Source: Sipunculus nudus (Eukaryota > Annelida > Sipuncula > Golfingiida > Sipunculidae). Taken from it: a DNA stretch of 64,000 nucleotides. Where the stretch lies: NCBI GenBank assembly GCA_026874595.1, contig CM049315.1, positions 5,950,664-6,014,663 of the forward strand, read 5' to 3'. The position numbers and the translations under genes were made by a program. This document shows, one piece after another, positions 1-64,000 of this stretch (position 1 is the first letter of the stretch; each line of letters begins with the position of its first letter). The notes beneath the pieces are model-generated. The model was not told where the DNA came from. It made no database searches and was given only the letters and a program-made list of their open reading frames with translations.

Positions 1-1967
1 TTAAATTCCTTTAGAACATATTATGTCAAGAACTGTTAAAGTGAATGCAGTGGGATGTATATTAATGTAATCTTTGCATTGGGTCAAAGATTTCTTAATA
101 AATATGACCATCATTTATGAAAGCTCAGTACAGTTGGCTTGTATTGAATAAAAAATAATATTGAAGCACCCGTTTCACAATAATTCTTGCTTGGATTTCC
201 TTGATCTTTTGCTATATTTTGATCTTATATGTGGCCTGTGTGGTATTCCTTTTGAGACTGACAGGTATCGAGCAAGCTGTGGGATTAGTTCCTGATAGCT
301 CAACAACCATACATTTTGCCTCAGACCATCATTCACTATGTTTTAACTAGACAATTATGATAAGAATTTATGGCAATGAAGAAAGTTTAAACAAAATTGG
401 CATATAGGTTCTGCAACAATTTTACTAGTTGTGAATCGCAGCCCATATTGTCGAAAGGTCATGCTTGGCAGCTGAGCGTCATGACCCATGGGTCACTTGT
501 TAATAAAAATTATATTGGCACAATATTTGTTATTAAATTTTAATAAATAGTTAAACTCTTTTATTATATGTGCTGCTTATAAGTTATATGACCAAGTCAA
601 AATCTGTGTGACAATAGCACTCTATTTGTTAATAAAATAAATGAAATCAATCCTCTTCCCTATCTCCAAAGATATTATCAAAATCATACATAAGCTAAAC
701 ACCAACAACTCATAAAAAAGCTTATATTTATTACCACACAAAACCAGCATGTGCCTCTTTCCCAAATCATTTTTTATCATATATAACAGCTGAGCGCCGT
801 GACCCATGGGTCCCTTGTTTTTTAATCTGATAGATAGATAAGGCGTTATGCTTGTATAATCTGAAAATTGAAAGGAATTGGTCAAAAAGAGTAGCTTATA
901 AATATTCAAGTTTTCATACACCATGTTAATTGTTGTTTACATCAAGCCGACCCAGTACAGTCACTGGGTCTGCAGTATGCTAGAGCACTATTACTTTATT
1001 TTCACAGCTTGTACACATAAGAATTGAATCTTTTATAATCTTCAATGTGAAAGCAATTGGTCAATAACTGTGGCTTTTATTAAAGTTTTCAACCACCATG
1101 TCAAGTATTGTTTAGATCAGCCCAGTCCAGTGCAGTGGTATGCAGAGAGTCTCAGAGCTACAGCCCTGGCCTCCAAAACCTATTTCATAACTCATTTGAC
1201 TCCTGGCTCCCTTTAACCAGATTAGCTAGGTTCCCCTCAGTTGCACATTTTTGCCTGTAAGCACTGTTGATTTAATTTCAAAGGAAGCAAATACATGGGT
1301 TTAAGCTTTTAAGATCGTAAATTTGGAAGCATTTGATAAAATTGTAGCTTTTATTCATGTTTTTTAGAAGACCATGTCATAAAATAACTGCTGTTTACAT
1401 CAGACATAGCCTATATGCCATAGGTGGTGTGGCCACTTGAGGCTGTTTATGTAACAATTGACAGGTTAAATAAAGAAGATGAACCTTAAACATTCAATGT
1501 TAAATTTATCTTTGGTTAAGACAGTTGATAAATTTTGGATTTTTTTTTAACAAAATAAATTTTCAGGATTAGAATCCCAAGCTCTGCATATTGCAAATTT
1601 ATGTTATTGATTTATTTGTTTTTAATATTAAAGTGTGATTAAATATTAGGATCTAATATAAGTGCTCATTGACATGTTTGAATATATATTATAAGGTTTA
1701 AATACTTTGTAGCATTTCATTCTTATCTCTTAAAGTTGGCTAGACCTTGCTATGAATAACACTGGTACACTTAATTAATCAGGAATATTGGGCAAACTTT
1801 CATGGGATTTAATTATAAGCTCACCTGGCTATATATCTAACTGTTGGAAACTATTACATTAACACATTTTTTGTTTGTTTTTTAAATGTATCCTTTCATA
1901 TAATACTTAGGCCCATAACTATTTTCCTTGTTGTATCTTTAAATGGTTTCAGGCTAGAAATGCAGAT
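1..1967. other. Upstream intron or flank without recognised exon
   Basis: AT-rich sequence with two fragments of repeat F. The exchanger's earlier exons should lie upstream of 2527, but no stretch here has convincing splice sites plus family sequence. Confidence 0.5.
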
Positions 1968-2346
1968 GCAATGTATACCTAACTGGCTTGTTATAACTTG
2001 CTTATTAAATTTAGTTTATACTCATTTGAATATGGTAAATTTACATTTTTTTCACAGCATTTTAATTCAGTTAATAAATGAAATGCGTATTATTATGCTT
2101 TAGCTCATGTCCATTATTCTATAATTTACAGGGTTTAGTTAATCCCCTGTAGATATATTTACATGCCTATTACAGTTACATAGCTGAAATACTGAAACTT
2201 TTACAAATACATGTGTGTGATCATGAGAGGCTCCTCCATCTTTCATGTGGTCAATAAAAATGCTCAGTCAACACAACCATTAAGATTTTTTTACAATATT
2301 CTCAGAATCATTTTCAGCTAAGCACCATGACCCACAGGTCCCTCGT
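1968..2346 (+). repeat. Dispersed repeat F, copy 1
   Basis: It shares with 46287-46565 the stretches TATACCTAACTGGCTTGTTA, TCCATTATTCTATAATTTAC and GCTAAGCACCATGACCCACA, in the same order and orientation. Fragments of its right end (GCTGAGCGTCATGACCCATG) also occur at 471-503 and 788-822. It lies just upstream of exon 1. Confidence 0.6.
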
Positions 2347-2526
2347 TGTGTACTGTGTCAGTTGTACATAAAATAGCAAAAAATATGTATTGACATTTTG
2401 TAAATTTAGAATATTATTGAATGTGTGTCACTGGACAGGACCTACTTTAAATGAGGAGACTGGCATTGCTCTTAATTCTGTTAATACTTTCTAAATTTGA
2501 CTTATAGTATATAATCTTGCCCACAG

Positions 2527-3433
2527 AGGTCAGCACTATAGGACTGGGGAACATTCTGTATGTGGTTCTATTTGGATGGTGGGTGGCTCTGGTCTACATG
2601 GTTGTCTCTCTGCTCATGTTCATCACAGTATTAGGATGGCGCCATGGTCAGTATCAGCAACTTATGGCTTCACCCTTGAGCCTAGTGTATTTTCAAATGG
2701 TTATTAAAACACTTTCATTGGGCCTGTAAATATATTAGTGTGTAAAGCCCATTGGTACCAGAGGTAATTTACATGTGTGAACAATTTGAAATAAGTATGT
2801 GTTGAATTTGCATAAAAGTTTTTCCAATAAGGGGAAATCAGATGGGATGTTTTTAAATTCCATTTCCAAAACAAACCTGGATTATAAAACTTTAAATTGT
2901 CATAATTACATGACCCATATTCAGTTACTTTCTTTGCCATAATTAATATCTCAGAAGTAGTTTAAAGGGTTAATGAATCCAGTATGCACAGTTAGAACTA
3001 TTTGTGTAAAATGTGAAAATATATATGTTGTCCTGCATTAATCCTTTCACTTAGGACTTATAGCTTGGTAACTGTAACTTCAATCAAATCCCCATCACCT
3101 TGTGTTTACAAGGCCAACCAACATATTACAGCTTTAGTACACTGGGATGTCACATGGTTCCTTAGACATATGGTCTCATTTATATCCCAAAAAGGTTGTT
3201 TCCATCACTGTAGCTTCCTAGTGAATAATACATGGCTTAGCCATGTAACAGAATGCATATTCTCAGGTCACTAATTTGTTGTAAGGTTAATTGAATGTTT
3301 GAAAAGATTATGTATTTATGGTTAACTTATGGCAAATATCCACTGTTTTTAAATTGATGAATATTTTTCAGGTATTTTTTGCTTGAAGCTTGCTAGGTAC
3401 TTTTTTTGGCCATTTGACAAGTTTGTGTTGCAG
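2527..3433 (+). CDS. CAX exons 1-2 of the window: first hydrophobic segment
   Basis: Exon 2527-2646 follows the acceptor cccacag and ends at CATG before donor gtcagt (phase 1). It encodes GLGNILYVVLFGWWVALV and a further membrane stretch ending FITVLGWRHG. Exon 3372-3433 follows ttttcag and ends at TTGCAG before gtaaga (phase 0), encoding KLARYFFWPFDKFVLQ. An acceptor 2 bases further on (after 2528) would change the first intron phase from 1 to 0 without changing the downstream frame. Confidence 0.8.
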
Positions 3434-6400
3434 GTAAGATTCCTTTTATCTTTCAGTCCCACAGATATTTTTAGCAAACCTGTGAGCTTATGACATGGTG
3501 TTGGGGTTTTCTGTATGATAACCTATACTATCTCATGAAAGGCAAGAGCTAGCATTACCAAATTTGAATAAAAAAATTAGTCATTTGAAAAACTTTATTG
3601 GATTGAGCTTAATTTTTTGTTAACTGCATTGACTTAGATTTTACAAGGGGAAATCTATAAAAAAATTTTTAAATCTTCTTCTCTAAAGTTGTCTTGATAA
3701 ATTTTTAGTATTTTACAGAAATAAGGGGTCTGCATAAACACCCACAATATGTGTTGGGTACCTGTGATGAAGCTCCCACTTAACCTGGATTTAGGCTGTG
3801 CTTCCATTTATCTGCAAATCTGGTTGGCACATGGAGTCTGTAGTGTTCTAAAAAGGCATCCTTCTATTTGAGATGAGCTGTTTCCATGTGAACATATTTG
3901 TGCTCTCCTTATATGCTTCTGCACAAATGGACCACCTTGAAACAGATGGGGGAATAAGGCAATTTGTGGATTTCAAAAAAAGACATCTTTCAGCAGTCTC
4001 AGCCCTATGGTCAGGTCACTGGAAGTAGTTTAAATATGGGCTATTGTCTTTGAAGTAGTTTAAATATGGGCTGGTGTCTTTGAAGTAGTTTAAATATGGG
4101 CTGGTGTCTTTGAAATAGTTCAAATATGGCCTGGTGTCTTTAAAGTAGTTTATATATGGGCTGGTGTCTTTGAAGTAGTTTATATATGGGCTGGTGTCTT
4201 TGAAGTAGTTTAAATATGGCCCGGTGTCCTTGAAGTATCCAAAGAAACAAGGAAGGTTGTCTTTCAGGAATGATATTTCTGGAAACATATTTAAGGGGTC
4301 AGTGCACTACAGAGCATGTGTATGTATGCAGACTTGCAGATACATAGAAAACTGTCTTAAAAGCCAAAATGATATCAATAGATTTTTGCATTGTAATACA
4401 CCATTTATTTTAAACTATTTCTGTCATGCTCTGTTTGCCATAATACATTGATTCTGTGCTACCAACAAGTGAGAAGAGATGCTTAAGTCTGTCATTGGTG
4501 GCTTTAATTATACCTTTTTTGCATTACTGTATGAAAACTGTTGCACCAGAGCCATTACGAACAATATCCGTAGTTTTATTCGTTTTACAGTGAATCTGTA
4601 TCAGCTAATTTGTTACCTTGATTCACAATTTTTAGACACATGACAGCTACACAGTAAGTGTACAAGGTTCTTGATTTTATAAATCTGATATGAATTTGTT
4701 TTTTTAGCGAACCTGTGAGCTTATGCGATGGTGCGGCGTCGTCCGTCGTGTGTTGTGCGTTGTGCGTCGTGCGTCATCTGTACGTTAACCATAGCTATCT
4801 CAAAAATGGCAGGAGCTAGCATCACCAAATATTTTGCAAATAATCAGTCATCCAAAAAACTATATCGGATTTTGTTTATTTTTTTTCTAACTTCATTTTC
4901 TTAGATTTCAGAGGGAAAAAGCTAAAAAAGCTTTAAAAATCTTCTTCTCCGAAAATGTCCAGCCAAATTGTCCAATATTTCACAGAAATGATCCCTGGAA
5001 CAATTTTTCTCAAGTTTGTTCGAATCGTTCCAGTTTGGAGATTTTTGGCTGAGTTACAGGAAGTTGAACTTCCTGTTTGTTACCTGTGCAAAAAAGCATA
5101 TTAAAATTTAAATCTCAGAAACGGCTGGAGCTATCATCACCAAATTTTATGCCAATGTTACTCACATAAGTCATATCTGAAATTGAGGTATTGGTGGCGC
5201 CACCTGCATCGGCCTTTTTTGTACGGGGTCATCAGTGCCTGTATCACACTGAGGGCTACAAAAAACTTCTTCTCTGAAACCATATGGCCAAAATGTTTAA
5301 TATCGCTCAGAAATGATCCTAGGGTAGTGCTTTCTGAAGTCTGTTCAAATGGTCTCAGTTCAGTGACTTTTGGCTAAGTTATGGGAAGCTGAATTTAGTC
5401 ATATGCCATAACAGCCCATTTTAGCTCAGTGGCTACAAAGATCTTCTTCTCAAAAACCACTAGGCCAAATTCTTAAATCTCACACATTAATTATCCTTAG
5501 ATGTTGATAATTCAAGTTTGTTCAAATGGTTTTGGTTCAGTGCTTTTTGGCTGAGTTACAGGAGCTGAACTTGGCCAGTTTGCTGCATCTTCCTATATGA
5601 GTTATAAACCTGCAAAACGTTTTTCAACTGATGCCACTGAAGCCAGTTTGTTAAATATTTTACAAGAATAATCCCTACAATTATTCTTATAGTAATTGTC
5701 ATTAATGGTTCCACATGAATTATGTTTGGCTGAATTATGGAGCTTGAATTGAGTCATTTTATCATATATGTTAGCTGTGTGATGCTGTTACATCTAGCCT
5801 GGCACCAGTTTATCAGCATCTATTACATCATGCCACTAGACATTTAGATTTCAGGTTATCTTTGGTTAATATTGACAAGAAAGTTTTTTTTAAAAGCTTT
5901 TAAAAAATTTAGATTTATGATTTAAGTTATTCATCATACCAGGCAATGTTACAATCATGGATATTCAGCTCTCTGTGGCTAAATAAAGACAACTGTACTT
6001 GGATTATATATTATTTGTATACCTACTCAACTAAATTCAAGAATTTGCCATCAATGAGATATATCTGTATATTAATTATGCATTCAGTATGTATCCATAA
6101 TAATTTTACATATATTCCTGATTTCTTTCTCATAAAAAGTCAGCTGAAAAGCATTTTGTATTGGGAAAATAAATTTCAAAGTTATTACAAGTAGGGACCA
6201 CTTTTGTGTACAGATGGCAGCACTTGGTTTACCATTGGCAGATTGCCAGTGCCTTGATGTTGGCCATTAGCCAAGATGATGTCAGCTCTATAAATAGTTT
6301 TGGCACAGTGCCAGGATTGGAAGAAGTGCAGCCAGGTATAGGTCAAGAGTTCACTCAGTGCAGTAGCTGCATTCTATTTATAGCTTTGGCAGACTGCTCA

Positions 6401-8117
6401 CTGCATCATATTTGGCAGGAAAGTGCAGCCTGAATCTATTTATAGCTTTGGCAGACTGCCAACTGTGTCAGATTATGCAACAGGTCAAGAGTTCACTCAG
6501 TGAAGCTAGGTACAGGTCAAAAGTTCACTCAGTCTAGCCAGGTGCAGGTCAAGGGTTCACTCAGTGCAGTAGCTTGAGGCAGCAATTTGTCACAGGTCAC
6601 TCGGGGGCAACTGCCTTACTCACCTAAGCCTTTCAGCCCAGTGCATCAAACTCTGGGGAAGTTTGATGTATTGGGTGGATATTTTTACCTGTCTATGCGT
6701 CTTTGATGGTATTCTCATTTACAAGACAGGTGGTGCCACCTACATTGACTTTTGCAGTGTATGCGCCTGCTTATTTCTACAGAGGAATTTTATACATCAG
6801 CCTAAAATTGGGCATGTATATACATATCGGGTAGCTTTATAGTGTACAAAACTGGTGGCGCCACGTACAATAATTTTTGCACAGTGTATGTCCCTGCTTA
6901 TTTCATAGGAGGGGTTTGGTGCTGGTGGTGCCAGCTACAATCATTGTATCCGCCAAAACAGAGTTTTGCGGATACTTTGTTTTCAGTCGGACGCCGAAGC
7001 TGCAGCCATTGCCGCATAGGTTTCCGGAGAACTCCTCCATAACCACTGGGCAGGATTTTTTTAAAATTCGGAATTATGATCGGTCATATGTGAACTGCTG
7101 CGCCCTCATTTTTGGTTGACCTCTGACCTTTCCTCTCTGCTGAGTGTCCATTTGTGTGTCTGTTTCCACACATAAACCCACATATCTCGGGAACCGTTTG
7201 ACCGATAAGGCTAAAGATTTTGCACAAATGTAGCCCTTGGAAATCTTTATAACAGACACTAAAAATGGTGGTGCCACCTGCAACCATTTTTGCACAGCGT
7301 CCATCTGTTCATCAGCCTTGGTATAAAAACACTCATAACTCTGCATTGGTTGGACTTATCCACCTGAAATTTTGCATGTGTATACATCCTGGACAGCTTT
7401 CTTGATTTTATGACAGGTGGCGCCACCTACATACATATTTTGGCTGCAGACATCCAGGCTATTATGCAACACACCTCACTCTATTTCCCCTTGCCACTCA
7501 ATCTATGCCTCACTTCACCTTTCCCACTCTGATTTTGGCAGATACACGTAGTCGCTCGTTGACTACCCATATTCTAGTTTTTGTGTTGTGTGCACCCATG
7601 CCAGAATTGCAGCAGTGATGTTTGTTTAATTGTTTCTTGTTCTAAGTGATTAGTACTTGCATTGTTCATATACATGTTACACATGTTCTTGAAAAGTAAT
7701 GGTCCAGCATTGAAGCATTATACCTGGTGTAATCTCATTGCACAGGTTTGCATTAGGCCTGTAGGCCTTGTTTTTATTTAAATTTTAACAGATCAACATT
7801 GACTGGGATAAAAAATGAGCAAAAATATGCTGACCCCATCCATGTTTTTACATGATTGGTAATCTCTTTATTTATTCAAGTCCATAAAGAGAGAGTGTTG
7901 AAATGAAGCAGAGTATTTGGAATACTCTTGTCTATTATTTTTTTTTTACCTTTTTTATTGATTTAAAAGTACAAATTACTATAAAGGACTTCTTGAGAAA
8001 TAAAAAAACTCTGTATTTCCTGCCCCTAATGCAAAGAAAAATTTCAAAATGCATCTGCATTTTTAAAATCAAATATCCTATTAGAACATGAATTGAGAAA
8101 TAAATGCTCATACTCAT

Positions 8118-8164
<47 letters not shown>

Positions 8165-11100
8165 ATATAGTATATATATTAGATATATATGATGTATATT
8201 ATATATAATATATTTATTATACCTAATATCATTTGTTTTGTTAATTTGCATGTATTTTATGGGTAAAAATAACCAACAAATGCCCATCCTATCCCAGCCA
8301 CTGTTTGTGATGTCTGTAAAATTTTACACCAGAACAGGTATAGGAATAATTGTACAGACTGTGTTATTGATAAAACTATTTTTTATCTTTTTCTTGCACT
8401 AACAAAGAGTGTCAGTGTGTATCACAGAAAAACACTCCTTATGAGACAGTCATGCTACATTGGTTCTAACAATCCTCCCACTCAACCACTGCTTTCCACT
8501 GCTGAACCACTCCATTGTTTGCTTTGTGCCATTGATCATTAGCTGATTATATTATGTCTGACTAAGTGTGAAACCTGCAAAACTTGGCTTTTTCTTGACC
8601 TTATCTATGTTCTTGCTTTGGCATCCAAGCTTCTCACCTGCTAAGGTAAATTAGGAGTTATTATACCTTCAATTATTAATGCAGCAGATGATGCATTACT
8701 GAAAAAAAAACGATTATAATTCAAATCTGTTTAATGTTTTTTACTTCTAAATTATAGTGGAACAGGTCTGACTGAAAGACCACCTGTCTTTGAAGACCAC
8801 CTGTCTTTTAAGACCACCCTTGAGTGAACTGAAAGCTACACATTGGTTATAACTGACCTGTGTAATAATACCATCTCTATTCATTTTGTTTGATCCTATG
8901 ACTAAGAAAAGGTCTAAATTTGGTTTATGTAAATTGAATTTACTGTTAATATCTGATTAGTCCATTTGAGTTTTATTAAGGTAATACCAGAAAATCAATA
9001 TAACCTGTACAATAACAGTATAGTGTACATGACTACAAGTGCATGCAGTTTTCATTTAAGAGCTCTGTTTCAGGGTCTCTGTACCTATGAAATTCATGTA
9101 CATATGATGATATATAAATTGATTGGTTTAATGTGTAGTGTTCCCACCTTCTGAGATGTAAATAATGGCCTGTAGATGGCACTGTAGTTTAAATAATGAG
9201 GATTAATCATACCTTATGATTATCAATGGTATGCCACTCTGTCACTATTCAGTATTTCCGTTTTCAGCAAGCCTGTGAAGCTTGGTGCCTTGGAGCTTTT
9301 TATTAGGTATCTGCATTAATTTAGATTTTATAGAGATAAAGCTTTAAAACCTTTAAAAATCTTTTCTGAAACTGTCCAGCCAAATTGTCCAATATTTCAC
9401 AGAAATGATCCCTGGAACAATCTCTCTCAAGTTTGTTCAAATGGTTCCAGTTCAGAGGTTTTTGGCCGAGTTACGGGAGGTTGAACTTAGTCATCTGTCC
9501 AAAAAAGCTCACTAAAATTAAAATCTCAGAAACGGCTAGAGCTGTACTCACCAAATTTTATACCAATGTTTGTCACATATGTCATATCTGATTTTGAGGT
9601 ATTGGTGGAGCCAGTGTGTTTTTTACAAGCGAAAATGTAATTTTAAACTCTTCTTACTTATACACTGATTTATGATGAAACTGTTAAGCTGATTGGTTTA
9701 AACTTTACAAGAATTATTCTGTGGTAGGGTTCTGCCAGTTTTATAAGAATAGATTGGGTAAATACAGTTTAAAAAAAACATTGTAGCCAATTAAAAAAGG
9801 CTTTCTGTATTTGAAAACAGATTTGACAACATAATGAGTTTCAGCATCCAAGTCAATAGGTCACTCAGTACAAACAGGTGGGGTCCAGACATCACCATGG
9901 CAACTGACCTGGCAGGGGGGGGGGGGGGGATGTCTAGACAATGTGTCTAGACGTCTAGACATAGAATCTAGACGTCTTGACACAATGTCTAGATGCAGAA
10001 TTCCCAGATTATTGGAACTATATCTTTCAACTGTTTGAAAAAACTTGGTTAGCATTTTAAGCAAATTGGGTTTATCATCAGGTCACATGTGAACTGCTGC
10101 GTCCTCATTTTTGGTTGACCTCTGACCTTTCCTCACTGCCCAGTGTCCATTTGCGCGTCTGTTTCCACACATATAAACCCCCATATCTTGGGAACTGTTT
10201 GACAGATCAGGCTAAAAATTTTGCACAAATGTAGCCCTTTGATAGCTTTATAACATACACTAAAAATGGTGGCGCCACCTGCAACCATTTTTGCACAGCG
10301 TCCATCTGTTCATCTGCTTTGGGATAATATCACTCATATCTCAGCAGTGGTTTGACTTATCCACCTGAAATTTTGCCGGTTTATACATCCTGGACAATTT
10401 TCTCGATTTTATGACAGGTGGCGCCACCTACATTCACGTTTACTCTGCAGACATCCAAGCTCGTATATCGGGAACCATATGACCAATTATGCCAAAATTT
10501 TGCATGTGTATAGATCTCACATAGCTCTTCATCATAAGTAAAACTGGCAGCACCACCTGCAACCATTTATGCACAGCACCCATCTGTTCATCTGCCTTGG
10601 GATAAAATTACTCATATCTCAGCAGTGGTTTGACTTTTCCACCTGAAAAATTTTGCAGGTTTATACATCTTGGACAGCTTTCTTGATTTTATGGAGCCAC
10701 CTACATTCACGTTTACTCTGCAGACATCCAAGCTCATATCTCGGGAACTGTTTGACCGAATGGGCCAAAATTTTGCATGTGTATAGATCTCACATAGCTC
10801 TTCATCATAGGCAAAACTGGTGGTGCCACCTGCAACCACTTATTCACAGTGTCCATCTGTTCATCTGCCTTGGGATAAAATCACCCATATCTCAGCAGTG
10901 GTTTGACTTATCAACCTGAAATTTTGCAGGTTTATACATCCAGGACAGCTTTCACGATTTATGACAGATTGCGCCACCTACATTCACGTTTACTCTGCAG
11001 ACATCCAAGCTCATATCTCAGGAACCGTTTGACCGATGGGCCAAAATTTTGCATTTGTATAGATCTCACATAGCTCTTCATCATAGGCAAAACCGGTGGT

Positions 11101-14100
11101 GCCACCTGCAACCACTAATGCAAAGTGTCCATCTGTTCATCTGCGCTTGGATAAAATCACTCATATCTCAGAAATGGTTTGACTTATCCACCTGAAATTT
11201 TGCAGGTTTATACATCCTAGACAATTTTCTCGATTTTATGACAGGTGGCGCCACCTACATTCACATTTACTCTGCAGACATCCAAGCTCATATCTCGGGA
11301 ACCTTTTGACTGATTGGGCCAAAATTTTGCTTGTGTATAGATCTCACATAGCTCTCCATCATAAGTAAAACTGGTGGCGCCACCTGCAACCACTTATGAA
11401 CACCGTCCATCTGTTCATCTGCCTTGGGATAATATCACTCATATCTCAGCAGTGGTTTGACTTATACACCTGAAATTTTGCAGGTTTATACATCCTGGAC
11501 AATTTTCTCGATTTTATGACAGGTGGCACCACCTACATTCACGTTTACGCTGCAGACATGCTAATTTGCAACACACCTCACTCTATTACCCTTGCCACTT
11601 AATCCATGCCTCACTTCACCCATCCGTTCTGATTTCTGCGGATACAGACAGTCGCTTATCGACTATCAATATTCTAGTTTTAAAAGTCCTAGTCTGAAAC
11701 TTGCAGGTCCGAAATGTCCATTTTGCTTAAATCGTAATGACTAAGGTAGATATGCAGGACTTAAAAGGATCAACATTAAATTTTAAAAGTAAACCTCCAT
11801 TCATACTCCCAAACTTCGCACAGGTTCGCATTAGGCCTGTAGGCCTTGTTTCAGTATGTATAAACAGATTTAGCAACAAGCCAAGATTAAGTCTCTATCT
11901 ATAAATAGCTTGACTGACTGGCAGCTTTTTCAGATTTGGTAACAGACCAAGTTTCAGTATGAATATATTTATAGCTTTAGCAAACTGCCAGCTGTATCAG
12001 ATTTGGCAACTAGTCAAGAGACAGTCAGTGCAGTAGCTACACATGGCACTTTAGCTTTGTCTGACTTGGTAGGTAACTGCCTTCCTCAGCAGAGCTGGCA
12101 ACAGGCCGAGTTTCAAACTGTATTTACTGTAGCTACACCTGACACATTTGCTTTGCTGTACTTTGGGGGCAACTGCCTTCCTCAGCTAAGTTTGATGTAT
12201 CGCCTTGAAATTTTGGCCTGTCCTTGCATCTTTGATGGCTTTCTTGTACACAAGAATGGTGTCACCACCTTCAATATATACCTCCTGCTTTAATTCTCAG
12301 GAGGGATTTGACTGATCAGCCTGAAATTATGCATGTCTGTACATCTCTGATAGTTTTGTTTTATACAATACTTGTGGCACCACCTTCAGTTGTTTTTTGG
12401 GTATCATGCATCTGTGCATATATCTCAAGAGTGGTTTGCATGTCAATACATAATTGATGGCTTTCTCATACACAAGACTTGTTGCACCACCTACAATTAT
12501 TTTTGTGTTGTGTACATCCATGCCAGTATTTCAGGAGTGATGTTTGTGTAATTGGTGCTTGTTGTCAGGGTAAAGATATTAAGTACTTGCTTAGTACATT
12601 GCGAGTCACACGTATTTGAAACGTAACCAAGTACTTTTCCAATAATTGTCAAGCATGTTGTCATAGAAGCATTATATACCTTTTGTCTATTTCATTGCAC
12701 AGGTTCACATTAGGCCTGTAGGCCATAATGTATTTTCATCTATATTATTATTGATGATAGCACTAAATCAAAGACATGCAATTCCTCTATTGACATGCCT
12801 TAGAAATGCTTTCTGAACTTAGCACATGGTAAACCAAATCCAGACAAATCTTATGCAAGAATGGATAATTTCACAGGCTTTAAAAATCATACTGTACGTG
12901 CTCCTCCAACACCAGTTTCAGTGTCCAATGCCTTTGTCAGAACTACAACCATAGCCAAGCCTCTATACTGCACAATTACAATTTATTGTCATTCTTAAAT
13001 CAGCTGTAGATATTTAAAAAAAGAAAGGTTTCAACAGGGTTAAGTTAACAATATATAATATATAAGTTAAAGTGATAGGTTTAGATGGACAGGTGTTTTG
13101 TATATAAGTAAATTTAATTTTTCATTAATATAAATTATTTTGATACAGATCACAACAACACACAGAATGCACTCAAAACCATCAACACCAGGGGGCAGCA
13201 GTGCTCCACAAAGTGGGGCAGAGGAAGAGGCCACTCCGTTACTAGGGGAGGTGGGACATGCTCATCCAAGGAGGCAGGACAGCTTCTGGGTAAATGAAAT
13301 CATGACATCACTTTTGAACTGCTGCATCAAGCAATTTTATTTTGATTTTCAGTATAAATTTATCCGTTTCAGTTCCAGCCCCTTGAACATTTCTTTCAAG
13401 AAAATAAAAAAAAAAAATAATTTGATACCGTTTCATTTTGTTGTGATGTGCTTTCACTTCTTTAGCAAAACAGTACTGTTTATAACATGTTGTCCAATGA
13501 CAATGTGAATTTTTTTATAGAAAATGTATAATAAAATATTTATCCTTCTGCACTTGTATCTGAAAAAAAATCTGCCTGATAATCCAACTTGTTTGTATCA
13601 GATGAAGAATCTGTAGCTGTGGTTTTTTATGTATCCTAGATTGTGAGCAGATTCTTCACTTCATATCATTGAAATAAGCATGCAGCTTTACTTCAACTTT
13701 TAAACAGATCATCAAACTTGACATGCAATGTTCACACATTTTTCAGCCAGATAATGAAATATTTGTTTGAATTTAAATTTTATGCTTGCACATTTCCTGT
13801 TACAGTTCTATGTCTCATTCTATCTGAATAATCATATTCATGATTTACCAGAGATAATGAATAAAACCAGTTGTGCAAATTCAATTTTTGAATAGTTAAA
13901 AAAGGCAAAATTAATATGCATGTTTACTGCTATGACTTTCAGAGACAACCATCCAGCTATGTGTGGCTCATACTTGGCTGCCCTCTAGTGGTCATTGCTC
14001 ACACTATAGCCTTCTTGTTGAGCTGGTTGATGGTGGTTTACATTCCAGTGTCCAAGGTATGACCATGGAGGTATATGGAGGAGAGATTACTCTGAATGTG

Positions 14101-17100
14101 TGGTCCAACAGATGTTGCATGGTCTGACTTTTACAAGGTGTCGCAATAACAGCTGACCATGAGTTAAATGGACCTCACCCCAAGTGAAATAGGTAGCAGC
14201 AATAAAACCTCAAGGGGCCGGGGTGGGGTGGGGTGGGAGGGGGGGGGGTTTCTAGGCTGGGATCCTGTTCCCTTTGATGTTGGTCAATGTTCCAAGTACT
14301 CTCTCCTCTTCATTATATCACCATGGTAAGACAGGTAACAATTATATAATCAAATATTCAAAAGCTTTTACATCATTTTGATAAAAATGATTCATGCAAA
14401 ATGGGATTTAAGTTAACAGGTTTTCAGCTTTGATAAATTTCAGTTTGGTACTTTCAATAAGAGAATTTTATATGCAGTAATTGTACCTTGCTTGGTCAGA
14501 GCTGATGCTAAAAGAATTTGAGCATTGTAACTTTCCTTGCATCTTTTGGAAATAATTAAAACTTTCACTTTCATGTGAAATTATTTGAATATGAGAGCCA
14601 GAACCCAGTGGCATTATTTAAATTTTGTCTTTGCAAGGGCAATGCTTCTGCACAGCAGTACAACTTTTCAAATTGTGATTCTCTAATTTAATTCATTTTT
14701 ATGTTATCCTGATTTCATCATAGATATTTATACCAATACTCTCTGCCAATACAATTACTAAAACATATCTATCTGAGTGACCCTACTTTTATTGTCCCCT
14801 GCCATCGTCGAAGGTGACACATTTTGCAAAGGCACAGAGGCGATAATGCTAAGATAATGTTAACGCACAGTCACCAAATATGCATTATTGATGCATCTTA
14901 TAAAAAGGGCTAGGTCAAGTTTGAATGACCTTGGCGCATTTTTCAAGGTCACAGGTGATAATGCAAAAATAGTGTTATTAACGCAATTCCTTGAAAAGAA
15001 TTAGAGGCTGAGTCACCAGACTGCCAGCATTGATAAAGTTCATGAAGGGCTAGGTCAAATTCGAATATGGATGACCTTTGTGCATTTTTCAAGGTCACAG
15101 ATGCAATTAAGCTTAAATTATGTTAGTACAATAACTTGAGAAGAATTTAAGGTACAGTCACCAAACTCAGCATAGTGACACCTCATGAAAGGCTACTTCC
15201 ACAACAGGCAGGGGACATTCCAGATCTGTATCACAGATCTATTTTTTTCTTGTTTGGTGGAGGTGTATATTTCTGATATTTTTGCATGGGAAGTACCTAC
15301 ATCTATAGAAAATGTTCAATTGAAATTTAATTTTCATCAGAAATATAGTTTTTCTTAACAAATTTGAATGTCAATGAAACCTTTCTAATTAAACTGGCTA
15401 GCAGAGATATGAGTCAAGGGTCTAGCCAGAATAGTAAAATAAACCCAGCAGGCATTCTAATGAAGTACACCAGTAGGGCCTACTTAAGAGTTATGAAAAT
15501 AGTCATTCTAAAATGGGCATTGTTGTGGTTGTCTGTAATGTCATGATACTGCGGTGCTCGGCCTGTAAAATCTCTATATTAGACTATGAATGAGGGATTA
15601 ACAGGAAAGAAAATGTGACTCTCCAAAAAAAACCTGAAATATATGTCTCAGTGTAACTGTCATATTTTCCTGTGACTTTCACAATTTAGCTGCAAATCAC
15701 ATGCTTTGTGTGCAGTCAGAGTCTCAGCTAACATGCAGGCAGAGTTACCAATATCTTGAGATTTTTAGTGCTGTTTTGATGAGGCATTTAGTTTCACTCC
15801 TGTATTTTGAGTGGTACTTTAAATGTCTTGTGTCAGAGTGCCATTATATCTTGTATCCAGGGCCACACTGTAACATTGGATGAGGATACAAATATTTTTA
15901 TAATTATTTAAAATGTCTCATGGCCTAAAGATACATTGTCACCTGACATGACCAATCATTAGTTTTTAGCCCTCAGCCCTTAGGCTGATGGGCTATTGTC
16001 GTCACCCAAGTTGTCCGTCTGTCCGTCCGGCGTCCGTTAACTTTTACCTTGTGAGCGGGATATCTTGAAAAGGATTCACCGTCAGAATTTTATTTCCTCG
16101 GTAAAGATGTATATCGACAAAATCTCGGTCAAGTTCGAAGATGGGTGACCTTGACCTATTTTTCTACATTTAAGAGCTGATTATAGAAAAACACTTAGAT
16201 GCTTATTACTCAGGAACCATTTGGTGGATTTTCACAAAACTTACTATGATTATTGGGACTGATAGTCTGTACCTGCTATACAAGTTTTGTGGCGCCACCT
16301 ACAATTTCTGATTTTTAATGAATTTTTATCACATTTTTCAACTTTGGGCTTGTGAGCGGGATATCTCGAAAAGGATTCACCGTAAGAATTTTATTTTTTC
16401 GGTGAAGATGTATATTAACAAAATCTCGGTCAAGTTCGAAGATGGATGACCTTGACCTATTTTTCTACGTTTTAGAGCTGATTATAGAAAAAACATTTAG
16501 AAGCTTATTTCTCAGGAACCATTGGATGGATTTTCACAATACTTACTATGATCATAGGGACTGATGGTCTGTAACTGCTGCACAAGTTTGGGGGCGCCAC
16601 CTGCAATTTCTGATTTTTTATTGAATTATTCTTGGATTTTTCAACTTTGGCCTTGTGAATGGGATATCTCTAAAAGGATTCACAATAGGAATTTTATTCC
16701 TTTGGTGAAGATGTATATCGACAAAAATCTCGTTCATGTTCGAAGATGGGTGACCTTGACCTACTTTACAAGGTCACAGAGCTTATAATAGAATAAAACT
16801 TAGAAGCTTATTTTTCAGGAAGCATTTTGTGGATTGTTATGAATCATGGTACATACCTCTCCATTTTAAATTTATAACTGAGACATGTACAGATATACAT
16901 CCATGTGAGAACAGATATTTAGTACTTATTACTGTTACCACCTCTAAACACTGTTCTTTTGGCTGAGGGCTTTTGTCAGCTTTTGCTGATATTCTAGTTT
17001 TAGTATACTTCTAACACCTACCATGTGTGAGAAATTCTGTAGTAACTCAGCAATGATTGGTAAATCTCCTTGCATGTTTGTTGAATTTCTGTTCACATGC

Positions 17101-17748
17101 ATACAAGTATGGCTCGCATGGGTTACTTAACAATAGCCAACTTGTACACCATAAAGAAAATGACTTGTTACAATAGAGATAGATTTTCACTTTGGTTTTT
17201 GAGTTCACATGTATTCTTTTGTGTTGATTCATCACTAATGATAAGATTACCAGCTGTTTACCATCAACAGGATGGATGTCAGTTGCAGTCGATTGCCCCT
17301 GTTCACAACTCAAGTAGGCTTGTCTGTTCATGGCTAGTTTAGCAATAGATCTCCTTTTATCTTTTTTTTGTCACTAGGTACACAGCAAGACCATTCGTGA
17401 AATTCTGCTGATGCAACCTGAAAAAATCAGCATTGAATATTCAAGAGAGGTAAGGTTCAAGAAAATGTCAGGGGTTAAATTCCCACATAGATCAAAGGTT
17501 AATGGTATCTCAGGCTATAGGTTAATCTGAACAGATAAGGTCAGGACATGGTTCATTGGAAAGGATTAGATTATCAAAGGTCAAATGGCTTGATGGATCA
17601 AAGGTTGTGAACCTTTACAGGTCAAAGGTGAAAGTACAACATATGACACTGGTTAATAACACATAATAACGCGCAACAGATTAAACACAACTAAGATAAT
17701 GGACCATATATCGTAGGTCTTAAAATGAATATCAAAACAGTTATACTA

Positions 17749-17837
<89 letters not shown>

Positions 17838-20800
17838 TAATGTATGTGTGTATACTATTCATTTTTATATGCCCATTTTAGACGATGTATTACGGTATAC
17901 CCACGGTCTGTCTTTCATCTGTTAATGTTTAGTGACGCTGTGATAACTTAACAGGACTTCCATGGATTTGATTTTCATGTAACTCAACATGAATACTTGT
18001 ATGATTAGACTTTGTAGTTTAAAAATGATGCACATATTATAACAGAGTTCCGGGATTCCGCGCGGTCACATCATCATGTACACATACAGAGCTGTGAACG
18101 TTTACTACTACAAGTACACTGTGGATGGAATGAACGTTATAGCTGTCAGTATCCTTTATCTTGAACTAACATTATCACTGTCAGTATCCTTTTGTCTCAA
18201 ATGAACTGTATTGCTGTCAGTATCATTTATTATGAATGAACTGAATCGCTGTCAGTATCCTTTATTTTGAATGAACTGTATCACTGTCAGTATCCTTTAT
18301 CTCGAATGAACTGTATCACTGTCAGTATCCTTTATCTTGAATGAACTGTGTCACTGTCAGTATCCTTTATCTTGAATGAACTGTGTCACTGTCAGTATCC
18401 TTTATCTTGAATGAACTGTGTCACTGTCAGTATCCTTTATCTCGAATGAACTGTGTCACTGTCAGTATCCTTTATCTCGAATGAACTGTATCACTGTCAG
18501 TATCCTTTATCTCGAATGAACTGTATCACTGTCAGTATCCTTTATCTTGAATGAACTGTGTCGCTGTCAGTATCCTTTATCTTGAATGAACTGTATCACT
18601 GTCAGTATCCTTTATCTCGAATGAACATTATCACTGTCAGTATCCTTTTGTCTCAAATGAACTGTATTGCTGTCAGTATCCTTTATCTCGAATGAACTGT
18701 GTCACTGTCAGTATCCTTTATCTCGAATGAACTGTATCACTGTCAGTATCCTTTATCTCGAATGAACTGTATCACTGTCAGTATCCTTTATCTCGAATGA
18801 ACTGTGTCGCTGTCAGTATCCTTTATCTTGAATGAACTGTATCACTGTCAGTATCCTTTATCTCGAATGAACTGTATCACTGTCAGTATCCTTTATCTCG
18901 AATGAACTGTGTCGCTGTCAGTATCCTTTATCTCGAATGAACTGTGTCACTGTCAGTATCCTTTATCCCGAATGAACTGTATCACTGTCAGTATCCTTTA
19001 TCTCGAATGAACTGTATCACTGTCAGTATCCTTCATCTCAAATGAACTGTGTCACTGTCAGTATCCTTTATCTTGAATGAACTGTGTCACTGTCAGTATC
19101 CTTTATCTTGAATGAACTGTGTCACTGTCAGTATCCTTTATCTCGAATGAACTGTATCACTGTCAGTAACCTTTATCTTGAATGAACTGTGTTGCTGTCA
19201 GTATCCTTTATCTCGAATGAACTGTGTCACTGTCAGTATCCTTTATCTTGAATGAACTGTATATCACTGTCAGTATCCGTTATCTCGAATGAACTGTATC
19301 ACTGTCAGTATCCTTTATCTTGAATGAACTGTGTCGCTGTCAGTATCCTTTATCTCGAATGAACTGTGTCACTGTCAGTATCCTTTATCTTGATTGAACA
19401 TTATTGCTTTCATTATCTTTTATCCAGCATGAATTTGTGATCTGTCTTAACATTCAGGGGATAAAATTCAACTGTAAGTTTACAAACAGAGGCAGAATTC
19501 CTTTTATGATTTTAACTTAAGGACCCAATGCTTAAAACCTATGTGTGCATGTATGCTTCAAAATCTATAAATGAATGCATTCGTAAGCCAGTAAACTCTG
19601 TCATTTCCAGTGATGCAGAAGATACAGGCGCTTAAGGGGACAAAATCACACTAAGCATGTCGCATTGACATGAAAAATAGCATCTACTCTTTAAAATTAA
19701 ATGGTACCTGCCAATATATTACCCTGAACACACTGGCTTACTCCTGTACGAGTGTTAAAAAAGTGGATGTCGCGAGGTCTCTGGTGCCAAAATAAATCGC
19801 TCGAATGCCACCTGCATTTTCCATTTTCTGGCTTTTAACCAGTGTTTCACAACCATGATAAGACTACTCCTAGTAGGGGATATGTTGCATGCACATAATC
19901 AGACTACTGGTCACACTGCTTTGTAAAGGTAAACAGACATGCATATTTACTAACACACTGAGCCAAAACAAGGTGTTGAGTAGCTGTAAGGGAGGTACTG
20001 AGACAAGGAGGCAAGGATGGTTTTGCTAGGAAACTTTAGTAAAAAAGCAAAACTAAACTGAAAGTTTGAAAGAATAGGCATAATGCTCCTGATTATTACT
20101 TTATGGACTTCTTTTGTATAAAGAGGACCTTAACATGAATCAGATTTACTGCTGTTTGTGATTTTGGCGATATTGATGGGCTACTTAGACAGAGAACACA
20201 AGTACATCAGCTCAGATGTGGTAAGTTCAATGTTTCATATTACATTATCTTGATTCATACAAAACTCTAGATGATAATAAAATGTGATAATATGCCAAGT
20301 TTGCTGTGGACAAGAACACAGAAACATTTATTAATGGCAGGAAAAAATGTCAAATTAAAGTGATACCAATGATTCTGTGTATATGTTTCCTCTATCATAA
20401 CATTTTGTGGTGTAATATTTTGTATTTGACCAGAGAAGAACATGTATTAATAAATGCATCTGTGCTTAAAGCCAGCTATACACCTGATACCTTATAGAAT
20501 TGATGTGATTTCTGCCTAACTTTGCCTTGCATATAAAGGAACTCTAGGTAATTCCTGTTTCGAAAAATTCTTTTAATGCCTGTGTCACATGTATGAGCTT
20601 GTTTATCTTGTTAGTAAACACAGCGATGTTGACAAGAGGTGGTTGATTGCATACTTGCTGAAGCTGAAAGAGTTTACTAGTTGCAAAATGCCCTTGATTA
20701 TTTTGGAGCCCCCACGTGTTATAAACATGTGAATATAAACAACCTGTGTGGTGGGATCTGTGTTTTCTGGTCCGTTTCTATAAAAATTTCAAGGGATTAG

Positions 20801-23800
20801 CCTTAGTAAATGGACGTCAGATATCAAAATAGACTCCTTTAACCTAGTGCATGAGATCCCAACTCTTGTTATAAAAGAATTCACAAATTATAGCTGATGG
20901 ACCACATGAGAAAGGTTTATCTGTGTAGCCATGACGTTATCACATAGTAATATTCTGTATTTTAACTCTGTAGTGTAGCCCATAAATCTTTTTGCACAGC
21001 TCTAGAAAGTGCGGCAAAGAATAATATCCTCCACAAGACTATACTGATTTTTAAGTCCGGTGGTATACAGACATGGACATTAGAAGTGGACACTGGTGGA
21101 TGGAGCATTATATTAGACTAATTTAGACAGTTAATTTTATTATCGTTAGTAAATCCAGCCTTTTGCCAAATGTTGCCCCCAAAGACTCTGTGAATGTGCA
21201 TTCAGCCTTGGGAGAAATATTTATTTCTGGTATTTAATTTCAAGTCCCATGTGAATATTGAGACAGAGAGGAATTTTGTCAACTTTGCTACCATCAATAT
21301 TTTTATTAATTTTTCAGCAACTGTACATGGCCCTCCTGGCCATCATACCCCTGGCGTACTACATAGGCATGGGCATTACCAGGTAAACTGACCAATCAGA
21401 ATCATTATAGTATCTTATGTCATAGAGGATGTACATTAATTGGCAGGTATAGAAATAAATGTGACAAATTCATATTATGACTACAATATTTCAATCTCAG
21501 ATAAATTTACAATTTTATTACTTTTTTGTATTCTATACTGGAGAATATATAATTAATATTTGATTACGCTGAATTAAATAGTAAATCATTCTGATTTATA
21601 TATAACAAGAAAATAACTAAATTACATAACGTCAGTAGTTAATAATACTTGATTAATAAAAAGGAATTATGAATTTCATTAAATAATCATTGGTATATTA
21701 TGCCTGGAACATTCAAACATTCACTAATAACTTTGTTTTTTTTGTTTGTGGGGTCCAAGTCGCAATAATTTTTTAAAGGAAATTATTACAAAATTTTAAA
21801 CTTCTTGAATAAGACAAGTCAATCTTTTTAATAGCACATATTTTATGTTACACATAAATCAAAGATTGATATAACAAGTATCAGATTATGTTTGTATTAA
21901 GAATTTTCCCTTGTTCAGTGTTCCCTACGGTCTTTGGCTGTATCCACACTAGCAAATAATCGGATTATGAATCAGTTTACTTTGTCTGCTCAAGGCCACT
22001 AATAGGGGCAATCCAGGATTTTGGAAAGGGGGGGTCACTCCCAGGAAGACTGAAAAAAAAAATAAAAAGATCCTCTCGTCCGGGAAGGAGGGGGTCAGGG
22101 TCGCAAAATTTGGTTTGAAACCCTTAAAAATAAGACATGTGCCTTGGCCGCTACCCTTGATGCAGCCTCAGCATTCATGGAGAGAGAGGATGCTCCACTA
22201 CAGGCCTAAATCAGATTACAAACAAAGTGTGGACAGCAAACTCATGATGCATTGAATAAACCGATTAAGGCTTTTGTAAAGCGAACAACAGTGCAGACTT
22301 TGAGACTACTTTGAGACTAAAATCAACCGGTTTAGTATAATCCAGTTTAGGTATGAACCAAGTGCAGATACAGCCTTGCTCAGGTTGTTAAGATTATATG
22401 CACATACCAAATAATTTGTTAATGTATTATGAGATCTCAAAATTGTGACATCCATTAAACAAAGAAAATGGAAACGTGCAAAAAATTAACCTCACATCTT
22501 AAATGTAACCAAAATATAAAATAAATTACAATTATTTAATAAAATTATAATTAATTAAACATTTTATGAAAAAATTTGAAGCCAACCACAGTATCTGTAA
22601 GTTGACAGTTATATTCTAAAATTAAATTGTAATTAATTGAACTTGTTATAGAAATGAGAATTGTAGCATTCATGTGTATTTATATATATCTATAATAGCA
22701 CAAACCTGTCTCTTGTATTCACAGCATTTCTGCGCAGAGTAACTTTGCTGTTGGGGCTGTATTGAATGCCAGCTTTGGGTCTGTTGTGGAACTTGTTCTT
22801 TATATCTTTTCCTTGTTGAAAGGCATCCGGGAAAGTAAACCTCTGTGCTACAGAGAGCTGGTCAAGTCAGCGTTGGTTGGTAAGTGGAGCATAAAGTGAT
22901 GTCATAGAGTTACTTAATGTTAAAGAGAATGGTAAAAAAATATTCAGGGTTCCATGGCATCCTGAAATTAAGGAAATCCTGGAAAATGGGCTCCCGTTTA
23001 TCTAGTCAGTGTCGGGAAATTTGCCAAATATGCCTCAAATCAGGAAAAAGTAAGAGAAAAATCGATCAGCTGTGGTAGTGGTGTTACTGTTGAAATTGAT
23101 CGAAATAATTATCACGGAATTTAAAAAAAATCATTTGGGAAGTACAGGGTTCAATCATAGAATTTTGTTCTCATGAATTGCTTTGAATCCTGATGTGGTT
23201 GAATACAATATAGGTAATGATTAGAATGGATAAATTATTATTGATATATTTTGTATTGCTTAGAATTATGATACAAAAAAACAATTGTTCCTTACTCTAT
23301 TTGTTAAGCAATAGATATCAAATTTACGGTATATAAATATTCATTACACATTCAATGAAGTAGAATTGAATATAGTTTAATTACAATGGAGGATGTTCTT
23401 GGTAAAAGTTGGACAGTCAGATTACTTATAAATCAGTTTTTACATGCTGAATGTGGCAGTATTTAAAATAATGGGAATAAGAATATGTCCTCTTAATTTG
23501 TGATCTACCTTGCTCTTATTGATGCATTTACCAATATCTGTGCAGCCTATTTCTAATTAAGTGATATAGTTGTTTAGCCTTTGAGTATGTATTACTTATT
23601 CAAACACTTATATCATTCCAGGTACACTGCTGGCAACAATGTTACTTATACCTGTAAGTATGATAAGTCTCCAAGTATGCTTGTGCATTTTAGCAAAAGC
23701 CTGTATGTGTGTGTTCTATATTTTTTTCTTCCAATATATACCTTTAATTGCCAATGTAATTATTAATTTCACAATGCAGCAAAAATCAGAAATGTACATG

Positions 23801-26800
23801 CTAGCAAATCTCTAATAATTTTTTTCAACCAATTTTTGTAAATATTTTTGCAAGTGACCACATGAGTTGGACTAGATTGAATATGTGACCTAGAATGCTT
23901 TTAATTAGAAAACTGGTTTTATATTATCAGTATTTATTTCTTAATCCTTAGTTAAGATCATGACTTCCTGAGGTTGCCGGCTTAAAAAATAAATTTGGAA
24001 GGAGGCCATGTCTTCATCCATGTCTTGCTGTTTTCATTCTTTCCTTAGATCTTTTAGCACAGCTGGTAAGACAGATGATACTCCACATACAGTACTGTTA
24101 GAAATTTTACCAAACCCAAAACTGGGTCACTGTGAATTCATTTCTTTCAGAAATTAAGGAAAACCATCATTTTTAGCGAACCTGTGAGCTAATGCGATGG
24201 TGTGGCATCCGTCAGGCATCCGTCATCTGTACGTCAACCCATACTATCTCCAAAATGACAGGTGCCAGCATCACAAAATTTTATGCAAAAAATTAGCCAT
24301 CTGAACTTTATTGGATTTTTCTTATTTTTGGCTAACTGCATTTTCTTAGATTTTAAAGAGAAAAAGCTAAAAAAAACCTTAAATATCTTCTCCTCCCAAA
24401 CAGTCCAGCCAAATTGTTAAATATTTCATCTGTCAAAAAAAAAGCATACTAAAATTTCAATCTCAGAAACTGCTGGAGCTATCATCACCAAATTTTATGC
24501 CAATGTTGGTCACATGAGTCATATCTGAAATTGAGGTATTGGTGGCGCCACCTGCATCAGCCTTTTTTGTACACGGGCCATCAGTGCCTGTATCATACTG
24601 AGGACAACAAAGAACTTCTTCTCTGAAACCATATGGGCAAATTGTTTGATTTCACACAGAAATGATCCTGGGGTAGTGCTTTCTGAAGTTTGTTCAAATG
24701 GTCTCAGTTTAGCTACTTTTGGCCGAGTCATGAGTAGTTGAATTTAGTCATATGCTATAAGAGCCAATTTTAGCTCAATGGCTTCAAAGATCTTCTTCTC
24801 AAAAACCACTGGGCCAAATGCTTAAATCTCATTAATTATCCTCAGATGTTGATAATTCAGGTTTGTTAAAATGGTTTTGGTCCAGTGCTTTTAGGCTGAG
24901 TTCAGGAAGCTGAACTTGGCCAGTTTGCTGTATCTTCCTAAATGAGTGATAAACCTGCAAAACATTTTTCAACTGACATCTCTCAAGCCAATTTGTTTAA
25001 CCTTTTACAAGAATAATACCCACAATAATTCTTATAATAATTGTCTTTAATGGTTCCACATGAATGATTTTTGGCTGAATTATGGAGATTGAATTTTACC
25101 AAAAATGTTAGCTGTAAGAAGCAGTTACATCTAGCCTGGCACCAGTTTATCAGCATCTATAACATCAAGCCACTAGATTTCAGGTTAAATAGCTTGACAG
25201 ACTGCCAACTATTTCAGAATTTGCAACAGGCCATAGGTCAGCCTGGATCTATTTATAGCTTTGGCAGACTGGCAACTGTATACCTGAAATTTAGCATGTG
25301 TATAGATCTCACTTAGCTCTTCATCATAGGCAAAACCGGTGGCGCCACCTGCAACCATTTATGCACAGCATCCATCTGTTCATCTACCTTGGGATAAAAT
25401 CACTCATATCTCAGCAGTGGTTTGACTTATCCACCTGAAATTTTGAAGGTTTATATATCCTGGACATCTTTCTAGATTTTATAACAGGTGGCACCACCTA
25501 CATTCACGTTTACTCTGCAGACATCCAAGCTCATATCTCGGGAACCGTTTGACCAATTGGGCCAAAATTTTGCATGCGTATAGATCTCACATAGCTCTTC
25601 ATCATAGGCAAAACTTGTGGCGCCACCTGCAACCATTTATGCACAGCGTCCATCAGTTCATCTGCCTTGGGATAATATCACTCATATCTCAGCAGTAGTT
25701 TGATTTATCCACCTGAAATTTTGCAGGTTTATATGTCCTGGACAGCTCTCATGATTTTATGACAGGTGGCACCACCTACATTCACGTTTACTCTGCAGAC
25801 ATCCAAGCTCATATCTCAGGAAACGTTTGACCGATTGGGCCAAAATTTTGCATGCATTTAGATCTCACATAGCTCTTCATCATAGGCAAACCTGGTGGCG
25901 CCACCTGCAACCATTTATGCACAGCGTCCATCTGTTCATCTGCCTTGGGATAATATCACTCATATTTCAGCAGTGGTTTGATTTATCCACCTGAAATTTT
26001 GCAGGTTTATACATCCTGGACAGCTCTCTTGATTTTATGACAGGTGGCGCCACCTTCATTCAGGTTTACTCTGCAGACATCCATACTAATATCTCCGGAA
26101 CCGTTTGACAGATTGGGCCAAAATTTTGCATGTGTATAGATCTCACATAGCTCTTCATCATAGGCAAAACTGGTGGCGCCACCAGCAACCACTTATGCAC
26201 AGTGTCCATCTGTTCTTCTGCCTTGGGATAAATTCACTCATCTCAGAAGTGGTTTGACTTATCTACCTGAAATTTTGCAGGTTTATACATCCTGGACAAT
26301 TTTCTCAATTTTATGACAGGTGGCACCACCTACATTCACGTTAAAGCTGCAGACATCCATGCTAATATACAACACACCTCACTTCACCCGTCCCACTCTG
26401 ATTTCTGCAGATACACATAGTCGCTTGTAGACTACCCATATTCTTGTTTTAAAATGTCCTAGTCTGAAACTTGCAGGTCTGAAATGTCCATTTTGTTGAA
26501 ATCATGACTAAGGTAGATATGCAGGACTTAAAAGGATCAATATTAAATTTTAAAAATAAACCTCCATTCACACTCCCAAACTTTGCACAGGTTCGCATTA
26601 TGCCTGTAGGTCTTCTTCATTAAAAACTTATGTTTCACTTCAAGAATGCCCAGTATCAAAATCACTGATGTGTTCTTGATCATAACTGGTGTCAATATTC
26701 TTATCTGTATTTGGTATTTACAAGCCAGAAGTTAGGTCAGGATTGGGTATTTTGTTAAAGTTGTGGACCAAACACATGTAGCTACTTAGGGCAGTACTAC

Positions 26801-29800
26801 AGACTTTACTCCCTTAACATGTTAGGTGTTGAAGCTAGAGAGCTTTATATGCCCCCGCCACAAAGTGGCCGGGGCATATAGTTTTTACCCATGTCCATCC
26901 TTCCGTCATTCCGTCATTCCGAAATCAAACAGTTGTACGGACTTTTTTTCGCAATGCCTGCAGATATTGGCCTGATTTTTGGTGTGTGAGCAGATATTGA
27001 CCAGTTACAGATCGAGTTCGCGGTTCATCCCGGTTGACCTACTTTTGACTGTTTTATGGCTCCTGAACATAGAAAATTTCATGAAAAATATAAATTTTCA
27101 TGACAAATACACATGTATGGACTTTATTCCACAATGCCTGTAGATATTAGCCTGATTTTTGGTTTGTGGGCAGATGTTGACCAGTTACAGATTGAGTTTG
27201 CGTTTTGTCCCGGTTGACCTTCTTTTGACGGTTTTATGGCTCCTGAACATAGAAAATTTCATGAAAAAATATAAATTTTCATGACAAATACACATGTACA
27301 GACGTTTTTACCCCAATGCCTGCAGGTACTGCCCTGATTTTTGGTGTGTGGGCAGATAATGACCAGTTACAGATCAAGTTCGCGTTTCATCCCAGTTGAC
27401 CTACTTTTGATTGTTTTACAGCTCCTAAACATAGAAAATTTCATGAAAAATATAAATTTTCATGACAAATGTACATGTACAGCCGTTTTTAGCCCTCAGC
27501 TCATAGGCTGATGGGCTATTGTCATCACCCAAGCTGTCTGTCTGTCTGTCCTTCTGTCTGTCCGTCTAGCGTCCGTCCGGCATCCGTCCGGCGTCCGTCC
27601 GTCCCACTTTTGTTAACTTTTACCTTGTGGGCGGGATATCTCTAAAAAGATTCACTGTAAGAATTTTATTTCATCAGTGAAGATGTATATCGATAAAATC
27701 TCGGTCAAGTTCAAAGATGGGTGACCTTGACCCATTTTTCTACATTTTAGAGCTGATTATAGAAAACCACTCAGAAGCTTATATCTCAGGAACCATTGTG
27801 TGGATTTTCACAAAACTTAATATGCTCATTGGGACTGATGGTCTGTATGTGCTGTACAATTTTGGTGGTGCCACCTGCAATTTCTGATTTTTTAATCAAT
27901 TTTTATTGGGTTTTTCAATTTTGGCCTTGTGAGCAGGATATCTCTAAAAGGATTCATTGTTGGAATTTTATTTCATCAGTGAAGATGTATATCAACAAAA
28001 GTTTGGTCAAGTGCAAAGATGGGTGACCTTGACCTATTTTTCTTTGTTTTAGAGCTGATTATACAAAAACACTCAGAAGCTTATATCTCAGGAACCATTG
28101 TGTGGATTTTCACAAAGCTTACTATGATCATTTGGAATGATGGTCACAATTTTGGTGGCACCACCTACAATTTCTGATTTTTTAATGAATTTTTATCGGA
28201 TCTTTCAATTTTGGCCTTTTGTGCAGGATATCTCCAAAGGTTTTCAACACAGGAACTTCATTTCTTCAGTGCTATTGCATGATATTTACATAATCTTGTC
28301 AAGTTCAAAGATTTTGACCTACTTTTCAAGGTCACAGAGCTTAGTATAGAAAAAAAACTTAGGAGCTTATTTCTCAGGAAGCATTTGGTGGATTGTTATG
28401 AAACATGGTACATACCGCTCCAATTTAAATTTATGACTGATTATCAGCTTTTGCTAATATTCTGGTTTCGCAATGCAATGCTTACAGATACTGGCCTAAT
28501 GTTTGGTCTGTGGACGCATAATGACCACTTACAGATGGAGTTGGCGTTTCGTCCCAGTTGACCTATTTTTGACCAAATGACAGATCCTGAACATAGAAAA
28601 TTTCATGGAAGACAGAAATTTTTATGAAAAATGCATATGTATGGACTTTTTTTCACAATGCCTGCAGATACTGGCCTGATTTTGGTGTGTTGCTTGATAA
28701 TGACCCATTGCAGATCGAGTTTGCATTTTGCCCTTGTTGCATTTTGTACTTTTGACCATACAACACCTCCTGACCTTAAAAAATTTTACAAAATAAGGGT
28801 TTGTGTATTGTTATCAGTATTCCTGATATCATTTTTTTCTGTATTATTTTCAGTTTTACAAACTTTAAGATTTGTGGGTGGTTATCAGTATATCTGATAT
28901 CAGGGTTTGTGTATGGTTATCAGTATTCTTGTTTCTGGGTTTGTATATGATTATTGACATTCATATTTCGGGGTTTGTGTATGATCTTCCATTTTCTTAT
29001 TTTCAGTAGTCCTGTTATCAGGGTTTGTGTTTGTTTTCAGGGTTTGTGTATGATTATCGGAGGCCTGCGACACAGCACTCAGACCTTCAACTCCAGGTCA
29101 GCAGGGGTCAGCTCTACACTGCTATTCATATCTGTGGCAGGTCAGTATCAGTATACAGGTCTCATCAGGGGTACTTTAGGTTTCGTAAAATTGCAAATAA
29201 AGGACAATTAATACATTCACCACATCTTTATAATGTACTAGACAGTCACTGACTTCTGCCTCGATAGTCCTTGATCAAAAGAGGAGCCAACACAGCTAAT
29301 TCATGACTGATGAGTTTGTACAGTACTGTGAAAAAAGCACTGTCATATTGGCTAATGATATCAGATTTTCACCCCACATTTAAAATGTTTATATGTTGTT
29401 ATTTAATTAATCTTTGATTCTAGCTTATATGTGACTGTATAAATTCTGTCATGGAGGGTATAATTGTTCATGTTGTGGCAGCTGATTTTTTATAACTTAT
29501 CCTTCCAAGCTGTGATTTGTAGTCATTTCATTCCAACAGAACCACCGCTATGACTGAGGTAACATATTTTTATTTCAGGTGTTTTTGCCCCAACCATTTT
29601 CTCAAAAGCTTATGGAACTCTCCAGTGTCAGAAATGTGTCAACAGCTCAAACTACATACAACTCAACACTACAGAGAACACCACGTTTGGTCTGCAGTGT
29701 TCAGACTGTGAATACTCTATTGTAAGTACCTTCACAGAGAACACCACAGTTGGTCTGCAGTATTCAGACTGTGAATATTCTTTTGTAAGTACCATCACAG

Positions 29801-32800
29801 TGAACACCACAATAGGCCTTCAGTGTTCAGACTGTGAATATTCTATTAAAAGTACCATCACAGTGAACACCACATTAGGCCTGCAGTGTTCAGACTGTGA
29901 ATATTCTTTTTTAAGTACCATCACAGAGAACACCACATTAGGCCTGCAGTGTTCAGACTGTGAATATTCTATTATAAGTACCATCACAGTGAACACCACA
30001 ATAGGCCTTCAGTGTCCAGACTGTGAATATTCTATTAAAAGTACCATCACAGTGAACACCACATTAGGCCTGCAGTGTTCAGACTGTGAATGTTCTATTA
30101 TAAGTACCATCACAGTGAACACCACAATAGGCCTTCAGTGTTCAGACTGTGAATATTCTATTATAAGTACCATCACAGTGAACACCACAATAGGTCTGCA
30201 GTGTTCAGACTGTGAATATTCTATTATAAGTACCATCACAGTGAACACCACAATAGGTCTGCAGTGTTGAGACTGTGAATATTCTATTATAAGTACCATC
30301 ACAGTGAACACCACAATAGGTCTGCAGTGTTTAGACTGTGAATATTCTTTTGTAAGTACCATCACAGTGAACACCACATTAGGCCTGCAGTGTTCAGACT
30401 GTGAATGTTCTATTATAAGTACCATCACAGAGAACACCACATTAGGCCTTCAGTGTCCAGACTGTGAATATTCTATTATAAGTACCATCACAGTGAACAA
30501 CACAATAGGTCTGCAGTGTTCAGAATGTGAATATTCTATTATAAGTACCATCACAGTGAACACCACAATAGGTCTGCAGTGTTTAGACTGTGAATATTCT
30601 TTTATAAGTACCATCACAGTGAACAACACAATAGGTCTGCAGTGTTCAGAATGTGAATATTCTATTATAAGTACCATCACAGTGAACACCACAATAGGTC
30701 TGCAGTGTTCAGACTGTGAATATTCTATTATAAGTACCATCACAGTGAACACCACAATAGGTCTGCAGTGTTTAGACTGTGAATATTCTATTATAAGTAC
30801 CATCACAGTGAACACCACAATAGGTCTGCAGTGTTTAGAATGTGAATATTCTATTATAAGTACCATCACAGTGAACACCACAATAGGTCTGCAGTGTTTA
30901 GACTGTGAATATTCTTTTATAAGTACCATCACAGTGAACACCACAATAGGTCTGCAGTGTTTAGAATGTGAATATTCTATTATAAGTACCATCACAGTGA
31001 ACACCACAATAGGTCTGCAGTGTTTAGACTGTGAATATTCTTTTGTAAGTACCATCACAGTGAACACCACAATAGGTCTGCAGTGTTCAGACTGTGAATA
31101 TTCTTTTGTAAGTACCATCACAGTGAACACCACATTAGGCCTGCAGTGTTTAGAATGTGAATATTCTATTATAAGTACCATCACAGTGAACACCACAATA
31201 GGTCTGCAGTGTTTAGAATGTGAATATTCTATTATAAGTACCATCACAGTGAACACCACAATAGGTCTGCAGTGTTTAGACTGTGAATATTCTTTTGTAA
31301 GTACCATCACAGTGAACACCACAATAGGTCTGCAGTGTTCAGACTGTGAATATTCTTTTGTAAGTACCATCACAGTGAACACCACATTAGGCCTGCAGTG
31401 TTCAGACTGTGAATATTCTTTTGTAAGTACCATCACAGTGAACACCACAATAGGTCTGCAGTGTTCAGACTGTGAATATTCTTTTGTAAGTACCATCACA
31501 GAGAACACCACAATAGGTCTGCAGTGTTTAGAATGTGAATATTCTATTATAAGTACCATCACAGTGAACACCACAATAGGTCTGCAGTGTTTAGACTGTG
31601 AATATTCTTTTTTAAGTACCATCACAGAGAACACCACATTAGGCCTGCAGTGTTCAGACTGTGAATATTCTATTATAAGTACCATCACAGTGAACACCAC
31701 AATAGGCCTTCAGTGTCCAGACTGTGAATATTCTATTATAAGTACCATCACAGTGAACACCACATTAGGCCTGCAGTGTTTAGACTGTGAATATTCTTTT
31801 GTAAGTACCATCACAGTGAACACCACATTAGGCCTGCAGTGTTCAGACTGTGAATGTTCTATTATAAGTACCATCACAGAGAACACCACATTAGGCCTTC
31901 AGTGTCCAGACTGTGAATATTCTTTTGTAAGTACCATCACAGTGAACACCACAATAGGTCTGCAGTGTTCAGACTGTGAATATTCTATTATAAGTACCAT
32001 CACAGTGAACACCACAATAGGTCTGCAGTGTTCAGACTGTGAATATTCTATTATAAGTACCATCACAGTGAACACCACAATAGGTCTGCAGTGTTCAGAC
32101 TGTGAATATTCTTTTGTAAGTACCATCACAGTGAACACCACATTAGGCCTGCAGTGTTTAGACTGTGAATATTCTTTTGTAAGTACCATCACAGTGAACA
32201 CCACATTAGGCCTGCAGTGTTCAGACTGTGAATGTTCTATTATAAGTACCATCACAGAGAACACCACATTAGGCCTTCAGTGTCCAGACTGTGAATATTC
32301 TTTTGTAAGTACCATCACAGTGAACACCACAATAGGTCTGCAGTGTTCAGACTGTGAATATTCTATTATAAGTACCATCACAGTGAACACCACATTAGGC
32401 CTGCAGTGTTCAGACTGTGAATATTCTATTATAAGTACCATCACAGTGAACACCACAATAGGTCTGCAGTGTTCAGACTGTGAATATTCTTTTATAAGTA
32501 CCATCACAGTGAACACCACAATAGGTCTGCAGTGTTTAGACTGTGAATATTCTTTTGTAAGTACCATCACAGTGAACACCACATTAGGCCTTCAGTGTTC
32601 AGACTGTGAATATTGTATTGTAAGTACCATAACAGAGAACACCACATTAGGCCTTCAGTGTCCAGACTGTGAATATTTTATTGTAAGTACCATCACAGTG
32701 AACACCACATTAGGTCTGCAGTGTTCAGACTGTGAATATTCTTTTTTAAGTACCATCACAGAGAACACCACAGTTGGTCTGCAGTGTTCAGGCTGTGAAT

Positions 32801-35800
32801 ATTCTATTATAAGTACCATCACAGTGAACACCACATTAGGCCTTCAGTGTTCAGACTGTGAATATTTAATTGTAAGTACCATCACAGTAAACACCACATT
32901 AGATCTGCAGTGTTCAGACTGTGAATATTCTATTTTAAGTACCATCACAGAGAACACCACAGTTGGTCTGCAGTGTTCAGACTGTGAATATATTATTGTA
33001 AGTACCATCACAGAGAACACCACAGTTGGTCTGCAGTGTTCAGACTGTGAATATTTTATTGTGAGTACCATCACAGAGAACACCACAGAAGGTCTACAGT
33101 GTTCAGTATAGCAATAAACAATGTAAAAGCTCTCTCACCACCCTACCCTTTTGCAGTTATCAATATAAAATTGACTGCACAATATTTTATATTTCTCTTA
33201 TGCCCTTATGTTAGATAAAAATATATGTTTTTAATAATAAATTAATGAAAACTTATTGAAGTAGAACAAACTGTTTCAAATTTCAAAAGTATATGTGGTT
33301 CTTGTGACCATTTCTTGACATGAATGGCTCACTCAAGTACAGTTTGGACAGCTTTTGTGATATTTTATTAATGGCAAAATAATTAAATCACACAAAATGT
33401 TAAATATATATTTATAAAATTATAAATTGACATAACCATACAGTACACATTTTTTCTTTCAGTTTGGGATTGATGGAAATGAATCTCTGTACAATGAACA
33501 CATACGCCCCCTAGTGTATGTTTGTGCCATTATCCTGCCTGTAGCGTACATCATTGGTCTAGTCTTCAGCCACAAAACTCACCGAGCTCATGTGTATGAC
33601 ACCTACAAGTCAGACAGTAATGGTGAGTCCTTGTTGCTGAGTCTTTGTAGTCTCAGGTTTATAAAAGAAGAGGAGGCCAAGCTGGCATTTAAAGAGAACA
33701 CAATACCTACAGTGCTTTAATCATACACTTATAAAGCTGTGTTACCATGTGCCTGTATATGCATGAATAAATTGGTGTGTTTCATTTTGTGTATACATGC
33801 ATATACATTGTATTCATAGATATTCAAGGCTTCCCCCCAACAAGTAGGCTGGAGTGACATCATTTAACTAGGAATGCCTTAGACTAAGACCCTTTGCAAG
33901 AAATCCACTCGTGCACATATAAAATATAAAATAATTGTTTATCACATATCCTCTGTCATGAACCTATTTAGCATTGTTCTGTCTTGTTTCCACATGTAGC
34001 TTAGCCCTGAACTTTATATAAAATTTGAGTAAAGATTGCCATTTAATTTATTTTTTAACTTCAGAAAGTTTAAAATTGGTGAGGTATATAATCTTCTGAA
34101 TTGTAACTACATTGTTTTGTACAAGCATTGGATAAGTTTTATTAAAATTTATGTCATACCAGTAGTTGGTGAATAGTAACGTGTAAGAACTTTCAGGTGA
34201 TGAGCTAATCCTCTTTAATGTCTACTTTTGTCTGTAGAGGGCCACGGTCATGTGACCGCTTAATGTCTAATGTCTACTTTTGCCTGTCGAGGGCCACAGT
34301 CACGTGACGGCTTAATGTCTAATGTCTTCTTTTGCCTGTAGAGGGCCACGGTCATGTGACCGCTCACTGGGGACGGCTGAAGAGCATCTTGATCCTGGTG
34401 GTATCTACAGTGCTGATGTCACTGTGTGCGGAGCTGGTCACAGACAACATACAGCCGCTGTTACAGCGCTCTGGAGTCAGTGTGGTCAGTGTTAACTCAG
34501 TTCTTGAGAACTGAGTAGTGACTTTGTAACAGGAAAGTTTTATTTGGAGACACATTTCTAGGAATTTCCTGCTAAGACAAGTTTGTCTCAACTGATAAAT
34601 GAATCCAATATGAATACAGATGCATTCCTTTTTATACATCTATCTGTGACAGGACATATTATGATATACCTGTCATCTTTGAGTGTTGCTGCGATAATTT
34701 GCTAATTTCATGAAATTCACCATAACTACTTATCAACAGATTATCTCGCTCGTGTTCCATTATTGGCAAAATCCACACATATAAGGTCAGAGGTCACAAG
34801 GATACTCTGTAGTATCACCGTGATAACTTAACCATGAATATGATGGATTTTTATAAAACTCAAGAGAAATATTAATCCATATAATATCTCACCTTAGTTT
34901 GATTTCCAGCAAAATGCATGCATATTTAATGAGGTCAGAGGGCACCAGACTTTTGTTATGCCAAGATTACTTACCACAAATATGATTGATTTTCATGAAA
35001 CTCGTTATGAATAATAACCAGAAACTGTATTACATTCTCAGCATATCACATATTTGAGGAGGTCAGATGTTACAAGATAACAGTGGTTTATATAGATAAG
35101 ATTATATGAACTGATAGTAATATTTTATTGTATCGCCAGACATAGTCTGGAGATACTATGGTTTAGGCATGGTCGTGCCGCCGCTGCCGCAGAGATTTCT
35201 TTTTGGACACAATAACTCAAAAAATATTTCACGGATCTTTACCAAACTTGGTATATGTATAGATATGGGTGAGAGGACGACGCCTATTTAAAATGAGGTC
35301 ATGACCTCAACTAGGAGAGTGACCTTGACCTTGAATAGGTTCAATTTTTGGGGAAAATCACACAAATTCTTAAATATCTCAAGAAAACTTGCATGGATTG
35401 ATCCCAAAATCAAGTTGATCGAAGATCATGGATAGGGTTGTCATGTTCCAGAAACTGGTGGCGCCACCTGTTATTTTTTACTTGTTTTCATGCCGTTTAA
35501 TATCCCCAAAATTGCTACTTGACAGTACTGTGAGCATTATAAGTCAAAAACTAATGGACAGATTTCTTTCATATTATGAAAATACATAGATATGGATTAT
35601 GGGATGATGTTTATTTAAATTGGGGTCATGACCTTTCCTATGAGAGTGGCCTTGACCTTGAATATTGCCATATATGGTGAAAATCACACAAAATCATTAA
35701 TTTCTCAATAAGGGATGCATGCATTGGTCCAAAAATCAACTTGACCGAAGTTCTTGGATAGTAATGTCATGTACCAGAAACGGGTGGCGCTCCCTGTTAT

Positions 35801-38800
35801 TCTTTTACTTGTTTTCGTGCCGTTTTATACCCAATCATTGCCACTTAACAGTACATTTATAACCTGTTAGCATTATAAGTCAAAAAATAATGGACAGATT
35901 TCTTTCATATTATGCATATACATAGACATGGGTTATGGGATGATGTATATATAAATTGGGGTCATGACCTTTCCTATTAGAGTGGCCTTGACCTTGAATA
36001 TTGCCATATATGGTGAAAATTACACAAAATCATTAATATCTCAATAAGGGATGCATGCAATGGTCCCAAAAATCAACATGTTCGAAGATCTTGGAAAGTA
36101 TTGTCATGTACCAGAAACAGGTGGCGCCACCTGTTATTTTTTACTTGTTTTCATGCCGTTTAATATCCCCAAAATTGCTACTTGACAGTACTGTGAGCAT
36201 TATAAGTCAAAAACTAATGGACAGATTTCTTTCATATTATGCAAATACATAGATATGGATTATGGGATGATGTTTATTTAAATTGGGGTCATGACCTTTC
36301 CTATGAGAGTGGCCTTGACCTTGAATATTGCCATATATGGTGAAAATCACACAAAATCATTAATTTCTCAATAAGGGATGCATGCATTGGTCCAAAAATC
36401 AACTTGACGGAAGTTCTTGGATAGTAATGTCATATACCGGAAACAGGTGGCCCCACCTGTTATTCTTTTACTTGTTTTCGTGCCGTTTTATACCCCATCA
36501 TTGCCACTTAACAGTACATTTATAACCTGTGAGCATTATAAGTCAAAAACTAATGGACAGATTTCTTTCATATTATGCTTATACATAGACATGGGTTATG
36601 GGATGATGTATATATAAATTGGGGTCATGACCTTTCCTATTAGAGTGGCCTTGACCTTGAATATTGCCATATATGGTGAAAATTACACAAAATCATTAAT
36701 ATCTCAATAAGGGATGCATGCATTGGTCCAAAAATCAACATGTTCGAAGATCTTGGAAAGTATTGTCATGTACCGGAAACAGGTGGCGCCACCTGTTATT
36801 CTTTAACTTGTTTTGTGCCGTTAAATACCCCATCATTGCCATTTATCAGTACTGTGAGCATTATAAGTAAAAAACTAATGGACAAATTTCTTTCATATTA
36901 TGAAAATACATAGATATGGATTATGGGATGATGTTTATTTAAATTGGGGTCATGACCTTTCCAATGAGTGGCCTTGACCTTGAATATTGCCATATATGGT
37001 GAAAATCACACAAAATCATTAATTTCTCAATAAGGGATGCATGCATTGGTCCAAAAATCAACTTGAACGAAGATCTTGGATAGTGTTGTCATGTACGGGA
37101 AACAGGTGGTGCCACCTGTTATTATATTACTTGTTTTCGTGCTGTTTAATACCCCATCATTGCCACTTAACAGTATTGTGAGCATTATAAGTCAAAAACT
37201 AATGGACAGATTTCTTGCATATACATAGACATGGGTTAGGGGATGATGTATATTGAAATTTGGATCATGACCTTTTCTATGAGAATGACCTTTTCTATGA
37301 GTGTGGTCTGATATTAATTGTTGCTGAAGATTGGGGGCCTATTCTTAAAGGGGGGGGGGGATTAATTGTCTGGGGATACTATGGCACCTGCGGTGCCAAG
37401 AAATATCTAGTTTTCATATGCTTTTTTTTAAACTTTTTCAGTACTTTATTGGTGTGACTCTTCTTGCACTGGTGCCAGATATTCCAGAGATTGTGAATGG
37501 AATACAGTTTGCTCTTAAGAACAACATATTTCTCAGGTAAGAGACCTTTTGTTTGCTTTATCATTTTTCCTCTACTCCAGCAGTTCTAACAGAGTAAACA
37601 TCTGAGATATTGTTCCATTTTTAAGCCTGTTTTATTTGCAGTAAAAATTTTTAAGGTGGAGCTATTAATTATAAGAAATATGATAATTCTTATTTATTTT
37701 CAGTTCCAAATTGTTTTCTCTGTGTAATAAAATATTTGTTGCTTTTTCCAAGATTACAATACTGAAGAATTTTCACTATTTATCATGGGGTCTTTGTGCT
37801 TTTGTTTCACTGAATTAGCTGATAAGAATTTTACACATTACAGATATCAAATATCATCAGTATATGAAATCATCATTATTTGTGCTTTTCCTACATTTCT
37901 GGTCTAAACTGGTTTACTTTGACACTGATTATTTAAACAGTCCACAAATCTGACTGATTTTAAAAAAAAGTGAAGTCCTGCACATGAATGACCTGGCACA
38001 AAGAGATCAAAAGTGAAGGACACAAGGACTTAGTAGATTTATGATCAGATTAAATGCATGTAATACATCACAACTGCTGGAATAGATAATGTTCAATCGG
38101 TGGTAGGAATCGGTTGTAAAATCATATTCAGTGATTGAAAGATAATACACAACCAATGATTGATTATTAATCAGGTATTTTCATACCACCTATATTACCG
38201 TGAAATATGCTGTAAAGAATTTTAACTAAATATTGACTGAGTAAATTCAGTCTTATTTGTACATCATTCTGAAAGCTCAAGGTACTGGCCTTGTTGTTGA
38301 CACTTTATTTTTTGCCCAAGGTTAGGTATGCTGTGACAGAATAATAATATATTTATTCTGGATTATGTGACATCTTTGGATATGCATACATCATCGTTTG
38401 TGATCAGTTGTGCAAAAATGCAATTAATTTAATTTATTATGAAAGAAAACTATCAATCATCAAAATAATTAATTAATTGTCACAGTTCATATGTATCACA
38501 TGTAACATAGGTGTGACCCTCACAGAATCCTGGCTTTGTAGATCAGATGTCAAAAGCAACTAGTTATAAAAGGATTATACAACCTAATTTTGTACATGTT
38601 ATACCAGTGTCTGGCCTGCCACTTGTTGGTATTATGATCTACAGACTGATTTGTTACCTTTTGTTTACAGTATAGAGGTTGGCAGTTGCATAGCAACACA
38701 GGTGTGTATGCTGCAGATACCCATCCTGGTCCTTGCTAATGTTATATATGTAAGTATCTACATGCAACAAAATATATAAATATATCTATATGCAATAAAA

Positions 38801-40780
38801 ATGTTTGTGTGGTTGGGGATGTGTTTCATAAGTGTGTTAATAATAACCATAAACCTTGTAGATTTATATGTGCACGTGTAAACAATACTGATATACATTT
38901 TCATAATGGACTGATATTGGATTAAAATTGCAGTGCAGCTTTCAATTTAAGATAGATTTCCAAGTGTTAAGAACATTAATACAAGTAATGGTTTCAAAGG
39001 GGTGTGGGAATGAAATCCTTAGTGCTTGGAAAAGGCTGAAGGCAGAGGCCTTATATTATGTCGTGCTATCTAATGGTAACTTATGTAAAAGCAGATTATT
39101 TTATGGAATGTTGTTGTTTATATATACTTTGCTAGTGAATAGATTTTTGTCATGTTAAACTTAAGATTTCACATCCATGTATTCACTATATTTGCATGCA
39201 GTTCTACATGATTTTGTCAGCATCCATCTGTTCTTTATTTTTAACAGGACATGCAGTTCTACATGATTTTGTCAGCATCCATCGGTTCTTTATTTTTACA
39301 GGACATGCAGATCTACATGATTTTGTCAGCATCCATCTGTTCTTTATTTTTACAGGACATGCAGTTCTACATGATTTTGTCAGCATCCATCTGTTCTTTA
39401 TTTTTACAGGACATGCAGATCTACATGATTTTGTCAGCATCCATCTGTTCTTTATTTTTACAGGACATGCAGTTCTACATGATTTTGTCAGCATCCATCT
39501 GTTCTTTATTTTTACAGGACATGCAGTTCTTCATGATTTTGTCAGCATCCATCTGATCTTTATTTTTACAGGACATGCAGTTCTACATGATTTCGTCAGC
39601 ATCCATCTGTTCTTTATTTTTACAGGACATGCAGTTCTACATGATTTTCTCAGACATCCATCTGTTCTTTATTTGTACAGGACATGCAGTTCTACATGAT
39701 TTTCTCAGACATCCATCTGTTCTTTATTTATAACAGGACATGCAGTTCTACATGATTTTGTCAGCATCCATCTGTTCTTTTTTTAACAGCACATTTAGTT
39801 CTACATGATTTTCTCAGACATCCATCTATTCTTTATCTATAACAGGACATGCAGTTCTACATGATTTTGTCAGCATCCATCTGTTCTTTTTTTTAACAGC
39901 ACATGTAATTCTACATGATTTTCTCGGACTTCCATCTGTTCTTTATTTTTAACATGGCATGCAGTTCTACATGATTTTGTCAGCATCCATCTGTTCTTTT
40001 TTTTAACAGCACATTTAGTTCTACATGATTTTCTCAGACATTCATCTGTTCTATATTTTAACAGGGCATGCAGTTCTACATGATTTTCTCAGACATCCAT
40101 CTGTTCTATATTTTTACAGGACATGCAGTTCTACATGATTTTCTCAGACATCCATCTGTTCTTTATTTTTTAACAGGACATGCAGTTCTACATGATTTTC
40201 TCAGACATCCATCTGTTCTCGACAGTCTTTGCTCTGCTGCTGATGAACTACATGTTTCAGGATGGTAAATGTAACTACTTTCAAGGTGAGTGCACAAACT
40301 TCATTTTTTCAGGTTTTGTTATTGGTCCTGGAGGACCAAGTCTCTGTCTGTGATTATGTTTTGAATGAAAATGGACCAAGCTTCAGTTTGGTAAAAATAT
40401 GATCTGAGCAAGGTCATTCATCTTGCATCAGTTAGTCTGATTCTTGCTATTGGTCACTGAACCCAGAATCTGTGTCTCCCTCCAGGTGTAGGAATGATTG
40501 CTGGTCTTGACTACATCTCAGACTGATACATTGATATTTAAGACATTTTCCACCTCTTTAATCCATGTCTTATATTCCCTTCATATATTATAAGTTTGAC
40601 TCTGTAAATATTTTGTTTATGCATTTAATCTGTATAAAAGATTGAAATATTTGAAATTCTGAAATTATTGAAATAACTTTTATTCTTATCATCTTTTCAG
40701 GTGCTGCCCTCTGCCTGGTGTACTGTGCATTAATTGCAATGTACTTCTTTGCTCCAAACCCTCGGGGTTATAAATGTTGA
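2527..40780 (+). CDS. CAX-family cation/H+ (probably Ca2+/H+) exchanger, 18 exons, 5' end missing
   Basis: Exons by splice sites and phase: 2527-2646, 3372-3433, 13149-13289, 13943-14056, 17378-17449, 18046-18148, 20144-20220, 21318-21382, 22725-22879, 23622-23653, 29041-29140, 29579-29721, 33463-33622, 34342-34484, 37442-37536, 38671-38749, 40177-40285, 40701-40780. All phases match and the sum is 615 codons plus TGA. The product has about 12-13 hydrophobic segments. The first CAX repeat carries LNASFGSVVE, matching the family FG(N/S)xxE ion-binding motif; the second carries LVPDIPEIVNGIQFAL, where canonical members have GNxxEH. An amino-terminal hydrophobic segment before the CAX core (FGWWVALVYM) recalls the long VNX1-like or animal CAX subgroup. 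Known members exchange Ca2+ or monovalent cations for protons across vacuolar or endosomal membranes; substrate and location here are inferred. The chain starts mid-protein, so earlier exons lie upstream or in unrecognised sequence before 2527. Confidence 0.88.
3472..3730 (+). mobile_element. Family A element, 5' fragment
   Basis: It starts AGCAAACCTGTGAGCTTATG and matches the left end of the full family A elements (a diverged direct copy) until about 3730, where similarity stops. It lies just after exon 2. Confidence 0.6.
4018..4238 (+). repeat. 30-bp minisatellite, about 7 copies
   Basis: The unit is GAAGTAGTTTAAATATGGGC then TGGTGTCTTT, in tandem with few changes. It lies in the intron between exons 2 and 3 and shows no similarity to any exon of the gene, so it is an ordinary minisatellite. 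Confidence 0.95.
4706..7775 (+). mobile_element. Family A Helitron-like (HINE/pearl-type) element, copy 1
   Basis: The left end is AGCGAACCTGTGAGCTTATG after a T run; the right end is CACAGGTTTGCATTAGGCCT then GTAGGCCTTG before a T run. GCGAACCTGTG and CACAGGTTCGC (as in other copies) are inverted. The right end has a hairpin AGGCCTGTAGGCCT. An internal end near 7574 (CATATTCTAG before T) also has a hairpin. The core carries units with TGGCGCCA-type palindromes. No transposase frame is visible, so it is non-autonomous. Helitron-like status is inferred from hairpins, sub-terminal inverted repeats, tandem cores and T-rich targets. Confidence 0.65.
8119..8158. repeat. (AT)n microsatellite
   Basis: About 20 dinucleotides in the intron between exons 2 and 3, followed by a degenerate AT-rich tail to about 8230. 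Confidence 0.97.
9266..11852 (+). mobile_element. Family A Helitron-like element, copy 2, with about 275-bp core repeats
   Basis: The left end AGCAAGCCTGTGAAGCTTGG is diverged; the right end is CACAGGTTCGCATTAGGCCT. The core has four units of about 275 bp (marker CAAGCTC at 10456, 10729, 11006, 11283), each with a GGTGGCGCCACC-like palindrome and a line-up motif TCTCGGGAACCGTTTGAC. At 9938-9995 lies a cluster of TCTAGAC palindromes. An internal terminus TATTCTAG is near 11675. Confidence 0.68.
11853..12728 (+). mobile_element. Family A-related fragment with a right end
   Basis: This segment resembles the 6250-6700 and 7570-7770 parts of copy 1 (TATAGCTTTGGCA-type and AGCATTATA-type stretches) and ends with CACAGGTTCACATTAGGCCT then GTAGGCC. 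It lacks the left end and abuts copy 2, so it is either a truncated neighbour or a nested remnant. Confidence 0.5.
13149..14056 (+). CDS. CAX exons 3-4: acidic cytosolic linker and second membrane segment
   Basis: Exon 13149-13289 (47 codons, phase 0 on both sides) encodes a polar Ser/Pro/Glu linker containing EEEATPLLGE, which includes an acidic dileucine-type sequence (EEATPLL) of the kind used for endosomal or lysosomal sorting; that role is inferred. The donor is gtaaat. Exon 13943-14056 (38 codons, phase 0) begins RQPSSYVWLILGCPLVVIAH and spans a long hydrophobic segment ending YIPVSK before donor gtatga. Confidence 0.82.
14799..15245 (+). mobile_element. Small element with inverted GTCCCCTGCC ends and 3' hairpin
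   Basis: The left end is ATTGTCCCCTGCCATCGTCG and the right end GGCAGGGGACATTCC, giving the inverted pair GTCCCCTGCC/GGCAGGGGAC. It finishes with a perfect hairpin, AGATCTGTATCACAGATCT, before a T run. Core units contain TTCAAGGTCACAG and related repeats. The architecture matches families A and B. Confidence 0.65.
15968..17001 (+). mobile_element. Family B Helitron-like element, copy 1
   Basis: It starts AGCCCTCAGCCCTTAGGCTG after TTTTT and ends GGCTGAGGGCTTTTGTCAGC then TTTTGCTGATATTCTAG before TTTT. AGCCCTCAGCC and GGCTGAGGGCT are inverted. A TCAGC-TTTT-GCTGA hairpin lies 4 bases before CTAG, like a Helitron CTRR end. The core has about three units of about 320-340 bp with GGCGCCACCT and GTGACCTTGACCTA motifs. 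It carries no protein frame. Confidence 0.7.
17378..18148 (+). CDS. CAX exons 5-6: cytosolic segment with the YYYKYTVDGMNV block
   Basis: Exon 17378-17449 (24 codons) encodes VHSKTIREILLMQPEKISIE up to donor gtaagg. Exon 18046-18148 begins SSGIPRGHIIMYTYRAVNVY and contains YYYKYTVDGMNV, a block I associate with this exchanger subgroup. The exon ends GCTGTCA (phase 1), and the next exon supplies AT to make Asn. The donor at 18149 is GTATCC, a weak 5' splice site, and the junction is the first unit of a 35-bp tandem array. Confidence 0.8.
17750..17834. repeat. (AT)n microsatellite
   Basis: About 42 uninterrupted AT dinucleotides in the intron between exons 5 and 6. Confidence 0.97.
18139..19410 (+). 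repeat. 35-bp tandem array (about 36 copies) on the exon 6 donor
   Basis: The unit reads CTGTCAGTATCCTTTATCTC, then GAATGAACTGTATCA. It starts inside the last codons of exon 6, so each copy reproduces CTGTCA|GTATCC, the exon end plus donor. Unit length is mostly 35 bp with a few 36-37 bp. Because 35 is not a multiple of three and most units contain TGA, use of later donors would break the frame. The distal end decays at about 19390-19410. Confidence 0.95.
20144..23653 (+). CDS. CAX exons 7-10: core membrane segments with the first ion-binding repeat
   Basis: Exon 20144-20220 encodes a membrane segment (LLLFVILAILMGYL) then DREHKYISSDV. Exon 21318-21382 encodes QLYMALLAIIPLAYYIGMGI. Exon 22725-22879 encodes NFAVGAVLNASFGSVVELVL, the first alpha-repeat motif with the conserved acidic residue, then KGIRESKPLCYRELVKSALV. 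Exon 23622-23653 is a 32-nt microexon (TLLATMLLIP). Donors are gtaagt, gtaaac, gtaagt and gtaagt. Confidence 0.87.
24175..26618 (+). mobile_element. Family A Helitron-like element, copy 3, with 277-bp core repeats
   Basis: The left end is AGCGAACCTGTGAGCTAATG, the right end CACAGGTTCGCATTATGCCT. Core units repeat every 277 bp (25526, 25803, 26080). It lies in the intron between exons 10 and 11. Reading frames seen in it are repeat-unit artefacts. Confidence 0.68.
26849..28792 (+). mobile_element. Family D repeat element with terminal hairpin, interrupted by family B copy 2
   Basis: It begins with a hairpin of GCCCCCGCCACAAAGTGGCC then GGGGC. About five units of 175-185 bp follow (CGCAATGCCTGCAGATA, CCAGTTACAGATCGAGTT, GTTGACCTACTTTTGA, AGAAAATTTCATGAAAAA). 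Two of the units lie to the right of the nested family B element. No coding potential is seen. Confidence 0.65.
27491..28468 (+). mobile_element. Family B Helitron-like element, copy 2, nested in family D
   Basis: It starts AGCCCTCAGCTCATAGGCTG and ends ATCAGCTTTTGCTAATATTC then TGG, with core units like copy 1. It interrupts a family D unit between ACAGCCGTTTTT and CGCAATGCAATGC, so it inserted after the family D element. The inner AGCCCTCAGCC-type inverted end at the right is lost. Confidence 0.68.
28793..29040 (+). repeat. Degenerate copies of the exon 11 start
   Basis: Five imperfect copies of the exon 11 first bases (GGGTTTGTGTATGATTATC) occur near 28796, 28909, 28938, 28971 and 29019 before the real exon at 29041. 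Two of them follow tatcag and the real exon follows ttttcag. Spacing is irregular (20-110 bp), so this is an old or decayed array. Confidence 0.65.
29041..29721 (+). CDS. CAX exons 11-12: membrane segment and Cys-rich hydrophilic loop
   Basis: Exon 29041-29140 encodes GLCMIIGGLRHSTQTFNSRS then STLLFISVAG, donor gtcagt, phase 1. Exon 29579-29721 encodes VFAPTIFSKAYG, the loop motifs CQKC and CSDC, and N-glycosylation-type sequons (NSS, NTT), ending EYSI before donor GTAAGT at 29722, phase 0. The last 45 nt of the exon and its donor are the first unit of the 54-period 63-bp array that fills the following intron. Confidence 0.85.
29677..33111 (+). repeat. 63-bp minisatellite, 54 periods, on the exon 12 donor
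   Basis: The unit encodes NTTxGLQCSDCEYSx then STIT(E/V), 21 codons. The first GGT of the unit is at 29689 and the matching one in the last unit at 33091, a distance of 3402, exactly 54 x 63. The frame is that of exon 12 and stays open except for one TGA at 30268-30270. About 20 units keep GTAAGT or GTGAGT at the donor position; most others read ATAAGT. The first unit contains the real exon end and donor at 29721/29722. Confidence 0.97.
33463..34484 (+). CDS. CAX exons 13-14: membrane segments after the loop
   Basis: Exon 33463-33622 follows tttctttcag and encodes FGIDGNESLYNEHIRPLVYV, a membrane segment, then SHKTHRAHVYDTYKSDSN; donor gtgagt, phase 1. Exon 34342-34484 follows tgcctgtag and encodes EGHGHVTAHWGRLKSILILV then SLCAELVTDNIQPLL; donor gtcagt, phase 0. 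Two extra copies of the second acceptor lie 52 and 104 bp upstream. Confidence 0.85.
34217..34368 (+). repeat. 52-bp x 3 duplication of the exon 14 acceptor
   Basis: Copies of the acceptor plus the first coding bases (AGGGCCACGGTCATGTGACC) begin at 34238, 34290 and 34342, exactly 52 bp apart. Copy 1 keeps TGTAG, copy 2 has TGTCG (acceptor lost), copy 3 is the functional one. Copies 1 and 2 run into GCTTAA, so use of copy 1 would give an early stop after EGHGHVTA. Confidence 0.92.
34740..35095 (+). repeat. Diverged dispersed repeat with about 120-bp units
   Basis: Three weak units share GATAACTTA, GATTTTTATAAAACTC or TTTTCATGAAACTC, and GAGGTCAGA. A similar stretch (GTGATAACTTAACAGGAC) occurs at 17939-17990. 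It resembles the cores of the hairpin-ended families but has no clear ends. Confidence 0.4.
35131..37384 (+). mobile_element. Family C repeat element with alternating 326/336-bp core units
   Basis: The left end has the hairpin CCAGACATAGTCTGG and ends GAGATACTATGG; the right end is CTGGGGATACTATGG. The core palindrome GGTGGCGCCACC or a variant occurs at 35457, 35783, 36120, 36446, 36782 and 37106, so units alternate near 326 and 336 bp and form dimers of about 662 bp. Units also hold GGCCTTGACCTTGAATAT. It occupies most of the intron before exon 15. Confidence 0.7.
37442..38749 (+). CDS. CAX exons 15-16: second ion-binding repeat
   Basis: Exon 37442-37536 encodes YFIGVTLLALVPDIPEIVNG and IQFALKNNIFL, phase 2 at donor gtaaga. 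Exon 38671-38749 follows ttgtttacag and encodes SIEVGSCIATQVCMLQIPIL then VLANVIY, donor gtaagt, phase 0. The acidic residue of the second CAX motif is kept (PE) but its GN is replaced by PD. Confidence 0.85.
39193..40230 (+). repeat. 54/55-bp tandem array (about 19 copies) of the exon 17 acceptor and start
   Basis: The unit is GACATGCAGTTCTACATGAT plus about 24 bases and a pyrimidine run ending in (T/A)ACAG. The real exon starts at 40177. Units at the 5' side are 54 bp (CAGCATCC) and keep an open frame (DMQFYMILSASICSLFLQ repeated). Units nearer the exon are 55 bp or longer and share the exon's own CAGACATCC. Several distal units end in AACAGC or ACATGG and lose a clean AG|G. Confidence 0.95.
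40177..40780 (+). CDS. CAX exons 17-18: last membrane segments and stop
   Basis: Exon 40177-40285 follows ttttttaacag and encodes DMQFYMIFSDIHLFSTVFAL then LLMNYMFQDGKCNYFQ, donor gtgagt, phase 1. Exon 40701-40780 follows catcttttcag and encodes GAALCLVYCALIAMYFFAPN then PRGYKC and TGA (40778-40780). About 18 diverged copies of the acceptor and start of exon 17 lie directly upstream. Confidence 0.85.
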
Positions 40781-42189
40781 GGATGTCAGTCATGGTCTTA
40801 ATCCTGCAGGAACAGTTACCTCAGTTACTCATGATACAGCTGTCTGTAGCTGTACCGGTATATGGATGAAACATCAGCACATATTAAAATGTCCATGTCT
40901 GAGACTGGGAAAATTAGAATTAGGCAGATACACGTACCAGACTTGTGAAAACTAGAAACAGGCTTATAGATGTACCAGACTGGTGACAGTTAAAAATAAG
41001 CCTTTTCTTTAACTGAGAGATGTAAATTTTATTTTATTTTATTTATATTACCATTCATATTAATTAATTTGCTGTATATATATAATTATATACTCACACC
41101 CACACATGTAGACATTTGTTATTACTCTATTCAATGGTGATTGGGATGGTTAGCTGTCACGTGGCCTAAATATAAATATTTTGCATTCAACAATATAAGA
41201 CAGGGCTAACGCTTGGCCAGTGTCATTGGCCATTTTTCCATGAGCTGTCATGATATCATCCCAAATGCCTCTCAATGTCTCTGGATTTATCTGAATATCT
41301 TGATCTCTCCTATCCATGCCAATATCTCATTCCTTTTTTTTTGACCATGTGGGTGTGATATTAGGATCACAGCCTGGCCTCACATGGAGTAACATCTCAT
41401 CAGTCTTGGTCGTGTGCCAATATAGGACTACTATCAAGCACCAAGATTAATTATCGTGGAATTTAAAATTAATTGATCTCTTCTACTCAACAGATACAGT
41501 ATTACAGATATTAGTAAATTCCCTAAGAGTTTTAAAGAAAAAATATTTACTACTTAAATATATTTTTTTTAATATAAGGTTTATTAAGACTTGTGTACAT
41601 TCTTTAATGTATATGTTTTTTAATGTAATTAAGGTGTTTTACTGCAAAATGTGTCCTTTTACTTTTAAGGTAAAATCCATAAAATTGTAGATATATACTG
41701 TTATTAATAGTCTGTGCCATGCTTTGTGTGATTATAACCAACATGGTTGTGTTTTAGTGATCCTGCTGTAATTAAAATTAAAATTATATGCCCTTTATAT
41801 ATTTATACATGACCAATGTCTATATTTATTTTCTCTATAATTGGCCAAAATGCGCACTTAATTTTATTGGAAATAGGCTGCATATAAAGAGTGTACTTTT
41901 TTTCCTGTCATTTCTTGCTGCCTGTAAGTCAGAGATTAGTTTGCTTTATTACACAGTCCTGATAGCTTGTCATGCTTCCCAGGCTATGTCTGATAACTCT
42001 CAAAGTAAGGTAGACTGTTGATAATGTCCTATCATTGAGTTTGGTAATATTGTATACACCGTATTCATTACTTCAGATTTTGTCCTGTTACTGGTTGTTC
42101 ACTGATAACATTAAAGGGTTTGTTCTTTGTTAATAATAGATCTTGATCAGCTATGAGGTAGTCTACTGATAACCTATCAGAGTTCTGTG

Positions 42190-42585
42190 ATGATCACAGT
42201 ACTATGTAAACTTTTTATAGCTCATCACAGAACTATGAAAACTTGTAATCACAGTACCAAGGTATCTTGTAATAAAAGATCACAGTACTATAGTATCTTG
42301 TAATAACTGATCACAGTACTAGAGTATCTTGTAATAACTGATCTCAGTACTATGATATCTTGTAATAACTGATCACAGTACTATTATATCTTGTAATAAC
42401 TGATCACAGTACTATGATATCTTGTAATAATTGATCACAGTATTATGAAACCTTGTGATCACTGACCACAGTACTATGATATCTTGCAATAACTGATCAC
42501 AGTACTATGATATCTTGTAATAACTGATCACAGTACTATAGTATCTTGTTATAACTGATCACAGTACTATGATATCTTGAAATAT
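42190..42585 (+). repeat. 31-bp minisatellite, about 12 copies, downstream of the CAX stop
   Basis: The unit is CTGATCACAGTACTATGATA then TCTTGTAATAA. It lies 1.4 kb after the exchanger stop codon, either in a long 3' UTR or just beyond it. Each unit contains TGATCA and AGTACT palindromes. Confidence 0.93.
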
Positions 42586-43207
42586 CCTGAACACATTATT
42601 ATGCATTATTATCTTCTGCATGATCACATAATTAAGTTTATGCAGGAGTTTCAACTGAAAAATAAAATACCAATACCAGGGTTTCTAAGTAATTTAGATT
42701 GAAATCAGATAATTAGTAAGGTATATAAAGATAATACAGAGATCCACTACATTTAAGTAAATTATGATTCATTCATGTATCATTTTGTTGATGTTGATAT
42801 CTCACAGAAATATTTCATGCCAATGTACATATATATTAGTATGGTAATTACAAGGTGTGCTTTTGCCAGTGTGCTATTTAAAGAATGTTTGACCAGAAAG
42901 CTTAAACCCAAAGTGCAGATATAAAAATGTTTTCAGTGTGTGTGATTGAATTGTTATCGACCATACAAGATGTTCATGTATCCACAGATATGTTTTGTTT
43001 GACCTTTGTTTGATTGTAGCTTATTCACCAGATTTTGGTGCTTATGTCTGCATTTTAGAAAGAGCTCTCCTTGTTAATTTCTTATAATTTGGCTTGGTGT
43101 GATACACAGTCACAGATGGTTTAATTTATCTGTTTATTTTAACTTCTGAATCTCACCTATATACCTTTTGTCAGGTATTAATTATATATACATACATGTA
43201 TATACAT

Positions 43208-43208
<1 letters not shown>

Positions 43209-43301
<93 letters not shown>
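43209..43301. repeat. (AT)n microsatellite, two blocks
   Basis: Two AT blocks separated by short interruptions (ATAATAT, AAATAT), downstream of the exchanger gene. Confidence 0.95.
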
Positions 43302-43304
<3 letters not shown>

Positions 43305-44078
43305 GTTAGTTTTAATTTATTGTTGGTCCTGTTTGACCTGTAGGGCAACTGATTTTTAGAGCCACGTATGCATCATGATGGTAATTATATTACGTGCTTT
43401 GCTTTAATGTAATCTCACTCAGTTTACTAAAGTGAAGTATATATAAGTGGATTTAGGCAGTTCATCTTTTGATATTAAGGTAAAAAGTTCATTAAGCACT
43501 CTTATAGATTTGTTAATGTATAAGAAGTAACCTGATGACTTTATTAATTTTAAACAGTATTTTATTTTGACGGCTGTGTACAGAGTTCTTGATCTATTCC
43601 CTTTTCCATGCATGCAGTTTGACGTGTCAGGTTAGATTATCATTTATACAGTTTTTTTTTCTTAACAAGGCGTGACTTTGATTGGAAGATGGGCTTAAAA
43701 TTTGGTCATACCACCACATTATCTATAAATTGTAACATCTACAGATGTTAACAGATATTAAATCTCAACAATTAAAGATATTAAATTTCAATACAATATA
43801 CCAGACAAACGGAAACGCTTAAATAATGTAAGCTACTATTTTGTTCTGAATAGACTTTTAAATGAAGTCAGCCATGGTCCCTGTCATCTAGGCTAAAACC
43901 ATTTAGTCACAGGTCATGCTGATGAGAGTGTGGCTGTATAGAAGTACCAGGTGTGTCTGCAAGATTTCGTGAAAGATTCATTATTGCAGAAAGGTTTACA
44001 GGAACATAAATAGATGTTGCTACATGAGGTATTACCGATATAACTGTAATGTGTATCATAATAATAAGAACACAAATA

Positions 44079-44084
44079 ATACAA

Positions 44085-44125
<41 letters not shown>
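44079..44125. repeat. (ATT)n microsatellite
   Basis: About 15 ATT trinucleotides, followed by a degenerate ATTATT-rich stretch to 44170. Confidence 0.95.
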
Positions 44126-44126
<1 letters not shown>

Positions 44127-46286
44127 GATATATTATTATTATAAATATATTTTAATAGTATTATTATAATTACAATATATCGGCCTATATTGAAACTAGG
44201 TAATTAAAGATGAGACCTTCACTAAGAACGGCAAATATTTTTTTCTCATTCATGTACTGTTTAATACAGATAAGTGACATTTCTCCTACTGAGGAGTTTC
44301 ACAAAGAGTGTAAATATGAATTATTATTCATGGAGAAATAAGTAAAAACCTATCATACAGATACGGGTAGGGACAAATGAATTACATGTATTTTGAAAAG
44401 AGACGTTACCTATGAAATAATGTGCATTAAGTTCAGAGAGAGAAAGAGAGAGAGGATGAGAGCGTCTCTGATATGAAGTTTTGTTAGTGAGCAAACATTA
44501 TAATGCATTGTCAAATCTGAACAATTGATTACTTTGGAGAAAAGTAATGAAGTATATAGTATGCATGTACACAATGCGTGTGAGACATTGAACATGTTAA
44601 CAAAGAGTCCAAGCACAAATATAGGATGTGAAGTGACTGATGGATGTACTTAAGAGCAGAAAATGGCCATATTTTATGATATTATCAGCGCATATATGTT
44701 AGTATGATAATAAATATTAAAATAAATGTAGAATCATTGATATGTTTTCATTATGACTGTTACAGAGTAGCTGGTCAGGACCCGTAAGTGTTAATTACAC
44801 ATTAGAACAATTAACTAACAGGTGTGCACGACATTCACATTTGCGCGTCAGATTTTATTCACCCCTTTTTTGCTTCTACAATAAACATGAACAGTCCACA
44901 GACCCGTAGGATGTGCTAAAATGTATTTACATTATAATATGTTACGTTGTATACACGTTTTCATCAGCACGACCGTATCCGAAGAATAACCGTAACGTGT
45001 GTATCTGTGTCGGCGATGATATAAATGCCTGAGGGGTGGACTTGCACGGGCAAACTCTTTTAACAAATCAAGCCATTTTCAATTGCAGAAATCCCCAACC
45101 CCTGCAAGCTTTAATTTCATTTTCATGTAAATCTGATGAAATCTTGCTAAATACATTCTATTTATTTAATATTATGACCACCGTTCAAATGTGGTTTATT
45201 TTTGCATTAAATCCTTAGCAGATTTATATGTGTCAGCGGGTTGGCGGGGGGGGGGGGGGGATGTGCGTGAGGAAGCGGTAACTTTCCTGGATTCCTGTAC
45301 CAAGGAGTCATTAGGCCTCGTCGCTGCGTTAAATTAGAGCCGCATTTAATGTTACATTAAGCCTGTTCTGAAACAATCTCCGGTGAAAATGCAGTGCATT
45401 CAACCAGCATGTATGACCCGGGACCTGGAGCGTTAGAGTAGAAGTAAACGTTTATACAATGAGACTGAGTAATCCAGAAACACCAAACGTAGGTTGTATA
45501 GTAATGAGAAGAACAGAAGTTCTTCCAGTTGGCGCTTAAAACAGTACACTGGAAATGTATGAAGAATATCTTGTGAACAAGGTTAAATGACGGAAATCAT
45601 ATACCATTGTAGATGTATACCAGGAGCTAGATCGAGGACAATGTAGGATTAACCCCACTAAAGTTGGATGACCAATTATTAGCCTCCCAAGAGGCAAAGT
45701 GTGACATCCTGGCAAAACAATTCAAAATTGTCCTCTCAGACGGTGCCGATTGACATGGACCATCATAGCGTCTAGGAGAGAATCTGGTCATAATCGGTCA
45801 GAGAATGAGGAATCTCTTGGTTGGTTTGATCCTAGCAAGGCATCAGAACCGGATGAAATTCCATGTAACGTCAAGGAATTTGACACAGAACAGCCATATA
45901 CCGCTTTGATTGTCCTAAGAACCCCCCTCCCCCCCCCCCCCCCCCACGCACACACACACACAAGTGAGAATTGTAATTTCATGCCTTATCAAGGTATTTG
46001 TAGTATCTTTTGGTAACTTTGCCTATATCACATCACTATGATATCTTCTGGTAAATATCAGTGCTATGATATTTTATGATAACTTATAACATGCCCGCCT
46101 CTTTAAGATGTGTTGTGCAGTTTGCTGGGACGCACCCACGTGTGGACACTTGAACAAATATTGGATCCGTATCACCGGTTAAGTAATAAACACCCTTGTG
46201 AGTCACCAGTTGAGTAATAAACATCCATGTGAGTCATAACTTCACACCACACGGCTTCTTGTATTGGATTTACCATAAAGAGGTAA

Positions 46287-46565
46287 AATGCGATTTATAC
46301 CTAATTGGCTTGTTTTATCATGCTTATTGAATTTTGTTTATGCTAATTGGAATTAAATTACATAATTTTAATTAATCAATTTATGTTTATTATTATACTT
46401 TGGCTCGTGTCCATTCTATAATTTACAGGGTATCATTGGAGGAGGGTATTTCCCTCTTAGCCTATCAAATGCTAATATATATGAAAAACTAAAAGAAATG
46501 AGTAGATTTTGATTTGCTAAAATTTTCAAAATTCCAGCTGAGCGACGTGACCCATGGGTCCCTTG
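46287..46565 (+). repeat. Dispersed repeat F, copy 2
   Basis: This is a direct copy of repeat F, ending GCTGAGCGACGTGACCCATG then GGTCCCTTGTTT. It lies downstream of the ankyrin gene stop. Its origin (SINE or DNA element) is not evident from the sequence. Confidence 0.6.
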
Positions 46566-46976
46566 TTTACGGTATAGCTGTGTTCGTTTTTTATGCCCCT
46601 CTGTACAGGTAACATGTAAGATCACAAGAACATAAGTAGTTTATTGTCGATAGATTTTCATTAAATATTTATTAAACGTTTATCTGCAGTCTTTTCAATT
46701 GAGTATAAGACATTGACTGGGTATATAACACGAGCAATACAAAATAAGAATCGCTGAATATATTACAGAAGGCATATACTTATTCTCATTCATATATTCT
46801 CTTATTTATAAAGAAAAAGGATTTGATAATCATTGTAATTTAAATATACAAAAAATATGGGTTAAAACTTTAATGATAGAAAGATCAGTTAAAATATGAA
46901 CCGACTGAAAAAAATGTTTGTATTTCTTCATAGAAGTATATGTAAACAACTGGAGAGTACAGATCAGAGGTTTACA

Positions 46977-49349
46977 TTAAGGGGTTGCAGGAGGTGGCAG
47001 ATGCTCTACCGTCTGTAAGAACGTGTAAATGGCATCCTTGTTGTCCCTTGATGCAAGCAGGCGTGGGGTTAGGGAAGCTGACCCTGTTATACCCGTTTTG
47101 GCACCATTGTTAACCAGGCACTCGACCATTTTGAGGTTTCCGTCGATAACTGCAAGATGTAGAGGACTGTCGCCGTCTCGAGTTTTCACGTTCAATGCGG
47201 CACCAGACGACATCAGCACTTCCGCTGCGGCAACGTGACCCTTTGACGCGGCAAAATGAAGAGGCGTGAACTCGTCGCCATTTTTAGCATTCACGTCCAG
47301 ACCTTCCTGAAGTAATATCTGTACTATTCCGGAGTTGCCTCCTTTAGAAGCAGAATGGAGAACAGTGTCGCGAAAAGGTGTACAGATTTTAGGGTCAGCG
47401 CCCATATTCAATAGACTGGTTACGACCTCTTTATGGCCTTGCTCCGCTGCTACATGAAGACTTGTCCAGCCACCTGAAGTAGTCGTATTTACATGTTGGT
47501 GTTTTCCAGCCAGTAACTGGACGACAAGTTTTGAGTGACCGTTCACAGCAGCAAGATATAATGGGAAACTAGAGTCATTTAGGGTCAGGGTAGTGTCAGC
47601 TCCGGCTTGTATCAAGGCTGCGGCGATTTCCTTATACCCATTAAGGCAAGCAATGTGGAGAGCTGTCCAGCCACCTTCACTCTTCATGTTCACTGATACA
47701 TCAGAGGCAAGCAAGAATTTGACCAGTGGCAATTGTTCATGAAGCACTGCTAAGTGTAGGCAAGTCTGATCATCGACCGTCACCGCATCCAGATCCGCTT
47801 TTCCTCGGACCAGAGAATTCGCAACGTCGACATTGCCAGTAGCCCCGACACAGTGAAGAGGAGTCTGAGCACCCTTACCCACTTGATTCACATCAGCTTT
47901 CTTCATTAAGAGAAAATCAACTACACTTTTATGTGAATGCTGTACCGCTAAGTGTAAAGGGGCATAGCCATCACCGTTAGGCAAATTAATGTCAGCTTTA
48001 TTGAGGACAAGCGCTTGTACCATATCTTTGTTACCACTGCGCACCGCTATGTGTATCGGGGCACGGCCTAAGATATCCAGCTCGTTCACTTTAGAACCCA
48101 TCGACATGAGCGCCTGAGCAACTCGAAGGTTTCCGTGTTTCACAGCTATATGCAAAGGGTAGGCTCGGTTGTTATCGGGAACGTTCGGGTTGCATTTGAC
48201 ATCTAGGAGAGCCTCGGTGATGTCTCTGTTTTTGTCACGTGCTGCGATATGCAACGGGGTGGATCCTTCTGCATCAACGGTGTTCACCTTTCCTCCAAAT
48301 CTTACTAAAAGCGGTACAACCCTCAAGTCCCTATTTTGGATTGCTATGTGAAAACAAGTGATGCCTTTCTTTGTTGTCCTGTTTGGGTCGGCATCTTTTT
48401 TAAGCAACATCTCAACTAGCTCCACATTACCTAGATCAGTCGCTACGTGGAGGGGATCGTATCCTGAAACGTTGCCTATATTTGGATCAGCTTTCTTTGC
48501 TAATAACATTTCGGCGATTTCAGGGTTCTGTTGCTGGATTGCGAGGTATAATGAGGTACAACCGTCACTGTTTTGAAGGTTCACTTTAGCGTGGCGCTCT
48601 AGGAGAGCCGCCACTGTGTCTTTGTGACCGGAGTAGGTGGCGATTTGAAGGGGTGACCATCCTTCCTGGTTTGTATAGTTCAGAGGTCCACCAGCTTTCG
48701 CCAGGCTCAACACTGTGCTGGCGAATCCAAAGTGTGTGGCCAAATGCATGGGGGTGGAGCCATGTCTGTTCATCGGAGAGGGATTGGCCCCAGAGTCCAG
48801 CAACAGATCCACTAAGTCTCGTCTACCATGATAAGCTGCTAAGTGCAGAGACGTCCAGCCTTTGGGGCCTCTGACGTCAAGGTTCACCTTTGCATTAATC
48901 AACATCTGAACCGCACTTGTTGTACCTTTGCAAACAGCAAAGTGGATAGGCGCCCAGCCTCCTTTTCCCGCCTTATCCAAGTCGACCTTCCCTGACTGGA
49001 GGAGTTTGATCACATTCTCGTGGCCACGTCTTGCAGCAGCGTGCGCAGCCGACCATCCGTTTCCGTCAAGTTTATCCAACGATGCCCCGCCCTCCTGGAT
49101 CTGGGCAAGCACACTAGAGAAGCCGAAATCAGCAGCAGAAGTGATGGGTGACCAGCCCTCACGACCTCCCAGGCCGCAGCAGTCAGCCGATATGTCTTTG
49201 TGACGTAACATGAGACGCCGGATGTTCCGGTAGTCTTCTCGTCGTACATATTCCAGCAAGCGCTCGACGACGGAAGTGGGACTGGATTCATCGTCATTGC
49301 TTGTCGCCGACTGCAAACCAAGGGTTGTGCTACCTCTTTGCATCGGCAT
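46977..49349 (-). CDS. Ankyrin-repeat protein, 790 aa, coding region in one exon
   Basis: One open frame of 790 codons. Residues 1-60 are polar and contain SSPTSVVERLLEYVRREDYR. From about residue 62 to 777 there are about 22 ankyrin repeats of 33 residues (TPLHLAA...GH..VV..LL..GAD.N pattern, e.g. EGGWTALHIACLNGYKEIAA). No signal peptide, membrane segment or other domain is visible, so a cytosolic or scaffold role is likely; the partner cannot be told. On the - strand the ATG at 49349 is preceded by cgtttacag|C with a pyrimidine tract, a good 3' splice site, which puts a 5' UTR intron just before the start. The ATG two codons later is an alternative start. GC content is clearly higher than in the flanks, as expected of constrained coding sequence. 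Confidence 0.93.
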   Translation of the reverse strand: MPMQRGSTTLGLQSATSNDDESSPTSVVERLLEYVRREDYRNIRRLMLRHKDISADCCGLGGREGWSPITSAADFGFSSVLAQIQEGGASLDKLDGNGWSAAHAAARRGHENVIKLLQSGKVDLDKAGKGGWAPIHFAVCKGTTSAVQMLINAKVNLDVRGPKGWTSLHLAAYHGRRDLVDLLLDSGANPSPMNRHGSTPMHLATHFGFASTVLSLAKAGGPLNYTNQEGWSPLQIATYSGHKDTVAALLERHAKVNLQNSDGCTSLYLAIQQQNPEIAEMLLAKKADPNIGNVSGYDPLHVATDLGNVELVEMLLKKDADPNRTTKKGITCFHIAIQNRDLRVVPLLVRFGGKVNTVDAEGSTPLHIAARDKNRDITEALLDVKCNPNVPDNNRAYPLHIAVKHGNLRVAQALMSMGSKVNELDILGRAPIHIAVRSGNKDMVQALVLNKADINLPNGDGYAPLHLAVQHSHKSVVDFLLMKKADVNQVGKGAQTPLHCVGATGNVDVANSLVRGKADLDAVTVDDQTCLHLAVLHEQLPLVKFLLASDVSVNMKSEGGWTALHIACLNGYKEIAAALIQAGADTTLTLNDSSFPLYLAAVNGHSKLVVQLLAGKHQHVNTTTSGGWTSLHVAAEQGHKEVVTSLLNMGADPKICTPFRDTVLHSASKGGNSGIVQILLQEGLDVNAKNGDEFTPLHFAASKGHVAAAEVLMSSGAALNVKTRDGDSPLHLAVIDGNLKMVECLVNNGAKTGITGSASLTPRLLASRDNKDAIYTFLQTVEHLPPPATP

Positions 49350-49350
49350 G

Positions 49351-49372
49351 CTGTAAACGAAGGAAAAGAACA
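49351..49372 (-). promoter_or_regulatory. Probable 3' splice site before the ankyrin start codon
   Basis: Read on the - strand, TTCTTTTCCTTCGTTTACAG ends one base before the ATG. The pyrimidine tract and CAG fit a strong acceptor, suggesting a non-coding first exon further up (above 49.4 kb). The upstream exon was not identified. Confidence 0.6.
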
Positions 49373-49570
49373 GATATATTGGTCATCATCTTGGTCATCG
49401 TAGATACATCACATCTTTATAAAAATAAGCTGTACAAGGTTGAAACAAATAAAAATAAATTTAATTCCTGCTATGTTTTGATTAATCGGGCGTGGTCCAA
49501 GAACAGCATTATACCGCTTTATACTTCACCTGTATATCTATGTTTGCCAACAAATTATTTCCTCAGATAT

Positions 49571-50372
49571 TGTTACAGGTGCCCTTTTTATTGTGTGACA
49601 CGGGCGTAACTCGTGTTGTAGCGCCCGCGTGTTGCACTCTCAGTTTAATCCATATTGGTTGAACTCTCGTTGTCATGCTAGCTTGGGGCTTTCTCGCCTG
49701 AACCCTAATATGTTGAGACACAGCGTTCTTTGTTCTGGTATGTTCTTTGAATGTGTGTACTGTGTTAGGTTCTTTAGAATGTTCGAGCAATGGAAGGTTC
49801 TCGGCTGGAGGTAAAAAGTTATAAATTGGGGGCTGTGTTTTAGAGCCGGAAGAGAGGTGAGAGAATATTCCAGCGGACACGGAAGCGTGTAGAGTCAGTG
49901 TGTTGGACCTATCCGATTATCCAGTATTTTCAGGGATTCTATTTTTACTAACACTTTACAATATAGTGCTGCCTGTCTCCTGTTTACTTTCTGGATTGTT
50001 GCAATTGGACTGTTATTTTCCGAGAGAATTTTGTGTGAATTTCTCATCCGGCTCATACATTTTAAAGGACTTATCGCTGTGACAGTGGTTGTAGGTACTG
50101 TGCACTTTGTTTATTTTACTGTGTGATTGTATTGATTTGTTGTTATACTGCTGTTATACTGTGTAATTGTATTGATTTAGTGTATTGTGTAGTTAGGGTT
50201 GTTTTAAGAATAAATCATAGTTATTTGTTAACAAAAAACCACTGACTTCTTTATTCATTCCCCTAGACATTTCACGCTGCCTATTGTTGCAGAATCTGAA
50301 TTTTTTTTATCTCCTTGACAAAATTTATGTTCATCACGCATACGTGATCTGTTGATATTAGGTTACGTAACA
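49571..50372 (+). mobile_element. Solo LTR of a retrotransposon, 802 bp
   Basis: It begins TGTTACAGGTGCCC and ends GGTTACGTAACA (inverted TGTTAC/GTAACA). ATAT flanks it on both sides (49567-49570 and 50373-50376), consistent with a 4-bp target duplication. A TATAAAT-like promoter is at about 49820 and AATAAA at about 50210. No gag or pol sequence adjoins it. An inverted copy starts at 63522. It lies about 220 bp upstream of the ankyrin start codon. Confidence 0.7.
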
Positions 50373-50446
50373 ATATATTCCCGCCTGGAACCTGTCCTCG
50401 GAGTACTATCGTGTCGCCTTACAGCGCCCCGATCGAATTCTGGCAG

Positions 50447-51145
50447 GTTTATTGTCCCCCGCATCCGCGGAGCGGGGGACATTGAATTTGGTTTGTCTGT
50501 CTGTCTGTCCGTCTGTTTGTCTCTCTGTCCGTCCGTCAGGTTTCGTTTCCGTGCGATAACTTTCCTAAATATTACCCGATTTCATCCAAATTTGGGTCAA
50601 TGATTGCTGTCATGCATACCTTGGTTGGGATTGGTTTTGGAGTGTCTGGCTGGTGTCTGTCTGTCCGTCTGTCACTTTGTCCGTCTGTCTGTCAGGTTTT
50701 CGTTTCCATGCCATAACTTTCCTAAATATTATCCGATTGCATTCAAATTTTGGTCAGTGATTGCTCTCATGCTTACCTTGGTTGGGATTGGGTTTGGAGT
50801 GTCTGGCTTCTGTATGTCTTCCTGTCTCTCACTTTGTCTGTCTGTCTGTCAGGTTTTCATTTCCATACGATAACTTGCCTAAATATTATCTGATTTCATT
50901 CACATTTTGTTCAGTGATTGCTCTCATGCAAACCTTGGTTGGGATTGGTTTTGGAGTGTTTGGCTTTTGTCTGTCCGTCTGTCAGGTTTTCATTTCCTTG
51001 CTATAACTTTGCTAAATATTATCCGAAGTCATTCAGATGTTTCTCAGTGATTCCTCTCATGCTTACCTTGGTTTGGATTTGTTTTGAAGTGTCTGGCTGC
51101 TGTCTGTCTGTCTGTCACTCTGTCTGTCCGTCCTTCATCAAGCAT
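50447..51145 (+). mobile_element. Repeat element with GTCCCCCGC hairpin and about 155-bp core units
   Basis: The left end holds the hairpin GTCCCCCGCATCCGCGGAGC then GGGGGAC. Four to five tandem units follow, each with TCTGTCTGTC stretches, AACTTTCCTAAATATTA, a CATTCAAATTTTGG-type line and CTTACCTTGGTTGGGATT. No right terminal repeat was found. It carries no protein frame; the Cys/Leu/Ser-rich frames in it come from the CTGT repeats. Confidence 0.6.
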
Positions 51146-51423
51146 GAAAAACAACAAGAACCCCAAGCGGGGGAAATTAATTCCACGAATGGGCTTGTTT
51201 CTCCCTGTATCTTGAACGCATACTCCTTCGGCTGCCTTTCGGGGTACCCACTAAAACCTGGAAGTCGATTGCCGAAATTATTGATATATATAGCAATTAT
51301 AATAACACATGACACACCATTCACTCTTTTCTTCAGCTTTAAATTAAGAAAAACAGATTTTGTCAAGCAGGAACTTATTTTTTTTATTAAATCACAGCCA
51401 TGGCTGCTACAGAGCAGCTTATT

Positions 51424-53279
51424 AGCGAACCTGTGAGCTTATGCGATGGTGCGGCGGTGTCCGTCGAGCGTCGTGTGTCGTGCGTCGTCTGTACGTTAAC
51501 CATAGCTATCTCAAAAACGGCAGAAGCTAGCATCACCAAATCTTTTGCAAATAATCAGTCATCTGAAAAACTCTATCGGATTTTGTTTATTTTTTTGTAA
51601 CTGCATTTTCTTAGATTTTATAGGGAAAAGGCTAAAAAAGCTTTAAAAATCTTCTTCTCCGAAACTGTCACGCCAAATTCTCCAATATTTCATAGAAATG
51701 ATCCCTGGAACAATCTTTTGGCCGAGTTACAGGAGATTGAACTTAGTCATCTGTCCAAAAAAGCACACTAAAATTAAAATCTCAGAAACGGCTAGAGCTA
51801 TAATCACCAAATTTTATACCAATGTTTGTCACATATGTCATATCAGAAATTGAGGTATTGGTGGCGCCACCTACATTGATGTGATTTTACAAGAGAAAAT
51901 GTAATTTTAAACTCTTCTACCTTATACACTGATTTATGATGAAACTGTTAAGCTGATTGGTTTAAACTTTACAAGATTTATTATATGGTAAAGTTCTGCT
52001 AGTTTTATAAGAAAAGATTGTGTAAATGCAGCTTTAAAAAAACATTGTAGCCGATTGAAAAAGGCTTTCTGTGTTTAAAAACAGATTTGACGACATGCTG
52101 AGTTTCAGCAGCCAAGTCAAGAGGTCACTCAGTACAAACAGGTGGGGTCCACACATCACCATGGCAACTGACCTGGCTCTGGTGGGTGTCTAGACAATGT
52201 GTCTAGACGTCTAGACACAGCGTCTAGACGTCTAGACACAATGTCTAGATGCAGAATTCCCAGATTATTGCAACTATATCTTTCAACTGTTTGAAAAAAC
52301 TTGGTTTGCATTTTGAGTGAATCGGGTTTAACATCAGGTCACATGTGAACTGCTGCACCCTCATATTTGGTTGACCTCTGACCTTTCCTCGCTGCCCAGC
52401 GTCCATTTGTGCCTCTGTTTCCACACATAAACCCACATATCTCGGGAACCGTGTGACCGATCAGGCTAAAAATTTTGCACAGATGTAGCCCTTTGATAGC
52501 TTTATAACATACACTAAAAATGGTGGCGCCACCTGCAACCATTTTTGCACAGCGTCCATCTGTTCATCTGCCTTGGGATAAAATCATATCTCAGCAGTGG
52601 TTTGACTTTTCAACCTGAAATTTTGCAGGTTTATACATCCTTGACAGCTTTCTCGATTTTATAACTGGTGGCTCCACCTACATTCACGTTAATTCTGCAG
52701 ACATCCAAGCTCATATCTCGGGAACCGTGTGACCGATCAGGCTAAAAATTTTGCACAGATGTTGCCCTTTGATAGCTTTATAACATACACTAAAAATGGT
52801 GGCGCCACCTGCAACCATTTTTGCACAGCGTCCATCTGTTCCTCTGCCTTGGGATAAAATCACTCATCTCAGAAGTGGTTTGACTTTTCCACCTGAAATT
52901 TTGCAGGTTTATACATCCTTGACAATTATCTCGATTTTATGACAGGTGGCACCACCTACATTCACGTTTACGCTGCAGACATCCATGCTTATATGCAACA
53001 CACCTCACTCAATTCCCCTTGCCACTTAATCCATGCCTCACTTCACCCGTCCCATTCTGATTTCTGCGGATACACATAGTCGCTTGTCGACTACCCATAT
53101 TCTAGTTTTTAAATGTCCTAGTCTGACACTTTGCAGGTCCGAAACGTCCATTTTTCTGAAATCATAATGACTAAGGTAGATATGCACGACTTAAGAGGAT
53201 CAATATTAAATTTTAAAAATAAACCTCCATTCATACTCCCAAACTTTGCACAGGTTCGCATTAGGCCTGTAGGCCTTGT
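51424..53279 (+). mobile_element. Family A Helitron-like element, copy 4
   Basis: The left end is AGCGAACCTGTGAGCTTATG, the right end CACAGGTTCGCATTAGGCCT then GTAGGCCTTG. The internal terminus has the hairpin AGTCGCTTGTCGACT followed by CATATTCTAG at about 53095-53104. TCTAGAC palindromes occur at 52188-52250. This copy is the shortest and looks the least decayed at its ends. Confidence 0.7.
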
Positions 53280-53304
53280 ATATAAAATGCCCTCACTGAC
53301 GATT

Positions 53305-53450
53305 AGGTTCACCTCCTCGCCCCGCAGAAAATGTAGGTTATCCAGAAGAGAAGGGAGCTTTTCCCTCTTCTCAATATCAATTTGAGAGGCTGTAATGGAG
53401 ATGACATTTATGGCCAATATAAGAAGAAATGGTAACCATCCATCGATCAC
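53305..53450 (-). CDS. Possible first coding exon with signal peptide (unrecognised gene)
   Basis: On the - strand the frame starts MIDGWLPFLLILAINVISIT then ASQIDIEKREKLPSLLDN and LHFLRGEEVNLI, a convincing signal-peptide profile with cleavage near ITAS-Q. GTCAGT or GTGAGG donors follow at about 53303-53308, and GTCAGT is used three times in the exchanger gene. The rest of the open frame runs into family A element copy 4. No downstream partner exon was found; joining to the ankyrin frame needs phase 2, which these donors do not give. Confidence 0.3.
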
Positions 53451-53717
53451 TTAAATACAGGAGTACAGAATAACAAATAACAAATTTGCAAGCCCAGTGC
53501 TTTTCTTAAATCTTCATCCTTTTTTAATCTTCAGACATTTTGTAATTCACTTATGATTGTAAAGGACACCTGCTTTGCGCGAGATACATGTTTAAGTACA
53601 CAAGTGGATATAAATCCTGTCAATAGTAGTGAGAAGCAGCTTTTAAGAAAATTTGACATGTATTATTTTGGCATAATTCACAAAATGTTTTGAAAGGAAA
53701 TGGTCGAAAGCAATGAA

Positions 53718-53740
53718 CCCCCCCCCCCCCCCCCCCCCCC
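53718..53740. repeat. Poly-C tract (23 C)
   Basis: A long C run; similar runs of 14-20 C or G occur at 9917-9929, 45246-45260, 45911-45946 (interrupted, then CACACA), 56385-56400 and 60801-60820. They could form G-quadruplex or i-motif structures and are also common assembly trouble spots. Confidence 0.95.
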
Positions 53741-54000
53741 GGAAACCACAGTTTTGAATCCAAGCCTGAAATAAGCTTTGTTTATTCATTATGGATTTAG
53801 AACGGTTTGTCAAAAGTAACATGGGTAAAACGCTTTTACTAAGAAATATTTCAACACAGAATCTCTCATTGAGCCGCATCTTACTGCACGTTTTACACGG
53901 CACCGTCTCGCCTGAGTTGAGATGGGGTTTCAGAATCACGTACACGCCTTTTCACCATCCGTGTTGGTCTATGTATCCTGGTACATTAATATAAGACTCT

Positions 54001-55080
54001 GTGATAGTTATAGTTATAGTTTATATTTTATAAAATTATTTAGACATTCTTATTATATTCATATAATTCAATACTTAACAGCGGTTTACAAATCAAGAAT
54101 ACATACATAAAATTACATACAAAACATTTAAATAAATGATGTATAATTACATTACAAGCAAGATACAGAGCATTTAAAAACATTCAAACTGGGTATAAAA
54201 AGAAATTGACAAAAAAAATATGCATATAAAATTAGCTAAACACTCGCCTAAAAAAATAGGTGTTTAACCTCTTTTTAAAAATGGCAATAGAGCCAGCTGT
54301 CTTAATGTCTTTCGGCAGTGCATTCCAAATAAGTGGTGCTGCATACGTAAAAGCACGCTTACCGTAAGTTTCGGTGTTTGTCACAGCAGTGCAAAGCAGG
54401 TCTCTAAAATTTGACCGAAGAGATCTTTTACTGTTCTTCTCCTTTATCAGTTCCCTTAGATATGAAGGTAACATTTCAGATTTGTTTTTATACACTAAAA
54501 GAGCAATTTTAAAATCTATTCGTTCCCATATCGGTAGCCAGTGTAGAGTCTTTAGACATACATTTGCACTATCAAATTTCCTTTTAGCCAAAATCAGACG
54601 AGCCGCTGCGTTTTGTAATCGCTGCAATTTACTTGTTTGCTTTTCTGGTTAACTGAGAAACATTGAGTTTCCATAATCTAAGTGTGAGATCACAAACGCA
54701 TGAACCAACGTACACAAAGTATTATTGTCTATGTATTTCCTAATCTGCTTCAGTCTATAGTTGATAAAAACCTTTACTACGTACAGCATTTACATGTTCT
54801 TTCATACTCATGGTTTCATCAAATCATACCCAAATCACGCACTTTGTCTACCGCTTTAATCGAGATACTACCCACGTTTATTTCACTCAAAGTAAGTTTA
54901 CAAAGCTGTTGTCTACTTCCAAAGAGTGTAATTTCTGTCTTATTGTCATTTATTTTTAATTTATGTTTAAGCATCCACTCTCCACAGCACCAACAACGGC
55001 CTAACATATGAGTATTTCCAACATTTTGGAAAATGACCCTGTTCCAGCGACATGTTAATGATGCGGGACACAACAGGTAA
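54001..55080 (-). pseudogene. CR1-like non-LTR retrotransposon, 3' fragment, decayed
   Basis: The - strand frame 54627-54232 reads MQRLQNAAARLILAKRKFDS, LHWLPIWERIDFKIALLVYK, YGKRAFTYAAPLIWNALPKD, the conserved C-terminal region after the reverse transcriptase in CR1/jockey-type LINEs. Upstream, 54960-54819 gives WMLKHKLKINDNKTEITLFG and VDKVRDLGMI, the end of the RT domain. The stretch between has frameshifts and stops (a HLDYGNS block is recognisable). The 3' end runs to TATAAC-type short repeats near 54001. It is 5'-truncated and inactive. Confidence 0.85.
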
Positions 55081-55400
55081 CATAATATGTAAATACTGCT
55101 TCAATAAAGCAGAATGATACATGGAATCATTCTTTAGGTTATAAATCTATTTGATCTGTGATAAAAAAAATCTCTGTTTTTGATCTCCTATTGTTCTTGA
55201 TATTTTAACTGTAACATTGTTAGTGCAACCTAATACAGGAATATATCAGCATGTAGCAGGTCAGTATGTTTTACTGCTGTCGATGAATATATACACTTAA
55301 TTCGACAGAGGAGTGTGGGCAAGATCTTTGGTTGCCGGGCACTGCAGCTACGAGAACAATAGCTCCGTGTACCTTTGTATCTCTGTATCTATCAACTTAT

Positions 55401-55432
<32 letters not shown>

Positions 55433-56407
55433 GTGTGTTTTATGTGGGTACTTCATGTTTTGTTGTTCGATTTGAACAAATATTTGATAACTCTCACGTT
55501 TTCAAGCACAATCCAGTGATTATTTCTCCGAATATTTCTGACTGATAGATATTTAATATAACCAGTAAATTAGGATAATCGATGAAAGCACCAAGCCATG
55601 TCTAAGGTACTTCGTCTATGAGTGCGGTGCGGCATCTTTAGATCTTTAAAAAATACGTTTACTGGGCTCACGCTGGGGCGCATGTGGTAATTAGCTTTAT
55701 TTACCAAATATAACAAATGTATTGCCTTCATTTCTGCAAATCAGAAACAGCCTGTGGACTTCTGAAATCTCAATCCATAAACCTTCCAGAATCTATTTAC
55801 ACTGCTCTTTCGTTGGGACATTTCGTTTACGTATAAAAAGGCAAATCGATCCCCAAACAGGAATCTCCCACAGAGACAAAAACTTCTTGAATTAGTAACC
55901 GGCAACACCAGACCCAGTGATGTTGATACCTGGCAACATTTGATTGATTCGGTGTTTACATTTTCATCTAACACACGTTGAAGTTATGATTAATTTAATG
56001 AGAGGATTCTACCTAGCATCCATGGATACTGGATCAAACCACAAAACAGATTCCTACCTAACAATCTTTAATACTCTACATTTCATGAAGGTTCATATAC
56101 ATGCACCTATTGATGTTGCGTCTCAGCACAAATTGATGTATGAAACGATAGACCCCGAGCGCTCTAGGTAGGGGAATCTATCAAATCCGCCCTAATCGCT
56201 CCTTCAGCAACGAAAAAGTCTAAATATCAGGCTTAACTATACAGGGAGATTTAGAGAAACCAAAGCTTAAAGGTGCTAGATGAATAGCTTAATGTACATG
56301 AAATAAATGTTGATTGACACAACATCAAGCCCATTCAGTTATTGATATCAGGGGTGTCAATACGGGGATGGTGGTAAATGTCAACCCCCCCCCCCCCCCC
56401 GCCATTC
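55081..56407. other. Intergenic sequence, nothing recognised
   Basis: Contains a CT-rich run at 55405-55432 and short frames without family features. No repeat ends or RNA genes are recognised. Confidence 0.5.
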
Positions 56408-57288
56408 AGAAAAAAATATTTGAAGTGGCTAAATAGCCGGCAGGGTGCCGGCAGTTTAGTCCACAGCTAAACAGTCGGCAGGGGAATTGACCTTGCCGGC
56501 AGTCTACCCCACTGGCTAAACTGCCGGCAAATTAATGTATGCTCTATTTCAGTCTATTTCAGTATTATACACTCAGTACTTTCCATTATTATTTGGACAA
56601 TGAGCTGACAATAAAGTGTTGACTTACCAAATTATCTATTTTGCTGGTCTATATTTAATAAGTATATGTTTAGTACTTATGAGTAGGTATTAAAAGTGCA
56701 CATTTGTGATATTTACTAGTACTTTTTTATAAATTTTCTTATACAAATTGCAATATTTACAGGATAGTTTATGGATTTTGTGATAAAAATATACCAGAAA
56801 TGTGTGTTCAGAGACTGTTTATAGTTTATACACTAGTGTGCTTATGAGCAAACAATTAATTAGTGTGTGAAAAAAAATCAGGATATGTAAAATAAATGGC
56901 CAAAGGATCAGCTAATTACTTGATCAAAGGTAGAATCAAACAATCTTACACCACACCCAATTCAAGCTGTTGAGCCTAGCTATTGTGTTGTGAGATGGTG
57001 CAAGATATATCCACACCAAATGGCATTTCTTACAAAAAGGCTATCAAAATATCTAATTTGGTAAGTCAGCACTATATTGTCAGCTCATTATCAAAATAAT
57101 AATGAAAAATACAGATTATCACACTGAAATAGAGCATACAATGTTACATTCATTTGCCAACAGTCAGTCAGCCAGTGGGCTAGACTGCCGGCAAGGTCAA
57201 TATTCCCTGCCGGCTGTTTAGCCTGTGGACTAAACTGCCGGCACCCTGCCGGCTGTTCAGCCACTTCCAAAAATATTCATATGTTAGA
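56408..57288. mobile_element. Foldback element with about 240-bp inverted arms
   Basis: The left arm, 56408-56650, and right arm, 57045-57288, are inverted copies: both carry GCCGGCAGGGTGCCGGCAG, TTGACCTTGCCGGCAGTCTA, ATGCTCTATTTCAG and TTACCAAATTA in mirrored order. Inside each arm GCCGGCAG occurs four or so times. The 400-bp loop is AT-rich and holds no frame. Outer ends read AATATTTGAAGTGGCT and its mirror; no clear target duplication was found. Confidence 0.85.
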
Positions 57289-57472
57289 AATAAAATGAAA
57301 TAAATTAAACATTAGAATTACAGACTTTGGTTCCGTTTCTGGGTTTACTTTGAAACATAATTTATCTACACCTACTTTAGAATTAATCTATATTGGAAAC
57401 ATAACATCTTATTTTATAAAACCTTATACATAATTGTTATGTATTTGAAATGTGCTACACATACAATAAAAG

Positions 57473-57475
<3 letters not shown>

Positions 57476-57521
<46 letters not shown>
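57476..57521. repeat. (AT)n microsatellite
   Basis: About 23 AT dinucleotides just right of the foldback element. Confidence 0.95.
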
Positions 57522-57524
<3 letters not shown>

Positions 57525-59828
57525 CAGTGAAATCTCGTTGTGTCGAACTCGCTTAAGTCGATTATTACTACTATTACTACTACTATCCATCTCGCCATAG
57601 AATAGTTATATGGTTTTCTGGGTTATGTTCATTTTATAGAGCCTGTTAGATATCATGAACGGAGGGTATTACAATGCTGCTTTAACATCACTGTACATAT
57701 CACATGACCACGTGGCTGACCCAGGTATTCAAGTTCAAATCCTTTTACACGAATATTCATTCAGGAATATTTCATTTAGAATGAAGAACACATACACTTT
57801 GGTGAGATACGATGTTCTAATACTTCCAACTTAAGCTGCCGCCCAACGGTCTCCTGTATGTTGATATACCATGATGTTTCTGTGTCGGTGGGGTTTTGTG
57901 TAAAAAAAATAAAATCCGCTGTTCACGAAATATACGAAATCTAAATCTGCACTGCACTGAGAACAATGTTTCACTTCTAACACGACTGGTACTGGTACTT
58001 CAGTATTAAAGATAACCCGTTAATCCTGTTGTTACATACATTGCATTAGCTGCAGATTTTGTTTTTACTGCGCTTTTTAATAACCTTTATGGGAATACAT
58101 TCATATAATGTCATTGTCTCAGGTGCTTGACCTTGTACGTGATAACACCTGCCTGAGGTGGACTATGCAAACAGAAATTGTCGCAACAACCTTTGTGTTG
58201 GTTAAGTTTAAACGGTTCATTTTTCTTCAGGTGCATGACCAGTCATTCCAGACAAATTTTACCACGTGCCCTTTGTATATTTACACCGGTTGTATTTAAC
58301 ATGAAATATGCATGAATGTACATAACGTACTAAGATCTGTCAAACCCACATTGATGTTGATAAAAACAATAGACAGAGAGTCCTTCTCTACCAAAAGTCT
58401 CAAAGTAAAAAACACATTGATGTTGATAAAAAAAACAGTAGACAGAGGGTGCTCCTCGACCGAAAGACTCAAAGTAAACACACTTCTGTTTCCCGAGATT
58501 TATTGCATTTATTACCAGGGAGTAATGCGCTTATTATTCATCGTTCGTGTCTTTTTGTGTGCGAGTGGCTTAACATATCTATCTATAACAAGTCAGGCTA
58601 TGCAATGTACACGTGTGTATGTTTTTGTGTTTGTTCACAACAACTCACGTAATCATGAACATAATCTCATGATATTTTTAAATCATGATCCGGATTCAGG
58701 CACGTCATCCAGTAATATTCACAAATGTAAGTTCACTTATGCACGAATGAACCTGTGAATATGGGCCGAATTAGTGAATATAAACACGGGTTGGGCAGCA
58801 TCCCATGGTAGGGATCCCAATTATGCGGAGGCTTGCATTAGAATGCAGATTTCTAGTAACCGTTATATATTATATATTTAAAGCCCAAAAAAGCTGAAAA
58901 TGTTTCGTTCAAAATGTCCACCGTGTTACGCTACTGAGCAATGTTGAGCAGAAGTCACAGCTTGAACGACGTTGTTAGAAACAGTGTCGCCGAGTAAATG
59001 AGGGGAGAATGGTAGTGTTTGTTATAAAAAACCTCGGAGCTGAATCCCCGGGATTAAAACCCCTTGACTACCAAAGTGCACGTTGATATTTTAACCTGTT
59101 AACAAATCCCTGCTTTAATACTCTAATTTAACTGTTTCAGCTTTAACTTGCTGAAATCGCCGTGCAAAGGATATATTATTAATAAATTTTCTCCATTTTG
59201 TAGAATGTACACATAATTATAATCCAGTATTCATGGAATTACTTCGTATGTGTGTGTGTGAGAGTGTGTATGTGTGTGTTGGTGTACGTGTGTATTTGTT
59301 CCCATACCTTGGCATTTCGATAGTGAAGTTACTTTCATTGTAGCCTGCAGTATCTGTCGCCATGGTTACGATTGGTCGGTGTACTGCTCTATGTTAAATA
59401 TACTTCGTTTCAAAGATGACTGATCACTCACATGTAAATGTGAAAAATAAATGTGAATCCTTCCAGGCACGTTACCTACAGAGCTCAGGGAATTTCCTAT
59501 ATCATTTTTTACATTTTCTGTTCATTCCCCTTGAGGTCTTCTTCAGCTTTTGAAACTTTGATGGCATATTTCTTATTTGGGATGTTTTGCGAAATTTAAG
59601 TAACTGTTACTACTTCCAAGAGCCAAGTGTCTGGATAAAAGCGCCTCTTGTAAATCTGTCACACCCAAATATAGAGAATCCCGATCATGACACCAGAACA
59701 CCCGCGGTTCGTTATAAGCCATTAAATGACGCCAAAGGTTTACAAAGCGTGCATTAATAATGGAGACTGTATTTCTGAAGGTAAGATCCAGTGTGGCGTT
59801 CTTAGCTCCGTCACAAACATGTAATACA
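57522..59828. other. Intergenic sequence, nothing firm
   Basis: CAGTGAAATCTCGTTGTGTC at 57527 resembles the end of pogo/Tigger-like elements but no partner end was found. A short duplication (ACATTGATGTTGATAAAA, 58348 and 58412) and a (GT)n-rich stretch at 59246-59295 are present. Open frames here lack family features. Confidence 0.4.
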
Positions 59829-60461
59829 CTATGGTGTTTTATGAATTATGAACATAATCAGTTGTTTGTTATTCCAAGGCGAGCTCGTTGTCAAAGGGCC
59901 ACTGCAAACTATCCCTGGGGCGTCCGTGTCCTCGCAATTGTCGCTGTAAAATGGCTTTTCGCTTTCAATGTTAGTCACCTTAGCGGTCTTGAGTTCATAC
60001 CAAGTTGTCTGAGAGCAGTCCTCTTTGCCGTCAGGGACAGTGGTTATGACGGGTGTGTTCAAATACAGCAGATTGTTGTAAGGACTCTGAATGTTTGGCC
60101 TCGTATATCTATTGAACAGTAAATTCCATTACACCGCTCGATAGCTATGAAGATATTTTGACTCGTGCACCTGTGGATCGTTTTCTTATCGCTCCTGTAC
60201 GCCCCTTGTACATATATGTCTATCCATGTATAGCATTATCTCTCGCATGCTTTTTGAGTAGGTCACGTTTATATGCTGATATGGCCAGCGCTTATAAGGG
60301 CAGGAATTAATCCTAGGCCATATATACGAGAGCTTAGTTAGAGTGACATCATGTGGGACGTTCAGATAATAAACTGCCGTGCTGTCATTGCGGATTGATA
60401 AATGATCAGGGATATATTCAAGATTTAGAAAAGAGGGTACCGATATATTTAGCATAGGCAT
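59829..60461 (-). CDS. Possible exons of an unrecognised extracellular protein
   Basis: Two - strand frames look protein-like. One (60461-60186) includes STAVYYLNVPHDVTLTKLSY then IWPRINSCPY; the hydrophobic-W pattern weakly recalls a WIF-type domain, but this is not a firm match. The other (about 60100-59829) includes TTVPDGKEDCSQTTWYELKT and NCEDTDAPGIVCSGP, with spaced cysteines. An acceptor-like CAATAG lies before the second. A 120-codon + strand frame (59760-60122) overlaps and is an alternative reading. No clean donors were found. Confidence 0.22.
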
Positions 60462-62344
60462 TTAGTGTACATGCTTGCACAGAAATACACAAATCCCCCA
60501 CAAACCTACCCCCCAACAACACATACACACATAGAAGATTCGCTAGTACAATATGATAATAAGCAAATTATGTTAGACTGAAAAGAACTAAATAGAGAAT
60601 TAATAAAAATATTAATTACTGCATGTACACAACCAATTTCACTGTAACCCGAAAATGGACACACAACTACGAATTATATATATAAGGTATCAATCACTGT
60701 TAGTACAAGATAATCATAGAGGGGTGCCAAGAAGCCTATGGCCGCGTTTTAAAACATTTAATCATTATAAATACAAAACGGGTAGGGGAGCTATCTCTCC
60801 CCCCCCCCCCCCCCACCCCCGCGTTAACATTCTCCCCTAGTCATCCTTTTGATTGACAGGTGATGGCGCCTCGGCAGGTGCTCGTGGGATTGTAGAGGTT
60901 TAATGTTGTTTGATATGGACCATCGAGACCTCGGATGACCACCTGTAGACAATAATTTATAACTTAAGCCCGCCAGTTGAAGTGTAATATAATCTTGATG
61001 GTGGTGGTTATTGCGCATGGGTGGCATTCCTGAACAAAGTTGAGAGACGAATTTAAAATTAAGGAACCCAATCACCAATCTGACCTTTATAACTTAAGGT
61101 GATCCCTCGGAGCTTTTATAAAAATAGGCCAGAAAACGTCGATATCACCGCACGCACACAGGCTGCTTGTTTTGTTTTTATCAACGTATTTATAATATAT
61201 GGGTGCCCGCCAAAATAATCAAAACAAATTCATAAAGGGAATCTGTGGGCAAGTCAGATAAGCCAGAGCTTTGCAAATGACGTTTTGCAACAAGTGATCT
61301 TTCTGCCTCCGCATATATGCAACTACCACCTTAGTTTACATGTTTTTCCTGTTTGTCAACAAAGCTGTGTCTACAAACACGTTGTTGATAAACAATTTCA
61401 TTCATCCTTCACGGAGGCGTTATATGAACATTTCATAACCATAATTAACCTTAGATCATTTATATATCCAGAGGAAGCCAGAATTCCCTGAATTCTTTTT
61501 CAAGAGGTAGGTGAATGGGCACCTTTAATAAAGCGACTACTTGAACCGGATATCGGACTGATAATGGATTATTGAAAGACGCCACGTCATATGATTCCCA
61601 GATATATATAGGGCTTCCTCAAATCATGTTCAAACTAACTAAATGTATAACACAAAGGCTTGAAATAATACTAAACCGATCGTTCGTTTGTCTATATCGT
61701 TATCGCTCTCCTGTATACGCTCTCCTGTATACTTAGAACTACTGTGTAAACAGGTATAGTTTATGGATGATCACTTTCAGAAACAGGGCCTCTAAAGAGC
61801 ATTTACACAAAATATATTCCAACAGAAAAAAATCAATATCCATTATAATACCTCTGATGTTTCTTGTAGCTTCGTGTGACACTAGTCGGTAATATTTAAC
61901 ATCAGGTTATTGCGCCCTTTTATTTGTGTGAATATAACTGAATTTGTTTTGTTGAATGGCCTTCAGACTATGATATATCAACATGAGGTCAATATATATT
62001 TATTCACACTACACTCTCATACATAAACGACGGTATTCACAAATACACACGCTCTGTTTCAAAATGGTATATGATCATTTGAATTAAAAATATATCATGA
62101 GGATCGATATTACCTCCAAAATTTAATGGATATTCTTTGGATATTATACTAACCCTAACCCACAGTTTCACCAAAATCCGCTTGATCAATGTTTTTTTTT
62201 AATATAGATAGACCAACCAACGAACCAAGAGAAACAGTAACTTCGCCGGAAGAAAAAAAACCAAGTTATATCGATGTATTATCACAAATAGAGAGTAATA
62301 AACTGGTTTATTAACATTTATTTCACATATATACACATAGTTAA
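60462..62344. other. Intergenic sequence, nothing recognised
   Basis: Holds a C-rich run at 60801-60820. A small duplication, CTCTCCTGTATACG at 61707 and CTCTCCTGTATACT at 61720, is visible. No gene or element is supported. Confidence 0.4.
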
Positions 62345-62570
62345 AATAACTAATCTAGGCATTCCATGGCTCAGACGATGGCGTTCGGTAGTGTCAGGAC
62401 GAGGAGGAAACCGGGGAAAACCACCGGCCGTGGACCGTCCACTACAACCCACTCTCATATCCACGCCAGGATCGAACCCGGGTCGCCAGCGGAGAGAGCC
62501 GAGCGTTTTACCCCTCGACTGTTCTCTGGGTGTATTCCACCAGTGTCACTTCAGTAAAGTGAAGCCTGCT
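62345..62570 (-). mobile_element. tRNA-derived SINE
   Basis: On the - strand, GGGTAAAACGCTCGGCTC then CGACCCGGGTTCGATCCTGG looks like a tRNA-derived head with a B box (GGTTCGATCC). Downstream, GGTTTTCCCCGGTTTCCTCC resembles the conserved central domain shared by marine-animal SINEs. The 3' tail is not clear. Confidence 0.65.
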
Positions 62571-63521
62571 TGAGGACATCGCCTGAAGATATGTTCTCCT
62601 AAAATAAATAACTGTGGTGAATACATCGCATGTTGGCCTTTGTTAATCAGTGTACGTAGATTCTTCTGTTTGTTCAATTCTTGTTTACATTCTGGTGTAT
62701 GTTCCTCGAATGTTGTTACAGCATATTTACCCTCTGTACTCGTGTTGGGATCTTTTCGGTACTTTACTTGTATGCAAATATGTCTTTGATTTGAAGACCG
62801 CTAAGAGGTCAAGGGTCAAGTAAATGCACCATGTAACCTGTAAGTGTTTGTCCTGCTACTGGCCACATTATGTTTATAGGGTGTAACTATATTGCCATGG
62901 AAACAACCTCCAAACAAAGTCTGTATAATCCGCTTACGTTGTAAAAGTTACAAATCTGCTTCCGTGGCATTAAGAGATGGAACTCCTTGGGCATTGCTGT
63001 ATCATGAAGGGCTTTTGATGATATGAATACTGATATTCACCGGATACAATATATTAAATTCGGAATTAACCATGATTGTCTTGGTGATTATTCTGTTGAA
63101 TTTAGTTTATTTTCTTAATTTCGCACACTGCATGTTAATTATACGTTAATGTCTCATGCGATGTGTGAATATATTTTTTAATTAAAATATTGCTTCATGG
63201 AGTATTCTACATGTCATATATTGCAAATATTATTCAAATCAAAGTTTCTGGCCGGTGGTAATTGTTAATATTTTTGGTTTTGCAATGTTAACATATTGCC
63301 ATATTCAAGGTCCGTGAGACTGACTTGGTTCCATTTACCTGGGTACAGGCAAGGAGGAAGCTTAAGCTTACTGATACCAGTTGTGTTCACCTTTGCTGTA
63401 AACTCAGGGATTTACAACAGCAAAATATAACAGACAAGTGAACTAAATTAAGGTATATGACGCAACCAAACTTCCACATCACTACAGCTATGCACAGTGT
63501 ATTAACATTAACAGTATATAG
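62571..63521. other. Intergenic sequence, nothing recognised
   Basis: AT-rich sequence between the SINE and the inverted LTR. No coding frame, RNA gene or repeat end was recognised. Confidence 0.4.
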
Positions 63522-64000
63522 TGTTACGGAACCTAATTTAAACAGATCATGTATGCGTGATGAACATAAAGTTTGTCAAGTAGATAAAAAAAAATCAGAT
63601 TCTGTAACACTAGGCAGCGTGAAATGTCTAGGGGAATGAATAAAGATGTCAGTGGTTTTTTGTTGACAAATAACTATAATTTATTCTTAAAACAACCCTA
63701 ACATTACAATACACTAAATCAATACAATTACACAGTATAACAACAATATAACAACAAATCAATACAATCACACGGTAAAATAAACAAAGTGCACAATCCC
63801 TGAATACCACCACTGTCACAGCGATATGTCCTTTAAAATGTATAAGCCGGACGAACAGTTCACACAAATTCTCTCTGAGAATAACAGTCCAATGTAAAGC
63901 TCCTGTAACAATCCCGAAAGTAAACTGAAGACTAAATAAGATTCAGTCACAAATCCAGAAGAAAATCTGAAGAAAATCTGTAATTGCCGCACTTCCAATA
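63522..64000 (-). mobile_element. Second LTR copy, inverted, cut by the window end
   Basis: On the - strand it matches 49871-50372 closely, including the AATAAA region and the TCTAGGGGAATG block, and ends GGTTCCGTAACA at 63522. The 5' part continues beyond the window. Whether internal retrotransposon sequence follows cannot be seen. Confidence 0.72.

Follow-up and report, generated by a model that had tools for sequence, protein, structure and literature searches.

Tandem arrays on splice junctions of a CAX-type cation exchanger gene in Sipunculus nudus, one of them repeating a predicted U12-type donor

Five tandem arrays sit on splice junctions of a single gene in a stretch of 64,000 nucleotides from the annelid Sipunculus nudus (GCA_026874595.1, contig CM049315.1, positions 5,950,664 to 6,014,663; hereafter the window). 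A sequence-only reading of this DNA had judged such a placement far from random in a locus of which only about 5% is exonic, and had suggested that tandem duplication is seeded at splice sites. The exonic share is confirmed (1850 bases in 38,254, i.e. 4.8%), and the question is whether junctions attract tandem duplication or whether ordinary minisatellites happened to arise there.

The initial exon search used a protein query, and the gene model itself is based on reading frame, splice signals and Pfam and PDB matches. Joined together, the 18 exons yield a single open frame of 615 codons followed by a stop, with compatible phases, and all 17 introns have GT-AG ends, so that the borders listed in table 1 are set by frame and splice signals. 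Two stretches of the protein match Na_Ca_ex (PF01699; E = 3.4e-22), as in the CAX / Ca2+:cation antiporter family with its two Na_Ca_ex domains, and the N-terminal part matches YccF (E = 1.1e-16). The best PDB match, over both halves, is the vacuolar calcium ion transporter 4k1c (4.3e-34); 4kjr, 9vsc and 9vsa were also matched, and the cation exchanger YfkE and the vacuolar cation/proton exchanger 1 are among the closest proteins.

Table 1. The CAX-type gene, its predicted U12-type intron and the arrays at its splice junctions (positions are those of the window).
Feature	Position	Strand	Description
CAX-type cation exchanger gene	2527-40780 (exons seen)	+	615-codon frame, GT-AG introns, Pfam, PDB
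Exons 1-6	2527-2646, 3372-3433, 13149-13289, 13943-14056, 17378-17449, 18046-18148	+	
Exons 7-12	20144-20220, 21318-21382, 22725-22879, 23622-23653, 29041-29140, 29579-29721	+	
Exons 13-18	33463-33622, 34342-34484, 37442-37536, 38671-38749, 40177-40285, 40701-40780	+	
Intron 6	18149-20143	+	predicted U12-type GT-AG; donor GTATCCTTT; branch-point-like GACCTTAAC at 20126-20134; few pyrimidines
35-bp minisatellite	18128-19424	+	exon 6 donor; TRF 35 bp x 36.9; 37 copies, last partial
Degenerate 34- and 19-bp repeats	28871-29058	+	exon 11 acceptor, marginal; two TRF rows hand-merged
63-bp minisatellite	29671-33106	+	exon 12 donor; TRF 63 x 54.5
52-bp unit, 3 copies	34216-34371	+	exon 14 acceptor; TRF row 34216-34364, 52 x 2.9
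54-bp minisatellite	39195-40219	+	exon 17 acceptor; TRF 54 x 18.7

The array units consist of local exon and intron sequence; donor arrays start in the exon and extend into the intron, and acceptor arrays end in the exon. Four of the five reported junction arrays are clear (the donors of exons 6 and 12, the acceptors of exons 14 and 17), the unit comprising a splice site together with exonic bases as expected of a minisatellite on an exon–intron boundary, but the exon 11 acceptor is a marginal case: only a 19-bp row of 2.4 copies (29013-29058) overlaps it, and the 34-bp row (28871-29002) ends 38 bases before it. That the arrays begin or end ‘exactly’ at the junctions is too strong a description, because 21, 18, 51, 23 and 43 exonic bases lie within the arrays of exons 6, 11, 12, 14 and 17, respectively; the measured range of 18–51 bases likewise replaces the ‘few to 45’ given for the unit. 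In the exon 17 array, 17 acceptor-like CAG[GC][AG]CAT motifs were counted, functional acceptor included.

The five units do not form a single family and, as far as their sequences can be compared, appear mostly unrelated. Indeed, eight of the ten unit pairs are no closer than shuffles at P = 0.05, the two others, exon 6–exon 11 (P = 0.030) and exon 6–exon 17 (P = 0.027), exceeding shuffles before any correction. No hairpin is shared by the six folded strands (five units, that of exon 6 in two forms), among which the units of exon 11 (z = −4.0) and exon 14 (z = −2.0) are outliers in folding, and no trigger motif common to the junction arrays was found. The founding step is thus left unexplained by any shared hairpin or trigger.

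To what extent does the clustering exceed chance? TRF returned 40 rows in the window, of which 19 in-gene rows of period at least 10 were mapped onto the CAX borders and merged by hand into 16 arrays, five of them overlapping junctions; rows of period below 10, the second row at 28871 and the short-period rows 27069, 27249 and 27427, nested in a 180-bp array (26934-27480), were left out of the mapping. Under a unit-straddle null, in which every array is reduced to one unit placed randomly in the collapsed gene, 0.40 junction arrays are expected among the eight of period 20–100, against five observed (P = 1.3e-5), and 0.46 among the 11 of period 10–100 (P = 3.8e-5), gene and test having been picked post hoc in both cases; for all 16 arrays of period at least 10, the expectation is 1.59 versus 5 (P = 0.012). 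A second null kept the full array lengths and required a border at most one unit from an array end. When the whole set was rotated round the gene, P was 7e-4 for periods 20–100 and 10–100 alike and 6e-3 for all 16; independent placement gave 0/100,000, 2e-5 and 6e-3, respectively. Across nulls, 0.3–0.4 junction arrays are expected among the eight of period 20–100; with the exon 11 array removed, four of seven remain (P = 7e-4 by rotation, 5e-5 by independent placement). All three in-gene arrays of period at least 10 with at least 10 copies are on junctions (P = 2e-4). None of these P values is corrected for the scan, gene and tests having been chosen because the pattern had already been noticed.

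Borders were also compared independently of TRF, with 44-base probes, each having a border at its centre, whose best local match was sought within 400 bases. The borders of exons 6, 11, 12, 14 and 17 scored 56, 39, 68, 78 and 70, respectively, and the remaining 30 of the 35 borders scored 13–26 (background median 18, 90th percentile 30), none of them standing out for weaker tandem copies in this test. The exon 11 case is marginal here too, since a score of 39 corresponds to the 95th percentile of array-free intron. Among random intron positions, those in array interiors counted too, 36% had a near copy scoring at least 50, versus 4 of 35 borders; thus, junctions as such are not repeat-rich. 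Accordingly, ‘far from random’ holds against the within-gene nulls but does not extend to an excess per border, and it concerns a gene and tests chosen afterwards: the clustering at junctions is real in the CAX gene and unproven as a rule.

Three of the eight minisatellites of period 20–100 in the gene lie off junctions. Arrays of a 278-bp unit, also off junctions, occur in introns 2 (10261-11559) and 10 (25287-26368), with consensus sequences that look alike by eye, and approximately 1.4 kb past the final CAX exon there is a 31-bp minisatellite of 13.5 copies (42191-42603), at no assignable junction.

The donor repeated in the exon 6 array is of an unusual type for this gene. When 169 donor–acceptor pairs were tried for intron 6, the frame was preserved by only two, with donors at 18148/18149 and at a poor site, 18193/18194. 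A donor near 18139 (GAAC/GTTATAG), where the sequence-only reading had placed the border, is therefore ruled out, and the donor was moved to GTCA/GTATCCTTT at 18148/18149, which both preserves the frame and perfectly matches a U12-type site. The consensus of U12-type 5′ splice sites is RTATCCTTT and that of U12-type branch points resembles TTCCTTAAC. Against these consensus sequences, the intron 6 donor matches at 9/9 positions, the other 16 introns having at least four mismatches each, and GACCTTAAC, 9 bases before the intron end, matches the branch point at 7/9; an equally good branch-point motif exists in intron 2, whose donor has four mismatches. Near its 3′ end, intron 6 has 7/20 pyrimidines, the fewest of the 17 introns, and so lacks a polypyrimidine tract. 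With approximate U2 weights, its donor scores −2.4 versus 5.4–12.0 for the other 16, a poor score that is explained if the donor is read as U12-type; a weak U2 intron was considered and set aside on account of the perfect U12-type donor. Intron 6 is thus predicted from these signals to be a minor-spliceosome intron, the only one of the 17 in the gene.

If intron 6 is of this type, the exon 6 array repeats a U12-type 5′ splice site, its unit being made of 21 exonic bases, that site and a few intron bases. Directly 3′ of exon 6, within 1.3 kb, the array presents 32 exact copies of GTATCCTTT, the predicted donor among them, and four with one mismatch, mostly 35 bases apart. Elsewhere in the window, the exact motif occurs once on the plus strand, at 1888, where no exon could be assigned, and never on the minus strand. 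CTGTCAGT, which includes the donor GT, is retained in 36 of the 37 copies. Constraint on the nine-base U12 core was not detected in gap-aware copies of this array: 0/6 core states versus 7/18 others reach three copies (P = 0.13; state counts taken by eye). As for the acceptor of exon 6, it has 8/20 pyrimidines, the fewest among the 16 introns with U2-type donors.

The distribution of variants between copies gives some indication of how the arrays grew. The exon 6 array includes one 37-base copy, and an ACATTAT form is present in its second copy (18163), its last copy (19392) and once inside (18619). In the exon 12 array, 54 copies hold an exact 63-base register over 3.4 kb; a GAG...ACAGTTGG form characterizes copy 2 as well as three of the five last copies, is partly present in the first copy and is absent from the interior. 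Four consecutive units starting at 31750 are repeated exactly at 32128, six units further on, a recurrence that we read as a sign of segmental amplification. Within the exon 17 array, resemblance to the functional exon is, by eye, greatest in the copies nearest to it. Taken together, the copy patterns would fit local duplication followed by internal turnover. At the opposite ends of the array introns, no clear copies were detected by the probe (A7 17, D10 18, A13 16, D13 14, D16 26; background median 18, 90th percentile 30). Intron gain by tandem duplication, which leaves both intron ends in copies of one segment, is therefore not what is seen here.

What the additional sites would do to the protein was assessed by swapping each border singly for alternative sites in or beside its array. 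The 104 sites scored comprise 35 exon 6 donors, 19 exon 12 donors and 36, 6 and 8 AG sites for exons 17, 14 and 11, respectively; AG sites of exon 17 were scored from 11/17 pyrimidines upwards, those below being omitted, and a few scored AG sites fall just outside an array or within an exon. A single one of the 104 gives the full protein, the border site being otherwise alone in doing so in each array. This exception is the donor after 29784, at the end of exon 12 copy 2 (29722-29784, one 63-base repeat), which adds 21 residues in frame; the 18 later exon 12 donors lead to an in-frame stop, the protein ending at residue 576. As for a coding constraint on the exon 12 array, the array when read through is open but for one stop, but most of its recurrent variants would change residues (by eye). 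Only 20 of its 54 copies keep a GTRAGT donor and 34 are without the donor GT, just one column of the unit being more variable than the first base of the donor. Internal sites, if used, would mostly yield faulty mRNA. With one useful site in 104, the arrays do not amount to a reserve of usable spares, and the suggestion that selection for splice-site redundancy maintains them finds no support in these counts or in the loss of GT from the exon 12 copies.

Several described systems share features with this locus. One is a minisatellite in an interferon-induced gene, reportedly 6-16. It gives the transcript multiple splice donors (Turri 1995, as cited in the available text of PMC3618361). The CAX arrays similarly supply repeated donors; compared with that case, as far as the citing text describes it, they have 35- and 63-base donor units, one of them U12-type, they include acceptor arrays, and their scored additional sites are nearly all unproductive. 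According to the excerpted text of PMC2812944, tandem repeats at exon–intron boundaries were found in human genes in segmental duplications, where they may change splicing, and 27 intron modifications were retained after manual inspection. The CAX repeats lie on exon–intron boundaries in the same way; unlike these cases, which that excerpt describes, with support from RNA, in numerous genes of recent duplication, the five occur in one gene and are read from its genomic sequence. On the basis of such extracts, minisatellites at boundaries are already known. Introns arising from tandem arrays or tandem duplication are the subject of Zhuo 2007, by its title as cited, and of Lehmann 2010 (PMC2891723), in the portion available. 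Tandem duplication involving splice signals is common to these accounts, as far as title and portion go, and to CAX, but the CAX copies lie at one intron end and no intron is flanked by two copies of one segment. Gastropod hemocyanin introns (PMC7931591) were discarded as a parallel, the words ‘repeat’ and ‘minisatellite’ being absent from the text at hand. Among the matches listed, judged by titles and abstract starts, there was no report of a large U12-donor array and none of arrays favouring junctions across a genome.

The USSE deserves a separate comparison. In the U11-48K and U11/U12-65K genes, tandem U12-type 5′ splice sites serve to recruit U11, with activation of a U2-type acceptor that lies upstream, according to the passages available from PMC5473595, PMC8329584 and PMC3584512. 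Tandem U12-type 5′ splice sites, 32 of them exact, are likewise found in CAX downstream of the U2-type acceptor of exon 6. Unlike the USSE, they belong to neither of these genes, CAX encoding Na_Ca_ex and YccF domains, and they form a minisatellite that lies on the donor predicted for a real intron. USSE sites are bound by U11 but do not serve as donors; in CAX, the predicted donor is found in the first copy, and the 35 further donors scored would give no full protein.

We consider it probable that the arrays are ordinary minisatellites, born of chance duplications that spanned junctions, were tolerated and then grew in the ordinary way. A tandem duplication of approximately 35–63 bases would have happened to span a splice junction, and would have been tolerated because one intact splice site stays directly against the remaining exon and is still usable. 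The interior copies would then have expanded, homogenized by slippage or unequal exchange. Splicing would presumably use the first donor or the last acceptor of an array. In intron 6, the duplicated site being a predicted U12-type donor, the transcript would as a result offer U11 snRNP dozens of potential places to bind. This neutral account alone does not explain why five of eight arrays are on junctions: chance combined with post hoc choice is the leading answer, and a junction-linked bias the main rival. The choice of the gene after the fact weakens the excess over chance, and may do so without removing it. A mutational bias seeding tandem duplications at junctions, through co-transcriptional R-loops, spliceosome–polymerase conflicts or copying of pre-mRNA, would account for there being more junction arrays than the straddle null, rotation and independent placement predict, in a gene with no general surplus of arrays (eight of period 20–100 in 38.3 kb versus six TRF rows in 25.7 kb outside). 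We nevertheless regard it as unlikely, given a single gene picked once the pattern was seen, 30 of 35 tested borders without clear tandem copies, and donors and acceptors both affected with neither a common motif nor a common hairpin. Copying from mature mRNA does not fit, since the units carry intron sequence.

That the exon 6 array acts in a USSE-like way is suggested by its 36 exact or near-exact U12 donors directly after an exon whose acceptor is so poor in pyrimidines, and by the activation of upstream U2-type 3′ splice sites by known tandem U12 sites, as the available parts of PMC8329584, PMC3584512 and PMC5473595 describe it; it is improbable nonetheless, as core variants are not significantly rarer than those elsewhere in the unit, the available part of PMC8329584 names SNRNP48 and RNPC3 alone for the demonstrated function, and one array of five would be accounted for. 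Still less do we expect the broadest combination to hold, namely that junctions are preferred birthplaces of minisatellites in the genome and that an array of more than 30 U12 sites concentrates U11 snRNP, with an effect on exon 6 definition or a sequestration of the minor spliceosome. That assembly artefacts, such as the false expansion of a short repeat, account for part of the array lengths could be argued from the exact register of the 54 exon 12 copies, but the many dispersed substitutions between copies and the small, simple three-copy case of exon 14 make it very unlikely. The least probable reading is that the copies are under selection, either as spare splice sites or for protein isoforms of different length: the near-complete retention of CTGTCAGT with its GT in exon 6 and the in-frame donor of exon 12 copy 2 agree with it, against which stand the single productive site among those scored, the premature stop shared by the later exon 12 donors and the frequent loss of GT in that array.

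Clustering at exon borders is unusual enough to merit a genome-wide test. Were junctions indeed hot spots of tandem duplication, transcription or splicing would be linked to genome instability, and a route to intron lengthening and to shifts of exon borders would exist. The U12-donor array also constitutes a natural test object for how the minor spliceosome picks among near-identical potential U11 sites, and could show whether tandem sites beyond the two genes known to have a USSE work as enhancers or as decoys.

Other elements of the window were recorded. A 32-base host pattern had 0 matches in prokaryote contigs. On the minus strand, an open frame of 801 codons (46977-49382) encodes ankyrin repeats (Pfam Ank_2, 7e-127), and another of 138 codons (54232-54648) resembles, by eye, the end of a LINE reverse transcriptase, with no Pfam family at 0.001. 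Finally, 21-bp tandem palindromes, GTCTAGAC...GTCTAGAC, occur in three copies each at 9932-9993 and 52188-52249, near-identical and 42 kb apart.
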